DNA from: Paenibacillus peoriae
GTDB taxonomy: Bacteria; Bacillota; Bacilli; Paenibacillales; Paenibacillaceae
Length of the DNA: 64,000 nt
Direction of reading: 5' to 3'
Assembly: GCF_022531965.1 (NCBI RefSeq)
Contig: NZ_CP092831.1
Span: 648,001 to 712,000 of the forward strand
Within the stretch, counting starts at the first letter, position 1. Every line of letters starts with the position of its first letter. The notes under the pieces are model-generated. The model saw only the letters and a program-made list of their open reading frames with translations. It was not told where the DNA came from and did not search any database. Both the position numbers and the translations under genes were made by a program. Below are positions 1 through 64,000 of the stretch, piece by piece.

Positions 1-545
1 ATCCACTCTGTCCAAATCATGTGAATATGCTGTTGAATGGCTTCGTTACTTAATGTCTCTTGCTTGTGACGCTCATACCAGCCTAAGTAGTAATGGTACA
101 ACATCCATGATCTCTGAAAGGCTTTCTCTGCCTGCATTCCCTTCTGTATTAAAAGCTCTTTCATAAACTCCATTCTCATCTGTTCAACTTCATCGAGCAA
201 GGAACGGTAACTATCATCCTTCAATGACAGTTTTCGCAGATAAAACAGAAAATCTCCTCGTTTCGTCTTCCCGAACATCTGGGTTAACAACTCTTTGATC
301 CGCTCATCTGCAGCAGCATGGATGATGGACGCTGCAATCACCTGTTGTGTCGTCTGTTCCTTCCATGTCTCCACAATCTGTCTAATGTAGCTGCTGCGAT
401 TGTTAAAATACCAATAAAAACTGCTCTTACTGCACCCCAAAGAAACGGCCATTTTTTCAACTACGAGTTGATCAATTCCACCCTGTTCAAAACGTTCGAT
501 TCCTTTCCGAATCCATTGTTCTTCTGTGACAATAATTCTAGGCAT
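1..545 (-). CDS. TetR/AcrR-family transcriptional regulator, C-terminus cut by window edge
   Basis: Reading leftward from ATG at 545, the frame stays open for 181 codons to base 1, so the gene continues outside the window. The protein starts MPRIIVTEEQWIRKGIERF. Its first ~60 residues have the TetR helix-turn-helix layout, ending in CSKSSFYWYFNNRSSYI, where the recognition helix is followed by the typical F-Y-W-Y-F. The remainder is a helical ligand-binding region of no evident specificity. A strong ribosome site (GGGAGAAGGAGAG) precedes the start. It is transcribed away from thrS. The regulated target is not visible and probably lies left of the window. Confidence 0.88.
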   Translation of the reverse strand, partial: MPRIIVTEEQWIRKGIERFEQGGIDQLVVEKMAVSLGCSKSSFYWYFNNRSSYIRQIVETWKEQTTQQVIAASIIHAAADERIKELLTQMFGKTKRGDFLFYLRKLSLKDDSYRSLLDEVEQMRMEFMKELLIQKGMQAEKAFQRSWMLYHYYLGWYERHKQETLSNEAIQQHIHMIWTEW

Positions 546-637
546 CTCTCCTTCTCCCTTTCTGTACGGTGTCGTCTAGATAAGTGTATATTATAGTGTT
601 TTCAGAGCTGTGTAAATATGGATACATAAACGCCCAC

Positions 638-666
638 TTGAAATACCCGCGAATTTGCTCTATAAT
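638..666 (+). promoter_or_regulatory. SigA-type promoter of the thrS T-box transcript
   Basis: TTGAAA (638-643) and TATAAT (661-666) are separated by exactly 17 bases. Transcription would start near 673, just ahead of the T-box leader. Confidence 0.8.
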
Positions 667-672
667 GCTGTA

Positions 673-1005
673 GCATATAGTGATATTCAAGGCATTGACC
701 AAAGACATGATTTCCTTGAAGGGCCGTTCAGAGAGAAAAGACGAGGCTGAGAGCTTTTCCGGCAACCGCATGTGAAGTTACCCCTTTGTAGCCGTGACGT
801 TGAACATGTAGCTGTGCAATCTGACAGTAACATCAGTAAGCGCCCACCGCTTTATCCCCGTTAACGGATACCAATGGAGGGTCACGTATGTCGTGTATAA
901 GCATGTTCCGATGAACATAAATGTACGCATAGGAGCGGGCCGAACTAGGGTGGAACCACGAGCTGAACGCACTCGTCCCTTGAGGGAGAGAGGCGTTTTT
1001 TTGCG
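673..1005 (+). promoter_or_regulatory. T-box riboswitch (tRNA-Thr-sensing leader) of thrS
   Basis: The canonical T-box sequence AGGGTGGAACCACG is at 947-960. A GC-rich hairpin with a T run (about 967-1003, CGC..CTCGTCCCT/AGGGAGAGAGGCG) is the competing terminator. Stem I features are visible at about 750-800. The sequence GTGAAGTTACC presents ACC (780-782) in the usual specifier position, which is a threonine codon and fits the downstream gene. The TGGA antiterminator bulge (951-954) would pair with a tRNA ending UCCA. Uncharged tRNA-Thr is expected to favour readthrough into thrS. The specifier placement is my inference from pattern, not from a folded model. Confidence 0.93.
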
Positions 1006-1049
1006 TTCAATTTTTGATATAGCACACAATTTGAATGGAGGCTTTAATC

Positions 1050-2963
1050 GTGAGTATTCAAGTGAAATTGCCGGATGGAGCCGTACGCGAGTACGAGCAG
1101 GGCGTAACGATCGCCGATGTGGCGGGTTCGATCAGCTCCGGGCTGAAAAAGAACGCCGTAGCAGGTAAAGTGAATGGGAAGGCTGTAGACCTGAACACCG
1201 TTTTGGACCAGAACGTTGACCTTGAAATCATTACGCTGGACGGTGCAGACGGTCTGGAAATTTATCGCCACAGTACAGCGCATTTGCTGGCACAGGCGCT
1301 CAAACGCATTTACGGTGAGAAAAATGTGAAGCTGGGTATCGGTCCGGTCATCGACAGCGGCTTCTACTATGACATTGATATCGAAAACCCCTTGTCCGTT
1401 GACGACTTGGCCAAGATTGAGAAGGAAATGACGAAGATCGCACAGGAAAATCTGCCGATTACACGTCGTGTGGTCAGCCGTGAGGAAGCCACTCGTATTT
1501 TTGGAGAGTTGGAAGACCCACTGAAGCTGGAACTGATTCGTGATTTGCCGGAAGAAGCGGAAATTACGATCTATGACCAAGGCGAATTTTTTGACCTGTG
1601 TCGTGGCCCGCATTTGCCATCTACTGGCCGCATCAAAGCTTTTAAACTGTTGAGTGTAGCGGGTGCATACTGGAGAGGCGATTCCAACAACAAGATGCTG
1701 CAACGTATCTACGGAACAGCATTCCCGAAAAAAGCACAACTGGATGAGCACCTGCATTTGCTGGAGGAAGCAAAAAAACGTGACCATCGCAAGTTGGGTA
1801 AAGAGTTGGAACTGTTCATGTTCTCCGAAGAAGCACCGGGTATGCCGTTCTACCTGCCTAAAGGTATGGTTGTCCGCACTGCATTGGAAGATTACTCCCG
1901 TGACATTCAACGTCTGCATGGCTATGAGGAAGTACGTACACCGCTGATGATGAACAACCGGCTGTGGGAACAATCGGGACACTATGAGCATTACAAGGAA
2001 AACATGTACTTCTCCGAAGTGGATGAAACTACATTTGCTCTGAAACCGATGAACTGCCCAGGGCATATGCTTGTGTTTAAAAATGAGCTTCATTCTTATC
2101 GCGATCTGCCAATTCGTATAGCCGAATTTGGACAAGTGCATCGCCATGAGCTGTCCGGTGCGTTGAACGGTATGATGCGTGTTCGTACATTCTGTCAGGA
2201 TGATGCGCATATTTTTGTCACACCAGGTCAGATTGAACAAGAGATTTCAGACGTAATTAAGCTGATTAACGAAATGTATAGTGTGTTTGGCTTTGACTTC
2301 ACAGTGGAATTGTCCACACGTCCAGATGACTTTATGGGCGAGCCAGCACTGTGGGATCAAGCGGAACAAGCTCTGCAAAACGTGCTGGATCACCTGGGCA
2401 TAAACTACCGTATTAATGCGGGAGATGGAGCATTTTACGGTCCAAAAATTGACTTCCACATTCTCGATGCGCTCAAACGCAGCTGGCAGTGCGGAACGAT
2501 CCAATTGGACTTCCAAATGCCTGAAAAATTCGACCTCACTTATGTGGGCGAGGACAACCAAAAGCACCGTCCAGTCGTTATTCACCGTGCCATCTACGGT
2601 TCAATTGACCGCTTCATGGGCATCCTGACTGAGCATTTTACAGGTGCATTCCCATTATGGTTGGCTCCTGTTCATGCGAAGCTGTTGCCAGTATCCGAGA
2701 ACTATATCGAGACTGCTAATGAGATACAGGATGCGTTGCTGAAAGCGGGTCTGCGCGTCGAAGTGGATACTCGCAATGAGAAGCTTGGTTATAAAATCCG
2801 CGAGGCGCAACTAGAGAAGGTTCCATATATGTTCGTTATCGGGGAAAATGAAAAAACAACTGGTACTGTAGCGGTTCGTAAACGCGGCGAAGGCGATCTG
2901 GGATCACTCAGCATTGCGGACATCGTTGAGAAAATCAGCACAGAAATCCGTGAGAAACAGTAA
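1050..2963 (+). CDS. thrS: Threonyl-tRNA synthetase
   Basis: It charges tRNA-Thr in the cytoplasm and hydrolyses mischarged Ser-tRNA. The order is a TGS domain (about 1-63), the editing domain with HSTAHLLAQALK, and the class II catalytic core. The core includes MNCPGH (zinc Cys), motif 2 RTFCQDDAHIF and FYGPKIDFHI. A C-terminal anticodon-binding domain starts around LWLAPVHAKLLPVSE. At 637 residues it has normal family length. I chose GTG at 1050 because GGAGG at 1037-1041 lies 8 bases upstream and the product then starts MSIQVKLPDGAV. The upstream in-frame ATG at 1035 overlaps that ribosome site. Expression is controlled by the T-box leader, and a strong terminator follows. Confidence 0.98.
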   Translation: MSIQVKLPDGAVREYEQGVTIADVAGSISSGLKKNAVAGKVNGKAVDLNTVLDQNVDLEIITLDGADGLEIYRHSTAHLLAQALKRIYGEKNVKLGIGPVIDSGFYYDIDIENPLSVDDLAKIEKEMTKIAQENLPITRRVVSREEATRIFGELEDPLKLELIRDLPEEAEITIYDQGEFFDLCRGPHLPSTGRIKAFKLLSVAGAYWRGDSNNKMLQRIYGTAFPKKAQLDEHLHLLEEAKKRDHRKLGKELELFMFSEEAPGMPFYLPKGMVVRTALEDYSRDIQRLHGYEEVRTPLMMNNRLWEQSGHYEHYKENMYFSEVDETTFALKPMNCPGHMLVFKNELHSYRDLPIRIAEFGQVHRHELSGALNGMMRVRTFCQDDAHIFVTPGQIEQEISDVIKLINEMYSVFGFDFTVELSTRPDDFMGEPALWDQAEQALQNVLDHLGINYRINAGDGAFYGPKIDFHILDALKRSWQCGTIQLDFQMPEKFDLTYVGEDNQKHRPVVIHRAIYGSIDRFMGILTEHFTGAFPLWLAPVHAKLLPVSENYIETANEIQDALLKAGLRVEVDTRNEKLGYKIREAQLEKVPYMFVIGENEKTTGTVAVRKRGEGDLGSLSIADIVEKISTEIREKQ

Positions 2964-2988
2964 TATTTGGATCGAAAAAATGTGTAAA

Positions 2989-3035
2989 AGAGCCATCAAA
3001 ACCATGATGAACGTGGTTTTGATGGCTCTTTTTTT
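2989..3035 (+). terminator. Rho-independent terminator of thrS
   Basis: A 16-bp perfect stem (AGAGCCATCAAAACCA / TGGTTTTGATGGCTCT) is followed by seven or more T residues. Confidence 0.93.
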
Positions 3036-3118
3036 GTACATTACAGAATTCAGCGTAAGACTGAACCAACGTTTTTGCAGCCTCGACGGAATTCTTAAGT
3101 TATCTTACACACAAAAAC

Positions 3119-3919
3119 TTAGCAGGTTTGTGGCCGTGAAGTGGCGTGATCTGCGGGGAGGGAGAGTGTCTTCATGGACGACTCTTCGGATGGTTTCTCC
3201 GGGGTTTCTTCCGCATCCTGTTCCTCGCTAAGCGATAAAATTTCGCCGCGCAACTTCAGCATTTTCTGATCCAGCTCGTAGGTTGCACGTGCGGCTTCGG
3301 TCAATCCATTAACGACATGTTCAGGCACTTTCTTATCGAACTTATAATACAAAATATGCTCCATACTGGCCCAGAAATCCATAGCCAATGTACGCAATTG
3401 AATTTCAACCTTGATCCAACGTGTGCCCTCAAACAGGATCAGTGGAATTTCCACAATGACATGCAGGCTCTGATAGCCGTTGGGCTTAGGATGGGCTATA
3501 TAGTCCTTGACCTCCAGAATACGAATGTCTTCCCGAGTGTGTAGATGATCCATCAGACGATAAATATCTTTCACAAAGGCGCATACCACACGCATCCCCG
3601 CGATATCATGAATTTCACGCAATATATTGTCCAAGGTCACTTCATGCCCTTTGCGCCGAACCTTTTCCACGATGCTGTGGGGCTCTTTGATTCGGGTTTT
3701 AATATGTTCAATCGGGCTAAAACCGTCTAACAGCTTCCATTCCGTCTGGATCAGCTTAATTTTATTCTTTAATTCTTCCAGAGCCAGCTGATAAAGGACG
3801 GGAATCTTTCTCCACTCCTCTAGTTGCTTGGCGTCAACACTGTTTTGATCCAGCTGTAGCTGAAATTCCTGCAAGGGTAATGGGACAGCATTCAGGTGCT
3901 TCCAATCCGGTTCATTCAC
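3119..3919 (-). CDS. Small alarmone synthetase, RelA/SpoT synthetase domain only (RelQ/YjbM-like)
   Basis: It transfers pyrophosphate from ATP to GDP or GTP to make (p)ppGpp. The protein has the synthetase signatures HDIAGMRVVCAF, KDYIAHPKPNGYQSLH and KVEIQLRTLAMDFWASMEH, and no HD hydrolase, TGS or ACT domain. That makes it a single-domain alarmone synthetase rather than a full Rel. It has 266 residues, about 50 more than typical RelQ, the excess being an acidic, Pro/Ser-rich C-terminal tail. I chose GTG at 3919: AGGAG lies 8 bases upstream, whereas the longer frame to 3988 has no ribosome site. It converges on the thrS terminator. Confidence 0.92.
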   Translation of the reverse strand: MNEPDWKHLNAVPLPLQEFQLQLDQNSVDAKQLEEWRKIPVLYQLALEELKNKIKLIQTEWKLLDGFSPIEHIKTRIKEPHSIVEKVRRKGHEVTLDNILREIHDIAGMRVVCAFVKDIYRLMDHLHTREDIRILEVKDYIAHPKPNGYQSLHVIVEIPLILFEGTRWIKVEIQLRTLAMDFWASMEHILYYKFDKKVPEHVVNGLTEAARATYELDQKMLKLRGEILSLSEEQDAEETPEKPSEESSMKTLSLPADHATSRPQTC

Positions 3920-4196
3920 AGAGCATTCTCCTAAATGAGGCTTATGATGTCCTCGATCTTTTTCGTAAAAATGCATTATCGTATACATTGTACACTATGT
4001 CAAAACCTACAGGCAAAGGAGAGACGGACAAAGAAAAAAAGAAATACGACAAGAATTATAGTGGTAAAACCGAGTAATCCGATGTATAATTACAAAAATG
4101 CTGATTTGGAGCATTTAATTCTTTGAAAAAAATCACAAATGTAGAGTATCCATCATTAGATTAAAAATATAAATTACAGAAAAGAGGAAAAGAAAA

Positions 4197-4658
4197 ATGG
4201 CAAAAGTAGAAAGTTTTCAATTAGATCACACGATTGTAAAGGCTCCTTATGTAAGAGCAGCGGGAGTAGAGCATGACGAAAAAGGAAGCACAGTACAAAA
4301 GTATGACTTGAGATTTTTGCAACCCAATGAAGATGCACTTCCGACAGCAGCTGTACATACGCTGGAGCACTTATTAGCCACGTATCTGAGAGATGAAATC
4401 AAAGGAATTATTGATATCTCTCCTATGGGATGCAGAACGGGGTTCTACTTGATTTTATGGAATGAACATGAGCCTGAGGAAATTGCACTCGCTTTGGAAA
4501 AAACCTTGAAAAGAATTCTGGAAACGACAGAGGTCCCGGCTGTTACTGCTTTGGAATGTGGGAACTACAAGGACCACTCCCTTTTCTCTGCGCAGGAATA
4601 TGTGAAAATTGTATTGGAAGCAGGCATTAGCCGCGATCCTTTCGAAAGAGTATTGTAA
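4197..4658 (+). CDS. luxS: S-ribosylhomocysteine lyase, autoinducer-2 synthesis
   Basis: It cleaves S-ribosylhomocysteine to homocysteine and DPD, the AI-2 precursor, in the activated-methyl cycle. The 153-residue protein carries the metal ligands of the family: HTLEH (H54, H58) and C121 in ECGNYKDHS. The catalytic Cys79 is in MGCRTGFYL. The ribosome site AGAGGAAAAG precedes the ATG. The SDR gene starts five bases after its stop and a MetQ-like lipoprotein follows, so the three are probably co-transcribed. This links luxS to methionine and homocysteine handling. Confidence 0.97.
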   Translation: MAKVESFQLDHTIVKAPYVRAAGVEHDEKGSTVQKYDLRFLQPNEDALPTAAVHTLEHLLATYLRDEIKGIIDISPMGCRTGFYLILWNEHEPEEIALALEKTLKRILETTEVPAVTALECGNYKDHSLFSAQEYVKIVLEAGISRDPFERVL

Positions 4659-4663
4659 AATCT

Positions 4664-5434
4664 ATGATTTCGATTGACCTATCTCATCAGACAGCGGTAG
4701 TGACAGGCGGTAAGTCAGGCATAGGCAAGGGAATTGTAGAGCTTTTCATTCAAAGCGGAGCTAAAGTGATTTCTGCTGATATCTCTTATGAAGAGCCGTA
4801 TAGAGTGGTCAATCCACAGTTGGTTGAAACTCAATTGGACATATCCAAACCGGATGATATCGAAAGATGGTGCGATTTACTAATCAGCGAAGCGGGAGTT
4901 CCTGATATATTGGTGAACTGCGCGGGTACTTCTACGATGGATTATGTCATTGATAGTGAGTTGGCTGATTGGGAGAAAGTATTTTCGATCAATTCAACCG
5001 GATTATATGTAACGTCCAAACGTTTTGCCAAAGAAATGGTGGCTGCTCGTAAAGCAGGACGAATTATTCAAATGGCTTCGCAGGCTGGAAAAAATGGATA
5101 TCGGGCGATGGGCGGATATTGTGCTTCCAAACATGCGGTTCTCGGCTTGACCAAGGTGATGGCCATTGAGCTTGCCCGGCAAAATATTTTGGTAAATGCG
5201 GTCTGCCCTGGCATTGTAGAAACGCCGATGAAGCATCGTGAACGGATTGAAGGAGGCGTCATTCGCGGAATGACCGCTCAAGAAATATACGAAGAAGATT
5301 GTTCACAGGTCCCTTTGGGGAGAACGGCCGAGGTGGAGGATGTTGCCAATGTAGTGCTGTTTCTGGCAAGTCCGCTCTCTGCATACATGACAGGACAAGC
5401 GATTAATGTTACAGGTGGAATGACGATGCACTAG
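4664..5434 (+). CDS. SDR-family NAD(P)-dependent oxidoreductase
   Basis: A classical short-chain dehydrogenase of 256 residues. The nucleotide-binding motif TGGKSGIGKGI is at the N-terminus, NCAGT follows, and the catalytic Ser/Tyr/Lys set is in MASQAGKNGYRAMGGYCASKHAV. The C-terminal end is GQAINVTGGMTMH. The substrate cannot be told from sequence. Family members of this type often oxidise sugar alcohols or 3-hydroxyacyl compounds. The start lies five bases after luxS, with only a weak ribosome site, so it is probably translated from the luxS message. Confidence 0.93.
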   Translation: MISIDLSHQTAVVTGGKSGIGKGIVELFIQSGAKVISADISYEEPYRVVNPQLVETQLDISKPDDIERWCDLLISEAGVPDILVNCAGTSTMDYVIDSELADWEKVFSINSTGLYVTSKRFAKEMVAARKAGRIIQMASQAGKNGYRAMGGYCASKHAVLGLTKVMAIELARQNILVNAVCPGIVETPMKHRERIEGGVIRGMTAQEIYEEDCSQVPLGRTAEVEDVANVVLFLASPLSAYMTGQAINVTGGMTMH

Positions 5435-5463
5435 CATACTAGCATGATCTGGGGGAAAACAAC

Positions 5464-6348
5464 ATGAGAAAATCGTTCGTTTTACTATTAGGGATTAGTT
5501 TATTATTAATTGCCGCAGGATGTGGTACTAAAAGTTCGGACAGCAATGGCTCCGGCGCCGCTTCCGGTTCGGAAACGCAAAAAGTAGTCATCGGATCCAT
5601 GGGCTCTGACGCCCAGATATGGAAGCATATTGCCCAGTCCCAGGCCGCCAAGGATGCCAAGCTGGACATTGAAGTGAAAGAAATTAACGGTGGAATCGAA
5701 ACGAACAATGCAACCAAAGAAGGCGAAGTAGACGTGAATGCATTCCAATCATGGGCGTACCTGGTTAGCTATAACAAAGAGAGCAAAGCCGATTTGAAGG
5801 CGATAGCCACAACCTATCTGGAGCCGATGGGGATTTATTCGCAAAAATTCAAAAGCATCGATGAAGTGACTGACGGGGCTCTGGTAGCTTTGGCAGATAA
5901 CCCGGCCAATACGGCAAGAGGTTTGAAGTTATTGGAAGCCTCCGGTTTGATCAAGCTTAAGGCTGACTTTAATGATGCCTTGGGTACAGTCAATGATATT
6001 ACTAGCAATCCTAAAAACCTGAAATTTGAACTCATTGATGACAAAACAGGCCCACGAGTGATTCAAGATGTAGGCTTGGTGCTGATTGGGAATACGATTG
6101 CTTTAGAAGGGGGCCTGAATGTACTGAAAGATTCCTTGTTCCATGAGGAAATCAGTCAGGCAACCAAAAATAATATTAACGTTCTGGTGACTTCATCTGA
6201 TAAGGCAAATAACAAAGGGCTGCAAAAGTTAGCGGATCTCTATCATAACGAGGATACTCAAAAATTCATTAAAGATGAATTTGGCGGTACCAAAGTAGAA
6301 GTTAAAGAGCCGGTTTCTTATTTGGAAGGACAAACTACAACAAAATAA
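5464..6348 (+). CDS. MetQ/NlpA-family substrate-binding lipoprotein (orphan)
   Basis: A secreted lipoprotein with lipobox LLIAAGC and lipidated Cys20. The NlpA/MetQ core starts KVVIGSMGSDAQIWKHIAQSQAAKD. Family members bind methionine or related compounds for a MetNI importer. No metN or metI is adjacent, so it must use a transporter encoded elsewhere, or sense. Its place behind luxS supports a methionine-linked ligand, but that is inference. The start has a GGGGG ribosome site, and a terminator follows directly. Confidence 0.9.
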   Translation: MRKSFVLLLGISLLLIAAGCGTKSSDSNGSGAASGSETQKVVIGSMGSDAQIWKHIAQSQAAKDAKLDIEVKEINGGIETNNATKEGEVDVNAFQSWAYLVSYNKESKADLKAIATTYLEPMGIYSQKFKSIDEVTDGALVALADNPANTARGLKLLEASGLIKLKADFNDALGTVNDITSNPKNLKFELIDDKTGPRVIQDVGLVLIGNTIALEGGLNVLKDSLFHEEISQATKNNINVLVTSSDKANNKGLQKLADLYHNEDTQKFIKDEFGGTKVEVKEPVSYLEGQTTTK

Positions 6349-6354
6349 ACTTAT

Positions 6355-6387
6355 GAGGTCAGCCAGTTTTTCGGGTTGACCTCTTTT
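6355..6387 (+). terminator. Terminator of the luxS-SDR-metQ-like unit
   Basis: GAGGTCAGCC pairs with GGGTTGACCTC around a short T-rich loop, followed by TTTT. It lies at the 3' end of the convergent AraC gene and may serve that strand weakly. Confidence 0.75.
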
Positions 6388-6388
6388 G

Positions 6389-7228
6389 TTAGTAGTCGGC
6401 TTGAGTTTGAGCATGGGTTTCGATTCGATAGTGTTTGGGGGAGAATCCCTTTATCTTTTTAAAAATTTTCGAGAAGAGTAAAGGATCGTTATAGCCGACT
6501 GAACGGGAAATATCACCGATCGAAAGTTCAGCGTTTCCCATCATTTCACATGCTTTGTTGATCCTATAGCGAACCAAATAATCCTGAATGCTTGTGTTCA
6601 CTTGTTGTTTGAATAACGAACATAAATAGCTCCGATTGAGTCCGATAAAATTTGCAATGTGCTCAATGGTAATCTTCTGAGCATAATTCATTTCGATAAA
6701 ATCCTTCACTTTTTCCACGTAAATTTCCGCCCGGCTTTCCTTTTGTTCAGGAGGTGTTACCGGACCGAACTCTATAAGCTCCGATAACATTAGGCATAGC
6801 AGACCGGTCAGTCTGGTTTCCCGAGCTTTATGGCATCCACTTGATTCGTTCATGAGCTGCAAATACTGATAAATCAAATGGTCTCCTTCAAAGTTGAGGA
6901 TTGGACGCGTCATCGTTAGGCCTGCTTGCTTGAGGAGTGTTTCTGCCAGTACCCCGTTAAAACCAAACCAGCAATAAGACCAAGGATTCACCACATCGGC
7001 TTGATAATAAGTGATGACTTGGGGGCAGATTAGAAACCACTGTCCTTTCCGCAAGCGATAACTGAACCCGCCAACCTCGAAGGTACCCTCTCCGTCCAAA
7101 ACATAATGGAGCAAATAGTGATCTCTTATCGCAGGTCCAAAAGAGTGACTGGGTATGCATTTCTCTATACCAAACTGAGTTAGATACAATTCAGAGTGCT
7201 GTTTACTACGTGGCAAATACTCTATCAC
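6389..7228 (-). CDS. AraC-family regulator, probably of the adjacent alpha-galactosidase
   Basis: A 279-residue protein. The N-terminal cupin-type ligand domain includes HYVLDGEGTFEVGGFSYRLRKGQW. The C-terminal double helix-turn-helix runs from about residue 175 (IEHIANFIGLNRSYLCSLFK) and ends in the AraC signature VGYNDPLLFSKIFKKIKGFSP. It is divergent from the GH36 gene at 7468, with 239 bp between them, the usual layout for an AraC activator of an alpha-galactosidase. The ligand is probably a galactoside; this is inferred from context. Confidence 0.92.
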   Translation of the reverse strand: MIEYLPRSKQHSELYLTQFGIEKCIPSHSFGPAIRDHYLLHYVLDGEGTFEVGGFSYRLRKGQWFLICPQVITYYQADVVNPWSYCWFGFNGVLAETLLKQAGLTMTRPILNFEGDHLIYQYLQLMNESSGCHKARETRLTGLLCLMLSELIEFGPVTPPEQKESRAEIYVEKVKDFIEMNYAQKITIEHIANFIGLNRSYLCSLFKQQVNTSIQDYLVRYRINKACEMMGNAELSIGDISRSVGYNDPLLFSKIFKKIKGFSPKHYRIETHAQTQADY

Positions 7229-7467
7229 GGTAAAATCTCCTTATGTAAATTATCAAGCATTATAACATAAATAGTGAGCACCATGCCATGTACTTCATAT
7301 CTAAAATTAATATATGATTTCTGTAGAGCCTGCTGCTATATTGTTGGATCTTATCAAGCTTTACACCATATGAGCTTAGTTGATGCCTGCTACATAAAGA
7401 TTCTTCTAAGTGCCTTTTTGGTGTGGATCTCCGATGATTATTATCTAAGAGAGGGGTTATTTTCCCA

Positions 7468-9651
7468 ATGGGTATCATTGTTCAAGAGCAAACGGGGCTG
7501 TTTCATCTACAGTCGTCGGGCATGAGTTATATTATTCAGGTTGTGGATGGATTTCCTGTGCATGTATACTGGGGAGATAGGCTGAAGCATCGCGAATCAA
7601 CTGCCGATCTATTGCCTCACACTTCTGCGACGGCTGGATTGGATCGGCTTCCGCAAGAGTATCCGCAGTATGGGAGTGGAGACTTCCGTACCCCGGCGTA
7701 TCAAGTAGAACTTGAGGATGGAACTCGTATTACGGAGTTGAAGTACGATGGTTACCGTATCATGAAGGGAAAGCCATCATTAAGCGGGCTTCCGGCCGTA
7801 TATACCGAGAATGAAGACGAAGCGGATACGCTGGAACTGGAATTAAAAGATGCCTTTTCAGGTCTTAAAGTGGTTCTTCTTTACACCGTTTTCGCGGATC
7901 GAAACGTAATCGCTCGTTCGGCTCGCTTGAGTAATGCGGGGGAAAAGAATCTTAGGCTCCTTCGTGCACTAAGTGCCAGTGTCGATGTTTCGGGTAAAAG
8001 CGATTTGGAATTCATGTATCTTTCGGGAGCATGGGCTCGGGAAGGGAATATTACCCGCAAACCAATTCTTCAAGGTGAAACCCGAATTGATAGTAAAAGG
8101 GGCATGAGCAGCCATCAACTCAACCCTTTTACTGCATTGGTCACTCGGGAGACAACGGAAAGCTATGGCGAGGCATTCGGCTTTAGCCTTGTGTATAGCG
8201 GGGGCTTTGAGGCGGGAGCAGAAATGGATTCATTTGGCTCCACACGGTTTAACATCGGCGTGAACTCCTTTGACTTTTCGTGGTTACTGAGCCCAGGGGG
8301 GAGTTTCCAAACGCCAGAAGCCGTTATGGTTTACTCCGGTCAAGGCCTGGGAGATATGTCGCGGACGTATCATCGCTTGTATCGGACTCGACTTTGCCGA
8401 GGGAAATATCGGGACGAAGAAAGACCTATTCTGGTCAACAACTGGGAAGCTACCTATTTTGACTTCAATGCAGATAAGTTGGTATCGATCGCGAAAGAGG
8501 GGGCTGAGCTAGGCATCGAACTATTTGTCTTAGATGACGGTTGGTTCGGAAAACGAGATTCCGACAATTCGTCTCTTGGCGATTGGTACGAGGATCGTCG
8601 GAAGCTGCCAGACGGACTTGCGGATGTCGCGAAACGTATCAATCAGCTGGGTCTTGAGTTCGGGCTCTGGTTTGAGCCAGAGATGATCTCTCCAGACAGT
8701 GAGTTGTACCGGGAGCATCCGGACTGGTGCCTTCACGTTCCGGGACGGAGGCGCAGCGAAGCCAGATGGCAACTAGTGCTGGACTATACTCGCAAGGAAG
8801 TGCGCGATTTCATCTACGATTCGCTGGCTGCCATTTTCTCCAGCGTGCCGGTTTCTTACGTGAAATGGGATATGAACCGCTGCCTGACGGAAATCGGTTC
8901 CGCTGCTCTGCCGCCGGAACGCCAATCCGAGACTGCCCATCGCTATGTTCTTGGATTGTATGAATTATTGGAGCGCGTCACCACTGAATTTCCGCATATT
9001 CTTTTCGAGAGCTGTTCAAGTGGCGGAGGACGCTTTGATCCAGGCATGCTTTACTACATGCCTCAAGTCTGGACTAGTGATAATACCGATGCGGTGGAAC
9101 GCCTGAAGATTCAATATGGAACTAGCCTTGTCTATCCTGTAAGCGCAACCGGGGCGCATGTCTCGGCAGTTCCGAACCATCAAGTTGGACGCATAACGCC
9201 CCTTGATTTTCGAGGTGATGTAGCCATGTCCGGGAATTTTGGATATGAGCTTGATCTCACGAAATTCACCGATGAGGAAAAAGAGACGGTCAAACGCCAA
9301 ATCGCAGTCTACAAGCAGATTCGTGGTTTAGTACAGAAGGGTGACTTGTATCGCCTAAAGAGTCCGTTTGAAAATAACGAGTCGGCTTGGATGTTTGTTT
9401 CTGAAGACCAAGAGGATGCCATCGTCTACTATTTCCAAGTGATGGCTGTCCCGAACGCGCCTTGGCGAGCCCTCCGCCTTGACGGACTTAATCCAGAACT
9501 CGAATATGAAGTTCAGTCAGGAAATAGCGGACAAAAGTCTATCCATGGGGGGGATAGGCTTAGGAAGTTGGGGCTTCCTCTTGTCTACAGACAGAAAGAC
9601 TATGAAAGTGGATGGTTCAGGCTCCGGGCAATAAGGTCCAACAAGGCTTAA
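7468..9651 (+). CDS. GH36 alpha-galactosidase
   Basis: It hydrolyses terminal alpha-1,6-galactose from raffinose-type sugars or galactomannan oligosaccharides. The 727-residue protein has no signal peptide, so it acts in the cytoplasm. It carries the GH36 catalytic pair: nucleophile D468 in KWDMNR and acid/base D538 in WTSDNTDA. CSSGGGRFDPGML and WFEPEMISP are also present. GAGAGGGG precedes the ATG. It is followed by a two-component system, a CUT1 importer and a mannanase, which points to use of galactomannan side chains. Confidence 0.96.
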   Translation: MGIIVQEQTGLFHLQSSGMSYIIQVVDGFPVHVYWGDRLKHRESTADLLPHTSATAGLDRLPQEYPQYGSGDFRTPAYQVELEDGTRITELKYDGYRIMKGKPSLSGLPAVYTENEDEADTLELELKDAFSGLKVVLLYTVFADRNVIARSARLSNAGEKNLRLLRALSASVDVSGKSDLEFMYLSGAWAREGNITRKPILQGETRIDSKRGMSSHQLNPFTALVTRETTESYGEAFGFSLVYSGGFEAGAEMDSFGSTRFNIGVNSFDFSWLLSPGGSFQTPEAVMVYSGQGLGDMSRTYHRLYRTRLCRGKYRDEERPILVNNWEATYFDFNADKLVSIAKEGAELGIELFVLDDGWFGKRDSDNSSLGDWYEDRRKLPDGLADVAKRINQLGLEFGLWFEPEMISPDSELYREHPDWCLHVPGRRRSEARWQLVLDYTRKEVRDFIYDSLAAIFSSVPVSYVKWDMNRCLTEIGSAALPPERQSETAHRYVLGLYELLERVTTEFPHILFESCSSGGGRFDPGMLYYMPQVWTSDNTDAVERLKIQYGTSLVYPVSATGAHVSAVPNHQVGRITPLDFRGDVAMSGNFGYELDLTKFTDEEKETVKRQIAVYKQIRGLVQKGDLYRLKSPFENNESAWMFVSEDQEDAIVYYFQVMAVPNAPWRALRLDGLNPELEYEVQSGNSGQKSIHGGDRLRKLGLPLVYRQKDYESGWFRLRAIRSNKA

Positions 9652-9715
9652 GGCTTAAAGGATCAGTACAACAGTACAATTGGCAAAAGATAAAAAACAA
9701 TCGATTGAGTTATGC

Positions 9716-9745
9716 ATGCCCCTTTTTGTATAAAAGGGGCATTTT
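9716..9745 (+). terminator. Terminator or attenuator between alpha-galactosidase and kinase genes
   Basis: A perfect stem, ATGCCCCTTTT/AAAAGGGGCAT, is followed by a short T run. The kinase ATG is only 38 bases beyond, so it may lower rather than abolish readthrough. Confidence 0.75.
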
Positions 9746-9782
9746 GCGCGCAGCAGCCGTACTGATTGGGGAGGGCCAAGCC

Positions 9783-11564
9783 ATGTTTTTTATACGAATG
9801 ATGAATGACATGAAACTGAGAAAGAAGATGACGCTTACATTCATTTCGGTAGCTGTTCTTCCCTTGCTGTTATGTGGCCTGTTTCTGACGGGGAAGCTTC
9901 GAGAGGCCGTCATTAAAGACGCCTTTATGCAAGTGTCCAACAATGTCGAGCGGGTCCGAAATCGTACAGAAGAATTGATCAAAGTGCCGCTGGACATCTC
10001 GTACCGGCTGACCAATGACAATCGGATGAAAATGGTAGCCAGCCAGAAGTATGACAGCTACATCGAAGTCATTCAGGCATACCGGGAGTATACAGGTATC
10101 CGTGACTACCTCCAGTTATACAAAGAGATATCCGGCATCCGTGTCTATGTCTCTAATCCTGGAGCACTTAATAATTGGGAATTTATCCAACCGGATGATA
10201 GAATGACAACCGCAGATTGGTACAAGGAGGCCATAGAGCAGAAAGGATTGGCCGGCTGGAATTTAATCAAGGATGAGAGGGACGATGCCGATTATCTCAG
10301 CCTGATTCGATCATTCTCAGTGAATTCACCAGGACGAAAAGGGGTTCTGGTCATAAATGTTAACCAACGCCAATTAAACTCAATCCTGAATCAGGAATCG
10401 TTCCCTACCTTGATCGTGGATAACCGGAATCAGATTGTCGCGTCCAATGAAGCAGAGTTGTTCGGGAAGAATCTTTCTGAAATTCATGCCGACGAAAATA
10501 TACTTTTCCATCAGGAAGGAAGTTATAACATGCTCATCGATGGAAAAGCGTCGAAGGTGGTTATCGCCAATCTAGCTCCACAGAATAGCTGGAATGGACT
10601 TCGCATTATTTCCATTTTTTCCGTTTCTGAGATTACCCGAGATGCTAATCAAGTGATATGGCTTGGCGGAATCGCGATCACAGCCAGCCTGATATTTGCA
10701 GCCTTGCTGATCTATGCTTCTGCTTCGCTATTATCCAGAAGGCTTCTTCGCTTGAGCAAGCATATGACCCAAGTAGGGACGGGCTCATGGGAAACCTATC
10801 TCCATATCGATGGGAAAGATGAAGTGGGTCTATTATCGAGGGAATTTAACGCGCTCGTCAGCAGCGTGAACGATTTGGTTCAGGAGGTTCAAGAGACGAA
10901 TCGCCAGAAAAGTCTCGTGGAGCAAAGACAAAACGAGATCAAGTTCAAGATGCTGGCAAGCCAGATCAATCCGCATTTTCTCTTCAATTCTTTGGAGTCT
11001 ATCAGAATGGAGGCCCACATTCGCCAACAGGACGATATCGCTAAAGCAGTCTGGCAGTTGAGCGCGTTGTTGCGCAGCAGTCTGGAGGCTGGTAACGACA
11101 AGATTCCACTGCGTAAAGAGCTTGAGCAAGTGTGCTGTTATCTCGATCTTCAAAAGTTTCGGTATGAAGACCGTTTGGAGTATCGCTTAACCGTTGATCC
11201 AAATTTGGAGGAAATGTTGGTTCCACCTCTGATTATCCAACCATTGGTGGAAAATTCTATTGTACATGGTCTGGATAATCAAGCAGAAGGAGCTGTCATT
11301 GAAGTGAAAGTTAAGGAAATCCCGGAGGGGGTTCGAGTTATGGTATGTGACAACGGCGCTGGTTTCACGGCCGATCGTCTCGCCCTAGTACAAGCAGAGC
11401 TTGCTGCATCCGTACATGAACAGGAGGTCCAGCGAATTGGACTACGAAACGTAAATGATCGTCTCGTCTTACTGTATGGGACCTCAAGTGCTTTACATAT
11501 TGAGAGCGAGCCTGGGAAAGGCACTTGTATTCAGTTTTTCATACCTGGGGGTGAATCCAAATGA
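9783..11564 (+). CDS. YesM-type sensor histidine kinase
   Basis: A membrane sensor paired with the next gene. After the first transmembrane segment (about 16-36, FISVAVLPLLLCGLFL) comes an extracellular sensing region of about 250 residues, a second transmembrane segment (IAITASLIFAALLIYASASLL) and a HAMP domain. The His_kinase motif INPHFLFNSLESIRMEA has H398, and a C-terminal ATPase domain (NPLVENS-type LVENSIVHGLDN, GLRNVNDRL) follows. I chose ATG 9783 because GGGGAGGG lies 7 bases upstream; the frame is open to 9612 without a better site. It likely senses mannan or galactomannan oligosaccharides with the importer lipoprotein. Confidence 0.94.
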   Translation: MFFIRMMNDMKLRKKMTLTFISVAVLPLLLCGLFLTGKLREAVIKDAFMQVSNNVERVRNRTEELIKVPLDISYRLTNDNRMKMVASQKYDSYIEVIQAYREYTGIRDYLQLYKEISGIRVYVSNPGALNNWEFIQPDDRMTTADWYKEAIEQKGLAGWNLIKDERDDADYLSLIRSFSVNSPGRKGVLVINVNQRQLNSILNQESFPTLIVDNRNQIVASNEAELFGKNLSEIHADENILFHQEGSYNMLIDGKASKVVIANLAPQNSWNGLRIISIFSVSEITRDANQVIWLGGIAITASLIFAALLIYASASLLSRRLLRLSKHMTQVGTGSWETYLHIDGKDEVGLLSREFNALVSSVNDLVQEVQETNRQKSLVEQRQNEIKFKMLASQINPHFLFNSLESIRMEAHIRQQDDIAKAVWQLSALLRSSLEAGNDKIPLRKELEQVCCYLDLQKFRYEDRLEYRLTVDPNLEEMLVPPLIIQPLVENSIVHGLDNQAEGAVIEVKVKEIPEGVRVMVCDNGAGFTADRLALVQAELAASVHEQEVQRIGLRNVNDRLVLLYGTSSALHIESEPGKGTCIQFFIPGGESK

Positions 11565-13111
11565 TTAAGGTAGTCATCGTTGACGATGAGCCGAAGCTTC
11601 GCCAAGGGCTTCAAACGCTGATCCCATGGGAAAGCCTCGGATTTATCGTTACAGCTACGGCAGCCAATGGAAAAGAAGCACTGGAAGTCATCGAGGAAAA
11701 AGCCCCTGATGTCGTAATCGTCGATATCCGCATGCCGGTTATGGATGGCCTACAGTTGATTGAGCACTTGAGATCCAGCGGTCATCATTTGCACTTTATG
11801 ATCCTCAGTGGATATGCCGACTTTGAGTATGCCAAACAAGCGATCAAATATGGGGTATTCGGCTATCTCGTTAAACCGGTCGACATTGATGAAATGTCGT
11901 CCAGTTTAAAACGGATACGCGAGCGGATCGAAGAGGAGCGTCTTCAAGGGGAGTGGCGTAAGAGAGAGGTTATAAATCGGGATTTATACCTGCATAGCCT
12001 GCTTGTCCCTCAAGAGAGAACTGAAGATCCGGCCAAGTTGAGAAGTAAGGCAATAGAAGCGGATTTGTTGTGGAGCAACTACGAAGTCGTGGTCGTCTAC
12101 TCGCGTGTTTCTGAAGTGGACCGTTCTGATGTCGCATACCAGCTTTCGAATGGATTAAAGGCAAAGATCGAGGGGCAGATGATGGGGCTTGTCACAGTAA
12201 TCCCGCCGTATACAGTCCTGTTGCTCAACGCGCCGCTGCGCGGAAGAGAACGGCGTGAAATTCTGCACAATGAGATTCGTAATGCTGCGGATAATGTTAG
12301 GTTCGTCGCTGCAACCGGAGGGGCAGTATCTGCTCCTGAAGATATTTGTAAATCTTTTTTAAAGGCCCAGGAAGCGGTAAAACAATCCTTTTTCAGTGAG
12401 AAGAACCGACTGCTAGGTCCGTATCCTTTCTTTTCTCCTGCGCTGGATTCCCCCCGATTATCTGCTGATAAAGCTGAGGAAACGATGGAGGAATTCATCT
12501 TCCGCCTGTATTACAGTCTGGAAGTAGGAAACCAAACCGCAATACTGCCATTATTGAACGAGGCGGCTGCATTTTTTCTCCAACAGGGGCAAGATGAGAA
12601 GTTGATCAAAGAGTCGTTCTTCTTTCTGTCCAATGCGGTCATTCACAAGCTGACCGCGGGTTTCTGTATCGAGTTGAAAGAGACGGAGGAAGTTTCCCGT
12701 TTTTTGAATGGGATATACCAGCATGATCATTTACATGATCTTTTGGAAGAGACCTACCGTTTCCTGCTAGCTTTGGCGAAAGACTCCGAACCTCGTGGAA
12801 AGGAGCAGGAATTCAAAAAAATGATCGACTTCATTCACAGTCATTATACAGACAACCTGAAGCTGGAAACGCTGGCTGGACTACTAAACTATAGTACTGC
12901 CTATTTGGGCCAGCTATTCAAGAACAAGACGGGGGAGTACTTTAACACTTATCTGGACCGAGTCCGCATCCAAAAGGCCAAGGAGCTGCTGGATCAGGGA
13001 ATGAAAGTATACGAAGTCGCTGAAAGCGTGGGCTATACAAGCGTCAACTACTTTTACAGCAAATTCAAAAGGTACGAAGGCCGTTCACCGTCGGAATATA
13101 GAAATCCATAA
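11561..13111 (+). CDS. YesN-type response regulator with AraC DNA-binding domain
   Basis: The N-terminal receiver has the acidic pair DDE (8-10) and phosphoacceptor D55 in VIVDIRMPVMDG. A middle linker of about 280 residues follows. The C-terminal AraC double helix-turn-helix runs from about 415 (MIDFIHSHYTDNLKLETLA) to SVGYTSVNYFYSKFKRYEGRSP. Its ATG overlaps the kinase stop (ATGA), so the two are translationally coupled. It is expected to activate the importer genes that start 88 bases downstream. Confidence 0.95.
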   Translation: MIKVVIVDDEPKLRQGLQTLIPWESLGFIVTATAANGKEALEVIEEKAPDVVIVDIRMPVMDGLQLIEHLRSSGHHLHFMILSGYADFEYAKQAIKYGVFGYLVKPVDIDEMSSSLKRIRERIEEERLQGEWRKREVINRDLYLHSLLVPQERTEDPAKLRSKAIEADLLWSNYEVVVVYSRVSEVDRSDVAYQLSNGLKAKIEGQMMGLVTVIPPYTVLLLNAPLRGRERREILHNEIRNAADNVRFVAATGGAVSAPEDICKSFLKAQEAVKQSFFSEKNRLLGPYPFFSPALDSPRLSADKAEETMEEFIFRLYYSLEVGNQTAILPLLNEAAAFFLQQGQDEKLIKESFFFLSNAVIHKLTAGFCIELKETEEVSRFLNGIYQHDHLHDLLEETYRFLLALAKDSEPRGKEQEFKKMIDFIHSHYTDNLKLETLAGLLNYSTAYLGQLFKNKTGEYFNTYLDRVRIQKAKELLDQGMKVYEVAESVGYTSVNYFYSKFKRYEGRSPSEYRNP

Positions 13112-13198
13112 TTTGTGTATGATTTTTCCCGAAATCCGTTGTATGGGCCCGGACTCCTCTCTGTTTTATGATGGATTTTAAGAGAGGGGATGAAAAAA

Positions 13199-14155
13199 AT
13201 GAAAGCGGTAACAGTGGTTTCGGAAAAGGCATACAAAAAGACGGAGAGGAATGCTTGGAAGGTATTTAAAAGCCAGAGGTATCTTTACTACATGTCCATT
13301 CCGTTTGTTATTTGGGTTTTTGTCTTCCAGTATTTGCCGCTATGGGGCTGGACAATGGCCTTTCAAAAATATAAACCCGGTTTGAGTTTTTTTGAGCAAA
13401 AGTGGGTGGGCTTGGAGCATTTTCGTACTTTGTTCCGAGATGATCATTTCTACCAAGTGCTGCGGAACACGCTGGCTATGAGTCTTATGGGACTGATCGC
13501 CGGTTTTATCGTGCCGGTTGTCTTTGCTTTACTGCTCAACGAGGTTCGTATCCAGGTTATAAAGCGATTTGTTCAGACGGTATCTTATCTGCCGCACTTT
13601 GTTTCATGGGTGGTTGCTGCAGGCATTGTCACCAAAATGCTTTCAGCGGATGGCGGTGTCGTGAATGATATGTTCATGGGTCTAGGCATCATCGAACAGC
13701 CGATCCAGTTTATGGCCCAAGGTAAATTATTTTGGTGGGTTGTAACCTTCGGAGACATCTGGAAGGAAACAGGTTGGAACGCCATTATTTATCTGGCTGC
13801 CATCGCCGGTATTGGTCCTGAATTATACGAGGCTGCGCGGGTCGACGGCGCTAGCCGATTCCGGCAAATGTGGCATATCACGCTGCCAGGGATCCGGCCG
13901 ACCATTATCATCCTCCTGATTATGTCTATTGGTCATTTGCTCGGTACGGGATTCGAGAAACAATTTTTGCTGGGCAATCACCTGGTCATTGATTACTCTG
14001 AAGTACTTGATTTGTATGCGCTTAATTATGGTCTGGCGATGGGACGTTACTCTTTCGGAACGGCAATTAATATCTTTAATTCGGTGATAAGCCTGATCCT
14101 ATTGTTTGCGGCTAACGGAATCTTTAAGCGCTATACCAACGAGAGTATTATGTAG
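13199..14155 (+). CDS. CUT1 sugar ABC permease, LplB-like
   Basis: One of two inner-membrane subunits of an oligosaccharide importer. It has about six transmembrane segments and the permease EAA-loop motif ELYEAARVDGASRFRQMWHITLPGIRP, which contacts the ATPase. I place the start at ATG 13199, nine bases after GAGAGGGG; the in-frame ATG at 13190 abuts that site. No ATPase gene is nearby. Importers of this type in Firmicutes usually share an MsmX-like ATPase. Confidence 0.94.
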   Translation: MKAVTVVSEKAYKKTERNAWKVFKSQRYLYYMSIPFVIWVFVFQYLPLWGWTMAFQKYKPGLSFFEQKWVGLEHFRTLFRDDHFYQVLRNTLAMSLMGLIAGFIVPVVFALLLNEVRIQVIKRFVQTVSYLPHFVSWVVAAGIVTKMLSADGGVVNDMFMGLGIIEQPIQFMAQGKLFWWVVTFGDIWKETGWNAIIYLAAIAGIGPELYEAARVDGASRFRQMWHITLPGIRPTIIILLIMSIGHLLGTGFEKQFLLGNHLVIDYSEVLDLYALNYGLAMGRYSFGTAINIFNSVISLILLFAANGIFKRYTNESIM

Positions 14156-14169
14156 GGAGGATAAAGGAC

Positions 14170-15108
14170 ATGGAGGCTGTCAAAAGCAGTACGCCAGTCG
14201 GCCGATTAAACAACTGGCTTAAGGCGAAATCACCACAAGATCGAATCTTAGAAGTCGTTGTTTATCTTTTCATGATTGTGGTAACCGTTCTAACAATCTA
14301 TCCGTTCTTAAATGTACTGGCTATCTCTTTTAATGATTCGGTAGATACCATTAGAGGGGGAATCACCATCTGGCCAAGACAATTTACGTTGAAGAATTAC
14401 GATTTGATTTTCACCTATGAGGGGTTAATCACTGGATTCAAGATATCCTTTCTGCGGACCGTCATTGGCACCGTAGCGGGCTTGGCCAGCGGTTCGATGC
14501 TTGCGTATACGCTTGCACGAAGTGACTTTCAAGCTCGAAGGTTCATCTCAATCTTTCTTGCCGTCACCATGTATGTTTCCGGGGGATTAATCCCAGGTTT
14601 TATCTTGATGAAGGAATTGCATTTGATTGATACATTTGCCGTCTATATTTTACCCGGCCTTGTAAGTGCGTTTAATGTCTTCATTATTCGTTCCTTCATT
14701 GATGGTCTGCCTTATGCGTTGCAAGAATCAGCTAAGCTAGATGGTGCCAACGATTTCACGATATATTGGCGCGTTATTCTTCCTCTTTGCAAACCAGCAT
14801 TAGCGACCGTAGCGCTCTTCTTGGCAGTAGGGCAATGGAACTCTTGGTTCGATACTTATCTGTTTAATGGGTCTAACGAATCGTTGACGACCCTTCAATA
14901 TGAATTGATGAAAATTTTGCAGAGTACTACAACGAGCGCAACCAATTCTCAGGATGCTGCCAATATGGCTGAGCGTATGGCACAAGTGTCTCCGGAATCG
15001 GTCAAAATGGCAATCACCATCATTGTTACAGTCCCGATTCTTATCGTCTATCCTTTTCTACAAAAGTATTTTGTTAAAGGTATGACGCTTGGAGCGGTAA
15101 AAAGCTAA
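14170..15108 (+). CDS. CUT1 sugar ABC permease, LplC/YtcP-like
   Basis: The second permease subunit. It has six predicted transmembrane segments and the EAA motif LPYALQESAKLDGANDFTIYW, with the C-terminal FLQKYFVKGMTLGAVKS typical of the family. GGGAGG precedes the ATG, and the gap to the upstream permease is 14 bases, consistent with one operon. Confidence 0.94.
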   Translation: MEAVKSSTPVGRLNNWLKAKSPQDRILEVVVYLFMIVVTVLTIYPFLNVLAISFNDSVDTIRGGITIWPRQFTLKNYDLIFTYEGLITGFKISFLRTVIGTVAGLASGSMLAYTLARSDFQARRFISIFLAVTMYVSGGLIPGFILMKELHLIDTFAVYILPGLVSAFNVFIIRSFIDGLPYALQESAKLDGANDFTIYWRVILPLCKPALATVALFLAVGQWNSWFDTYLFNGSNESLTTLQYELMKILQSTTTSATNSQDAANMAERMAQVSPESVKMAITIIVTVPILIVYPFLQKYFVKGMTLGAVKS

Positions 15109-15150
15109 AACGAAGCAGCAAACATTCATTATACAGGGAGGTTTCGCTCC

Positions 15151-16830
15151 ATGAAGTCAAGAAAAAACAGAATGATCGTATCTTTCGTAATGTCACTGAC
15201 TTTAGTGGCGACCCTTGCAGGGTGCAGCGGTAATAATCCGTCCGAGGCTACCAAGGCCGTAACAACGGGTGACATCACGCTTACTTATTTTTCGGAAGAC
15301 TCCAGCACAAATTGGAATGGCATGAAGGATGAAGTCGGTAAGGTCATCGCTGAAAAAACGGGAGTAACCCTTGATGCTGAATTCGCTGTCGGTGACCCGG
15401 TCCAAAAGATTTCATTGATTGCTGCCACAGGAAACTATCCTGATTTAATCGCTGCTAAGGCGGATGTTGGCAAACTTGTCGATGCTGGCGCAATCATTGA
15501 TCTGACGGATTTGATCGACAAGCATGCACCAAACATCAAAAAAATGCTGGGTGACAAGCTTGTTCGAACAAAGTACAGTTTGGACGACCCATCAATCTAT
15601 GTGATTCCAACTTGGTCTGCTGTCGAAGAGAAAAAAATCAAACCCGACGTAGGATTTAAACTCCAACACCGTGTCGTCAAGGAAGCGGGATACCCAGACA
15701 TTCGTACGGTACAGGATTTTGAAAAAGTCATTAAGGACTATCTAACCAAGCATCCGACGGATGAAAATGGCAACAAAAATATCGGACTGTCCCTAAATGC
15801 GGACGATTGGCATATGTACCAGGTAACGAACTCAGGATTCCAAACAACTGGGGGACCAGACGATGGTGAATACTACATCGATCAAAAAACACACCAAGCG
15901 ACTTATCATTTCCGTCGACCGGAAGAAAAAGAATATTTTCGCTGGTTGAATCACATGAATGCCATTGGATTACTTGATCCGGAAAGCTTTGTGCAAAAGA
16001 CTGACCAGTTTAAAGCGAAAGTGGCTTCAGGTCGCGTACTGGGCCTGGCCGATCCGGAATGGGACTATGGCGACGGACAAAATGCGCTGAAGGCGGAGGG
16101 CAAATTCGATCAGACTTACGGTCATTATCCAGTTACCATGAGCAAGGAGTACAAGGATACCAACTTCTGGCTGCCTGGTTTTGATGGGGGGTACGGAATC
16201 TCAATCTCTAGCAAATGCAAGGATCCGGTACGCGCTATCCAGTTTCTCGACTTTCTAGCATCGGAAGAGGGGCAAGTCCTGAATAACTGGGGAATTGAAG
16301 GAAAGCATTACACGATGAAAGACGGCAAACGGACGATTACTCCGGCTGTACTTGAACGGATAAACAATGACAATGCGGCTTTCCAAAAAGAGTCTGGAAT
16401 CGGCCTATATTGGAACTTGTCGGTCCATTATGGTGATGGCATCGAGGACTCAACCGGCAACTATTTCACTCGTAGTTATCCAGAACTGCTGACAGCGACT
16501 TACAATAAGTCGGAGAAGGAAGTTCTTAAGGCTTATAAGATCGAGCACTGGAAAGATCTATTCCCGAAGGAAGAGGAATTTCCGCCTAGAGCATACGGAG
16601 CAGCATATACAATGTCTCTTCCCAATGACGATCCGGCTGTTATTCTTGGAGCCAAGATGAAGGATATTACATGGAAACGAATTCCGGAAGCTGTCATGAC
16701 TAAACCGGAAAACTTCGACAAGGTTTGGGATGCCTATATGGCAGAACTAGAGAAAGCTGGAGTGCAAGAAATGGAACAATCCTTTACCAAGCATATCCAA
16801 GACCGAATTAAGCTGTGGTCCACGAACTAA
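15151..16830 (+). CDS. CUT1 sugar-binding lipoprotein, LplA-like
   Basis: The extracellular binding subunit of the importer. Lipobox VATLAGC gives lipidated Cys25. The 559-residue length is typical for the large oligosaccharide-binding proteins that pair with LplB/LplC permeases. GGGAGG precedes the ATG. The specificity is unknown from sequence. The flanking GH36 and GH26 enzymes suggest manno- or galactomanno-oligosaccharides. Confidence 0.93.
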   Translation: MKSRKNRMIVSFVMSLTLVATLAGCSGNNPSEATKAVTTGDITLTYFSEDSSTNWNGMKDEVGKVIAEKTGVTLDAEFAVGDPVQKISLIAATGNYPDLIAAKADVGKLVDAGAIIDLTDLIDKHAPNIKKMLGDKLVRTKYSLDDPSIYVIPTWSAVEEKKIKPDVGFKLQHRVVKEAGYPDIRTVQDFEKVIKDYLTKHPTDENGNKNIGLSLNADDWHMYQVTNSGFQTTGGPDDGEYYIDQKTHQATYHFRRPEEKEYFRWLNHMNAIGLLDPESFVQKTDQFKAKVASGRVLGLADPEWDYGDGQNALKAEGKFDQTYGHYPVTMSKEYKDTNFWLPGFDGGYGISISSKCKDPVRAIQFLDFLASEEGQVLNNWGIEGKHYTMKDGKRTITPAVLERINNDNAAFQKESGIGLYWNLSVHYGDGIEDSTGNYFTRSYPELLTATYNKSEKEVLKAYKIEHWKDLFPKEEEFPPRAYGAAYTMSLPNDDPAVILGAKMKDITWKRIPEAVMTKPENFDKVWDAYMAELEKAGVQEMEQSFTKHIQDRIKLWSTN

Positions 16831-16850
16831 CTCGTTTCGCATAAAAGAAC

Positions 16851-16895
16851 GGGGCCGTTTCCACTTTCCTGCCGGAGAGGAGACGGTCCTTTTTC
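16851..16895 (+). terminator. Terminator of the galactomannan importer operon
   Basis: GGGCCGTTTCC pairs with GGAGACGGTCC, followed by TTTTT. Confidence 0.85.
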
Positions 16896-16974
16896 ATAAT
16901 GGTCTCTTGGTTAGAAAAGTAGCTACATTAACGAAACGGGAGAATAGAAATATGGAGCATTTGAGGTACAAATA

Positions 16975-17017
16975 AACAGCGGCTACCCTGGTTATTTTCA
17001 GAGGCGGCCGCTGTTTG
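16975..17017. terminator. Second hairpin between convergent genes
   Basis: AACAGCGGC/GCCGCTGTT, 9 bp, with a wide loop and a T run on the plus side (and A-rich sequence that reads as T on minus). It may end the mannanase transcript from the right. Confidence 0.5.
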
Positions 17018-17089
17018 TTAGAGGAAGACTACTTCGTTACTTTACGACGCTGGATGGGACGGTATAGTTACGGATACGTTTAAAGTAAT

Positions 17090-19012
17090 TTACTCCGCTT
17101 CATTCTTGGACGAAGTAAATAGGTCTTGGGGAAGCTCATCCCTCGTGATCACGTAATCGCTGTTGAACACTTTTATGAGATGATCCAGGGAGTTATATTG
17201 TCCGTTGCGGATGAAGTCGCCTGTCCATGTGGTGAAAAAGAGCCAATGCGCTGAATATGTTTGAAATAATTCAGGATCGCCAATCGGACCGTTTTCGGAC
17301 AGACCAACCAGCTTCTTGCCTTGCACGAGATTCACCAAGCTGTCATACTTGCCGATACTTGGGCTATAATTAGCCGCCTGGTTGTAGATATCCACACTTA
17401 CAATATCGACGACATCGTCTCCCGGATACCACTCGGGGCTCTCAGAGTTCCATACCCAGATCAGGTTGTTCAGGTGATGGTAGTTTGTTAGGCGGTCGTA
17501 CATGATATGGTACAGTTGCTTGGCGGAGTCTGGCCCTTGGGCGCCCCACCAAAACCATTTGCCCTCCGCCTCGTGCAGCGGTCTCCACAGCACCGGAACG
17601 TGAGCGTCTTGGAGACGTTTCAACTGAGCAGCAATAGCATCGATATCCCTTAGGATAAGCTGATACTCTTCCGACTCGGGATGAGTGAGCGCATATTGAA
17701 CGTCGAATGTAGTAGCGTCCTTGTAAAACCCGCGCCACCATTCTTTGCCGGGAATATCATGCAGTCCCTTAGGAGCATTCCAGTGCCATGCGAATGTGAC
17801 AATTCCACCTTCTTTGGCCCATTGAATCGCCTTTTCCACTTCAGTTGAGGTGGCGCCATGTTCGATGCGAGAGGGGGAATAATCCATCATGTCCGTTGAT
17901 AACATCGCAGGATACTTTCCAGTTTGGTCTTTAATCCACTGGGCATCCTCAAGAGTGTGCTGACCGGAAAGAATATTGCTGCCGTAACTATCGACGAGAT
18001 AACCCATAAGTGCCTTGGTTTCCGCAGTCGCATTCGGGTTTACTGGCTTTTTCTCAATCTGATGCAATTTCGGGGGGGACACTGCTGACAGCTTGACGTA
18101 GTCGATATGATATTGGTCCGAATCGACATTGAACTGTATGGTATTGTTTCCCGCACTCAGCATCAGTTTACCGCCAGATACCTCTGTGTAGCTTACTGTT
18201 GTCGGGAGTGATGTTTCGCTGGTCTGGCCATTGACCACCAATTGAGTCTTTTTGTCTCCATTGGGGTTACTGTAACCGATTGCAAGATTGTAAAGCCCGC
18301 TTGAGGCTGCGTTATAGGCAAAGGTTAACGACCCTGTGCCTTTAAAGGCTGCGTAACCGGTACCGGAATAACCCGTATCAGCAGCTTCGATGCTGACCTC
18401 ACCAGTAATGGCTCCTTCTTCGGCTTCCATTTTGCTTATGGCAGCAGGCAGATTGGCGAATTCAACCTTCACATACTCGATCCCGTAATATCCCCAGCCT
18501 CTTGAAAAAGTCAGCTCGTTTGTGCCAGCATTCAGCATGATCTTAGTTACCATTTTCTCGTTCACCGCCGCACCTTTCGGAGGAGCAGCCAGCGTTACGT
18601 TTTCAGCCATTGTGCCATTGACCTTGATGCTGGTATCCTTGGAGCCGGTGTCCGCCGGAATGTAGTAGCCGAGGCTCAGCCTATAAAGACCTGCTGTAGG
18701 CACGTTCACTTTAAACGTAGCCGTCCCGTCAGACTTTCCTGAGTTTGGGTCATAGTCATAAAAGAAGGATACATAGCCATCGCCTTTATAAAGCGTATCG
18801 CCGGTATAGGGTATATCCCGTTTTTCTACCCCGTAACCTTGAAGAATTGCATTTTTGGAGCTGACGACTATAGGAGAGGGGCTACCGTCAGTGACCAAGT
18901 GAGCTGATTCTGCTTTTGCTAGGCTTGGAATTAAACTGAGAGATACCAACAAAAAGGATAAGAGAACAAAACTGAGAATACTGAGAAACCTTTTTTTCCA
19001 TGGGTCTGGCAT
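17090..19012 (-). CDS. Secreted GH26 beta-mannanase with two CBM35-like modules
   Basis: It cleaves beta-1,4-mannan outside the cell. A signal peptide (about 1-35, LSFVLLSFLLVSLSLIPSLAKA) is followed by two beta-sandwich carbohydrate-binding modules, about 45-170 and 185-300. The GH26 domain is about 315-630 and starts LMGYLVDSYGSNILSGQHT. The catalytic acid/base is E481 in RPLHEAEGKWFWWG, and the nucleophile is E573 in VGLSENGPI. I chose ATG 19012, 8 bases after AAGGAG; the in-frame GTG at 19021 abuts that site. It lies opposite the importer operon and completes a galactomannan-use locus. Confidence 0.95.
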   Translation of the reverse strand: MPDPWKKRFLSILSFVLLSFLLVSLSLIPSLAKAESAHLVTDGSPSPIVVSSKNAILQGYGVEKRDIPYTGDTLYKGDGYVSFFYDYDPNSGKSDGTATFKVNVPTAGLYRLSLGYYIPADTGSKDTSIKVNGTMAENVTLAAPPKGAAVNEKMVTKIMLNAGTNELTFSRGWGYYGIEYVKVEFANLPAAISKMEAEEGAITGEVSIEAADTGYSGTGYAAFKGTGSLTFAYNAASSGLYNLAIGYSNPNGDKKTQLVVNGQTSETSLPTTVSYTEVSGGKLMLSAGNNTIQFNVDSDQYHIDYVKLSAVSPPKLHQIEKKPVNPNATAETKALMGYLVDSYGSNILSGQHTLEDAQWIKDQTGKYPAMLSTDMMDYSPSRIEHGATSTEVEKAIQWAKEGGIVTFAWHWNAPKGLHDIPGKEWWRGFYKDATTFDVQYALTHPESEEYQLILRDIDAIAAQLKRLQDAHVPVLWRPLHEAEGKWFWWGAQGPDSAKQLYHIMYDRLTNYHHLNNLIWVWNSESPEWYPGDDVVDIVSVDIYNQAANYSPSIGKYDSLVNLVQGKKLVGLSENGPIGDPELFQTYSAHWLFFTTWTGDFIRNGQYNSLDHLIKVFNSDYVITRDELPQDLFTSSKNEAE

Positions 19013-19069
19013 ATGACTCACTCCTTGAATTAGATGTTAACGCCTTAGTTAATCTGCAACGCATCGTAC

Positions 19070-19083
19070 AGAAAACGCTTTCA
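19070..19083 (-). promoter_or_regulatory. Candidate cre (CcpA) site upstream of the mannanase
   Basis: On the minus strand TGAAAGCGTTTTCT matches the cre consensus TGWAANCGNTNWCA at all but the last base. It lies 58 bases upstream of the mannanase start, so glucose repression is likely. The rest of the 19,013-19,461 intergenic region is AT-rich and shows no gene. Confidence 0.65.
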
Positions 19084-19461
19084 TAAGTGTATACATATTA
19101 AGTACACTTTGAAGTAATCGATGACAGGTGATTAAGGACCAGCTTGCACTTTTAAACATTCCCTCTTCATTTGTATGCGTTTTCAATATTTGTCATTAAT
19201 TTTTTCAGTGCCTCACCTCTCTTTTATTTCATCATAAATTAGACGCGAGGCAGGAACCATACAATGAATTTCGGGAAAAATCATCCTTAAATTATGGATT
19301 TTTATACTCCGGCGGCAAACAATTTATCTTTATAGAAATGTATAACCCAATATTTTTTAAGGCTATATGGAATAAGCGGGAAGAATAGTTTCAATTTGTG
19401 GTATCATGCCAGTAGGTATTCCACGCATAGGAAAAGTATGACTAATGAAAGGGACTAATAA

Positions 19462-20256
19462 ATGATTTCTCATCGATTGCTTACCTACGAAACAATTAGT
19501 CAATTAACTGACCAGATTAATAGAGACCAACACTTGTTATTCTATAGCTATTTAAGTCAACGTAAGGAGCAGGCTAAATTTGTTGGTCAATATATAGACG
19601 ACAAGCTGACGGCGGTCTTAGCATACTTTTGGGGGCTATCCTTCCCTGCTTTTTCTTTCCATTGCATAAATCGCGAGAAACTTAACTTTCCAGCTCTTAT
19701 TACTTTTACTGAGGAAATCATTCAACTTAAGAAAAATACTGTTTGTGGTACAATCCTCTGTAATCGTGACCTTCAACTTTTTCGATCTCATGGTCTTATA
19801 ATGGGTAACCCACAACGTTTTTTAACAATGAAGCATATGGATCAATCGAAACTGCTCGATTCAAACTGGACTGAGCTAGTTAAGGAAAATGACCTTTCAG
19901 ATATAGTGGATTTATTACGAAATGGCGGCATGAAATTTTTTACGAGGAGCGAACTCGAACAATATCCTTTCCTTGGGATAAAGGAATGTGGTCATTTTAT
20001 TGCCGTGGGCGGCTTCCACTTTTATGATTCTAAACTCGTTGAGCTCGGAAACATATACACAAGCCCTACCCACAGAGGGAAAGGCCTAGCAAAGCACTTG
20101 ACGAGCCAACTTACAAAACTGGGCAGATCACTTTCATCAGATATCTACCTGGGAGTACTGAAGGAGAACCAAGCCGCTGTATATCTTTACGAGGGCTTAG
20201 GCTATGAGATCACGGCTGAGCAAACTATTGTTGATTTTAAGCTATCTATTGATTGA
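19462..20256 (+). CDS. GNAT-family N-acetyltransferase
   Basis: A 264-residue protein whose C-terminal ~120 residues form the GNAT fold: LGNIYTSPTHRGKGLAKHLT is the acetyl-CoA loop, and NQAAVYLYEGLGYEI is the conserved distal motif. The N-terminal half resembles the extended-N GNAT proteins, but the acceptor substrate is unknown. It appears to be a single-gene unit. Confidence 0.88.
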   Translation: MISHRLLTYETISQLTDQINRDQHLLFYSYLSQRKEQAKFVGQYIDDKLTAVLAYFWGLSFPAFSFHCINREKLNFPALITFTEEIIQLKKNTVCGTILCNRDLQLFRSHGLIMGNPQRFLTMKHMDQSKLLDSNWTELVKENDLSDIVDLLRNGGMKFFTRSELEQYPFLGIKECGHFIAVGGFHFYDSKLVELGNIYTSPTHRGKGLAKHLTSQLTKLGRSLSSDIYLGVLKENQAAVYLYEGLGYEITAEQTIVDFKLSID

Positions 20257-20355
20257 CGAATTAGGCCGCTGTCGCGCGCCGATTGAGAAGTACAACGGAA
20301 TATAGGTGACTGTTGGTATTAGAGCGGTATCACGCAACCAGAAAAGAAATAGCCC

Positions 20356-21249
20356 TTAATCCTTGATTTCATTTCTAAATTTCCGGAAATTTTTAGGTGT
20401 TCTTTCATGATGTTTTTTAAAAGATTGAATGAAGTGATTTACATGATTGAACCCCACTCTGTGGGCTATTTCAGTTATTGTAGAATCTGTTGAAATTAAT
20501 AACTCGCTGCTTTTCTTGATACGGTACTTAATTAAATAGTCGTAAGGTGTCATATGAATGGTTCTCTTAAAACTACGAGTGCATTCCGAAATACTTAAAT
20601 GTGCTACTTCAGCAATTTCTTGAAGTGTTATATTGTCTGAATAGTTTTGATGGATAAAGCTGAGCATCAATTGAAGTCTTTCCTGTTGCAGTTTCATGTG
20701 TTTAGGTGCTTCCTCCGAAGAAAGCGAAATGTTAGAAATTATGATGAACCATAATTGTACTGTTTTAATAGAAACCTCATATTCCCATCCCCAGTTTTTT
20801 TTCATATCAAATTTCTCTTTCATATCCCAAAGCATTTGCAGTATTTGAATTTGCCATTCAACATCTCCTTTGATTACTAATGACAATAAGAGAGAGTTTG
20901 TATAAGGCAGTACATAGTTTTTTTCCATCGCACTATCTGCATAAAAGGCCAGCAGCTTCTCCGGAAAATTAAAACTGACATATTGGCCGTTATGTGTAAG
21001 GTGTGTAGTAACGTGAAGAACACCTTTATTAATTAAAATGGCCTGACCTGTTTCTAATTCATGATCAATCCCGTTAACTTGGATTACTAGCTTCCCTTTG
21101 GTAACCAAAGTGATTTGTAGTTCCTCATGCCAATGTAGATCGTTGAATCCTCTACCTTCAGGACTACTTGCATGAATAGTATGGGTGTACATGATGTATG
21201 GAAATGAAACATCGGGATATAGAATGGTCTCATGCAATTGTTTTTCCAT
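20356..21249 (-). CDS. AraC-family transcriptional regulator
   Basis: A 297-residue protein. The cupin-type N-terminal domain contains WHEELQITLVTKGKLVIQVNG and a His-rich sensing loop. The C-terminal AraC domain starts about residue 195 and ends VGFNHVNHFIQSFKKHHERTPKNFR. I chose ATG 21249 because AAAGGA lies about ten bases upstream; the longer frame to 21372 has none and runs into the divergent promoter. It is divergent from an EamA transporter, which it probably controls. Confidence 0.9.
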   Translation of the reverse strand: MEKQLHETILYPDVSFPYIMYTHTIHASSPEGRGFNDLHWHEELQITLVTKGKLVIQVNGIDHELETGQAILINKGVLHVTTHLTHNGQYVSFNFPEKLLAFYADSAMEKNYVLPYTNSLLLSLVIKGDVEWQIQILQMLWDMKEKFDMKKNWGWEYEVSIKTVQLWFIIISNISLSSEEAPKHMKLQQERLQLMLSFIHQNYSDNITLQEIAEVAHLSISECTRSFKRTIHMTPYDYLIKYRIKKSSELLISTDSTITEIAHRVGFNHVNHFIQSFKKHHERTPKNFRKFRNEIKD

Positions 21250-21406
21250 TTTAGCGAGGTCCTTTCTGATGACGATATTTCTATATAAATTAAAGATATA
21301 GTTACACAAAATAAATAAAAGTGGTGATATTATTATACCAGATCTTCGGCTTATCATTACAATCCTGTGCACAGGCGATTGGATAAGACCTCTTGGAGGC
21401 GTACAT

Positions 21407-22312
21407 GTGAAAATAAATCAATCGTCGTTACCGTTTCATCCGTATATTTTGCTTTTAATCAGCATACTGTCTGTCTCTATCTCATCCATCATGATCAAAT
21501 CCTCAGATACTCCAACCTCTGTGGCTGGGATGTACAGATTGTATATGTCAGTACTCATAATGCTTCCTTTTGTACCTTGGAAAATGTTCCGTACCTTAGC
21601 AATGAACAAAAAAGATTGGATTACCGTTTTCATAGCTGGTCTTTTTCTCGGGTTGCATTTCTTATTCTGGATGGAATCTTTAGTATATACCTCAGTTGCG
21701 AGCTCCATAGTCATCTTATCCTTACAGCCTTTATTTGTAATGATGGGTTCATACTTTATGTTCAGAGACCGAACCAACATATTAACCATACTTTGTTTGA
21801 TCGCCGCTCTTGTCGGTTCAATCATTATTGCTTGGGGAGACATAGGGATTTCGAGAGAGGCATTGATCGGAGATGGATTATCTTTATTGGGAACAATTTT
21901 GGTTTCAGCATATATGTTGGCAGGACAGAAAGTAAGTCACAAAATAAATGCAAATTTATATAGTGTTATTGTTTTTTTTATTGGTGGCAGCGTCTTGCTG
22001 GTCTACAATTTGTTGAATCATTATTCCTTGATTGAATATGACTCGTCGGAATGGATGTATTTCTTGTTACTTGCAGTAATCCCAACTATTTTTGGACAAT
22101 ATATTTTTAATCTGTTGTTGAAATCAATGGGTGCAACTACGGTCTCAGTTGGTATTATTGGAGAGCCTGTTCTTGCCATAATTCTCGCCTACTTATTCTT
22201 GGGAGAAATCATTTCTGCATTTCAATTCATAGGTGGAATCATGACTTTATTCGGTATGGGAATGTATTTTTGGGCAAAATCTTTAAAGTATACTACAGTT
22301 GCAAAATATTAA
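21407..22312 (+). CDS. EamA/DMT-superfamily transporter
   Basis: A ten-helix membrane transporter with two EamA repeats (about 10-140 and 155-290). The second repeat ends GIIGEPVLAIILAYLFLGEIISAFQFIGGIMTLFGM, the family signature. The start is GTG 21407, with TTGGAGG seven bases upstream. Family members export amino acids or metabolites. The substrate is unknown. Confidence 0.92.
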   Translation: MKINQSSLPFHPYILLLISILSVSISSIMIKSSDTPTSVAGMYRLYMSVLIMLPFVPWKMFRTLAMNKKDWITVFIAGLFLGLHFLFWMESLVYTSVASSIVILSLQPLFVMMGSYFMFRDRTNILTILCLIAALVGSIIIAWGDIGISREALIGDGLSLLGTILVSAYMLAGQKVSHKINANLYSVIVFFIGGSVLLVYNLLNHYSLIEYDSSEWMYFLLLAVIPTIFGQYIFNLLLKSMGATTVSVGIIGEPVLAIILAYLFLGEIISAFQFIGGIMTLFGMGMYFWAKSLKYTTVAKY

Positions 22313-22564
22313 ATTTGAAATTGATTTTGGCAAGATATCGGTGTAAAAACTTCGAGTGCGCAAATTACAGAAAGATATGTGGCTGAAGATATTATAGGGG
22401 AACAAATTATAGGGGAACAAATTATAGGTGTAGTCAACTTTCCACCTCGACGGATAGCAGGCTTTAACTCAGAGGTATTGGTTCTTGGAGGAATACCCGA
22501 AAAGGGGGATGTGATTCTATTGAAACCAGATATCAAACTACCTGATGGAACACCTATTGGGTGA
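22308..22564 (+). pseudogene. csaA: Decayed csaA (tRNA-binding-domain chaperone)
   Basis: The translation keeps the C-terminal two thirds of CsaA: IKFEIDFGK, then after a one-base deletion near 22334 DIGVKTSSAQITERY, then VVNFPPRRIAGFNSEVLVLG, GIPEKGDVILLKPD and a normal C-terminus. The 5' part is missing, because the relic begins at the stop of the EamA gene. Compared with remembered B. subtilis CsaA it also carries an extra five residues (IIGEQ) from a 15-bp tandem duplication. The frame from GTG 22379 is open, but it encodes only a fragment. Confidence 0.82.
22391..22420 (+). repeat. 15-bp perfect tandem duplication inside the csaA relic
   Basis: ATTATAGGGGAACAA occurs twice head to tail (22391-22405, 22406-22420), followed by a partial third copy ATTATAGG. 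Confidence 0.9.
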
Positions 22565-22621
22565 TAGAACGCTTGGATAATCTAACGGGACATGATCGTT
22601 CAATAGCAAGTTAAAACAGAT

Positions 22622-22670
22622 AGTGGCAGGCTAGGGCTTTATTTTTAAGTCCTAGTCTGCCACTTTTTTA
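22622..22670 (+). terminator. Rho-independent terminator after the csaA relic
   Basis: AGTGGCAGGCTAGG pairs with CCTAGTCTGCCACT, followed by TTTTTT. The T run is only on the plus side. Confidence 0.85.
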
Positions 22671-22743
22671 TTTGGTCTGTCCAAATTTTATTTGATTTAT
22701 TATTGGTCTGCACAATTCTCCATACCAGCTATACGCCGTATCC

Positions 22744-25170
22744 CTATCTGGCTGGGATGCTGCGTGTCCCCTCTGTCATCGGGGAGGCGCAGAGCGGGCA
22801 CACTGGCGGCGTGCTTGTGCTAGCCGCGCTTGTACGGCGTCCGCTTGTTGTGTCGCGACGCATCCACGCTTTGCAAGCGCCGTCGGTACATTTCCACACG
22901 GGCACGCTGATGCGTGGCTCCGCCGGAGACCCTGCCACCGACGAGGTTGTCCGTGCCGTAGCGCTGCCTGGTCCCGGCCTGCTGCTCACGCGGGTCGCTG
23001 TGCCAGACGCTGGCGATCCAGCGCCAGCACGGCTGCCATACCCGGAAGCACCCTTCGCTTGGCCAAAGCTACTGCGGCGTGTTTCTGGCTTGGAAGCCTC
23101 AGGGGTGACCCCATAGGCTTCCAGCAGGAAGCGTGACACGGCGGCAGGCTTGCCATGATTAGAGGCGGGGGAGGTGATGTATAGCAACTCCTTCGCCCGG
23201 GTGACGGCCACGTAAGCGAGGCGGCGCTCTTCTTCAAGCGCTGCATCGTTATCCACAGCTGTAGTTGGGGCGGCGCCTGCCCGCCGATCCTCCGGCAGCT
23301 CGCTGTGCAGCGCCGAGCTGTGCGGCAGAATGCCTTCGCTGGCTCCGATCCAATATACGCAAGGGAATTCCAATCCCTTGGCGCGGTGGATCGTCATGAG
23401 CCGAACAGCATCGCTGTCTTCCTCTCTGCGCAGCGATTCCATTTGGCGGTGACGCTCGGAAAGCTCGTCCGCAAAGCTGACGAACGCCTCCACAGTGTCA
23501 AACCGCTTGGCTGCCGTTTCGAGCTCCTCCAGACTTTCTTGCATCGTTTCCTTATAATGAGTCCACGCGCCCGTATCTCCACTTTCCAAATATTTGTCAT
23601 AAAAGACGCGCCGCATTTCTTGAATGGCATAGGCAGGTTTCATGGTAGTGAGACTGCGAATCAGACGAATACGCTCTTTCACTTGTTCACGCTGAAAATC
23701 ACGTAGTCGATCCCAGCGGCTGAGATGAATCAGCGGGTATTTTTTAGCCTGCTGTTTCTCCTCGCGCATAATCCATTCCATACCCGCCTCACGGGAGACG
23801 TACAGCGGCCCAAGGGTGCTCGGAATGGATTCCATACGTCGGGGATTTAGCGACAAGCGCAGGTGATCCATTAAGGGACGAATCAGAGACTGATCGTAAA
23901 ATACGGCTCCTGCTCCATACTGAATAAATGGGACATCCCGCATAATTAATTGCTCAAAAATAGATCGGCTTCCGCTGGCTGTCCGATGTAAAATAACGAT
24001 ATCCCGGTAGCGAAGACGACCTTCTTCTACCTGCCCGAGCAGATGAGTAACAATATGTCCCGCCTCTTCCTCAGGCCCAGATGGGGTGGCAAACTGTGGC
24101 GGCAAGCCCTCACGCCCGGCAGCCGCAAGACGTTTGGAGCGTCGATGAACATTTTTGGCGACGATGTTGGAGCCCAGCCCCAAAATGCGTGCATCACTTC
24201 GATAATTAATATCCAGAGTAATGACCTTTGCATCCTTATAGACCTTGTCAAACTCCAGAATGGATTCCTGGCGTGCCCCATTAAAGGTATAGATCGTCTG
24301 GTCATCATCCCCCACAACCATCAGATTGCGATGTCGGGCAGCCAACCGCTGCACCATCTCATATTGGAGGGCATTCGTATCCTGAAATTCATCGACCATG
24401 ATATGTGAAAAACGTCGCTGAAGCGGCTGAAGTACATCCGGGTCACGCAGTAGTGCGGAGGCACGCAGCAGAATATCGTCAAAATCCATTTTATTGCGCT
24501 CCTGTTTCCACGCTTCATAAGCGAGCATGGCACGCTTGGCATCCGATTCCTCGCGCACGGTTTCCGGCAGCTCGTTCGCGCTGCGGCCTTCCGCTTTCCA
24601 GGCGGAGAGGGCAGACAGCAGGCTTTCCGGCTGGAAAGCCTCGCTGAGCCCAAGCTGCCGCAGCATCATTTTCATGACGGTATGCTGGGCCTGCGTTTCA
24701 CCGAACACTTCATCTTGCACGCCGCGATGACGCAGCATCGCCAAAGCGAATGAGTGAAACGTGCGTGCCTGAACTGCACGTGCAGCGGCAGGGCGCACAC
24801 CGGGTAATCCCGCGATGCGCAGTTTCATCTCGGCAGCTGCCTTGCTGGTGAAGGTCACCAGCAGAATGGACGATGCAGGAACATCCCGCATCGCCATCAG
24901 GTAGCCTGCGCGGGCAGCCAGCACTGTGGTTTTGCCGCAGCCAGCCCCTGCAAGGGTCAGTAGGGGACCTTTGCCGTGGCGGACGGCCTGAATCTGCGGG
25001 CGGTTCAGGTGAATGCCGGCGTTCTCTAAAGCACGAAAATAGGCCGAGTCTTGGTCGGTATCGGGTACCAGCGTCATACTGGTATCCATGGAAGCACGAC
25101 GTGCCTGAGGGCTCGACGTTGAATAAGGAACCCCGATGGGTCGAGGGTAAAAAGAAGGATTTGGGTCCAT
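22744..25170 (-). CDS. UvrD/Rep/PcrA-like superfamily 1 DNA helicase
   Basis: An ATP-dependent 3'-5' helicase of 808 residues. Walker A is AGAGCGKTT (K80). Later motifs are DEFQDTN, GDDDQTIYTFNGA, ITLDINYRSDARI and MTIHRAKGLEFPCVYWIGA. The C-terminal ~110 residues are low-complexity Ser/Thr/Arg followed by a four-Cys ribbon (KCTDGACKAW...PVCPLCAS), which standard PcrA lacks. I chose ATG 25170 (MDPNPSFYPRPIGVPYS), with AAAGGGG upstream; the frame is open to 25413. A role in repair or fork processing is inferred from the family. No operon partner is clear. Confidence 0.92.
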   Translation of the reverse strand: MDPNPSFYPRPIGVPYSTSSPQARRASMDTSMTLVPDTDQDSAYFRALENAGIHLNRPQIQAVRHGKGPLLTLAGAGCGKTTVLAARAGYLMAMRDVPASSILLVTFTSKAAAEMKLRIAGLPGVRPAAARAVQARTFHSFALAMLRHRGVQDEVFGETQAQHTVMKMMLRQLGLSEAFQPESLLSALSAWKAEGRSANELPETVREESDAKRAMLAYEAWKQERNKMDFDDILLRASALLRDPDVLQPLQRRFSHIMVDEFQDTNALQYEMVQRLAARHRNLMVVGDDDQTIYTFNGARQESILEFDKVYKDAKVITLDINYRSDARILGLGSNIVAKNVHRRSKRLAAAGREGLPPQFATPSGPEEEAGHIVTHLLGQVEEGRLRYRDIVILHRTASGSRSIFEQLIMRDVPFIQYGAGAVFYDQSLIRPLMDHLRLSLNPRRMESIPSTLGPLYVSREAGMEWIMREEKQQAKKYPLIHLSRWDRLRDFQREQVKERIRLIRSLTTMKPAYAIQEMRRVFYDKYLESGDTGAWTHYKETMQESLEELETAAKRFDTVEAFVSFADELSERHRQMESLRREEDSDAVRLMTIHRAKGLEFPCVYWIGASEGILPHSSALHSELPEDRRAGAAPTTAVDNDAALEEERRLAYVAVTRAKELLYITSPASNHGKPAAVSRFLLEAYGVTPEASKPETRRSSFGQAKGASGYGSRAGAGSPASGTATRVSSRPGPGSATARTTSSVAGSPAEPRISVPVWKCTDGACKAWMRRDTTSGRRTSAASTSTPPVCPLCASPMTEGTRSIPAR

Positions 25171-25277
25171 AATCCTGAAACCCCTTTCGTTCTTAAAATC
25201 TTCCATTTTCACAAATGGGGGTAGTTTTTGGTATGATAGAGTTCTAGTCAGCTTTAGCTGACGATAAGAACAAGGCG

Positions 25278-25478
25278 ATGGACTAAAATAATGCTGAAAT
25301 TCATGCGGATCTTGCCGAAGCGTCAGAACGTCAATACGTTGACGCCAATGCCTATAGCCTTCAAACAGGCGATATGACCGCATTCCATTATACAGGAGTT
25401 CGAGGTTTGCCAACAGAAAAAAACTTTGGGATATACGGACGGTACAGTGAAATCCGGCTGGATATGGGGAGGAAATAA
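25278..25478 (+). pseudogene. Small protein frame interrupted by a stop at codon 3
   Basis: A protein-like frame runs ATG GAC TAA AAT AAT GCT, then NAEIHADLAEASERQYVDAN and on to GIYGRYSEIRLDMGRK. It ends two bases before the ATG of the zinc-ribbon protein. The third codon is TAA, one base from TTA. The only later in-frame ATG is at 25374 (34 residues). The composition looks coding, with balanced charge and no shadow of a plus-strand gene, but I do not recognise it. It could be a nonsense-mutated leader gene of the next operon. Confidence 0.4.
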
Positions 25479-25480
25479 CG

Positions 25481-26332
25481 ATGAAGCTGATTCAACGTAT
25501 AAAGGAAGGCGCTAATCGCGCAACAGAAAAGGCGCAGCATGCTGTCGAGATTAGTAAGATCAATTCACAAATTACAACGATCCAGCAGGAAATGGATGTT
25601 CATTTCTTGCGAATGGGTCAAATCTTTTACGAAGGTTATCGCGCATCCGACATGTCGGTGGCAGAAACCGAGATGACACAGCTATCCACTGCTTGTGATG
25701 AGCTTCAGGATGAAATTGACGAGCTGCGCAGTAGAATTGCAGAATTGAAGAACGCTCATTTATGCACCTGTGGAGCGGTTGTGCCTCTGGATGCGAACTT
25801 TTGCCCTAAATGCGGACGCAAGCTCAATGAAGGACAGGCTGCTTCCAAACAAGTAGCTGCTGTGCGTGAAGAGGTGCCAACGGACGTCTATTCTTTTGAT
25901 CTGCGCAAGCCAGAGGTAGCGAAGGATGCTGCGCCTGCTTACACGGAGTATGCAGAACATGAAGTAGTCGATCGACATGAACAGGAACAGGATGAGCGGT
26001 ATGAAACACACGAACCAGCGGGACTAGACCGCGATTATACAGTGTCTGATTTTACACCGGAGGAAAAAGCGGCATTCGACGCTGAGTGGGAGCGCCGTCG
26101 TCAGGAAGATCTGGAAAAAGAACACCGTCGTCTTGAAGAATTGGCACGTGAGCGTGAGCGTCAGGAGGAGCTGGACGAGCGGATTCGATATTGGAAGGCC
26201 AACAACTCCGGGGCTGAGAAACCGGCAACGCCGTCTGCACAAGTACGTGAAAATGTAAAATGCCAAATCTGCACCGCAGAACTACCCAAAGGGTCCAAGT
26301 GGTGCCCGCGTTGCGGAGCTGAACAGATTTAA
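25481..26332 (+). CDS. Coiled-coil protein with two zinc ribbons
   Basis: A 283-residue protein. The N-terminal ~90 residues are helical coiled coil (KINSQITTIQQEMDVHFLRM...LQDEIDELRSRIAELK). Then comes one zinc ribbon, CTCGAVVPLDANFCPKCGRKL, followed by a long acidic, Glu/Arg-rich helix. A second ribbon, CQICTAELPKGSKWCPRCGAEQI, forms the C-terminus. GGGGAGG precedes the ATG. Its function is unknown, and the design suggests a scaffold or nucleic-acid contact. It precedes the TrmB regulator on the same strand. Confidence 0.85.
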   Translation: MKLIQRIKEGANRATEKAQHAVEISKINSQITTIQQEMDVHFLRMGQIFYEGYRASDMSVAETEMTQLSTACDELQDEIDELRSRIAELKNAHLCTCGAVVPLDANFCPKCGRKLNEGQAASKQVAAVREEVPTDVYSFDLRKPEVAKDAAPAYTEYAEHEVVDRHEQEQDERYETHEPAGLDRDYTVSDFTPEEKAAFDAEWERRRQEDLEKEHRRLEELARERERQEELDERIRYWKANNSGAEKPATPSAQVRENVKCQICTAELPKGSKWCPRCGAEQI

Positions 26333-26397
26333 CGCAGCCGAACAGGCTGCTGCAGGACACAGACATAACGCCGGGCAGCATAGGGGGAACAGAATAT

Positions 26398-27186
26398 ATG
26401 GAGCGTTTGCTGCATCATCTGCGGAATCTGGGTTTTACGGAAATGGAAGCCAAGGTTATGGTCGAGCTTTCGAGGCAAAATGCGGCTTCCGGCTATGAAG
26501 TGGCTAAGCGTCTGGGTGCATCACGCTCCAACGTGTACGCGGCTTTACAGCGTTTGGCCGGGCAGGGATACCTCAGAACCAGTGCGGGAGAGCCTGTACG
26601 TTACAGCATGCTGCCACCGGCTGAATTAACCCGGATGATCGAAGGACAAATGCAGGAGTCTCTACGTGCAGTGGAGAAAGAAATGCCACGAACAGAACCA
26701 ACCAAGCCGACCTTTTATAATGCGGAAGGCGATCGGAAGGTACTGGAAAGTCTGACCCGTGAGTTGGAACGGGCAGAGCATGAGATTGTGTTGGACTTGT
26801 GGCGCGAGGAAGCCGAACTGCTGCGGACAGAGTTGGAGAAAGCCGAGAGTCGAGGTGTGCGTCTGCTCTGGTCCTGCGATAACGGAGAAAGCATGATGGG
26901 ACCGTGGTTACCGCTTAGGTCTGGTACAGACGGACAGGAACCAGCAGGGCGTAAGTTTTCTTTTGTTATTGATCGGCGTTGGTGCATGCTGGGGATGCGG
27001 GGAGAGAATTGCCCGACACAGGCGCTTATTACCGAGCATCCGGTAATGACAGGCCTGCTGCTTAATCATTTTGCTCAGGATCTTATTCTGTATGAGCTGG
27101 AGCATGATATGGGCAGAGAGCTGTCGACCCGGTATGGCTGGCGGTATGAAGGCATTATCGGCAAATATATGTCAGCTGGGGAATAG
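26398..27186 (+). CDS. TrmB-family transcriptional regulator
   Basis: An N-terminal winged helix typical of TrmB (LRNLGFTEMEAKVMVELSRQ...ASRSNVYAALQRLAGQGYL) is followed by a phospholipase-D-like effector domain (about 110-255, ERAEHEIVLDLWREEAELL). Family members are often sugar-responsive repressors. The target here is not evident; the upstream zinc-ribbon gene is 66 bases away. Confidence 0.88.
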   Translation: MERLLHHLRNLGFTEMEAKVMVELSRQNAASGYEVAKRLGASRSNVYAALQRLAGQGYLRTSAGEPVRYSMLPPAELTRMIEGQMQESLRAVEKEMPRTEPTKPTFYNAEGDRKVLESLTRELERAEHEIVLDLWREEAELLRTELEKAESRGVRLLWSCDNGESMMGPWLPLRSGTDGQEPAGRKFSFVIDRRWCMLGMRGENCPTQALITEHPVMTGLLLNHFAQDLILYELEHDMGRELSTRYGWRYEGIIGKYMSAGE

Positions 27187-27193
27187 CTAAAGA

Positions 27194-27826
27194 TTACCGG
27201 GTAGGAAGTTCCATCAGTGCCCGGCATATAGATGTAATATAGCCCGCCTTATGAGGCACGAATTGATCCGATGTGATCAGGCGGCGAGTTTTTTCTGGGT
27301 TCGGCCCTGACGTAATGCCTTGGGCTTCGATAAAGGGAATATAGCCTTCAAAAAGGGCCAGTGCTTGGTCAAGATCCGCTTCGTACAGTCCGGCTACTTC
27401 TTCTTGCTGGAGATGATAAGCTTCCAATGGCTGGTTCGATAGCAGTCCAAACACCGAGCTAACCTCCCGATCCCAAAAAGAGGTGCCCTGGGCGGTACCT
27501 TTGCTTTCATACCGAACGGTCATCAGCGGTGTTAATGAGGTAAAGGGAACATGAATGCCCAGTTCTTCCTCCAGCTCGCGAGCCGCCTGAGACATATCTT
27601 CGCCTGCCGTCAAATGACCGGCTGCTGTAATATCGTAGCATCCGGGGAAGGTATCCTTCGTATCCTGACGCTGTTGGAATAGCAAGCGACGGCCTGTAGA
27701 AGTGTCTCGTGCTAGCCAGCAGTGAAAGGTATGGTGCCAGTATCCCTTGGCATGTGCGTCTCGTCGGGAGGCTGTGCCAAGGGGGTTGTCTTCATCGTCG
27801 TAGATATCCAGAAGCTCGCTATTCAT
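27194..27826 (-). CDS. Nudix hydrolase (Idi/YfcD-like)
   Basis: A 210-residue protein with a complete Nudix box, GHLTAGEDMSQAARELEEEL followed by GI, matching GX5EX7REUXEEXGU. The N-terminus MNSELLDIYDDEDNPLGTASR, HAKGYWHHTFHCWLA and LLFQQRQDTKDTFPGCYDIT resemble isopentenyl-diphosphate-isomerase-like Nudix enzymes. The substrate is unknown. It converges on the TrmB gene with 7 bases between stops. Confidence 0.92.
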   Translation of the reverse strand: MNSELLDIYDDEDNPLGTASRRDAHAKGYWHHTFHCWLARDTSTGRRLLFQQRQDTKDTFPGCYDITAAGHLTAGEDMSQAARELEEELGIHVPFTSLTPLMTVRYESKGTAQGTSFWDREVSSVFGLLSNQPLEAYHLQQEEVAGLYEADLDQALALFEGYIPFIEAQGITSGPNPEKTRRLITSDQFVPHKAGYITSICRALMELPTR

Positions 27827-27998
27827 CGTGGTTCCTCCTATAGTAAGCAGAAATCAAAGGTCTACTTTACAGTATAACGTGTTTTCTGTCCTAACGATAT
27901 GAAGGCGGGTGTGGAATGTGGAGTGGCATTTGGGGTATGCTGGGAACATAAGGATTTGAAACATCACATAGATTTATGATTGAAAGGAGCGATTTTAC

Positions 27999-28292
27999 AT
28001 GGAATGTATAGTACATTTTCGAGTCATGCATCCGGAGGAACCCAAGGAACTTCGCGGGTTGATTATGCTGGAAAGCGGGGGCAAGCCGGGGATTGATCAA
28101 ATCACGGATATGTTCAAAAATATGGGCTATGATGTCCGCCCAGACAATCCGGAGGAATTGATTTTTAAACCAGTCGATGTCAGAGCCAATTATACATATA
28201 TCCGGGTTATTGAGCTGGATACGGGTGAGGAAGTCTACCAGGAAGATAGGGATTTGCGCGCGATTTTGGAAACTTTGCTGAATAAACGTTAA
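27999..28292 (+). CDS. Small conserved-looking hypothetical protein
   Basis: A 97-residue protein with a good ribosome site (GAAAGGAG, 9 bases before ATG). It has alternating beta-like and helical segments (MECIVHFRVMHPEEPKEL..., TYIRVIELDTGEEVYQED) and no membrane segment or Cys pair. I do not recognise the family. A sub-100-bp gap follows before the phosphatase gene, so co-transcription is possible. Confidence 0.7.
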   Translation: MECIVHFRVMHPEEPKELRGLIMLESGGKPGIDQITDMFKNMGYDVRPDNPEELIFKPVDVRANYTYIRVIELDTGEEVYQEDRDLRAILETLLNKR

Positions 28293-28367
28293 ACGTTAAA
28301 GACCAGGAGAACTAATCGATGAAATGAGATAAAGCGATCCTGTCGCCATTCATAGGAACGGAGAACA

Positions 28368-29072
28368 ATGATGAGATTGTATATTATCCGACACGCAGAC
28401 CCCGATTACCCCAACAACACCATAACGCCGGAGGGGCATTTGGAAGCCCAGGCACTAGCCAAGCGGCTTTCCAGTCACGGACTGGATCGAATTTATGCCT
28501 CTCCTTTGGGGAGGGCTTTGGATACGATGCGCTACACCGCCGACTCTCTGGGTATGACTCATGAAGTAGAACACTGGACGCAGGAGCTGGCTCTAAAGCT
28601 GGAGGAAACCCCATACGGCCGTCTTTCCCATTGGGATTTGCCTGGTGAAGTGATCCGTTCCGAGTTGCCCCTGCCGACTCATGACTCTTGGCAGGAGATT
28701 TCCTATTATCAGGGAACGCAAAGCCCTGAAACCTTCGAGCGGCTGAAGCTTCATTCCGATGAGTTCCTGAAACGGCAAGGCTTTGAGCGGGTGGAGGGCA
28801 GGTACCGGATTCTGAAGCACACTGAAGATCAGGTGGCGGTATTTTGTCATGGCGGCTTCGGGCTGACCTGGCTTGCTCATCTGTTGGAGTTGCCATTGGC
28901 CTTGGTCTGGTCCGGTTTTTGGATGCCGCCTAGCTCCGTAACCACGATCTTGTTTGATGAGCGCTCCCAAGAATGGGCAGTTCCCCGTTGCATCGGCTTC
29001 GGTGATGTTTCCCATCTGTACGCTGAGGGCTTGCCCGTTAGACCCCGTGGCATTATCACCAATTTCAACTAA
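28368..29072 (+). CDS. Histidine phosphatase (phosphoglycerate-mutase-like)
   Basis: A 234-residue protein with the catalytic start LYIIRHADPDYPNNTITPEG (RHG-type, here RHA), IYASPLGRALDTMRYTA, and the second His motif VAVFCHGGFGLTW. These match the branch 1 histidine phosphatases. The substrate is not predictable. The gene has two consecutive ATG codons; GGAG lies 4 and 7 bases upstream of them. Confidence 0.9.
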   Translation: MMRLYIIRHADPDYPNNTITPEGHLEAQALAKRLSSHGLDRIYASPLGRALDTMRYTADSLGMTHEVEHWTQELALKLEETPYGRLSHWDLPGEVIRSELPLPTHDSWQEISYYQGTQSPETFERLKLHSDEFLKRQGFERVEGRYRILKHTEDQVAVFCHGGFGLTWLAHLLELPLALVWSGFWMPPSSVTTILFDERSQEWAVPRCIGFGDVSHLYAEGLPVRPRGIITNFN

Positions 29073-29093
29073 TTGAATTTTCCATACATGCCA

Positions 29094-29129
29094 AAACGGC
29101 TTAAGACGATAGAGCGTCTTAAGCCGTTT
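29094..29129. terminator. Bidirectional terminator between phosphatase and mscL
   Basis: A perfect 15-bp stem, AAACGGCTTAAGACG/CGTCTTAAGCCGTTT, with a 6-base loop lies between convergent genes. Confidence 0.88.
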
Positions 29130-29154
29130 ATTGTAGTCATATAAGTGGGTTGAG

Positions 29155-29649
29155 TCAGCGTGCTTCCACGTACCCTTCCAGCTTGGAAGTGCAATGTGCG
29201 CAACGGGTAGCGGCTACAGGAATTTCGGATAGGCAATGTGGACATTCCTTGATCGTTTTTTCCTGAGGAGGTTTTTCTTCCTCTTTGCGTTTCAGCATGT
29301 TAATCCCTTTGACCAGCATGAACACACAGAAGGCCACGATCAGAAAGTCCAGCAGGACGTTAATGAACTGACCATAGGCGAGGACCGCGATCCCTGCTTC
29401 TTTGGCCTGTGCCAAAGTCTTGCGTGTACCGTCACCATTTAAAGGATCAGCAGCTTGTAAAGCTACATACAAATCTGGAAAATTCATACCTCCCAGAAGC
29501 TTACCAATCGGAGGCATAATAATATCGTTTACCACAGAAGTGACAATTTTGCCAAACGCTCCACCGATGATAACACCGACCGCGAGGTCAATCACGTTAC
29601 CCCGTACAGCGAATTCCTTAAATTCTTTTATAATACCTTTTCCGCTCAT
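29155..29649 (-). CDS. mscL: Large-conductance mechanosensitive channel with a zinc-ribbon tail
   Basis: It opens under membrane tension to release solutes. The N-terminus [21 protein letters not shown], then [21 protein letters not shown], is the conserved first helix and pore. A second transmembrane helix is [21 protein letters not shown]. At 164 residues it is about 30 longer than usual. The extra C-terminus is a four-Cys ribbon, [20 protein letters not shown] chose ATG 29649, ten bases after AAGAAGG; the in-frame GTG at 29661 overlaps that site. Confidence 0.95.
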
Positions 29650-29738
29650 GTGAGTGCTCACCTTCTTTGCATAAAATCATTTATCTATAATACATGCTAT
29701 GTCAATTGAGGGCAATTCCCAATTGATGTATTGCACTT

Positions 29739-29765
29739 TGTCACAAAATCACATGTTCATTTGTC
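29739..29765 (+). promoter_or_regulatory. Candidate ECF41 promoter (autoregulation)
   Basis: TGTCACA (29739-29745) and TGTC (29762-29765) are 16 bases apart, near the ECF41 pattern TGTCACA-N16-CGTC that I recall from the literature, with one mismatch in the -10 part. It lies 36 bases before the decarboxylase-like gene that precedes the ECF41 sigma gene. Confidence 0.7.
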
Positions 29766-29800
29766 TTCTATATGTAAACCAATAATGGAGGCGATGTATC

Positions 29801-30244
29801 GTGAGTTTAAGATTCAATCACAGAACAGTGAGTCCTAGTACGTTCAAGGCGATGATGGAGATGGAGAAATATATTTCCAGTCGTTTTACAGACAAAGTAT
29901 TGTACGAACTACTGAAAATTAGAGTATCCCAAATCAATGGATGTTCCTATTGTCTGGATATGCATGCGAAGGATCTGCTCAAGCTGGGGGATTATGCTGA
30001 CCACATTTTGCAGCTAGCCTTATGGCGGGAGGTTCCTTTGTTCACGGAAAAAGAACGTGTTATGCTTGAATTAGCCGAAGCGGTTACTCGTATCTCAGAA
30101 CAAGGGGTACCTACAGATTTGTATAATCGGGTCAGAGAGCATTTTACCGAGGAAGAATACGTAGATTTGATAACCGCAGTTAACGTGATTAACAGTTGGA
30201 ACCGGATTGCAATTGCAACGGGCATGTATCCGGGCATTCTTTAA
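29801..30244 (+). CDS. Carboxymuconolactone decarboxylase/AhpD-family protein
   Basis: A 147-residue protein with the AhpD-type redox motif NGCSYCLDMHAKDLL (C48, C51, H55), suggesting peroxidase-like thiol chemistry. It starts at GTG with GGAGG upstream. It lies 18 bases before the ECF41 sigma factor, the standard partnership for that sigma group. Confidence 0.93.
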   Translation: MSLRFNHRTVSPSTFKAMMEMEKYISSRFTDKVLYELLKIRVSQINGCSYCLDMHAKDLLKLGDYADHILQLALWREVPLFTEKERVMLELAEAVTRISEQGVPTDLYNRVREHFTEEEYVDLITAVNVINSWNRIAIATGMYPGIL

Positions 30245-30262
30245 TGAACAGGGGGCTATGCT

Positions 30263-31216
30263 TTGTCTGGCAAAGAACATAGAATTGAACAAGAATCGGT
30301 GGATGTAAGTCTGGAAGAGCTGTATCAGAAATATCGCAAATATTCTTTTGCCATTGCTTATCGCATGCTTGGAACGGTTACAGATGCCGAGGATGTCGTT
30401 CAAGACTGCTTTGTCGAGCTGAAGGATAAGCCCCTGGATAATATACACAATCCCAAAGCCTATGTGGCCAAAATGACGATGAATCGGTGCCTGAATCTAC
30501 TGAACTCTGCACGTAAGCAAAGAGAGACATATGTAGGACAGTGGCTGCCGGAGCCGTTGGGTGAAAGCGCAGATCTCCCTGCGGATTGGTTAGAGCGTAA
30601 AGATATGATATCTTACGCTTTTCTGGTTTTGCTGGAGCAGCTAAAGCCGATAGAGCGGGCTGTTTTTGTGCTGAGGGAAGCTTTTCAATATGATTACAAA
30701 GATATTGCGGAATTGCTGGGGAAGACGGAGAGCAACTGTCGTCAGTTGTTCAGTCGCTCCCGTCGTATTCTATCTTCCGGAGAATCTGCTCTTGAGGCTC
30801 AGTCCAGTCGCAATGTGAATAACTCATCCCGAATAAAACTACTAGAACGTTTTACAACAGCTTTTCTTGCCTACGATGTGACTGCTATGCTGGAACTACT
30901 GGCTGAACAACCTGTATTTGTGTCAGATGGCGGAGGTAATGTGCATACGGTGATGAGGCCGATGGTTGTACGCAAAGGTGTTCTTGCCCTGTTGACTTCT
31001 CGTCGGGTATTAACCGTTTTACGAGAAAGAGATGTGTGCCATACCGTCATCAATGGCGAGGTCCAGCTGGCATTTCTGGAAGACGGAAAAGTGAGAGAAA
31101 CCCTATGTCTCATACTGACACCGGACGGGGAGCATATTCAGAATTTTTATTTAATGGTTAATCCAGATAAGCTGGGACACATCCATATAGACGAGGATTT
31201 TGCAAAAATCCCATAA
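30263..31216 (+). CDS. ECF41-type RNA polymerase sigma factor with SnoaL-like C-domain (SigJ-like)
   Basis: Sigma-2 (about 17-85, YRMLGTVTDAEDVVQDCFVEL) and sigma-4 (about 125-185, AFQYDYKDIAELLGKTESNCRQ) are joined to a C-terminal SnoaL-like domain that regulates activity in this group. Three ECF41 landmarks are present: WLPEPLG, SDGGG and NPDKL. No separate anti-sigma gene is seen, as expected. The start is TTG 30263, seven bases after GGGGG; the ATG at 30258 is out of frame. It is probably transcribed from the ECF41-like promoter at 29739. Confidence 0.95.
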   Translation: MSGKEHRIEQESVDVSLEELYQKYRKYSFAIAYRMLGTVTDAEDVVQDCFVELKDKPLDNIHNPKAYVAKMTMNRCLNLLNSARKQRETYVGQWLPEPLGESADLPADWLERKDMISYAFLVLLEQLKPIERAVFVLREAFQYDYKDIAELLGKTESNCRQLFSRSRRILSSGESALEAQSSRNVNNSSRIKLLERFTTAFLAYDVTAMLELLAEQPVFVSDGGGNVHTVMRPMVVRKGVLALLTSRRVLTVLRERDVCHTVINGEVQLAFLEDGKVRETLCLILTPDGEHIQNFYLMVNPDKLGHIHIDEDFAKIP

Positions 31217-31356
31217 GCGACTTCCAATGAATAAGATATAGATCGAAATGGTTTAGTTCGTCTATATCTTGCACTCCGGAGCGACTGGAATCGAATTTTT
31301 CAAAATCCTGATAGGACAGAAGAAGCTAGTGTAAAAAAATGAACTGCCCAAACATA

Positions 31357-31394
31357 AAAAACCTTGATTCCTTGCTTAGGATCAAGGTTTTTTG
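31357..31394. terminator. Bidirectional terminator between the sigma gene and DUF4870 gene
   Basis: AAAACCTTGAT pairs with ATCAAGGTTTT, with A and T runs on both sides. Confidence 0.85.
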
Positions 31395-31400
31395 CTGTTT

Positions 31401-31739
31401 TCATAACTGCCGGGCTTGATGAAGAGCCAGATCGCCTATCCAGGGAAGCTTGAGCCACTTTCCTTGTCCCGCACGAATTAACAAGATAATCCACAAGGCA
31501 AGGCCTGCCAGCGTTAGCAGGGAAGCGAAGAAAGGACCGAGTAGGGGGATGAATCCTACCAGCACATGTCCGATCATGAGGGCTACAAAAAGAAGTATGG
31601 ATTGCAGTGCGTGAAATAATACGAATCGGCTTTTCTTTTCCAGCATGACAAAGGCCAGCGCGCCAATAAAGGCGAACAAATAGCACAGGACAGCTGCTAT
31701 ATTTTCATCCAATCCTGTGGAAGACTTATAGACTGACAT
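31401..31739 (-). CDS. DUF4870-type small membrane protein
   Basis: A 112-residue protein with about three membrane segments (NIAAVLCYLFAFIGALAFVML, ILLFVALMIGHVLVGFIPL, LLTLAGLALWIILLIRA) and the family pattern of an N-terminal Glu/Asn-rich stretch before helix 1. The function is unknown. AAAGGAGG lies 11 bases before ATG 31739; an in-frame ATG at 31748 is too close to that site. Confidence 0.8.
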   Translation of the reverse strand: MSVYKSSTGLDENIAAVLCYLFAFIGALAFVMLEKKSRFVLFHALQSILLFVALMIGHVLVGFIPLLGPFFASLLTLAGLALWIILLIRAGQGKWLKLPWIGDLALHQARQL

Positions 31740-31821
31740 GTCAGGCATATCCTCCTTTATAAAAAGATTCAAGCTAAGTCTCCGTACTATACAAGCTATG
31801 AGGACAGGATTGAAGGATATG

Positions 31822-31840
31822 CCCGATCTCGGTAAAAAAA
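31822..31840 (+). repeat. 19-bp direct repeat, left copy
   Basis: CCCGATCTCGGTAAAAAAA here is identical to 32958-32976. The two copies flank the MOSC gene and about 270 bp of sequence unlike either neighbour. Confidence 0.9.
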
Positions 31841-31998
31841 ATGGCTCTACACAAAGGATAAGCGGTCAAGCGAGTGGATATACTCGAATTTGGCGATAAC
31901 CTTTGGACTGCGCTTCTGTCGCATCGCCCACAAGCTTCGCAGATTCGATGTTCGACTGTAGCCAGACGAGCTTGCAGACTCATTGAACCACTTCCACC

Positions 31999-32682
31999 TT
32001 ACGAATTGCCTGATAGTCTTTCCCGAGAATCCGTTTCGGTTCCCGCCAAACGTTTTAGAAACGTATTTCTCCAGTTTAAGGACAATTCTTCAACTTCAAG
32101 AATTTGCTTAATACCCTCGATATGATTCTTCTCTTGATGCATAATTCGATTGGCAAATGAAACCGTAATTGCTTTCGGATGGCGATGAAGGAGGGATAGT
32201 CCGTCGGCTTTAGAGGCAACTCCCTCCTCCAAAACGCGGAAGTAGAATCCCGTGTGGCCTGTTTGCTGTACCTTCAAGGGCATGTCCGGTACGCCGTACT
32301 TGATGGACAACTTGTAGCAAGGCTGTCTCGGTTGGCTAACTTGAACGATAGCTTTGCCAAGCTTAAAGACGTCTCCAATGCAAACGTCGGATTCTAGCAA
32401 ACCCTTTATCGTTAAATTTTCCCCGAACGCGCCGTAATCGAGCGGTCTCCGCAATTCATTTTCCCAGAACGGATAGTGCTCGTAGGGATAGACGCATACA
32501 GCTTTCTCTTTACCCCCGTGATGAACTAGATCGCCCTGCCCATCCCCTTCGAAGTTTAGATAAGATAAATACAAATATTCATCTGTGGCCGACTTGAATA
32601 TCCCCGTAGAAACGTTCTTCTGATTAAACTGGATCTGCTTGGGCATGCCGACATTAAGTGAAAGGATTTTAATAGATGCCAT
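31999..32682 (-). CDS. MOSC-domain protein (YiiM-like)
   Basis: A 227-residue protein with the MOSC core: GDGQGDLVHHGGKEKAVCVYP, FGENLTIKGLLESDVCIGD, and conserved Cys in QPRQPCYKLSIKYG. A helical C-terminal domain follows. YiiM-type members bind molybdenum cofactor and reduce N-hydroxylated compounds. I chose ATG 32682 (MASIKILSLNVGMPK), 8 bases after AGTAGGGG. It sits alone between two 19-bp direct repeats, so it may have been acquired. Confidence 0.9.
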   Translation of the reverse strand: MASIKILSLNVGMPKQIQFNQKNVSTGIFKSATDEYLYLSYLNFEGDGQGDLVHHGGKEKAVCVYPYEHYPFWENELRRPLDYGAFGENLTIKGLLESDVCIGDVFKLGKAIVQVSQPRQPCYKLSIKYGVPDMPLKVQQTGHTGFYFRVLEEGVASKADGLSLLHRHPKAITVSFANRIMHQEKNHIEGIKQILEVEELSLNWRNTFLKRLAGTETDSRERLSGNS

Positions 32683-32957
32683 TCGGATCACCCCTACTCC
32701 AAATTTTGGTCAACGAGTTTTGCTAGATGCTTCTATATACCGCGTTCCTGCATATGTTCGCCCGCCTGAAGCGAGAATTTCTATGATGACTACGCCTTAT
32801 TACATTTCGGTAATTCCTCTTTTGACTCTGTTCGTCCTCGTTTCCATTTTACACTCCTCTATGCGCTATTTGCGAATTTTCGATGAGTCTCCGTTAATGG
32901 GATAGAGTCCTTTTTGGGCAACTCATCGTTCCGGGAGCGATTTTTCGTTCGAACATA

Positions 32958-32976
32958 CCCGATCTCGGTAAAAAAA
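32958..32976 (+). repeat. 19-bp direct repeat, right copy
   Basis: Identical to 31822-31840; the copies lie 1136 bp apart. The 266-bp stretch between this copy and the MOSC start has no gene I can support. Confidence 0.9.
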
Positions 32977-33005
32977 TGAATTAGAGAATGTGTATAAAAA
33001 TACGA

Positions 33006-33040
33006 AAAAGGCTGAACGAAAAGAATTCGTTCAGCCTTTT
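33006..33040. terminator. Strong hairpin terminator
   Basis: A 15-bp perfect stem, AAAAGGCTGAACGAA/TTCGTTCAGCCTTTT, with a 5-base loop. It would stop the minus-strand transcript of the 33.2-35.8 kb genes after passing the DnaA-box region. Confidence 0.85.
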
Positions 33041-33046
33041 AAACGG

Positions 33047-33226
33047 TTATGCACATGTTTTGCACATGTTGTATACACTTTATCCACCACATATTAATGT
33101 TTATCCACAGAAATAACATTATTTATGCACAAGTTGTGCACAATCTGTAGATAATATTACGATAATTTATACTTTGCACACAGTTTGTCCACAAACTATC
33201 AACATATTGGGTGTAATTGTGGATAT
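33047..33226. other. DnaA-box cluster
   Basis: There are three perfect TTATNCACA boxes, at 33047-33055, 33101-33109 and 33123-33131. Single-mismatch boxes are at 33058 (TTTTGCACA), 33080 (TTATCCACC), 33134 (TTGTGCACA), 33185 (TTGTCCACA) and, inverted, 33218 (TGTGGATAT). All lie in 180 AT-rich bases between a terminator and the 3' end of a small gene. No dnaA, dnaN or plasmid replication gene is near, so this resembles the DnaA-binding clusters known outside oriC in B. subtilis rather than an origin. Confidence 0.75.
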
Positions 33227-33236
33227 ACTTTCGTAA

Positions 33237-33518
33237 TTATCGGTCACCAGTTTTTAAATGGCGGCGTGGATGTGTGATTTTACCCATTTTATTCTTGTCA
33301 TCCTCTTTGGGGATAAGTCGTTCATCGGTACGTCCCTCGTGATGGTTATCAAAGGCATATTCGGTCATTTTCCACTCGGAAGTACCCAAAACTACATCAG
33401 CGGGAAAATGCTGGCCTCTGTGCAAATGCTGCTCATGTCCATCCTCATCAATATAAACACCGTCCACTTCTACCTTATCACCCGTTAGTGGGAGTAAATC
33501 CTTTCCTTTGCGTTCCAT
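33237..33518 (-). CDS. Small hydrophilic hypothetical protein (YjzC-like pattern)
   Basis: A 93-residue protein. DGVYIDEDGHEQHLHRGQHF then P, followed by GTSEWKMTEYAFD, recalls the Gly-x-Tyr...Gly-x-x-Phe-Pro pattern of YjzC-type proteins. That resemblance is by eye only. It has a clear ribosome site (GGAGGGG, 8 bases before ATG). No membrane segment is present. Confidence 0.7.
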   Translation of the reverse strand: MERKGKDLLPLTGDKVEVDGVYIDEDGHEQHLHRGQHFPADVVLGTSEWKMTEYAFDNHHEGRTDERLIPKEDDKNKMGKITHPRRHLKTGDR

Positions 33519-33548
33519 TGGTATCCCCTCCGTCTGGCTTATTCTCCG

Positions 33549-34700
33549 TTAATTTGTCCGGACGGAGGTTCTTTTATCCACAAGCTGATGCAAAATATCC
33601 TCGGCAATTTGGTCTGCGGGATGAGGTTTGCGAAGTAGCTTAATCGCCTGCGTCATCTCTCCAGCAAGAGAGGGGATGGAAATCAGGTCGAGACAATGCT
33701 GAATCAGCTCCTCCGTAGTGCGAGCAATCCGAGCAGCTCCTTTTTGCTGCAAATATAGAGCATTATTTAGCTCCTGACCGGGTACGGGCTTGAACACAAG
33801 AATAGGCAAACCGGATGCAATGCTTTCTGAGAGTGTAATGCCGCCCGGCTTCGTAATCACCAGATTGCTCGCACGCATAAGTGCTGGAACAAAGTCCACG
33901 AATCCATAGGTGTAAATGTCCGGGTAGTCTGCATACAGCGCATCCAATTCTGCCTTCAGTTGCTGGTTACGACCGCAGACGATGAGTAGCCGCAACTGAG
34001 GAAGCTGGCTTAATTGCTGACAGATATCCATTATGCCGGATAGCACACCATAGGCGCCAGCCATAATGAGTAGCGTAGTAGTCTCAGCCTGTAGGGGTGG
34101 GATTAGCTGTTCTTGAACAGGCGCTTCGTCGGCAGACATGTTATAAAAAGAAGCGTGGATCGGAATGCCCGTCGCGGCAATGCGTTCGATCGGTATTCCC
34201 CGCTGGGCAGCTTCCTGCTGCATATCCTCAGTGGCTACATAGTAGCGGTCAATATCGGGATGCAGCCAGCGCCCATGCAGATCGAAATCCGTAACCACGT
34301 TGACAATCGGCAAATGCATTCCCATTTTGCGACGTAACGCCGGAAGCGCGAGCTGCGGGAATGTATGTACTACGAGGTCGGGCAACTCCTTTTTCAGTGT
34401 GAGCGTAAGTTGACGCATTCCGAATGAATGCAACACATGGCCGAAGGCCGATGTAGCCTGCATACCGCGCGTGATGTTATAGACCCATCCGTAAAGCTGT
34501 GGAATGGTTTTGAAGCTTTGCATATATACAAATTTGGTCAGACTGTTCAACCAGGGATGAGATTCAGCCATTAGGTCAAGTAGTCGTACCTCGCAGTGTC
34601 CGAGTCTTCGCAAACTGTCCTTAATTGCCCGGGCGGCCTGTACATGGCCTTCCCCGTAACTGGCGTACAATATTAGAATTTTTGGTGGTAAGACTTCCAT
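33549..34700 (-). CDS. Processive diacylglycerol glycosyltransferase, UgtP/MGDG-synthase-like
   Basis: It adds glucose (or galactose) to diacylglycerol at the membrane to make glycolipid. The N-terminal MGDG-synthase domain starts KILILYASYGEGHVQAARAIKD. The C-terminal GT28 domain has LLIMAGAYGVLSGIMDICQQL and the donor-sugar motif NLVITKPGGITLSESIASGLP. At 383 residues the length is normal. It lies 44 bases downstream of a serine-hydrolase gene on the same strand. Confidence 0.93.
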   Translation of the reverse strand: MEVLPPKILILYASYGEGHVQAARAIKDSLRRLGHCEVRLLDLMAESHPWLNSLTKFVYMQSFKTIPQLYGWVYNITRGMQATSAFGHVLHSFGMRQLTLTLKKELPDLVVHTFPQLALPALRRKMGMHLPIVNVVTDFDLHGRWLHPDIDRYYVATEDMQQEAAQRGIPIERIAATGIPIHASFYNMSADEAPVQEQLIPPLQAETTTLLIMAGAYGVLSGIMDICQQLSQLPQLRLLIVCGRNQQLKAELDALYADYPDIYTYGFVDFVPALMRASNLVITKPGGITLSESIASGLPILVFKPVPGQELNNALYLQQKGAARIARTTEELIQHCLDLISIPSLAGEMTQAIKLLRKPHPADQIAEDILHQLVDKRTSVRTN

Positions 34701-34744
34701 GATTGTTTAGCCCCCTATATTCAATAAGCACATTGAAGCTCATT

Positions 34745-35782
34745 TCAGGAACGTTCCAAGTTGAGGGAGGATACGGCTGGCAAAACGTAACGCTCCAGTA
34801 GTGTTCGTGGATTTTTCCAACGGCTCACCTTGCTGTCTGCTGTAAATACCGCGACTGCGTTCGCTTCTGGCACAAGATAAATTTGCTGTCCTCCATGTCC
34901 GTGTGCACACGCGTAGTTGATGCCGTGGAGTCGTCCTGTCCACCATTGGAATCCGTAATCCCCGAATTCTGGATAGCCTTCGACCTGTCGCTGTGTCGCC
35001 TGATGCAGCCAATCGGCCGGTATCAATTCTTTTCCGTTCCAGCTGCCTTGATGAAGGCAGCAGTCGCCGAATTTAGCCATGTCACGCGATGTCAGATATA
35101 GCCCGATATGTCCCATGGTGTAGCCCTCTGGATCTTGTGCCCAACCACTTCTCCCAAAACCTAAGGGTTCGAACAGATGCTGGAGAGCGTACGTATAGGC
35201 GTCAATCCCACAACAATGGGTCAGTAGCACGGACAACAAGTGCGAATCAACACTGCGATATTGGAATACACCGAGTTGATCCTCCTGTACAGGTAAGCGC
35301 AGGGCAAAGGACGGCCAGCTTTTGCTGCGATGAAAACGGTGGATAAAAGCTTCTCCGAGCTTTTTGCCTGTCTGCCAATACAAGCCAGATGTCATGGTCA
35401 ACAGATGGCGAATCGTAATCTGCTCTAGCAGTGTTTCCTTCCGCCTAGGTAAATACTCAGGCAACAGCTTATGTACAGCCGTCTCTGGCCCGGGCATATC
35501 ACCGCGAGCCATAGCTATGCCGATGAGCGTGGAAGTGAAGCTTTTGGTCGCGGATCGCAAATCGTTCAGAGAGCTTGCTTCATGACCGTTGTAATAGCGT
35601 TCCCAGATCAGTTTACCGTGGCGCAGCAGCAGGAAGCTGTGCATTTTAGGAAACTTGGCTTGAACTTCACGGTCTGCCTGATCAAGTAAGGAGGCATTGA
35701 TGCCCTCCTCTTCACAAGTTCCTATGTTCAGGGCAGACATACGGGCAACAGGTGCAGTGAACAGCGGAGCATAGCGGCTCAT
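34745..35782 (-). CDS. Beta-lactamase-family serine hydrolase
   Basis: A 345-residue protein with the class C-like catalytic SxxK in RSATKSFTSTLIGIA, a Tyr motif YRSVDSHLL in place of YxN, and HGHGGQQIYLVPE in place of KTG. No signal peptide is visible, so it is probably cytoplasmic. The substrate is unknown; such proteins include esterases and peptidases. AAGGAGGG lies just ahead of the ATG. Confidence 0.88.
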   Translation of the reverse strand: MSRYAPLFTAPVARMSALNIGTCEEEGINASLLDQADREVQAKFPKMHSFLLLRHGKLIWERYYNGHEASSLNDLRSATKSFTSTLIGIAMARGDMPGPETAVHKLLPEYLPRRKETLLEQITIRHLLTMTSGLYWQTGKKLGEAFIHRFHRSKSWPSFALRLPVQEDQLGVFQYRSVDSHLLSVLLTHCCGIDAYTYALQHLFEPLGFGRSGWAQDPEGYTMGHIGLYLTSRDMAKFGDCCLHQGSWNGKELIPADWLHQATQRQVEGYPEFGDYGFQWWTGRLHGINYACAHGHGGQQIYLVPEANAVAVFTADSKVSRWKNPRTLLERYVLPAVSSLNLERS

Positions 35783-35939
35783 CCTTTTCCCTCCTTGTTA
35801 TGTTTATTTATTTTACCCCAAACACATACACTCCAAAAACCGATAAATAAGGTATACCCTCTGTGCAACAGCTGATGTAGTACCCCAAATGACATGATGC
35901 GTAAAAGATAGGTAAAATCAATGTAAATTTACTGGAAAG

Positions 35940-36146
35940 CTGAAAGCTGTATCTGAATATGTTATAATGGGGTAGTGATTCAGCCAAAAGAAAATCGGTT
36001 AATACAAGTGTCAGGTACATGCCTGCCTAAGGCGTTCCCGACCTAAGCTGCAATTAGACATACTACTTCACTGCATAAGGACATCAATACTTTTCGGCAT
36101 TCTCTTCAACGGAGCACTTATTTTCAACGTTTTGGGAGGGAGTTAC
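35940..36146 (+). promoter_or_regulatory. Promoter and long untranslated leader of a 62-residue gene
   Basis: CTGAAA (35940-35945), a 17-base spacer and TATAAT (35963-35968) form a good promoter. The leader to 36146 is about 170 bases and contains no open frame I can support; its role is unknown. The remainder of 35783-35939 shows nothing notable. Confidence 0.6.
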
Positions 36147-36335
36147 ATGGCAACGAAAGGTCACAATGAAGTAAAGGAAAGTCTGCGGGAAATGACTCGA
36201 ATTTTCCGGCCTAAGGATCCCAAAAAATTTGTAAAGGAATATGTGCGAAAATACCGGATTACAGGAGGGTATGAGGAAGAGTTGACCATGGTGGTGGAAA
36301 ACGAACTCGGTCGCATAAATTCTTCAGTATCTTAA
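36147..36335 (+). CDS. Small basic hypothetical protein, 62 residues
   Basis: It starts MATKGHNEVKESLREMTRIF and is mostly helical and charged. GGGAGGG lies seven bases before ATG 36147; an in-frame GTG or ATG upstream at 36132 lacks a site. A terminator follows, so it is a self-contained unit. I do not recognise it. Confidence 0.7.
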   Translation: MATKGHNEVKESLREMTRIFRPKDPKKFVKEYVRKYRITGGYEEELTMVVENELGRINSSVS

Positions 36336-36375
36336 AGGGTTCGATTACCCGAAAAACTAGAAATACGACTTTTAT

Positions 36376-36408
36376 AAACCGTCTATCCACAGAGGAGACG
36401 GTTTTTTT
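36376..36408 (+). terminator. Terminator of the 62-residue gene
   Basis: AAACCGTCT/AGACGGTTT, followed by TTTTT. Confidence 0.85.
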
Positions 36409-36440
36409 GTGTCTGCCCTGCATACAATGGGATAGGTTTA

Positions 36441-37223
36441 GTGTATTTGTATGCTCAAAGGAGGCGGATTCCAATAGAGATAGCGATACGAACACCGGAG
36501 GAAATCGGCTACATGAGGGAGGCCGGGCGTATTTTAGCAGATTGTCATCGTACGCTGGAAAGTCGTATTCTTCCGGGAATCACAACGCTTGAAATCGACG
36601 CTTGGGTGGAGCAGTTTTTAAACAAGCGCGGAGCCACGCCTGAACAAAAGGGCTATAAAGGTTTCCCTTATGCCACCTGCGCTTCGGTCAATGAGGTGGT
36701 GTGCCATGGTTTTCCCTCGGAGCGGGTGCTTCATGATGGGGATATTGTGACCATCGACATTGTGGTTAACAAGGACGGTTGGCTGGCTGACCGAGGATGG
36801 ACCTATGCGGTAGGTAACATTAGCCGCCCGGTAGCGAGACTGTTGCGGCAGACCCATAAGGCACTGATGCGCGGTATAGAGGTTGCCCGCCCGGGGAGGA
36901 CATTGGGGGATATCGGGCATGCTGTGGAAAAAGCGGCAGGCTGGCGGCGGTTCGGCAACGTCAAGCCTCTGATCGGGCATGGCATTGGCCGCCAAATGCA
37001 TGAGCCGCCAGAGGTTCTGCACTACGGTCGTCCCAAAACGGGATTACCCCTGCGCGAAGGGATGGTGATTACCATCGAGCCGGTATTTACCCTAGGAACC
37101 GAGGGGGCCGTGCTCTGGGGGGACGATGGCTGGACCATCAGCACAGCAGACGGCAGTTGGGGAGCCCAATACGAGCACACGATTGCGATTACAAAGAACG
37201 GCCCTTATATTTTGACCTCGTAA
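36441..37223 (+). CDS. map: Type I methionine aminopeptidase (start codon uncertain)
   Basis: It removes initiator Met from nascent proteins. The five metal ligands are visible: D in TIDIVVNKDG, D in LADRGWTYAVG, H in IGHGIGRQMHE, E in ITIEPVFTLG, and E in QYEHTIAITK. The body starts IRTPEEIGYMREAGRILADCH. The start is odd. The only good ribosome site (AAAGGAGG, 36457-36464) is followed nine bases later by ATA (36474), or three bases later by ATT (36468), and by no ATG, GTG or TTG. The given start, GTG 36441, lies upstream of that site and adds an unusual N-terminus. This is probably a second, non-ribosomal-operon copy. Confidence 0.9.
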   Translation: MYLYAQRRRIPIEIAIRTPEEIGYMREAGRILADCHRTLESRILPGITTLEIDAWVEQFLNKRGATPEQKGYKGFPYATCASVNEVVCHGFPSERVLHDGDIVTIDIVVNKDGWLADRGWTYAVGNISRPVARLLRQTHKALMRGIEVARPGRTLGDIGHAVEKAAGWRRFGNVKPLIGHGIGRQMHEPPEVLHYGRPKTGLPLREGMVITIEPVFTLGTEGAVLWGDDGWTISTADGSWGAQYEHTIAITKNGPYILTS

Positions 37224-37695
37224 AAGCGAGTTGTGCCATAGGGAGTCAATGTGCGGGTCCTTTGCATAAGGCTCTCTAGGTAAGTTTTTTTCAGGATGAT
37301 GCATTCATCGGAAACAGCCATCACAATTCCCGCCACTTTGCCGTCCAGTCCTGGAAAAAAGCAGATACAGAGAATAAGCGCGAGAATTGCAAAGCTACAG
37401 AAAACAGCCTACCGATAAAGATAGGTTTGGTAGCATCACGATAATACGTATGGACGAGCTGAATGTCATCCATGCCGTTCGGTGCTTGTTAATAATAAGT
37501 CCCTGATATATGTTACGGACAGCTACCCATATGTATAGTAAAGTAAGAACCTGAAATACGTTCTTGGTAGGTTCGATCAATTCGGGGACACACCAAATAC
37601 ATATTGAAAGACCAGATTGCCTACGGGCGTCAACCCGATACTCCAGCCTATGATCAATACAGCTACAGCCACGAACGTACATAAAATGAAACAAT
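37205..37695 (-). pseudogene. Relic of a polytopic membrane transporter (MatE-like)
   Basis: On the minus strand one frame reads VAVAVLIIGWSIGLTPVGNL and runs to FGVSPN then stop. A shift near 37,587 restores ELIEPTKNVFQVLTLLYIWV then NIYQGLIINKHRTAW. A further shift near 37,390 restores FAILALILCICFFPGLDGKV, VAGIVMAVSDECIILKKTYL and a stop at 37205-37207. No start is present, so the 5' end is missing. The order (TPVGNLVF...V..NIYQGLL...RT..M) resembles multi-antimicrobial-extrusion-type proteins, by memory only. Its 3' end overlaps the map gene by 19 bp. Confidence 0.6.
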
Positions 37696-37815
37696 TTTAT
37701 TCAAGTCGAATCCTTCAGGAATGAATGAATAGCAGTGAACATTTTTATTATAGATCAAGATTCGGATCGTCGGTATATGGAAAGTATAATATTGGAAACT
37801 AGGAGTGGAACTCAC

Positions 37816-38328
37816 ATGATCATCAGGGAAGCAACGATATCAGATGCCGAGGGCATCGCCAAGGTGCACGTAGATTGCTGGAGGACGACGTACAAAGAAA
37901 TAATGCCTGCCCAGGTTCTGGAACAGCTTTCCTATGAGCAAAGAACAAAACTGTGGAATGCGAATCTATCCAGTGAAGACGGTCATCGGGTATATGTTGC
38001 TGAAAATGAGAAGGGGGAAATCATCGGATTTGTGAGTGGGGGTCCGGAAAAGTCAGGTGAATATCCCCCGTATGGGGGAGAAATAACGGCAATTTACGTT
38101 TTGAGTGAATACCATAGTCTAGGCTTGGGGAAGAGACTATTTTTACGTCTGCTTCAACATTTCAATAGTATGGATATTCACTCTGTGATCGTATGGGTGC
38201 TAGCAGGTAATCCAGCATGTACCTTTTATGAAAGGTTGGGAGCCAAACTTATAGTAGAACAACATATTATAAGTTTGGGTGGCAAAAATCTGAACATGGT
38301 GGCTTACGGTTGGATACTATTCGGATAG
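37816..38328 (+). CDS. GNAT-family N-acetyltransferase
   Basis: A 170-residue GNAT protein: MIIREATISDAEGIAKVHVD is the usual N-terminus, then EITAIYVLSEYHSLGLGKRL is the acetyl-CoA site and NPACTFYERLGAKLIVEQ the distal motif. I chose ATG 37816 (AGGAG ten bases upstream); the longer frame from 37735 adds a non-family N-terminus. Its end overlaps the convergent DUF438 gene by 12 bp. Confidence 0.92.
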   Translation: MIIREATISDAEGIAKVHVDCWRTTYKEIMPAQVLEQLSYEQRTKLWNANLSSEDGHRVYVAENEKGEIIGFVSGGPEKSGEYPPYGGEITAIYVLSEYHSLGLGKRLFLRLLQHFNSMDIHSVIVWVLAGNPACTFYERLGAKLIVEQHIISLGGKNLNMVAYGWILFG

Positions 38329-39576
38329 AATACGCTTTTGTCCTTCCAAGGCACGAATGGGTGCGATATTTTGCGTAAATTCCAACGTTCCCAGATAGCG
38401 GCCCTCTGCATCACGGATGGCAAAATAACGAATGTAGACAAATTTATCCTTGATTGGAATCCAAAAATCTTCAACATCCTTGCGGCCTGCCTTAAAATCT
38501 TCCAGCAGCTTCTCAACGACATGCACGCTTTGGGGTGGGTGGCAATTCTGTACGGTACGACCAATGACGGCTTTCGTGCGCGCGAAGATTCGTTCCTTAC
38601 CATGGGAAAAATAGCGAACAACATCATTTTCATCGATAAAGGTCAGGTCAACAGGTAGATGGTTCAACAGCAGTTCCAATTGTTGTACGGATACAATCCC
38701 TGTCTCGAATCGCACGAAGCCTTGCGGTGTTCCTGATGTGCCTTCCGTTTGCTCAAGGGCTTCTGCAGGCTCCTCTGCCCGTTCGGGTATCCATTCGCGT
38801 TCGGGGGCGGTCAGGCAGAATCCAATTTCCTCGCTTTCCCGGGCTATTTTCAGCCATTCATCCTCTGTCAGCTTACTGAGTGCCATCGGCAGCAAAATAT
38901 TCTCTTCCTTGAATATCATTTCATTTACTTCACTCATGATATGGGCAAGCGCCTTCCCAATCTGTTCACGATCCCCGTTATATTCGGCGAGCAGACTCTT
39001 CGCTTCCTTAATCGCGGCACGAATGCCGTCGTCCACACCCCACATGACTTTGGTCGGGCCAAAAATTCCATAGCGTTCTAGATAAGGAAAGACCAAGTTT
39101 TCTTTACGACTGTAGTGCTTGTCGAGATCCATTAGCAGACTTAAATCCTCAAGCAGCTTGTAAATAACCTTGGGACTGTCCTCCTTTTGAAATTGCTCTG
39201 CATGCAATGCCAACTTAAAGTTGACCAGTCGTTCGATCTCCCGATTTTCCAGCTTGAATGTGTGGACAGGATGTCCCGGTTGTTCCTCCGGTCCTGAAGG
39301 ACGGTGAATATCCTCAATGGAGCCCTTGAAGATCGAAGTATGCACGGAACAGAGCCGCTGAACTTCCGATACGGGAATTCCCTCCTCGGTCATCAGTGCG
39401 TGCTCCATAGCTGAAATTTCCGCCACACTTACTCCGCCAACAGCCTCTGCAAAACGCGCTTTCACCTCTTCGACGCTTTTCCCGGCATGTAATTCTTTTA
39501 TAATTTCCTTCAGTGTTCGTTGACGTTCTGTTAATTCCTGTGCTGTATGTTCACGGTTGTTAATTAGCTCGCTCAT
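38317..39576 (-). CDS. DUF438/hemerythrin/PAS-domain protein
   Basis: A 419-residue cytoplasmic protein. DUF438 (about 1-85, RQRTLKEIIKELHAGKSVEEVK) is followed by a hemerythrin-like four-helix region (about 90-240, with HTFKLENREIERLV, LHAEQF, HYSRKENLVFPYLE and FKEENILLP). A C-terminal PAS domain (about 295-410) has DLTFIDENDVVRYFS and GRTVQNCHPPQSVHVVE. The His and Glu residues suit a di-iron site that could bind O2 or NO. It is paired with a DUF1858 gene and an upstream Fnr-like site, suggesting an anaerobic or NO role, which is inference. Confidence 0.92.
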   Translation of the reverse strand: MSELINNREHTAQELTERQRTLKEIIKELHAGKSVEEVKARFAEAVGGVSVAEISAMEHALMTEEGIPVSEVQRLCSVHTSIFKGSIEDIHRPSGPEEQPGHPVHTFKLENREIERLVNFKLALHAEQFQKEDSPKVIYKLLEDLSLLMDLDKHYSRKENLVFPYLERYGIFGPTKVMWGVDDGIRAAIKEAKSLLAEYNGDREQIGKALAHIMSEVNEMIFKEENILLPMALSKLTEDEWLKIARESEEIGFCLTAPEREWIPERAEEPAEALEQTEGTSGTPQGFVRFETGIVSVQQLELLLNHLPVDLTFIDENDVVRYFSHGKERIFARTKAVIGRTVQNCHPPQSVHVVEKLLEDFKAGRKDVEDFWIPIKDKFVYIRYFAIRDAEGRYLGTLEFTQNIAPIRALEGQKRILSE

Positions 39577-39590
39577 GATCGTTAGCTCCT

Positions 39591-39818
39591 TTATTTTTGA
39601 ATGGTAAAACCATGTTGCAAAAACGTGCGTTCCACGGTTTCCATAGCTACTTTTTTCAATGCAATACCTTTGGACAATGTCATAAAACGACCTGCGGTTT
39701 GTAACATGCCAGGCTTGGCGATATCATGAAAACCCAGCTCTACCATAATGTCCTTCACTTCGGGATAACGGTTAACAAGGTTAAAAATCGGCTCATCCCA
39801 GTGCAGTATCTTATCCAT
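39591..39818 (-). CDS. DUF1858-domain protein
   Basis: A 75-residue protein, MDKILHWDEPIFNLVNRYPE, then VKDIMVELGFHDI. DUF1858 proteins are small helical partners of DUF438/hemerythrin or ScdA-like proteins. I chose ATG 39818, eight bases after AAGGGG. It precedes the DUF438 gene by 14 bases, clearly one operon. Confidence 0.88.
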   Translation of the reverse strand: MDKILHWDEPIFNLVNRYPEVKDIMVELGFHDIAKPGMLQTAGRFMTLSKGIALKKVAMETVERTFLQHGFTIQK

Positions 39819-39881
39819 TTGTTCATCCCCTTGATTGAGAACGTTTATCATTTACAGAGTAGCATAGGTCCTGACGAGCTA

Positions 39882-39899
39882 TTGTGATTGTACGCACAA
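39882..39899. promoter_or_regulatory. Candidate Fnr/Crp-type site upstream of DUF1858-DUF438
   Basis: TTGTGATTGTACGCACAA has TGTGA-N6-GCACA, one base from the Fnr consensus TGTGA-N6-TCACA. It lies 64 bases before the DUF1858 start and about 20 bases from the divergent promoter at 39914. Confidence 0.45.
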
Positions 39900-39913
39900 T
39901 TTACATTCAGGTG

Positions 39914-39965
39914 TTGACAGTTGTAATTCATGGTTTATATACTGTGTATAAAGATATATACAGTA
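39914..39965 (+). promoter_or_regulatory. Promoter and palindromic operator of the YtrA-type ABC operon
   Basis: TTGACA (39914-39919), an 18-base spacer and TATACT (39938-39943) form the promoter. A 26-bp dyad, TACTGTGTATA-AAGA-TATATACAGTA (39940-39965), overlaps the -10 and start point. Its arms match at 10 of 11 positions. It is the natural target for the GntR/YtrA-type repressor encoded in the operon. Confidence 0.75.
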
Positions 39966-40053
39966 ATAACATTGATTACTTTAATAATAACTTCGTATGA
40001 AGAGAGAACGAGGTCGTCATTACAGGCAGTGCAGAAGGGATCAGGATAAGAAA

Positions 40054-40773
40054 ATGACAATCATCAAGCAGGCATGGAAGATTACCCGGCAGGATTTTCG
40101 CAACAATCCATATGTTATGCTGTGGACATTGCTGTTTATTGCGTATTTGGGATTTACCATGAGTTTTGCTGTAAGTGTGCATTGGGATGAACGTGGAAAC
40201 TTGAGTCCGGTAGCCGATTTTATCATGCTGGTGTTGATTCCGTTTCTCGGATACATTTATAACCGCCGTGCATTTAAATATCTTCAGGAAGATTCCTATA
40301 CGCATATGCTAGCCTTTTTCCGCACCTTGCCTATACCGATGAATGCGGTGATTATGAGTCGAATTCAACAGGCGCTTTTGGCGTTTGTTGTGAATAGTGT
40401 GATATTTTTCACTCTCTTGTTTACGTTGTCAGCTACGTTTCGGGTATATGCCAGTACAGGTTTCTTTGTATCGTTTGCACTTACCTGGATAGGCTACGGA
40501 ATGCTGATTCAAGCCATTTATATTCATTTGGAATTTCTTAAAAAAGGTAAATCCTACTTTTGGCTATCCATTGTCATCATGCTAATTTGTGGGATAGTTA
40601 CGATTATAGTTCGAGTATGTGGGGCCAATCTGGTATCGATAACGGCATTTTACAGCAAGGAATGGCAGCTGTTGTCTCCGGTGATGTGGGGAGCGCTGCT
40701 GGCAGGAGCTCTGGGTATGTGGATGTCCTACAGGGTGACACAGCGTAAGCTTATGAAACGGGATTTAACTTAG
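40054..40773 (+). CDS. Six-helix membrane protein of the ABC operon
   Basis: A 239-residue protein, MTIIKQAWKITRQDFRNNPY, with about six hydrophobic helices (MLWTLLFIAYLGFTMSFAVS, FIMLVLIPFLGYIY, LLAFVVNSVIFFTLLFTL and others). It looks like an ABC-2-type permease half. It is the first gene of the operon ahead of the GntR regulator. I chose ATG 40054 (AGGATAAG upstream); the frame is open from 39997. Confidence 0.8.
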   Translation: MTIIKQAWKITRQDFRNNPYVMLWTLLFIAYLGFTMSFAVSVHWDERGNLSPVADFIMLVLIPFLGYIYNRRAFKYLQEDSYTHMLAFFRTLPIPMNAVIMSRIQQALLAFVVNSVIFFTLLFTLSATFRVYASTGFFVSFALTWIGYGMLIQAIYIHLEFLKKGKSYFWLSIVIMLICGIVTIIVRVCGANLVSITAFYSKEWQLLSPVMWGALLAGALGMWMSYRVTQRKLMKRDLT

Positions 40774-40814
40774 CGGTATGTGTACAAAGATAGATAAAAA
40801 GGGGGGAGAAGCAG

Positions 40815-41216
40815 GTGAATATACCAGTGCAAATTGATGAGAATAGCGCGGAACCGCTGTATGCGCAGATTGAAAAGCAACTTCGCTCACTCATCGTAAC
40901 CGGACAGATTGCAGCGGGAACGCTGCTTCCCTCCATTCGGGAGTTCGCAGGGACGCTCCGCTGCAGCGTCATCACCGTCCGGCGGGTCTATCAGGATTTG
41001 GAGAACGAAGGCTTGCTTCGTACCCGGCAGGGAATGGGCACCTTCGTAGCTCTGGTCGAAGACGATAAGCGCTCAGGTTACCGCCTTAAAGCAGTGACCG
41101 AGGCGTTGGAAACGGCGATTGACACAGGCATCGCTGTACAGATGACAGAACAGGAATTGTTGGAGCTTTTCGCAGAAATGGTGAAGAGAAGGTATGAAGT
41201 CCAAGTGAAGGAGTGA
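40815..41216 (+). CDS. GntR-family repressor, YtrA subfamily
   Basis: A 133-residue protein. The winged helix is LYAQIEKQLRSLIVTGQIAA...LLPSIREFAGTLRCSVITVRRVYQDLENEGLLRT, followed by only ~50 residues, the short C-terminus that defines YtrA. It probably represses its own operon by binding the dyad at 39940-39965. YtrA regulators often respond to cell-wall antibiotics, which is family knowledge and not shown here. Confidence 0.95.
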   Translation: MNIPVQIDENSAEPLYAQIEKQLRSLIVTGQIAAGTLLPSIREFAGTLRCSVITVRRVYQDLENEGLLRTRQGMGTFVALVEDDKRSGYRLKAVTEALETAIDTGIAVQMTEQELLELFAEMVKRRYEVQVKE

Positions 41217-41221
41217 CGCCC

Positions 41222-42193
41222 GTGAAAAACGATGTAAACCATCATGTGGAAGTTCCTATGGGGATACAGATAAAAACACCCATTATTGAGATAAGCCAAG
41301 TCTATAAAACTCGAGGTAACCGGGAAATTGGACCGATTAATCTAACCATTGAACCGGGATATGTAGTCGCTTTGGCTGGACATAACGGATCGGGCAAAAG
41401 TACATTGATTCATCTGCTGACTCAGCTTATCCACCCGGATTCCGGTGAAATACGTTGGTTCGGTCAAGCGTATCCGGACGGCATGCCGGCAGATACACGA
41501 CAATGGGTTGGGTATATGTCAGAGCAGCCGACCCGTGAGGAAGATCGACTCACAGCAGAAGCAGCAGCGGCGTTTCGAGCCTTGTGGTATCCCGGCTGGG
41601 ATGAAACACGTTTTCAGCGTCTGATGGAACGATTTCAGGTTCCTCAGCATACGAAATTATCGCGCATGTCCAAGGGAGAGCGCCGTAAGTTTGAACTGGC
41701 TGCAGCCTTGGCGCCTCACCCTCGTTTGTTGCTGCTGGATGAGCCTTCGTCGGGTTTAGACCCTTTTGCCTGGAAAATCATGCTGGAGGAACTGCGGGAT
41801 TGTATGGAGAACGGCAAAACGACGGTCATTATTGCCACTCATATCATAGACGAGATTAAGCGTTTGGCGGATTATATTGTCCTGATGCATGATGGCAGGC
41901 TGCTCGGCAAGCTGGAAAAAGACCATTTGCTCGAAAATAGCAAAGAAATGTGGTTTGAAGGCACACCGGAGGAGGCATCGGAACTTCCGGGTGTTGTAGA
42001 GATGGAGAGCGAAGGCGGATTGCAGCGAATTGTAACGTTGGCAGCCGGAGAGACCAGCGCCATCTTGGAACAAGCGGGCATCCGCCCCATCCGTGTGCGG
42101 CGTTTGGAACTGGATGATATTTTAGTATATTGGTCTGCGGGACAACTATCAGAAGATGCGGAGACATACACGCAGAAAAAAGGAGCGGAGTAA
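41222..42193 (+). CDS. ABC transporter ATPase (first)
   Basis: A 323-residue ATPase. Walker A is GHNGSGKST, signature SKGERRKFELAAAL, Walker B LLLLDEPSSGLDPF, H-loop IATHIIDE. I chose GTG 41222, eight bases after AAGGAG; the GTG at 41213 overlaps that site. It starts 5 bases after the GntR stop. It probably pairs with the membrane protein at 40054. Confidence 0.94.
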   Translation: MKNDVNHHVEVPMGIQIKTPIIEISQVYKTRGNREIGPINLTIEPGYVVALAGHNGSGKSTLIHLLTQLIHPDSGEIRWFGQAYPDGMPADTRQWVGYMSEQPTREEDRLTAEAAAAFRALWYPGWDETRFQRLMERFQVPQHTKLSRMSKGERRKFELAAALAPHPRLLLLDEPSSGLDPFAWKIMLEELRDCMENGKTTVIIATHIIDEIKRLADYIVLMHDGRLLGKLEKDHLLENSKEMWFEGTPEEASELPGVVEMESEGGLQRIVTLAAGETSAILEQAGIRPIRVRRLELDDILVYWSAGQLSEDAETYTQKKGAE

Positions 42194-42195
42194 TC

Positions 42196-43098
42196 ATGAA
42201 CATGCTGGAATTGAAAGAGGTCGTGAAGCAATATGGGAACCACACGGCGGTGAACGGAATTTCGCTGAATGTGAACGGTGGGGAGATTTACGGACTACTG
42301 GGAGGCAATGGAGCAGGCAAAACGACAACGATGCGCATGGTGCTCGGTCTGATTTACCCTGATGGAGGTAACATTCAATATGAGGGCAAGCCCTACAGCA
42401 AGGAGCTACAGCGGACGATGGGCTATTTGCCCGAGGAGCGAGGGTTGTACCCCAAGGTGAAGGTGAGCGAGCAAATTAACTATTTGGGCAGGTTGCGCGG
42501 AATGTCGGCTAAGGAGGCGGACAAAAGTCTACGCTACTGGCTGGAGCGCTTTGGGGTGCCCGAATATTACGACAAGCGGATTGAGGAGCTATCCAAGGGA
42601 AATCAGCAGAAAATGGGCTTTATTGCCGCCGTTGTGCATCGCCCGACGCTGCTCATTTTGGATGAGGCCTTTAGTGGGCTTGATCCGGTAAACGTTGAAT
42701 TGCTTAAGGATACGGTGAAAGAGCTGCGGGACGATGGGGCTGCGATTTTATTCTCGACCCACCGCATGGAGCATGTGGAGGAACTGTGCCGCCATATTAC
42801 GATTTTGCATCGCTCAAATACAGTTGTGCAGGGAAGTGTGCAGGAGATTAAGGGCCGTTACCCGCGTGAAAAAGTTCGTCTCATCACTACAGGTGAAGTG
42901 AACGGACTGGAACAGCTGCCCGGCGTGCGCCGTGTAGAGCCTATGGATCGCGGCTGGATGCTGCATATTGAGCAGCCGAATGCGGCGAAGTTGGTATTAC
43001 AAACGGCGTTGGAGCAAACGGATGTAGAGCATTTTGAGATCAAGGAACCTACGCTGAACGAGATTTTTATAAGAGAGGTGGGTGATTCCCATGAATAG
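42196..43098 (+). CDS. ABC transporter ATPase (second, NatA-like)
   Basis: A 300-residue ATPase. Walker A is GGNGAGKTTT, signature LSKGNQQKMGF, Walker B LLILDEAFSGLDPVN. A C-terminal DUF4162-type tail (about 215-300) is present. ATG 42196 lies two bases after the preceding stop, with GGAG upstream. It pairs with the next permease as a NatAB-like exporter. Confidence 0.95.
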   Translation: MNMLELKEVVKQYGNHTAVNGISLNVNGGEIYGLLGGNGAGKTTTMRMVLGLIYPDGGNIQYEGKPYSKELQRTMGYLPEERGLYPKVKVSEQINYLGRLRGMSAKEADKSLRYWLERFGVPEYYDKRIEELSKGNQQKMGFIAAVVHRPTLLILDEAFSGLDPVNVELLKDTVKELRDDGAAILFSTHRMEHVEELCRHITILHRSNTVVQGSVQEIKGRYPREKVRLITTGEVNGLEQLPGVRRVEPMDRGWMLHIEQPNAAKLVLQTALEQTDVEHFEIKEPTLNEIFIREVGDSHE

Positions 43099-44410
43099 AC
43101 TGGGTACGGTAATCGGTTTTACGTTTCGTCAGAAGGCGAGAACCAAATCTTTTATCATTACAACGCTGGTACTGGCCTTGCTCATTACGCTTGGTATGAA
43201 TCTGCCATATTTGATTTCTTTGTTTAAAGCAGATGGGACAGGAGGTTCGGGCACGACGGCAGCCGAGCATCATCGCTTGGGACTGATTGCCGGGAGCCGG
43301 ATAGAAGTGGCGAATCAACTGGAGAAATTCACCAAGGAGCAATCCAACCCGGCAGCCATCTGGAAGCGTTATGACAACGTACAAACACCAGCCATGCAGC
43401 AAGCCTTGAAAAATGGGGAGCTGCAAGGTTACGTACAGTTCACGGAGCCTACCGACAAGGGAGACACGTTTCCTAAAGTGGAATATGTCTCTGTAGAAAA
43501 AGAGCCATCTCCTGCTGTAATTACATTGTTGCAGACGGGACTTCAGGAAGCTAAGGTCAAAGCCATTATGGGCGGCAATGCATTGACCAGTGATCAAATT
43601 CGTGAGATTAGCACACCTGTAATAGTGGACAGCAGGGAAGTAGACGGTTCGTCTGAGGCAGGGGGAGCTGTGGGGACAGAGGAAAAAGAGACCTCTATGA
43701 TTAACTATGGTTTGGTCTATGTACTGATGATTTTATTCTTCACCTCCTCCATGATGACGGGGAATATGATTGCTGCAGAGGTGACATCGGAAAAAAGCTC
43801 ACGTATCATGGAGATTCTCATCACAAGTGTCTCACCGTTGACCCAGATGTTCGGAAAAATTATCGGCATTTTCCTGGTCGGCCTGCTGCAAATTGCTGTC
43901 TTTGCAGCCGCTGTATGTGCCAACCTTATGCTGCCGCATAATAATGTCATTCTTAGCTCAGCCGGGCTGGATCTGTCGCAACTGAATATCGCGGTGTTGG
44001 GTTATGGTCTGGTATTCTACATCCTCGGCTACTTTCTCTACGCAGTACTGTTCGCCGCGGTGGGCTCCATTGTTAGCCGTACCGAGGAGTTGGGACAGGC
44101 GATCATGCCGATTACCGTGCTGTCACTAGCAGCCTTTTATATCGGTATCTTCAATATCGCCGCATCTGATACGATTTTCGTAAAGGTTGCCGGGTACATC
44201 CCATTTTTCTCGCCAACCGTCATGCTGTTGCGGATTGGTCTGGAACGGGCGAGCCTGCTGGAAATCTGGCTGTCACTTGGTATTCTGGTCGCCTCCATTT
44301 TGATGTTCGGTTGGCTGGCCGCCAAGATCTACCGTACGGGTGTCTTAATGTATGGCAAACGTCCTTCGTTCAAAGAGCTAAGAAAAGCTATGAAGGCTTA
44401 CAAGATTTAA
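43091..44410 (+). CDS. ABC-2 permease (NatB-like)
   Basis: A 439-residue permease with one N-terminal helix (about 20-40), a long extracytoplasmic loop (about 45-215) and a five-to-six-helix C-terminal core starting MINYGLVYVLMILFFTSSMM. The motif AAEVTSEKSSRIMEILITSVSP is typical of NatB-type permeases. It overlaps the upstream ATPase by 8 bp. It is the last gene before the left end of the transposon. Confidence 0.94.
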   Translation: MNRLGTVIGFTFRQKARTKSFIITTLVLALLITLGMNLPYLISLFKADGTGGSGTTAAEHHRLGLIAGSRIEVANQLEKFTKEQSNPAAIWKRYDNVQTPAMQQALKNGELQGYVQFTEPTDKGDTFPKVEYVSVEKEPSPAVITLLQTGLQEAKVKAIMGGNALTSDQIREISTPVIVDSREVDGSSEAGGAVGTEEKETSMINYGLVYVLMILFFTSSMMTGNMIAAEVTSEKSSRIMEILITSVSPLTQMFGKIIGIFLVGLLQIAVFAAAVCANLMLPHNNVILSSAGLDLSQLNIAVLGYGLVFYILGYFLYAVLFAAVGSIVSRTEELGQAIMPITVLSLAAFYIGIFNIAASDTIFVKVAGYIPFFSPTVMLLRIGLERASLLEIWLSLGILVASILMFGWLAAKIYRTGVLMYGKRPSFKELRKAMKAYKI

Positions 44411-44431
44411 ATTTTTAGCAATACATGTGAG

Positions 44432-44457
44432 TGTGTGGTGTCATAATTAATGAGAAT
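44432..44457 (+). repeat. Left terminal inverted repeat, with flanking GTGAG duplication
   Basis: Starts TGTGTGGTGTCATAAT and ends ATGAGAAT. It is identical over 26 bases to the reverse complement of 63503-63528. The five bases before it (44427-44431) are GTGAG. Confidence 0.95.
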
Positions 44458-44500
44458 GTATTCATAATTAATGAGAAAAAAATTTCATAATTGATGAGAA
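44441..44500 (+). repeat. Three iterated 16-bp subterminal repeats
   Basis: TCATAATTAATGAGAA at 44441-44456 and 44462-44477, and TCATAATTGATGAGAA at 44485-44500, spaced 21 and 23 bases, about two helical turns. The first copy lies within the terminal repeat. They are probable transposase-binding sites. Only one copy is visible at the right end. The rest of 44411-44820 has no gene. Confidence 0.92.
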
Positions 44501-44630
44501 ATGAATATTTATACACTAGTATACATCGGTGGAGTTATTGTATGGTGTCCGAATATAAGAAGATGGCGAAGAAATAAACTATTTGAGGGGAATGATTTAA
44601 AATGACAAAAGAAAAGGATTAGTACTGTAA

Positions 44631-44770
44631 AAATAAAGTAATAGACTGGAGTCGTTGACTTAACAACGTTTTCGAATTGAAGAACCGTCAACTTTTGAGA
44701 AATAAGTTTTAGACTAATCCATTAAATGAAACAGCGGCAGAACAAGACCTGATAAATAAGGTCTTAGACT
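44631..44770 (+). repeat. Three forward copies of a 17-bp motif (nested element, left side)
   Basis: The motif AAATAANGTNNTAGACT occurs at 44631-44647, at 44700-44715 (one base shorter) and at 44754-44770. Spacings are 69 and 54 bases. Two inverted copies lie at 45934-45993. Spaced copies on one side and packed copies on the other recall Tn7 left and right ends. Confidence 0.85.
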
Positions 44771-44778
44771 GCCGCTGT
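44731..44778. terminator. Long hairpin, probable terminator of the frameshifted gene
   Basis: ACAGCGGCAG/CTGCCGCTGT, with an inner stem AAGACCT/AGGTCTT. It overlaps the third 17-bp motif. T-rich sequence follows on the plus side and A-rich on the left. Confidence 0.5.
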
Positions 44779-44820
44779 TGTTGTTAAACTAACGTTTCCC
44801 GTTAGTCTAACATTACATAT

Positions 44821-45692
44821 TTAACTATTTATAAAGTTTTTTAAATCATTTTCTATAAAGTGATTTGGTTTCCATCCTTTTATTAGCTTATCTACTAAAA
44901 ATGTATCTACCGCACTCAATGAAATTCCTAATAAAGTGCCAGCTCCTGAGCCACCTACTGTATTAAGTAAACCTGCACCTGTAAACAGCCCAACCTGATT
45001 GTTTTAGATGGTAATTTCTCAGCCCAAGTATTTGCATTATTAGCATTAAAGTATTCCTGTATTAAATTAGCTTCTGGGGGTAAATCACCAATAAACTCCT
45101 TGAATTTTCTACTATTTTCATATATAGATATATACTCTGAAAAAGTCTTTTCCCCGGAATTCAAAACTCCTCTAACATTTCCAGTTTTCAGTACAAAATT
45201 ATTAAATGTTTCTATACTATTACTTCCACTAACGATTTTGTTATAAAGGGAATCAAATCTGTTCGCAATTAAGATAGAAGATGATGGGCTTAATTGGAAA
45301 TCCGATGAGTGCTTTGACCATACTTCAAAGCTAGAAAAAGTCGAAAAATAACTTCCTAGAAATGAGAGAGGGTCAATTATCTCTTTACTAATATTATGTT
45401 CTAATTCATATCTTTTTAAAAGAGCATCATCTTCATCCATTGAGGTAAACATTATTTCTGTTTTATCATCGTGGTGGAAAGTTCTAGTAACTGGTACAAC
45501 CCAGAAATAAACTAATTCAATATTTTCTTTGTGTTCTTCTAAAAATGGAATAAATTCAGCGGGATGGACTTGTGAAAACAAACGATTTAACAGATTCTCA
45601 TTGACGATTATTTTTACCTTATCATAAAAAATTGCTTTCTCTGCTATTGTCCCTAAATCGCAATCACTAGAAACACATATACTTTCAAACAT
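44821..45692 (-). pseudogene. Unrecognised gene broken by a frameshift near its 3' end
   Basis: From ATG 45692 (MFESICVSSDCDLGTIAEKA; GGAGG eight bases upstream) the frame runs to a stop at 44955. A one-base shift near 44,995-45,000 restores VGLFTGAGLLNTVGGSGAGT, then SLSAVDTFLVDKLIKGWKPN, to a natural-looking stop at 44821. The corrected protein is about 290 residues, mostly helical, with a Gly-rich C-terminal segment that could be membrane-active. I do not recognise the family. It lies between the forward and inverted 17-bp motifs, so it is the likely cargo of the nested element. Confidence 0.65.
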
Positions 45693-45933
45693 TACAGCAA
45701 CCTCCATATAATCCACATGGTATAATCTACCATTACTAATCTGCTGCATTAATTCAAGTACATTTATTCACAATCCATATAGTAATTTTAACATAAAGAC
45801 TCAATAATAAATCACTCCCCCCTTATGAGGGATCAATATTTTTTACAATGCTACAACCATACTAGTTATTGAAATCTCATGGTTAACCTATCTGTCCGTT
45901 AGCTTAATGAAGCATCGTCAGTCTCTCTATTTT

Positions 45934-46003
45934 CTCAGTCTACAACTTTATTTGCTGAGAAAATACTTTATTTTTTAGTCTAGAACGTTATTTTCTCCTG
46001 ACA
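45934..46003 (-). repeat. Packed inverted copies of the 17-bp motif (nested element, right side)
   Basis: On the minus strand AAATAACGTTCTAGACT (45977-45993) and AAATAAAGTTGTAGACT (within 45934-45953) flank a partial copy AAATAAAGTATTTTCT (45954-45973). The stretch ends TGACA at 45999-46003, so read from the right it begins TGTCAGGAGAAAAT, a TGT-type transposon end. I found no matching 5-bp duplication on the left. The rest of 45693-46570 shows no gene beyond a C-terminal-like fragment (TTGSMLKEARRMMGSES, about 46055-46121). Confidence 0.75.
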
Positions 46004-46160
46004 ATTAAAATATGCTGATGTTATTGAGTATTGTGGTACTACTGATTCTTTGGGGTGGCTAATGAGTACAACAGGTTCAATGCTAAAAGAAGCCAGGAGA
46101 ATGATGGGCTCGGAGTCTTAAGTAGGATAGGAAAGTAAATAATATGTAATTTCTCCGAAT

Positions 46161-46191
46161 AGGTAGGTTCAATTGCGAACCTACCTTTTTT
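46161..46191 (+). terminator. Terminator hairpin
   Basis: AGGTAGGTTC/GAACCTACCT, followed by TTTTT. It follows the short gene fragment ending at about 46121. Confidence 0.8.
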
Positions 46192-46570
46192 CATTGAATA
46201 CAGTTATAGCTATTTCTATAAATAAAAAAATTATTTGTATTATGCGACATAAGGACAATTTATTTTTAAATATATCTTTTAAGAAAATCTAATATAAACG
46301 TATTATTTATATCAGATTCATTTAAGTATAAACTGCTACTTATAAGCCTAACTTTATGCAAATGCAATAATTAGAAAGGAGATAGGGCTGAATTGTGAAG
46401 AGGTTTTTCGTCTTTTTACAAATGAGATCTACGCTAAATGCTTCTCTTAACTCATTTTAATTTAGTTACCAAAATACCTTCTACAGTTCGGGCGCTTACT
46501 CATCTGAAAAATTCATTACACATCAAAACTTAATTAACGCGAAAAACATAACTTATTTGGAGGAATATCA

Positions 46571-46792
46571 TTGAAAATCAAAGTGCTGATTCAATTTCTT
46601 ATTTATTTATGTCTATATTGTAATGATAGAAGTACACTATGGTTATTAACTATAAGGAGCAAAAAAATAAAACATAAGAATGTGAGAAAGATTAATTTTT
46701 TAGTTTTGCTATCTCTCTCATTCATACTACCTTGGTATCTGAAAATCTTATTCATCTTACCTTGCTTAAAAATAACAGTGTATATGCTCTGA
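46571..46792 (+). CDS. Possible small hydrophobic protein
   Basis: TTG 46571 has GGAGG eight bases upstream and opens a 73-residue frame with two hydrophobic stretches (LIQFLIYLCLY; FLVLLSLSFILPWYLKILFIL). I do not recognise it. It may be a gene fragment. Confidence 0.3.
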   Translation: MKIKVLIQFLIYLCLYCNDRSTLWLLTIRSKKIKHKNVRKINFLVLLSLSFILPWYLKILFILPCLKITVYML

Positions 46793-46832
46793 ATAAAAAT
46801 GGTTCCCTGTATCTTTGTTACATACAACTTGA

Positions 46833-47843
46833 TTAGGAAGACTTCGTGGAGCCTCTATGAACGATGCATGTCTCAAGATGAATGGTCTCATTCCGTCGAT
46901 CCGGCTGCTCCAATCGAGCCAACAAGGACTCAACGACGCGTGTACCGAGTCCGTACGGATAAGTATGTACGGTCGTGAGCGGAGGATCGATAATCTTGGC
47001 ATTAGCAATATCGTCAAAACCTGTTACCTCGATTTGTCCAGGAACATCGATGTGCAACTCCTTTAGCGCACGAATAACCGAAATTCCAATATCATCGTTG
47101 GCACAAACAAATGCTGTCGGAAGCTTTGGAAGCTGCTTCAACTGTTCAAGCATCCACTCAACAGATAGATAAGGATTGTTGTCCTCAAGCTTGATGCTGA
47201 ACGTCTCTCCAGATGAAGCGCGATGCATCCGGAGGGCTTGATCGTAACCAAGCCAACGCTCATAGAAGCTTCGACAGTGATTGTGGTCTCCGATAAATCC
47301 AATCTCCGAATGGCCGCGTCCAATGAGAGAACGAGTAAGATTGTATGTCGTGCGGTGATTCTCCATCAAGAGGATGTCGAATTTGTGTGGAGAGTTCAAC
47401 GACTCTGGCAAAAAATCGATAAATACCGTTGGAATGCCCGTGTTTAGAATAGTTTCAATATAGGCTTCTTGGAAGATCTCAATACAAACAATTCCGTTCA
47501 CATTTGATTGGTTAATATTGGAGGGAAGTGTGCATGAATGGATATCCTCAGGATTGACAAGAGATAAGATCAGATTAAAGCCTTCAGCGCGCAGGGAGGT
47601 TTCCATTCCTTTAATCGTTTCAGAGTAGAAGCTGATGGCGTTAATGTCCCCTCGTGTAAGAAGAGCAATATTGCCTCCATTCATAAAACTGTAGTTTTTG
47701 TATTTCATCTCCGCTGCTTTTTGGATTACTCTCTTTTTTGTGCCCTCTGGAATTTGCGGATGGTTGTTGAGGGCTTTGGATATGGTATTTCGAGACAGCC
47801 CCATTGCATCCGCGATGTCTTGAACCGTTACTTTCTCAGCCAT
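46833..47843 (-). CDS. LacI-family regulator 1 of the fructan module
   Basis: A 336-residue protein. The helix-turn-helix is VTVQDIADAMGLSRNTISKA, with hinge helix region and periplasmic-binding-like effector domain ending GFDDIANAKIIDPPLTTVHT. It is a clear paralog of the regulator at 55339: both share the unusual SRNT, K(N/Q)(Y/F)S(F/Y)M and VFIDF/CxxD stretches. I chose ATG 47843 (AAAGGAGC upstream). It is divergent from the secreted fructanase, about 1.3 kb away. Confidence 0.94.
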   Translation of the reverse strand: MAEKVTVQDIADAMGLSRNTISKALNNHPQIPEGTKKRVIQKAAEMKYKNYSFMNGGNIALLTRGDINAISFYSETIKGMETSLRAEGFNLILSLVNPEDIHSCTLPSNINQSNVNGIVCIEIFQEAYIETILNTGIPTVFIDFLPESLNSPHKFDILLMENHRTTYNLTRSLIGRGHSEIGFIGDHNHCRSFYERWLGYDQALRMHRASSGETFSIKLEDNNPYLSVEWMLEQLKQLPKLPTAFVCANDDIGISVIRALKELHIDVPGQIEVTGFDDIANAKIIDPPLTTVHTYPYGLGTRVVESLLARLEQPDRRNETIHLETCIVHRGSTKSS

Positions 47844-47897
47844 AATAAGCTCCTTTTTATCCTGCTTCATAAAATCTTAGATGATAAACAAAAATTT

Positions 47898-47912
47898 ATT
47901 CAAATGTAAATG
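47898..47912. promoter_or_regulatory. Candidate LacI operator upstream of regulator 1
   Basis: ATTCAAATGTAAATG, 55 bases upstream of the regulator start. The core TTCAAATG recurs at 56453 and 56623 in front of the second regulator and the importer. Confidence 0.5.
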
Positions 47913-48170
47913 TGAATGTGGTTTTTAGCTTGAAAACAATTCTTTGATCTTGCATACTGCTAATAAACATTCCCCTCTTATACTACACTACTCTTTGCCT
48001 TTTTTGTAGTAAGAGTTAGATAAAAAAGATTCTATACTATTAGGATAAATCGGTGTTCTTCTAAGAAAAGAAAGAGAGCTAGACCCCTTCTCGTGAGGGT
48101 TTGCTATCAAGGAAATATATAAACTTAAACAAGTAACAGAGTGAGTGGGATTTTCATTGCTTTTTATTTT

Positions 48171-48184
48171 TGAAAGCGCTATAC
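48171..48184 (+). promoter_or_regulatory. Weak cre-like site
   Basis: TGAAAGCGCTATAC fits TGWAANCGNTNWCA at 12 of 14 positions, failing at the last two. It lies in the long space between regulator 1 and the fructanase gene. Confidence 0.35.
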
Positions 48185-48309
48185 TTTTGGTTATATAAAT
48201 TAATGTTTATAAATATTGATTATAAATGTAAACTTGATGAACAATTAAATGCACAAGTATAAGTATTTTGAGGGTAAGGATGGAGGTAAACTAAAATGAG
48301 CTCTGTATA

Positions 48310-48935
48310 ACCGGCTGTGATTTTATTGAGCTTTTCCGCCGGATAGCCAAATTACAGATTCGCTACACAACTCCTAAGACGGGGTCGAAAATTACAAACA
48401 CTGAGTATTCTGCGGCGGGTCTTGCCGTTCCCGTTGGCTGGGAAACCGATGTCAATGCAGCAGTTTATAGCGAGATTTAAATGGGGTGCTGCGTAAGGAT
48501 TCCTACTGCTTGTAATATATCGTAGGTACGGGGGGGCGGTGTTAGTGTTTATTCGGAAGGTGAAATTATACATATACTTGTATATCCGAAGAGTGGACAA
48601 ATGCTGACCAGACGGCATTCTGAAGATGAATTCGTTAACATAGGGACGCCTTGAAGGCCATTGAAGCCAGATGAGAAAAAGGACCACGAGCTGCCGTTGA
48701 ACCATATCGCATTAGATATGGAAGCCTTCTATATTGCTGGTCCATAAACCCGTGTCATTTTACTTTTGTCAACTCACAAAATTTTTTGGGCGGCGTTATG
48801 CAGCTGCTGCTGATTTTCCCGCTGAACCGGTAGGTTGTGCTCCGGAACCTGAACGGTTATTTCAATTTAAGTGCCATCTTGGAGCATAAGGATGAGTATA
48901 GTGTTCCACCGGGCTCGGATATTATTGAAAATTAA
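48310..48935 (+). pseudogene. Heavily decayed coding sequence, unrecognised
   Basis: Plus-strand pieces look coding but lie in different frames: IELFRRIAKLQIRYTTPKTG followed by TEYSAAGLAVPVGWETDVNA (48330-48479); VGTGGGVSVYSEGEIIHILV after a shift in a G run near 48,530; and LNGYFNLSAILEHKDEYSVP ending at 48935. At least two shifts and internal stops separate them. I cannot name the family. Confidence 0.4.
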
Positions 48936-49058
48936 CAAAAAGGGAAAGAGAGAGGGGAGTCGGAGTTTGAACATTCCCAATAGTCTCGTTCAAATCCTAA
49001 AATAGAAATCACAAGTTCAAGCTCTATATATTTTATAACAAATTTAATATGCTATTCC

Positions 49059-49107
49059 GGCCAGTTACTGTGCTGTAACTGGCCGCCTTCTACTTTTTTG
49101 GTAGAAG
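49059..49107 (+). promoter_or_regulatory. Tandem hairpins in the fructanase leader
   Basis: GGCCAGTTAC/GTAACTGGCC (49059-49084) is followed by CTTCTAC/GTAGAAG (49086-49107), 37 bases before the start codon. The first may end an upstream transcript. Together they could attenuate or stabilise the fructanase message. Confidence 0.55.
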
Positions 49108-49143
49108 ATGATTATTCCGTAGAGTAGAAATGGAGGGTAATCG

Positions 49144-52100
49144 ATGAAAAAGAAATTCAAAGCTGTGCTGCACATCCTCATGGTGATGGCTATTATTATG
49201 ACTTCATCTGGAGTTTACGCCGCTAGTCCTGATACCGGCTGGGCTGCACGGGCGGAAGGTAACACAGTAAAATCGGAAAAGGAGGGTCTTTCTATTTTTG
49301 AAAACGTTATAAATCTAAATACAAATTTGACAGGATGGCAGGTAAAAGGAAATGGCAAGTGGGGAGATGCCGCAGAAGGGCTCCTGCTGACATCTGATCC
49401 GCAGGAGGACGTGATGGCCATCTCAGAAACAATAGCAGATGATTTCCTGTATGAAGCCGATGTTATGATCAAGGATATGCAAGCGGATGCTTCTTTGCTC
49501 TTCCGTTCCAATGAAGACGGATTGAATTCGTATATGCTTCAAATTGCACCGCAGTCCGGTATTATCCGTTTAAAAGATGCGGGCAGTGGAGCAGGTAAAT
49601 TAAATGAAGAGCATCCGGTTTCGCTCAAGAAAGGGGAGATCTATCATCTCAAGGTAAAAGCTGAAGGGGCCTCGCTGAAAGTATATTGGGGAACTCAATA
49701 TAAGCCTGTGATTGATGTTCAAGACAGTTCATACCGATCTGGCCGCCTTGGACTTCACGTCTGGGATGGGTCAGCCTTGTTCCAAAACATAACCGTTAGC
49801 GATCTGAAAGGGAATCTGGGTTTGGTACTTGTGAAAAAAGGACAGTGGCAGCCTGACCTCAGCGGCCAAAAAGGAACGTCTGTGAACCAGAGCAAGGCTC
49901 AGCAAATCTATAGCAGGCAAGCTGCTGACTTTGTATATGAAGGAACAATCGTTTTCCGCTCCGATGCTGCTGCCGCTCTAGCTTTCCGGTCCTCTACCGA
50001 TGGAACACGTGGATATGAAGCTACTCTGGTGAAGGAAGGAGAGCAGGTCCGCGTATCGCTGACGAAAGCGGATGGAACTGCAATTGCAGGCTCAGAGCGA
50101 CCTTATCCGAGCTTAGCGGGGGCGAAGCATTATATGGAAGTAAAGGCAATGGGTAACCGGATTCAAGTTTTCGTGGACGGTTATACTCCACCAGCAATCG
50201 ATGTAACGGATCATTCGTATTCAACAGGAAACGCCGGTCTTGTTGTGAAAAAGGGAAGCGCTTACTTTCAGGATGCTTATGTCACGGAGTCTAATAATTA
50301 TTATACTGAAACCTATCGTCCCCAGTATCATTATACACCGATCCGTGGGTACGCCAGTGACCCGAACGGGTTGGTCTATTTCGAAGGTGAATACCATCTT
50401 TTCCATCAGGATGGAGGCACATGGGCCCATGCCGTCAGCAAGGATATGCTGAGCTGGAAACGTCTGCCGATTGCACTTCCGTGGAATGATTACGGGCATA
50501 TCTGGTCCGGATCTGCTGTGGCGGATGTAACGAATACTTCAGGCTTATTTACGGATTCGGGCGGCAAAGGTCTGATCGCCTATTATACTTCCTATAACCC
50601 GGATGGTCCTAATGGCAACCAGCGCATTGGCCTTGCTTACAGCAAGGATCAGGGGCGTACGTGGCATTATGCCAAGAATCGTCCGATCGTGGTTGAGAAC
50701 CCCGGCAAGAACGGGGAAGAACCGGGGGGGTGGGATTTCCGCGACCCTAAGGTGATTCGCGATGACGAGCATAATCGCTGGGTCATGGTAGTGTCCGGTG
50801 GTGATCATATCCGGTTCTTTACATCGGCTAATTTGCTGGACTGGACGTTGACCGACAATTGGGGTTATGGAGATTATGTTCGTGGCGGTGTGTGGGAATG
50901 CCCTGACCTGTTCCCACTGGTCGTGCAGGAAACGTCAGAGAAGAAGTGGGTTCTCATGATCAGTACAGGGGCGAATTCGGCAACAGGAGGATCGGATTCT
51001 GAATATTTTGTGGGAAGTCTGACTGCAGAGGGGAAATTCGTAAATGACAATCCGGCAGGAAAGGTGCTGAGAACGGATTTTGGCAAGGAGTATTATGCAT
51101 CCATGTCTTTCTCGGACATGACGGATGGGCGCAGAGTGATGTTGGCGTGGATGTCCAACTGGGATTATCCGTTCGCTTTTCCGACTTCGGGCTGGAAGGG
51201 GGGACTGACTGTTCCGAGAGAGGTTGCTCTGGTCATGACCCCAGACGGACTCCGTCTCGCCCAGGGTCCGATCAAGGAGATGGAACATCTGCGCAGCAGG
51301 CTGTTCTCTGTAACTGACAAGATGATCAATCCATCTTCTCAAAACCTGCTGAAGGGACTTGTTTCTGGAGCATATGAGATTGAAGCCGAACTGGAGATTC
51401 CGGCTGGAAGTAACGTAACAGAGTTTGGTTTTAATCTACGTGAAGGTGTGAATCAGAAGACTGTGGTGGGTTATAAGCCAGGCGAAAGTAAATTGTTCGT
51501 GGATCGCTCTGCTTCCGGAGCTACGGATTTCTCCAATCTGTTTACCACAAGACATGAAACGGGGATGAAAGCCGAGAACAAGCGGATCCAGATGCGGATT
51601 TTGGTGGATGAATCCTCTGTTGAGGTCTTCGCTAATGGAGGCAAGGTGGTTTTCTCCGAGGTCATATTTCCTGATCCGGCCAGTAGGGAGATGAGCTTCT
51701 ATAATCAGGGTGGCAATGTGAAGATTGTTTCTCTGTCGGTAAACAAGCTTGGATCAGTGTGGAATTCGGATAACGATTCGCCACTACGGATTGCAATGGA
51801 CACGGGTGACCGTGAACTAGGGATAGGGCAAAGCGAAACGCTGCGGGCGGCAGTGGAGAATGGGCCTGGCAATGGTGTTCACCCGCTGGAGTGGAAATCC
51901 AGTAATGCCAAGGTGGTAGGCATAAAGGGAGCCGGCGCTTCTCAGGCAACTCTTATGGCCAAAAAAGAGGGCGAGTCCGTCATTACTGTATCCACCCCGA
52001 ATGGAAAGGCATCCGCCAGCCTTCTTGTAAAAGTCTCTGGCGGCGAGTTTCATACCAGTCTCAGCGGCTGGACCCCAGATCCGTCAATGGCTTCATGGGT

Positions 52101-52956
52101 ACTCAGCAAGGATGGAATTCGTGGAAGATACTCAAGCGACGCGAATTATATGGCCCAGGAGCAGGCTGGGGATTTTACTTATGAAGCTGAACTGAAGCTT
52201 GGCACGTCCGGCGGGGCTGGTTCACTTCTGTTCCGTGCAAGCGAGGATGGGCACAGCGGCTACTACCTGAATCTAGATCCTAACATGAAGTCTATTCGCC
52301 TGTTCTACAAAATAGATGGACGATTCGAGGAACGACAGGTTCTGGCGAAAGTCCCGGCCTTCATCCAGCGAGGCCAAACCTATAAAATAAAGATTCAAGC
52401 GGAAGGCCCGCATATCGTGGTACATATGGGAGGACTGAAAATAATGGATCTGAAGGATGGGACCTTTGCCGAAGGTCATTTCGGACTTCATGTCTTTGGC
52501 GGCTCTGTCTCTTATCAGAATGTAAATGTGACAGGAGGGAAACCGGCCAAGTTGAGGGTATCAAGCCTCGTGAACGTAGCATTCCAAAAATCCATATATA
52601 CAGCCCGCCTGGCAAATGGCGAAGCAGTTAGTGTACAGGATGCAAATGAAGCCTCGGATCAAAAATGGGTGTTTGTGCCGACCGGAGATGATGCAGGTTC
52701 CTATTCCATCCGAACGACCTCCGGACAGGCGCTGGATCTGGACGCGGAGCACAATAAAATTCAGCTCTATTCTTATTTGGGCTACAATAATCAGCGGTGG
52801 ATTGTCCACAAAAATAGGGATGGTTCGGTTGTCATTATCTCAGTTTATCATAATAGGGCTTTGACCATATCCGAGGATGGTTCAAAGCTTACGTTAGAGA
52901 CTCCTCCAACGGATGAAATGCGACGAAATAGGTGGAAAGTAAGCTCTGATTTTTAG
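49144..52956 (+). CDS. Secreted multidomain GH32 fructanase (levanase/inulinase type)
   Basis: A 1270-residue secreted enzyme. Signal peptide (about 1-27, ILMVMAIIMTSSGVYA). Two concanavalin/laminin-G-like modules (about 45-222, 225-385). GH32 domain from about 388: nucleophile motif YASDPNG (family WMNDPNG, here with changed flank), FRDPK near 532 and acid/base E in WECPDLF near 584. The GH32 C-terminal beta-sandwich ends near 877. A Big-2-like domain (about 880-965), a third laminin-G-like module (970-1132) and a ricin-type beta-trefoil (1138-1270) follow. No anchor is present. It probably cleaves levan or inulin. GGAGGG precedes the ATG. Confidence 0.94.
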   Translation: MKKKFKAVLHILMVMAIIMTSSGVYAASPDTGWAARAEGNTVKSEKEGLSIFENVINLNTNLTGWQVKGNGKWGDAAEGLLLTSDPQEDVMAISETIADDFLYEADVMIKDMQADASLLFRSNEDGLNSYMLQIAPQSGIIRLKDAGSGAGKLNEEHPVSLKKGEIYHLKVKAEGASLKVYWGTQYKPVIDVQDSSYRSGRLGLHVWDGSALFQNITVSDLKGNLGLVLVKKGQWQPDLSGQKGTSVNQSKAQQIYSRQAADFVYEGTIVFRSDAAAALAFRSSTDGTRGYEATLVKEGEQVRVSLTKADGTAIAGSERPYPSLAGAKHYMEVKAMGNRIQVFVDGYTPPAIDVTDHSYSTGNAGLVVKKGSAYFQDAYVTESNNYYTETYRPQYHYTPIRGYASDPNGLVYFEGEYHLFHQDGGTWAHAVSKDMLSWKRLPIALPWNDYGHIWSGSAVADVTNTSGLFTDSGGKGLIAYYTSYNPDGPNGNQRIGLAYSKDQGRTWHYAKNRPIVVENPGKNGEEPGGWDFRDPKVIRDDEHNRWVMVVSGGDHIRFFTSANLLDWTLTDNWGYGDYVRGGVWECPDLFPLVVQETSEKKWVLMISTGANSATGGSDSEYFVGSLTAEGKFVNDNPAGKVLRTDFGKEYYASMSFSDMTDGRRVMLAWMSNWDYPFAFPTSGWKGGLTVPREVALVMTPDGLRLAQGPIKEMEHLRSRLFSVTDKMINPSSQNLLKGLVSGAYEIEAELEIPAGSNVTEFGFNLREGVNQKTVVGYKPGESKLFVDRSASGATDFSNLFTTRHETGMKAENKRIQMRILVDESSVEVFANGGKVVFSEVIFPDPASREMSFYNQGGNVKIVSLSVNKLGSVWNSDNDSPLRIAMDTGDRELGIGQSETLRAAVENGPGNGVHPLEWKSSNAKVVGIKGAGASQATLMAKKEGESVITVSTPNGKASASLLVKVSGGEFHTSLSGWTPDPSMASWVLSKDGIRGRYSSDANYMAQEQAGDFTYEAELKLGTSGGAGSLLFRASEDGHSGYYLNLDPNMKSIRLFYKIDGRFEERQVLAKVPAFIQRGQTYKIKIQAEGPHIVVHMGGLKIMDLKDGTFAEGHFGLHVFGGSVSYQNVNVTGGKPAKLRVSSLVNVAFQKSIYTARLANGEAVSVQDANEASDQKWVFVPTGDDAGSYSIRTTSGQALDLDAEHNKIQLYSYLGYNNQRWIVHKNRDGSVVIISVYHNRALTISEDGSKLTLETPPTDEMRRNRWKVSSDF

Positions 52957-52969
52957 TTCTATCCTGTAG

Positions 52970-53003
52970 AAAAGCCCCTTCGCTTGGCGTAGAGGGGCTT
53001 TTG
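52970..53003 (+). terminator. Terminator of the fructanase gene
   Basis: AAAAGCCCCT pairs with AGGGGCTTTT, with a 13-base loop. Confidence 0.85.
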
Positions 53004-53537
53004 GCAAAAGGCGGATTTGTTATTGTGTTCATGCAGCTTCAGCTTACTTCTGTCAGGTTAGGAAAATCAATTTCTTGCTGGTCAGGAAAGCGTCGAGCTT
53101 CTTTCGCTTTTCGTATCGCCAGCGAGTGATAGAGACTGAGTGATAGAGACATATGAACAAGACCCGTTGAGATGTCCATGCTGCAAGCACCAGATGTTGC
53201 TTGTGGTGATTTGGCATGCCGATTTGGACGGATTTATTATTATGTGCAACGAGAATATAAAAAATCAAAAGAAATGGTGAATAATAAATGATGATAAACC
53301 ACGAGGCCAAGGGAACGAATAGGATAAAATGAAATGGATTTGTAGGAGCCAAGGGAAAAGAGCTTTAGGTATGGATAGACTTTGTGTGGAATGTGGGACG
53401 GAATCGAATAAACCAAACATAACTTAACGATGGGGGCATTATTAATGAATATGGATGATGAGAAATTACTGTAGTGCTTTCAGAATGAGACTTTTCCCCT
53501 TGTAAGAAACAATTTTTAGACAGGGGAATGATGTACT

Positions 53538-53835
53538 TTGAAAATTTCAGATCGAGTATTAAGGCTTTATCTAAATCACATTTGCTTGGATTTGTGGCGG
53601 GGCCTTACGGCGGTAAAAAGCACTATGACTAAGACGAAAGCCTCCAAGTGGGGAGTATTATTCTTCTGATGACAATACCTTTGATTATCAGGGCAAAGCT
53701 AACCCTCAGGACCATCCGGCAATTTTAAGTCACTTTATCGATTGGGAGTGGTTTTTCTTAGGTTGTGGGAACGATAGAGTCAATGGTTCTTCGGCCTTTG
53801 ATGAAAGTGTTGAGTTCATTATTTTAGAGTTATAA
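53538..53835 (+). pseudogene. Relic of an unrecognised gene
   Basis: TTG 53538 opens MKISDRVLRLYLNHICLDLW, soon lost to stops. A later frame reads YSSDDNTFDYQGKANPQDHP then LSHFIDWEWFFLGCGNDRVN to a stop at 53835. These read as one protein with two shifts. The 53,004-53,537 stretch before it shows no gene. Confidence 0.4.
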
Positions 53836-53838
53836 CAA

Positions 53839-54042
53839 ATGGGTAAAAAGAAGCCCATTATCGTCGATACCTTTATGGAACCAGCATTTTTAAGAGGAAT
53901 TTCTGCCTACAACCAGGTTTTCTTTGTGTTTGCCGAAGATGGACTAATTCGATCAGAGTATTTAGAACGAGATCACCTGAGAGGCATGGAGGATTTATTT
54001 CCTGTTTTATTTATCCACAATGTACAAGAAGTGAAACACTAA
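53839..54042 (+). CDS. Possible small protein or gene fragment, 67 residues
   Basis: The frame starts MGKKKPIIVDTFMEPAFLRG three bases after the relic's stop. It has no clear ribosome site and no recognised family. It probably belongs to the same decayed unit. Nothing is seen in 54,043-54,270. Confidence 0.35.
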   Translation: MGKKKPIIVDTFMEPAFLRGISAYNQVFFVFAEDGLIRSEYLERDHLRGMEDLFPVLFIHNVQEVKH

Positions 54043-54274
54043 ATACAGTTGTTAAAGCTTCAAATCACTACCTACAATAAGCACAGCAATGTGAATTAAA
54101 ATGTTTTATGAAAACATCTGAGTCAAATAAAAATGGAATATTATCGGCAATCGAAAACATTTTGGTCTGTCTTAAATACAAGGAGCTACTACATAGGATA
54201 GTAGTAGTTTCCTTTTGATTAAACTCCCTCGATATGATTTAGTTTCCTCACTTCACTTTCCAAGGAATAACTAA

Positions 54275-54313
54275 AAAGGTGTCCAGCGACCCTAGGATCG
54301 TCGGGACACCTTT
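54275..54313 (-). terminator. Terminator of the fructokinase-LacI transcript
   Basis: AAAGGTGTCC pairs with GGACACCTTT. On the minus strand the T run follows the stem, just after the fructokinase stop. Confidence 0.85.
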
Positions 54314-54320
54314 GCTGTTC

Positions 54321-55316
54321 TTACAGTTCGATTTTTGTTTCACCCTGTTGCTCTATGAAATGCTTAACTTCTTCCAACGATGGCAAGGCTGCAATCGCTC
54401 CAACTTTAGTGCACACGATAGCGCCGACTTGATTGGCAAGTGTTATAAATTCCTGCTGTTGCTCCCAATCGGAGGTAAATGCCTTGGGCTGACTCAGCTG
54501 GCTGATTTGATACAGCATAGCTCCGACGAAGGCATCACCGGCACCGGTAGAATCGATCGATTTAACAGTAATACTGCTGATTAGCGAACGGGAGGTACCG
54601 CTTGAGATGAGAGTACCTTCTTTCCCCAAGGTAACTGCCACCGTTTTGGCTCCCAACCCATGCAAAAGATCCAATGAAGCATTGCGGTCAGTCAGCCCCG
54701 TAATGATATTTAATTCCTCTTCGCTTACCTTTACGAAATCTGCATTGTGTATTCCTCTTCTGGACAATGTTATAAACTCCTCCAGCCTATCTTTCCAGAG
54801 GTCCCCCCGGTAATTGGGATCAAAGGAGGTAAATTGCCCATTGGCTTTCGCTTCGTCCAATAAAGACAAATACGCTTCCCGGAAAGGATCGGCGAGCAAG
54901 GCCGTTGCCGAGCCAAAATGCAGAATGGCAGCCTGTCGAGTCCATTCTCTATCAATGTCCTGCAGAGACAGCTGACGGTCAGCTCCGCGGTTGAACACGA
55001 AATCCCGTTCGCCGTTAGCGGCAAGGGAAACAAAGGCCAGTGTAGTCGGTGTTTCCGGATCAAAAAGAAGCATGGAAGTATCCACATGCTGCTCCTCCAG
55101 CGTTTGCTTCAGGTAGATACCGAAGGGATCAGCACCGATTTTCCCCAAGAATGACGCTTTTCCTCCGAGTTTGGCTACGGCTGCGCTTACATTTGCCGGA
55201 GCACCGCCAGCCTGCTTGGAGAAATGCTGACCCTTGGCAAGATTAACATCAATATCCGTGCAGAAAAAATCAATGAGCAACTCGCCCACACAAAGAACCG
55301 TTCTGTCATTTTTCAC
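54321..55316 (-). CDS. PfkB-family fructokinase
   Basis: It phosphorylates fructose with ATP in the cytoplasm. The 331-residue protein has the PfkB signatures [16 protein letters not shown] near the N-terminus and [13 protein letters not shown] (catalytic Asp) near 250-262. [11 protein letters not shown] is the usual start. GTG 55316 has AAGAGGTG upstream. It lies 22 bases after the LacI gene on the same strand, one operon. It would take fructose released by the GH32 enzyme into fructose 6-phosphate. Confidence 0.93.
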
Positions 55317-55338
55317 TTTGATTCACCTCTTGGTAGAT

Positions 55339-56373
55339 TTAGTTTAGAACAGGGGTCGAGTCCCGGTATACGATATCCGTTGCAACATGAGTCACTCGGT
55401 ATGGCATGGTATTGTCTTTGATTCTGGACAATAACATTTCGGCTGAAATAATACCCATCTGACTACTGTAAATATGCACGGTTGTAAGATGAGGCTCGAC
55501 AACCCGGGATTCCGAAGCATCATCGAACCCGCAGACAGCAACATCTTCTGGGACTTTAATCCCTTTGTTTTTTAAAGATTTGATCACGTTGATGGCAATG
55601 AAATCATTGGCGCAAATAAAGACGGAGGGACACTCCCTCAGAGCATCCAACTGCTGTTCCATCCAGTTCTCCTCTATAAAGAAGTTGCGGTCAGGCGCTA
55701 CAATGCTATGGGCAGGATCTACGGCGATTCCTGCTTCTGCTAAGGCCCTATTAAATCCGGTCCAGCGTTCATTGAAGCTTTTGCAGTGATTGTAATCGCC
55801 TACAAAACCGAAGCTTTCATAGCCATGATCGATTAATTTCCGGGTAACACAGTATGTGCTGTGTTCATTTTCCATTAATACCAGATCCGCCTTCAATTCT
55901 GGATACATCATATCCGCAGCGCAATCAATAAAAATGGTTGGGATGCAAAGATCTGTGATCAGCTTGCTGTATTCCTTGCTGAACATTTCGATGCAGAAAA
56001 TGCCAGCCACATTCGAAGGTTCAAAATTGCCGGGTAGGGTCATCGAATTGATATCATTCTCACGGACAAAATAAATGGATAAAGTATAGCCCTGTTTGCT
56101 GATTTCCTTCTCCAGTCCGCTGATCAACAAAGATCCAAAGTGTGAGCTATTAGGAAGATTACAGGTCAAAAGTGCGATATTGCCTTGTTTTTCAGAAGCT
56201 GTTTCCATATAAGAAAATTGTTTGTATTTAAGCTCCATTGCTTTTTTGACCACCTTGTCCCTAGTAACGGTGGGGATACTCTCCACTCCATTAAGCGCCT
56301 TGGATGCAGTGTTTCTGGAAATTCCCAAGGCATCAGCGATATCTTGTATCGTAACCTTTGACTTTCTCGTCAT
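55339..56373 (-). CDS. LacI-family regulator 2 of the fructan module
   Basis: A 344-residue protein. The helix-turn-helix is VTIQDIADALGISRNTASKA. The effector domain has GFVGDYNHCKSFNERWTGFN and GFDDASESRVVEPHLTTVHI, closely parallel to regulator 1 (GFIGDHNHCRSFYERWLGYD). I chose ATG 56373 (AAGGTG upstream). It is divergent from the importer operon and probably represses it in the absence of fructo-oligosaccharides. Confidence 0.94.
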   Translation of the reverse strand: MTRKSKVTIQDIADALGISRNTASKALNGVESIPTVTRDKVVKKAMELKYKQFSYMETASEKQGNIALLTCNLPNSSHFGSLLISGLEKEISKQGYTLSIYFVRENDINSMTLPGNFEPSNVAGIFCIEMFSKEYSKLITDLCIPTIFIDCAADMMYPELKADLVLMENEHSTYCVTRKLIDHGYESFGFVGDYNHCKSFNERWTGFNRALAEAGIAVDPAHSIVAPDRNFFIEENWMEQQLDALRECPSVFICANDFIAINVIKSLKNKGIKVPEDVAVCGFDDASESRVVEPHLTTVHIYSSQMGIISAEMLLSRIKDNTMPYRVTHVATDIVYRDSTPVLN

Positions 56374-56452
56374 ATTGTTCACCTTATTCTCCGAATTAAG
56401 ATTCTTCATATTTCTAAATATATAGTATTTTCATGTTTTTAACAATGTATTT

Positions 56453-56467
56453 ATTCAAATGAACAAT
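56453..56467. promoter_or_regulatory. Candidate operator upstream of regulator 2
   Basis: ATTCAAATGAACAAT, 80 bases upstream of the regulator start; shares TTCAAATG with sites at 47898 and 56623. Confidence 0.45.
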
Positions 56468-56577
56468 AAAGGTTTACGTTTGTTTATTTATATTGTGTAT
56501 TTTTGATGTATTTTTGCTAAAAACATTATAATTATCTTGAAATACGCTTTTTGAATGAATTTTTCACCCGAATTATA

Positions 56578-56638
56578 TTGACTAATTAAATGTACATCTG
56601 ATAAATTGTAAGAGTGAAATATGTTCAAATGTAAATTG
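56578..56638 (+). promoter_or_regulatory. Promoter and operator of the fructan importer operon
   Basis: TTGACT (56578-56583), a 17-base spacer and ATAAAT (56601-56606) form a plausible promoter. GTTCAAATGTAAATTG (56623-56638) lies just past the start point, a roadblock position for a LacI repressor. The stretch 56,639-56,804 is the leader and shows no gene. Confidence 0.55.
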
Positions 56639-56804
56639 TAAGCCCATTCATTTTGGGAATGTGTAAAATTCTCGTTCTGTTGGAGGTGTGGATATTACAA
56701 GCAAGTATTTGAAAAACATCTTGGTTAATTATGTCAGAGAGATGACATAACATGGCTTATATTTTGTGTCGTATAACAAGCCGTGAACAGTAGGAGGGAA
56801 AATA

Positions 56805-57764
56805 TTGGCAAATTCGATCATTCAAAAAAGGGGATTAAAGGCTTCAGAAACAAAAAAAAGAAACCATTGGTTAAGCTATATGCTTCGAAATTATATATTG
56901 TATTTGTTTCTGCTTCCGTCCATAATTCTTACCGTCATTTTCAAGTATGTTCCCATGTACGGCTCGATCATTGCGTTTAAAAATTTCAGCCCAAGAAAAG
57001 GCATCCTCGGCAGCGAATGGGTTGGATTTGAACATTTTCAGCGGTTTCTTTCATCACCAAATTTTTATGACATATTAATGAATACGCTTAAATTAAGCGC
57101 TTACGGTCTTATTCTCGGCTTCCCAGTACCCATCATTCTGGCCTTAATGCTAAATCTGGTCAGAGGAGCGAAGTTCAAGAAGAATATTCAGCTTATTGTA
57201 TACGCACCTAACTTCATCTCGGTTGTTGTTGTTGCCGGTATGCTGTTTGTTTTTCTATCGCCAGCTGGAATAGTGAACGCTTTGGTAACAACCTTCACCG
57301 GCAAGCCGATTGCTTTTATGACTGATCCTGCCTATTTCCGAACGGTATATATTTTGTCTGGTATATGGCAAACAGCGGGCTGGTCCTCTATCATTTATGT
57401 GGCCACCTTAGCCAATGTGGACCCGCAGTTGCATGACGCTGCAACAATTGATGGTGCTTCATTGATGAAGAGAATCTTCCACATTGATCTGCCAGCTCTT
57501 AAACCCGTCATGGCCGTCCTGTTCATTCTCGCTGCAGGAGGTATTATGTCGATCGGCTATGAAAAGGCTTACCTAATGCAGACGGCTCTGAACACACCTA
57601 CCTCGGAAATCATCGCGACTTACGTATACAAGGTGGGGTTGCAATCCGGCGATTATGCTTATTCTACGGCAATCGGGTTGTTCAATTCCGTAATTAATGT
57701 ATTCCTGTTGATTTTCGTAAATACCGTCGTCAAGAAGCTGAACGAAGGAGAAGGGCTGTATTAA
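56805..57764 (+). CDS. CUT1 ABC permease, LplB-like (fructan module)
   Basis: A 319-residue permease with about six helices and EAA-type motif DPQLHDAATIDGASLMKRIF. It starts at TTG 56805, nine bases after GGAGGG. It is homologous in layout to the permease at 13199. No ATPase gene is adjacent. Confidence 0.94.
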   Translation: MANSIIQKRGLKASETKKRNHWLSYMLRNYILYLFLLPSIILTVIFKYVPMYGSIIAFKNFSPRKGILGSEWVGFEHFQRFLSSPNFYDILMNTLKLSAYGLILGFPVPIILALMLNLVRGAKFKKNIQLIVYAPNFISVVVVAGMLFVFLSPAGIVNALVTTFTGKPIAFMTDPAYFRTVYILSGIWQTAGWSSIIYVATLANVDPQLHDAATIDGASLMKRIFHIDLPALKPVMAVLFILAAGGIMSIGYEKAYLMQTALNTPTSEIIATYVYKVGLQSGDYAYSTAIGLFNSVINVFLLIFVNTVVKKLNEGEGLY

Positions 57765-57778
57765 AGAAGGAGGTATTT

Positions 57779-58660
57779 ATGGATATTCATTACACCGGGA
57801 AGGACCGGATTCTGCTCATCATCAATTATATTCTACTTGGTTTGTTTGTTCTCGCTATTCTGTTACCGCTGGTTTATGTGGTGCTTTCGTCCTTTTTAAC
57901 TCCAAATACCCTGATTACCAAAGGGTTTGCCATTACATCATCAGACTGGACACTCACGGGATATGCCAAAATCCTAAGCAACAGTGCCATGATCCGCGGT
58001 TTTTTTAATGCTATTTTTTATTCAGCAGCCTTTGCGTTCGCAACCGTATTATTTTCCGTCTTCGCGGCTTATCCGCTTGCGGTTGAAGAGTTGGTAGGGA
58101 AACGGTCCATTATGATCTTTTTCCTGATAACGATGTTTTTCGGTGGCGGTCTGATTCCTACCTATCTGGTGATTAAGGATTTAGGCATGTTGAATACGGT
58201 CTGGGCCATTATTCTGCCCGGCTCGATCAGCGTATTCAATATTATTCTGGCAAAGACTTATTTCCAGGGACTTCCGAAAGAACTGTTCCAGGCGGCGAGT
58301 ATAGACGGAGCTTCCGAGCTCAGTATTTTCTTTAAAATCGTCCTGCCGCTTTCCAAGCCTATTATTTTTGTTCTAGCTTTATACGCTTTTGTCGGACAGT
58401 GGAATTCTTATTTCGACGCCATGATTTATCTGGATGATCCGAAGCTGTTTCCGCTTCAACTAGTACTGCGCTCCATTTTGATACAGAATCAGGTTCAGCC
58501 CGGCATGATTGCCGATGCGATGGCACAAGCGGAGCTTAAGAAATTGTCTGAAATGATTAAGTACTCTGCCATTGTCATATCAAGTTTGCCTTTGATTGTC
58601 ATGTATCCATTCTTCCAGAAGTATTTCGAAAAGGGTGTCATGGTAGGTTCGATCAAATAA
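57779..58660 (+). CDS. CUT1 ABC permease, LplC-like (fructan module)
   Basis: A 293-residue permease; EAA-type motif LPKELFQAASIDGASELSIF, C-terminus FFQKYFEKGVMVGSIK. GGAGG precedes the ATG. Fourteen bases separate it from the upstream permease. Confidence 0.94.
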   Translation: MDIHYTGKDRILLIINYILLGLFVLAILLPLVYVVLSSFLTPNTLITKGFAITSSDWTLTGYAKILSNSAMIRGFFNAIFYSAAFAFATVLFSVFAAYPLAVEELVGKRSIMIFFLITMFFGGGLIPTYLVIKDLGMLNTVWAIILPGSISVFNIILAKTYFQGLPKELFQAASIDGASELSIFFKIVLPLSKPIIFVLALYAFVGQWNSYFDAMIYLDDPKLFPLQLVLRSILIQNQVQPGMIADAMAQAELKKLSEMIKYSAIVISSLPLIVMYPFFQKYFEKGVMVGSIK

Positions 58661-58678
58661 CAAATCGGGGGAATAGAG

Positions 58679-60298
58679 ATGAAAAAAACATTACTAACCT
58701 TGTCTGTGTTGGCACTTTCTACTTCACTGCTTGCCGGATGCGGCGGTTCGGGCAATAATTCTGCGGCATCCGAAGATTACAAGCTGGAAAATGTTACTCT
58801 GCCGCTTAAAGAGAAAGTTACTTTGCATTTTATGACTCAAAGCTCGCCGCTGGCACCTTCCGATCCAAATGAAAAGTTGATTTATAAAAGACTGGAAGAA
58901 AAAACAGGGGTGCATATCGATTTTACCAACTTCACCTCCGATTCCTTCATTGAAAAAAGAAACCTTGCTGTTGCCAGTGGAGATCTTCCAGATGCCATAC
59001 TGGATGCCGGATATTCCGATTACGATTTGTTGAACCTCGGAAAGGATGGAACTATTATCCCTTTAGAGGATTTGATTCAAAAATATATGCCCAATCTGCA
59101 GAAGGTATTAAAGGAAGCGCCTGAGTACAGATCCATGATAACCGCACAGGACGGGCACATTTATGCCTTTCCTTGGATTGAAGAACTGGGTTCTGAGAAG
59201 GAGAGCATTCATTCTGTAAACGACATGCCATGGATCAATGTGGAGTGGCTGAAAAAGCTGGGACTTAAAATGCCAAAAACCACCGAGGATTTAAAAAAAG
59301 TTCTGCTCGCATTTAAAAATGGCGACCCTAACGGAAATGGCCAAGCGGATGAAATCCCGCTGTCCTTTATGCTCAATAACGGCAATGAGGACCTGAATTT
59401 TCTGTTCGGATCATTCGGTCTTGGGGACAACGGCGATCATACGGTAGTGACCAATGAGGGGAAAGTGGTCTTCACTGCCGATCAGGACGGTTACAAAGAG
59501 GGGATTAAATATCTTAATGAGCTGTATAAACTGAACCTGATCGACGAGGAATCATTCGAGCAGGATTATAACACGTATCTAGCCAAAGGTCAGAGTGAAA
59601 GATATGGCCTCTACTTCCAATGGGATAAGGCGAATATTTCAGGAGACAACGATAAATATGAACTGATGAATCCGCTCGCCGGACCAAGCGGTGAAGTCAA
59701 TGTGACCCGCACGAACAATCTCGGCTTTGACCGGGGGAGAATGGTGATTACCAGTGACAACCAAAATCTCGAGCTTACGGCAAAATGGATTGACCAGCTG
59801 TATGATCCTATCCAGTCCGTGCAAGACAACTGGGGTACCTACGGCGACAAAACTCAGCAGAACATTTTTGAATACGATGAAGCGAGTCATATGCTGAAGC
59901 ATCTTCCGCTTAAGGGAACGGCCCCTGTCGAGCTACGGCAAAAAACGAACATCGGTGGTCCATTAGCAATTCTTGACGAGTATTACGGAACGGTTACGAC
60001 TAAGCCCGATGATGCAGTGGGACGGCTTAAGCTCATGAAGGAAAGACTCGTTCCTTATATGAAGGCTGACCATAATTTCCCGAAAGTCTTCTTCTCTCTG
60101 GAGGATCAGAAGCAGATCTCCACATTGGAAACCGATTTGTTTGCTTACGTTAACCGCAAGCGGGCGGAATGGATCAAGACGGGTAAAGTGGAAGAAGAAT
60201 GGGCCGAATATAAAGCCGAGCTGTCCAGACTGGGGCTAGATAAATGGCTGGAAATCAAACAGAAAGGCTATGACAGATATCTCAAAGATCAAAGCTGA
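58679..60298 (+). CDS. CUT1 sugar-binding lipoprotein (fructan module)
   Basis: A 539-residue lipoprotein with lipobox SLLAGC (Cys21). The body starts VTLHFMTQSSPLAPSDPNEK. It is expected to bind fructo-oligosaccharides released outside, from its context between LacI and GH32 genes. GGGGGAA precedes the ATG. Confidence 0.93.
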   Translation: MKKTLLTLSVLALSTSLLAGCGGSGNNSAASEDYKLENVTLPLKEKVTLHFMTQSSPLAPSDPNEKLIYKRLEEKTGVHIDFTNFTSDSFIEKRNLAVASGDLPDAILDAGYSDYDLLNLGKDGTIIPLEDLIQKYMPNLQKVLKEAPEYRSMITAQDGHIYAFPWIEELGSEKESIHSVNDMPWINVEWLKKLGLKMPKTTEDLKKVLLAFKNGDPNGNGQADEIPLSFMLNNGNEDLNFLFGSFGLGDNGDHTVVTNEGKVVFTADQDGYKEGIKYLNELYKLNLIDEESFEQDYNTYLAKGQSERYGLYFQWDKANISGDNDKYELMNPLAGPSGEVNVTRTNNLGFDRGRMVITSDNQNLELTAKWIDQLYDPIQSVQDNWGTYGDKTQQNIFEYDEASHMLKHLPLKGTAPVELRQKTNIGGPLAILDEYYGTVTTKPDDAVGRLKLMKERLVPYMKADHNFPKVFFSLEDQKQISTLETDLFAYVNRKRAEWIKTGKVEEEWAEYKAELSRLGLDKWLEIKQKGYDRYLKDQS

Positions 60299-60395
60299 AA
60301 CATTTAAATGGTAGTATTTCAAATTCATTTGCAAACGAGCAACTCAAATTATTATGTTAAATACCTTATCAACAATCAAGAGGAGAGCGGATACT

Positions 60396-61967
60396 ATGAA
60401 AGAATTAAACCTAACGGACGACTATAGCGGCAGAAAGAGAAAAAGTAACTATAGTGAGAAGTACAGGCCTCAATTTCATTATTCACCGGAGAAAAATTGG
60501 ATGAACGATCCCAACGGCATGGTTTACTTTGAAGGAGAATACCACCTGTTCTACCAGCATACGCCCCATGATACGCAGCCTGATTTTGGCAACATGCATT
60601 GGGGGCATGCGGTAAGCAAGGATCTAGTGCATTGGACTGAGCTTCCACCAGCGATTCCACCTGGGGAGGACGGAGCGATCTTCTCGGGGAGTGCGGTGGT
60701 GGATAAGAACAATACCAGCGGATTTTTCAAAGAGGAAGGATCAGGATTGGTGGCCATTTATACAAATGAGGGCAACAAGGCTCAGCCTGGAAAACCGCAG
60801 GTGCAAAGCATTGCTTACAGCAAGGATAAAGGTCGAACCTGGACAAAATATGAAGGTAACCCGGTTTTATTTCCAACGGACACGCTAGACTTTCGTGATC
60901 CGAAGGTGATTTGGCATGATGAATCATCAATGTGGATCATGGTTCTTGCCGTAAGGGACCGTGTAGAATTTTACACATCTCCAAACCTGAAAGAATGGTC
61001 TTTTGCAAGCGAATTCGGTTCCGACATTCCACATATACACCGAGGGATATTTGAATGTCCTGATATATTTCGAATCCAAGTGGATGAGGATCCTAATACC
61101 ACGAAGTGGATTCTGATGCTAAGCGTCGGGGATAGAAATGGTGTGAATCCAGACGATCCGGAACCACCGGCAGGCGGTTCTGGCATGATGTATTTTGTAG
61201 GCAACTTTGACGGTAAGTCGTTCACGCCAGATGAAGCGTTGGAATCCATCGATACTATCAAATGGGTAGACTATGGATCAGACTTTTACGCGGCCGTGTC
61301 CTGGAATGGCATTTCGAACGAAGACGGACGAAAGATTTGGATCGGCTGGATGAATAATTGGCGTTATGCTACCACGCTTCCTTCAAAGGAATGGCGTGGC
61401 AAGACATCAATTCCCCGGGAGCTACAGCTAAGGACTTATCCCGAGGGACTTCGCCTAATCCAAACACCCATAAATGAATTAAGTCAGCTAAGAAAACCGA
61501 TTTTGTCTCTACAAGACTTGACGATTAAGCCAGATATGAACGTGTTGTCTGATATTTCCGCAGCCAAGGCAGAAATTATTGCAGAATTTGAAATCGGTAC
61601 TGCTATGGAATTCGGGTTTAAAGTACGGAAGTCCGCCAATCAGGAGACGATCATCGGATATAATATCTCGAATGAGGAATTGTTCGTCGATCGGACGAAG
61701 TCGAGCGCCACTGATTTTCATTCAGATTTCACAGCAATACACAAGGCCACTATGAAGCCAGAGCATGAGAGGATACAGTTGAGCATTTATCTGGATTGGT
61801 CAAGTGTCGAAGTCTTCGGCAATCATGGAAAAACAATCATTTCAGACATGATTTTCCCGGACTTCGAAAGTAAGGGACTAGAACTCTACGCCATTGGTGG
61901 AGAACTGAGGGTCGTGTCGCTTCAGATCAATGATCTGGTAAGCATTTGGGGAAATGAGAATGTTTAG
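60396..61967 (+). CDS. Cytoplasmic GH32 fructan/sucrose hydrolase
   Basis: A 523-residue GH32 enzyme with no signal peptide. The motifs are WMNDPNG (nucleophile D38), FRDPK near 168 and FECPD (acid/base near E219); the C-terminal beta-sandwich ends near 520. It resembles exo-acting levanase/inulinase, releasing fructose from imported oligosaccharides. I chose ATG 60396, ten bases after GAGGAG; the frame is open from 60354. Downstream 61,968-62,318 shows no gene. Confidence 0.95.
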   Translation: MKELNLTDDYSGRKRKSNYSEKYRPQFHYSPEKNWMNDPNGMVYFEGEYHLFYQHTPHDTQPDFGNMHWGHAVSKDLVHWTELPPAIPPGEDGAIFSGSAVVDKNNTSGFFKEEGSGLVAIYTNEGNKAQPGKPQVQSIAYSKDKGRTWTKYEGNPVLFPTDTLDFRDPKVIWHDESSMWIMVLAVRDRVEFYTSPNLKEWSFASEFGSDIPHIHRGIFECPDIFRIQVDEDPNTTKWILMLSVGDRNGVNPDDPEPPAGGSGMMYFVGNFDGKSFTPDEALESIDTIKWVDYGSDFYAAVSWNGISNEDGRKIWIGWMNNWRYATTLPSKEWRGKTSIPRELQLRTYPEGLRLIQTPINELSQLRKPILSLQDLTIKPDMNVLSDISAAKAEIIAEFEIGTAMEFGFKVRKSANQETIIGYNISNEELFVDRTKSSATDFHSDFTAIHKATMKPEHERIQLSIYLDWSSVEVFGNHGKTIISDMIFPDFESKGLELYAIGGELRVVSLQINDLVSIWGNENV

Positions 61968-62318
61968 ACAGTAGTTATGATTATCATTCCAATTGAAACG
62001 TTCTTACAACAGAACCCGTTAAGCAGCGGCTTGATTCGACGAAATGGTTACAGCCCGATTGCTTATATCCGTATCTAAACTGGTCTCCAAAACTAATTAA
62101 AGTATTATCTTATGCCTGGACACGTAACCTCCCGTCGGCTCACAACCGTACCGGGGGTTCGTATCCTTAGAAGTTAGCAGAAATCGAAAGACTAACACGG
62201 AGAATTTCATAATATAGTTTTACAGTGGTAAGAGGGCGTAAGAATCTTTCCTTGCATCTTACCTATAATAATATGATGATTGACAATAAGATCATATTCT
62301 TTTCCCAAGGGGGTACCT

Positions 62319-62387
62319 AGTTCTTGTTCTCAGTTCGGGACAAGAACTTGCAGTGGTTATGAAGTCGCCAATTTGGCGGCTTTTTGT
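62319..62387 (+). terminator. Two hairpins, the second a probable terminator
   Basis: AGTTCTTGT/ACAAGAACT (62319-62348) is followed by AGTCGCCA/TGGCGGCT with TTTTT (62363-62386). The second has the form of a Rho-independent terminator. It may end the fructan operon or a lost gene. Confidence 0.7.
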
Positions 62388-62514
62388 TTTACAGATAAAT
62401 GATATTGTCTTGTGTTAAGACAAGGGCAATTAAGCGTTTGAATTAAAATAATGGGGCTGGGTATGCTAAATTAGCAAATATGGAATTTCTTGATTTTCAT
62501 GAAAGGGTGAGACC

Positions 62515-63531
62515 GTCATCATTCTGCAAAAGGTACTAACTTATCTTATTAAACCGGATATATGGTTAGGAACTTTTTTCCCATTTGCTCTTCCGTTTGG
62601 AGTATCAAGAGTATTTCAATGGTTGCATACAGGGAACGGGAGAAATTTACACTGGTTCAGCTTTGATCAAAAAAAGTTTCATGAAACAAGAAATACCTCA
62701 ACTAGTCGTTCCTTTTACAGCAGATCTAAATCAAAATTTGCTGGTGATGAAAGAAATCATCGGGCATAACTCAGAGAGCCTCTGAAAAGAAATATTACTA
62801 AAGTTGAAACTGAAAGAAACCATCTGGCTAGACGTGAAGTTGAACTGTTGAAAGAGATAGATACTCTTAGAACGCAAAGAACAGAATACAGAAGAAAACT
62901 AAGAGCTAGATCCAAAGAGTTTGGGGCAGTTTTACAGTTCAGTCACAATTCCTAAGTTATTAACCCTTCTCGATGAAAGGCCTAAGCTTAGCAATGTGTT
63001 TGCATTCTATCAGTTAGATAAATTCAATAGAAGGTACAATAAACTAAAATTAGCAGCTAGAGAGGTATTAAAACAGGAAAGAATAAAAAGACTACGTGAT
63101 GAAGCTTATAAGGAGAAAATGGCTGCTGGCTATAAAAAAGTTAACGGATATATCGTAAGTGATGAGAGATGACTGGTACCTCTATGATCCAAACAATATT
63201 GTATACCTCATAACAGACTCAAAAATTAAATTAATTGAAGATTTACCAGCTACTGCATCTTTGTATTTAATGATGGAACTGCATATGTTTTTTATATCCA
63301 TTTTGAAACGGAGAATAAAAAAGAAAATGAGAAGTATATTGTAGCGATCGGTGAAGGATTAACCGAGATTCATAAATATATGTTGAACAAAGAAAGTTGC
63401 CAACCGGCATTTTTTGTGCCCTTTTTTGTATCTTTAGGGTTACTCGATGGTAAAATAATGTATACAAGTGGATGTATTTTTATGCATTTAAGCAATGTGG
63501 ATATTCTCATTAATTATGACACCACACAGTG
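62515..63531 (+). pseudogene. Decayed gene module at the right end of the transposon
   Basis: Three linked pieces. First, a startless frame (62515-62769) reads YLIKPDIWLGTFFPFALPFG. Second, a charged coiled coil reads VETERNHLARREVELLKEID to a stop near 62955, continuing after a shift as PKLSNVFAFYQLDKFNRRYN to 63172. Third, a frame overlapping at 63159 starts MMRDDWYLYDPNNIVYLITD; after a shift near 63,265 it reads FNDGTAYVFYIHFETENKKE and runs through the terminal repeat to DILINYDTTQ, with its TGA stop supplied by the GTGAG duplication. I recognise none, and nothing in them looks like a transposase. Confidence 0.5.
63503..63528 (-). repeat. Right terminal inverted repeat, with flanking GTGAG duplication
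   Basis: Starts ATTCTCATTAATTATG and ends ACACCACACA; the exact reverse complement of 44432-44457. The five bases after it (63529-63533) are GTGAG. Confidence 0.95.
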
Positions 63532-63603
63532 AGTAACGGTAATAATTGAGACTGATTTGGTTGATAACCGAGACATTTTTGGGTATATGTTTGAGACATT
63601 TTT

Positions 63604-63645
63604 AAACCAGTAGAAACAAAGCCCCTTGTTTCTATTGGTTTTTTG
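63604..63645 (+). terminator. Strong terminator in the right flank
   Basis: AACCAGTAGAAACAA pairs with TTGTTTCTATTGGTT, followed by TTTT. A short frame just before it (63533-63613, IETDLVDNRDIFGYMFETFL, then stop) looks like the C-terminus of a lost gene whose end this would be. Confidence 0.8.
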
Positions 63646-63751
63646 TGTTTCTATTTACTCTATATATCCTATAAATGTTAACATATGGTATTATCGATAT
63701 CGAATCCAAATTACGATCATAATTGATACTTTTCGTAAAGGTGGTTTGGTT

Positions 63752-63853
63752 ATGGATTGGAGAAGTTGGACGTGGAGTTTGGAAGATGAGTTAATAAAAT
63801 CCCCAAGTGTTGTACAAATCTCTTCAACTGCAATTTTGGAATACATAAGATGA
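63752..63853 (+). CDS. Possible very small protein, 33 residues
   Basis: MDWRSWTWSLEDELIKSPSV... starts after AAAGGTGG. No family is recognised. A basic frame QATKPAATKPTGSRRKSAAD follows to 63957, and a frame from GTG 63965 (PWKSDPDNSRS) is open to the window end. None is strong enough to name. Confidence 0.3.
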   Translation: MDWRSWTWSLEDELIKSPSVVQISSTAILEYIR

Positions 63854-64000
63854 AAACCTGCTTGTTCTCCATGGATTCTCAGGCTACTAAGCCTGCTGCT
63901 ACGAAGCCTACAGGAAGTAGACGAAAGAGCGCTGCTGATGATAAGAAGACCGAATAAGGAGAGCGTGCCATGGAAGTCCGATCCGGACAATTCGCGTAGC

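Follow-up and report, generated by a model that had tools for sequence, protein, structure and literature searches.

In Tn7 the compact right end faces glmS, elements of the Tn5053/Tn552 type carry transposition genes without TnsA, and other nonautonomous DNA transposons (MITE-like) have ends without a transposase and are mobilized in trans by a helper located elsewhere. The available parts of two reports count three sites in the left end of Tn7 and four in the right (PMC8649781, PMC13370975), and that of a third covers elements with dual TniQ/TnsD and TnsF of Tn6022 (PMC10293859). A survey of Tn7-like cargo, in its available part, names sugar catabolism and transport genes among the cargo, with complete pathways few (PMC8649781). 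Here we describe an element with Tn7-like ends, fructan cargo and no transposase in a 64,000-nt stretch of Paenibacillus peoriae DNA (the window), with relatives' genomes referred to by G numbers. Its ends and surroundings comprise the following features.

42130..43098, +, gene for an ABC transporter ATPase, upstream of the target (PF00005, 7e-29)
43082..44410, +, ABC-2 type permease gene with the putative attachment site at the 3' end (PF12698, 5.9e-55)
44427..44431, no strand, left GTGAG of the target-site duplication
44432..44457, +, left terminal inverted repeat, at the compact, att-proximal end
44441..44500, +, three TnsB-type sites TCATAATTRATGAGAA at 44441, 44462 and 44485 (offsets 9, 30 and 53)
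63461..63519, -, sequence beginning, in relatives, with the innermost right-end site, here fused to the terminus, two sites lost
63503..63528, -, right terminal inverted repeat; contains the sole remaining TnsB-type site (63504-63519)
63529..63533, no strand, right GTGAG of the target-site duplication
63529..63600, +, remnant left end belonging to family B, a second family of elements (TGTGAGTAAC...GAGAC repeated)

The original observation of a perfect 26-bp inverted pair inside a GTGAG duplication is borne out: the 26 bases at 44432-44457 (+) recur inverted at 63503-63528 (-) with 0 mismatches (26/26 bp), and GTGAG lies outside each terminus, at 44427-44431 on the left and 63529-63533 on the right. 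Such TGT...ACA inverted repeats with a 5-bp target duplication are those of a Tn7-like transposon. Within the window the repeat gives 2 matches at ≤3 mismatches versus 0 in 100 dinucleotide shuffles, and a search of the rest of the genome, as had been proposed, returned the two element termini alone, with no third place matching 44427-44520 at E ≤ 0.001 (BLAST; 5,839,239 bases, 1 contig) and no further copy of the 25-bp end pattern at ≤2 mismatches. That the pair might be a dispersed repeat or a chance pair with no tie to insertion, as the motif copies with a single site at 7/30 loci could suggest, is ruled out by this uniqueness, the shuffles and a reversed-pattern control (0 matches); moreover, an empty site is found, the position behind one gene is fixed and, in relatives, the ends are paired and inward-facing around tnsABC, leaving this idea a negligible probability.

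The 26 bp make up one TnsB-type site, the outermost, in a Tn7-like family that we call family A, and not a whole end. The 16-bp motif stands in three copies at the left end, with a spacing shared with other att-proximal ends; compact ends have offsets of 9/30/52-53 and spread ends of 9/60-73, plus 112-125 in 9/13. The right end of the element has one motif copy, whereas the spread ends of family A have three (9/13) or two (4/13), and a weight matrix built from 64 sites of other ends scores the terminal site alone above 3 bits. The 59 bp at 63461-63519, of which 16 are the motif itself, are 83-86% identical to the right ends of G103, G004 and G014 (E 2e-12 to 3.7e-9), and recombination between direct-repeat sites would have removed two of three right-end sites. 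With one site left at this end, the element has probably lost its mobility or moves weakly at present, and its "perfect ends" are no sign of freshness when nine of the 13 comparable ends have three sites.

In 11/11 genomes where a family-A end faces the permease gene, that end begins 18-22 nt beyond the stop codon of the gene, an orientation-specific insertion at fixed distance from a conserved gene as in Tn7-like transposons. At the 30 loci examined (of 35 sites), the permease gene directly borders 7/10 compact, 0/13 spread and 3/7 single-site ends on their outer side, the other 20/30 being elsewhere or distal. The predicted empty site exists in G032, where our 40881-44416 and 63529-63644 align adjacent to one another with a single GTGAG. 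The right GTGAG copy overlaps the first bases of the family-B left end, a second family-A remnant without termini occupies 69.2-74.4 kb, and a truncated second family-A end lies just past the element of G010. The permease-gene site is thus a chromosomal port where at least two end families stack.

Within the genus, family-A ends occur at 35 sites in 24/75 genomes (reversed-pattern control 0 in every genome) and a close TnsB (E < 1e-100) in 4/75. Two complete relatives occupy the same target, in G004 (115942-148959, 33.0 kb, GTGAG duplication on both sides) and in G010 (9275-33507, 24.2 kb, flanked by ATGTT left and right, and with 5 mismatches in 25 between its distal end and the end of our element). 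Both encode TnsA (PF08722), TnsB, TnsC (PF05621), a large (592-605 aa) and a small (320-324 aa) TniQ (PF06527) and a tyrosine-recombinase-like protein, and TnsB of G004 matches the solved CAST TnsB at 4.9e-21. The kinship once proposed to Tn7, Tn5053 and Tn552 therefore stands for Tn7, while the TnsA of these complete relatives does not fit a Tn5053/Tn552-type element. Family A also includes transposase-free elements with intact multi-site ends, in G015 and on the P. polymyxa M1 plasmid, and these hold different cargo; the expectation that other copies of the ends would flank other cargo and tnsB-like genes thus proved right. Our positions 69706-72439 are 98.8% identical to G015 (87.8% over 4.4 kb of core), and G004 and the M1 plasmid have 4.7 kb in common at 98.2% (84.4% over 1.0 kb of core); with identities so far above core, family-A cargo travels. 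Among the eight both-ended elements examined, those of the M1 plasmid, p-YT9A and G059 lack a 5-bp duplication, and G015 has flanks CTTTG/CTGTG, matching at 4/5 bases, its insertion shifted by 2 bp. The p-YT9A plasmid element (L187, 6726-27182), which has a further family-A end inside, was left out of the tns count; pPPM1a and p-YT9A have a plasmid site in common.

The element itself holds no transposase, as originally noted: tblastn searches with 13 proteins of the two relatives, both Tns proteins and neighbouring ones, found no Tns gene in it at E ≤ 1e-3, the sole match at a limit of E = 1 being 27 residues of TnsC (E = 0.033). In the whole genome there was no match to TnsB of the complete relatives at E ≤ 1e-3 and none to TniQ PF06527, which is present in G004 and G010. 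PF09299 also found nothing, but this model misses TnsB of G004 at E ≤ 1e-3 and scores that of G010 below its cutoff, and the absence of TnsB from the genome rests on the search with the relatives' TnsB. We therefore class 44432-63528 as a transposase-free derivative within the Tn7-like family and not as a full member, for it lacks the internal TnsA/TnsB/TnsC and TnsD/TniQ genes of a Tn7-like transposon, whereas G004 and G010 have TnsABC. Judged from sequence, it was probably mobilized in trans by a complete relative. Its cargo is made up as follows.

44955..45749, -, 264-aa protein, no family match
46833..47870, -, LacI-family regulator, fructan module i (PF00356, PF13377)
49144..52956, +, 1270-aa GH32 enzyme with 3-keto-disaccharide-hydrolase-like and ricin-type lectin domains, module i (PF00251, PF08244, PF06439, PF14200)
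54321..55316, -, PfkB-family fructokinase-like sugar kinase, module ii (PF00294)
55339..56409, -, LacI-family regulator, module ii (PF00356, PF13377)
56805..58660, +, two ABC permease genes (56805-57764, 57779-58660), module ii (PF00528 in both)
58679..60298, +, extracellular solute-binding protein, module ii (PF01547)
60354..61967, +, GH32 fructosidase-like enzyme, module ii (PF00251, PF08244)

The 264-aa protein has no Pfam, NCBIfam or PADLOC match, and the DNA around its gene (44809-45924) is 97-98% identical to G102. The best NCBIfam match of the module ii sugar kinase is PRK09434 fructokinase, below its cutoff. GC content is 0.305 at 44432-46780, 0.461 in module i, 0.433 in module ii and 0.342 at 62346-63528, and a 106-bp repeat at 61951-62055 has a second copy outside the element (L011, 11393-11498; 81% identity).

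Module ii is found at other loci in 10 relatives and module i, whole or mostly, in 3, with no family-A end found nearby. G037 has both side by side in the order of our element and so comes close to what had been named as counting against delivery of the fructan system as one unit, namely relatives with the same continuous 19 kb and no terminal repeats. Two relatives keep module ii between azlCD and an XRE-type regulator, a locus from which it is missing in our genome. Own and nearest relative (G040) module ii are 96.3-96.6% identical, much as in the core sample (4.4 kb, 96.0%), which disfavours import from a distant species and, together with the absence from the azlCD-XRE locus, suggests that this main module was relocated within the lineage rather than imported from afar. 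Across the more distant G007, G034, G004 and G045 module ii is about 89-93% identical versus 84-86% for the core sample, and exchange among species may therefore have occurred. The 19-kb unit has no second copy among the matches listed (75 genomes; 4 candidates scored per genome) or in the plasmid collection. Of the claim of delivery as a unit, insertion by a Tn7-related element thus holds, and the delivery of the fructan genes is weakened by their presence in relatives without ends and by the core-like divergence and vacated locus of module ii.

The explanation we favour, and consider fairly likely, is a transposase-free derivative of the Paenibacillus Tn7-like family served by TnsABC in trans, with the fructan genes already aboard. 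TnsD (the relatives' 592-605-aa TniQ) would have recognized the permease gene 3' end, TnsABC from a complete relative would have cut the element out of its donor, and joining ~20 bp downstream, right where an older family-B element ended, would have duplicated GTGAG; the fructan genes on board may, with less certainty, have been loaded from the lineage's own chromosome and not from a distant species. Some observations count against this. A right end with one site may leave this exact unit unable to move, and rearrangement of the cargo may have followed the insertion; the matches listed contain no second 19-kb copy, and fructan modules occur in relatives without the ends; and the 5-bp duplication is absent from 3/8 both-ended elements and reaches 4/5 bases in G015.

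It is rather unlikely that a larger, complete family-A element inserted and had its tns genes and cargo later replaced by the fructan cluster via recombination; the ends and GTGAG would then be true insertion traces, and the fructan genes would never have transposed at all. The loss of right-end sites as a rearrangement inside the element, the mosaic GC of the cargo, the 106-bp repeat recurring outside and the fructan modules elsewhere without family-A ends would all suit such a course, but the element has no Tns remnant at E ≤ 1e-3, and G015 and the M1 plasmid, transposase-free with multi-site ends, indicate that a cargo-only state is normal for family A. Stacking as seen at 63.5 kb (the family-B end), at 69.2-74.4 kb and in G010 could also mean that the two ends stem from separate insertions at one hot spot, a deletion between them having left the fructan genes in the middle, and GTGAG, shown by both our element and G004, could recur at the permease site; this would require a deletion sparing both termini and the cargo, and our duplication is exact while the G015 insertion is shifted, which makes such a history highly improbable.

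Returning to the transposase-free derivative that we favour, a whole sugar-use gene set aboard, with its main module gone from the relatives' locus, is a concrete case for asking how such elements take operons from their own host. Family-A ends (24/75 genomes) outnumber close transposases (4/75), and we tentatively put forward, as a possibility short of an expectation, that the family is split into few helpers with machinery and more transposase-free shuttles that load native operons, move between plasmid and permease port and are then fixed by end-site loss. Surveys that start from tnsB are blind to cargo-only elements, so that gene traffic on Tn7-like ends may be undercounted.

Compared with Tn7 and Tn7-like elements, family A likewise has asymmetric multi-site TnsB-type ends with a 5-bp duplication, inserts at a fixed place directly behind a conserved gene, which its compact end faces, and in its complete members encodes TnsA, TnsB, TnsC and TniQ; our element differs from Tn7 in that no tns genes were found in it, in its one-site right end and in its target, an ABC-2 permease gene and not glmS. 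With MITE-like elements it shares ends without a transposase, but it spans 19 kb and carries a whole sugar-use gene set where those measure a few hundred bases. The tyrosine-recombinase-like protein of G004 has an Asn at the position of the catalytic arginine of Cre (Arg173). In this it is similar to the inactivated TnsF of Tn6022, and the large and small TniQ of the complete relatives likewise recall the dual TniQ/TnsD elements, as far as the available part of that report goes (PMC10293859); dual TniQ and recombinase-like genes are found in the relatives, not in the window. The cargo survey, in its available part, delineates elements around tnsB, and transposase-free elements such as ours therefore fall outside its method (PMC8649781). 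Among the literature matches listed (titles and abstract starts; open-licence), none dealt with Tn7-like elements of Paenibacillus or with any that sit at an ABC-2 permease gene. The element is a variant of the Tn7-like elements, transposase-free, with fructan cargo and an ABC-2 permease target, and this variant is new.

The coordinates given in the original prediction are correct both for the inverted 26-bp pair and for the GTGAG duplication, which lie respectively at and immediately outside the termini of the element (44432-63528). The element starts 21 nt past the stop of the ABC-2 permease gene (PF12698; window 43082..44410, forward strand), and it is close to certain that a transposase-free Tn7-like element has inserted at this permease port. 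A search of 60 genomes of the genus located the permease 3' end in 39, and inspection of all 39 revealed an end of the element's own family A at the gene in eight (the window's genome, G004, G007, G010, G015, G034, G050 and G058), an end of a second family, B, in four (G006, G014, G032 and G045) and neither in 27. Among these 27 are G049, G053 and G040, with different TGT-starting sequences at the site, and G037, where our script missed the stop and the sequence was assigned by visual inspection. In G049 (locus L151) and G053 (L156) TGTTAACTTT comes after the permease stop, and repeats of TGTCGGTAACTT-like motifs come next; this may be another family of ends. Family-A ends lie 18-22 nt from the permease stop in 11 genomes, namely the eight above and G027, G105 and G111, the latter three from a genus-wide end-pattern search rather than the permease-gene search. 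Family-B ends (TGTGAGTAAC...GAGAC) follow the same gene in relatives at a similar distance, 14-19 nt. The right flank of the element is itself a B end, with the GTGAG duplication overlapping its first bases; distal A ends likewise adjoin a B end in G004, G015, G103 and G006, a truncated second A end in G010, and neither A nor B in G014 and G050. The empty site that had been predicted exists in G032, with the B end present, the A element absent and a single GTGAG. Several members of family B (window 63529 onward; L014, L015, L017, L019, L020, L076) carry about three GAGAC-type repeats. Among the matches listed, no open-licence paper described this port.

A third copy of the 26-bp end was not found in the rest of the genome by BLAST or by pattern search with up to 2 mismatches. 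Across the genus, family-A ends are present in 24 of 75 genomes, and an exact search for the end pattern in the genome_contigs collection (84,980 species, a single genome per species) returned 15 stretches, 14 in Paenibacillus-named records and the fifteenth in a Bacilli metagenome assembly. As anticipated, some of these ends surround a tnsB-like gene (G004, G010 and G050; in G050 a single contig carries two A ends with a close TnsB in between). Two such elements, and the defence-gene loci of complete relatives, are as follows.

C165:115942-148959, G004 element, 33.0 kb, family-A ends, same permease gene
C17:9275-33507, G010 element, 24.2 kb, family-A ends, same permease gene
L013 2645-6567; L034 4648-7035; L035 13904-17693, defence-gene loci in complete relatives (PADLOC)

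Both elements encode TnsA (PF08722), TnsB, TnsC (PF05621), one large and one small TniQ (PF06527), a tyrosine-recombinase-like protein and a DndB-like protein; 5 of 25 bases differ between the distal end of G010 and the window's end. The G004 TnsB matches solved CAST TnsB (best 4.9e-21) and is 57% identical to that of G010. A close TnsB (E<1e-100) occurs in four of 75 genomes (G004, G010, G044 and G050), and any match at E<=1e-3 in 14. Seven both-ended elements were tested for tns genes (our own, G004, G010, G015, the G014 M1 plasmid, G050 and G059): tnsB is present in three, and the other four, our own among them, lack any Tns match at E<=1e-3, which bears out the earlier remark that no transposase lies inside. 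In these seven and p-YT9A, exact 5-bp duplications flank our own, G004, G010 and G050 (AAAAA, low complexity), G015 retains 4 of 5 bases, and the M1 plasmid element, p-YT9A and G059 have none. The defence genes comprise GajA/GajB, a PtuA-like protein (PDC-M01A) with its PDC-M01B partner, and LmuA/LmuB; genes for tyrosine-recombinase-like proteins (L034 9199-10044, L035 3-680) lie beside the small TniQ.

The cargo falls into two groups.

46.8-53.1 kb, module i, LacI regulator and 1270-aa GH32 enzyme (Pfam)
54.1-62.0 kb, module ii, PfkB sugar kinase, LacI regulator, two ABC permeases, solute-binding protein and second GH32 enzyme (Pfam)

These families can fairly be read as the complete fructan-use system first proposed, a role predicted from annotation; for a 264-aa protein in the element no family match was found. 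A 106-bp repeat beside the fructan genes (61951-62055) recurs at 81% identity about 12 kb downstream (L011 11393-11498).

Ten relatives (G040, G110, G007, G111, G037, G034, G102, G004, G045 and G006) share 5 kb or more of module ii at 90-96% identity. In the eight that yielded a permease-gene position (G110 and G102 did not) it lies away from that gene, and in none of the 10 was a family-A end found on the same contig as, or within 1 Mb of, the module. Module i is 93.5-94.6% identical in G037 and mostly 92.5-92.9% in G004 (one 188-bp piece at 81%), while G045 has the GH32 gene at 93.5% and little of the regulator. G037 carries both modules side by side, in the window's order, beside an FBPase_2 gene, and the genus-wide end search found no family-A end there. 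In G007 module ii has an azlC gene on one side and an XRE-type regulator on the other, and in G040 it has the same neighbours with more DNA; the corresponding gap in our genome spans 1.75 kb and holds an MFS gene. Since module ii is 96.3-96.6% identical to that of G040, like the core (96.0% over 4.4 kb), and is missing from our azlC-XRE gap, it probably already belonged to this lineage, judging from sequence, and was probably relocated to, or recaptured by, the element. The direction of the move is uncertain, as disappearance from the former locus and acquisition from a close relative would give the same picture. Module i, for which the best G040 match is 73%, may have a different history, as it lacks a close counterpart there. 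The balance tips towards the fructan genes having been aboard at the time of insertion.

Other family-A cargo is common to different species, including that of a second remnant.

69201-74400 (L011 6201-11400), second family-A remnant without termini

Within it, 69706-72439 is 98.8% identical to G015 (core 87.8%); this 2.7-kb stretch, matching the G015 element, holds serine beta-lactamase-family and erythromycin-esterase-family genes. G004 and the 6.3-kb, transposase-free element of pPPM1a (a P. polymyxa M1 plasmid) share 4.7 kb at 98.2%, against 84.4% for the core over 1.0 kb. On plasmid p-YT9A (P. polymyxa YT9), 7.2 kb lying next to a degenerate A end are 90.2% identical to the G040 att locus, a match that does not speak for recent transfer; genes for pentapeptide-repeat and phage-baseplate-V-like proteins lie in this DNA (G040 L012 6149 onward, L187 10640-19200). 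The compact A ends of pPPM1a (L186 22203) and p-YT9A (L187 6726) adjoin the same plasmid sequence, a possible second target site.

The left end of the element has a 16-bp motif in three copies (offsets from the terminus 9, 30 and 53), and the right end has a single copy, at offset 9. End classes were assigned to 30 loci out of 35 sites, the remaining five being without a locus: ten have compact ends (seven adjoining the permease gene), 13 spread ends (offsets 9 and 60-73, plus 112-125 in nine; none beside the permease gene) and seven one-site ends (three beside it). On the inner side of our right end, 59 bp (16 of them the motif) are 83-86% identical to sequence that in G103, G004 and G014 begins with the innermost site, and the right ends retain three sites in G004, two each in G103 and G014, and one in our own. 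Stepwise site loss through recombination between the direct-repeat sites would be the simplest account of this end. Activity of an I-F3 CAST needs all but one of six sites, according to PMC13370975; by analogy, our one-site element may be immobile, and its present-day mobility is doubtful. The asymmetry of compact and spread family-A ends is similar to that of Tn7, and the tyrosine-recombinase-like protein of G004 has Asn at the position aligned with the catalytic arginine of Cre, reminiscent of TnsF.
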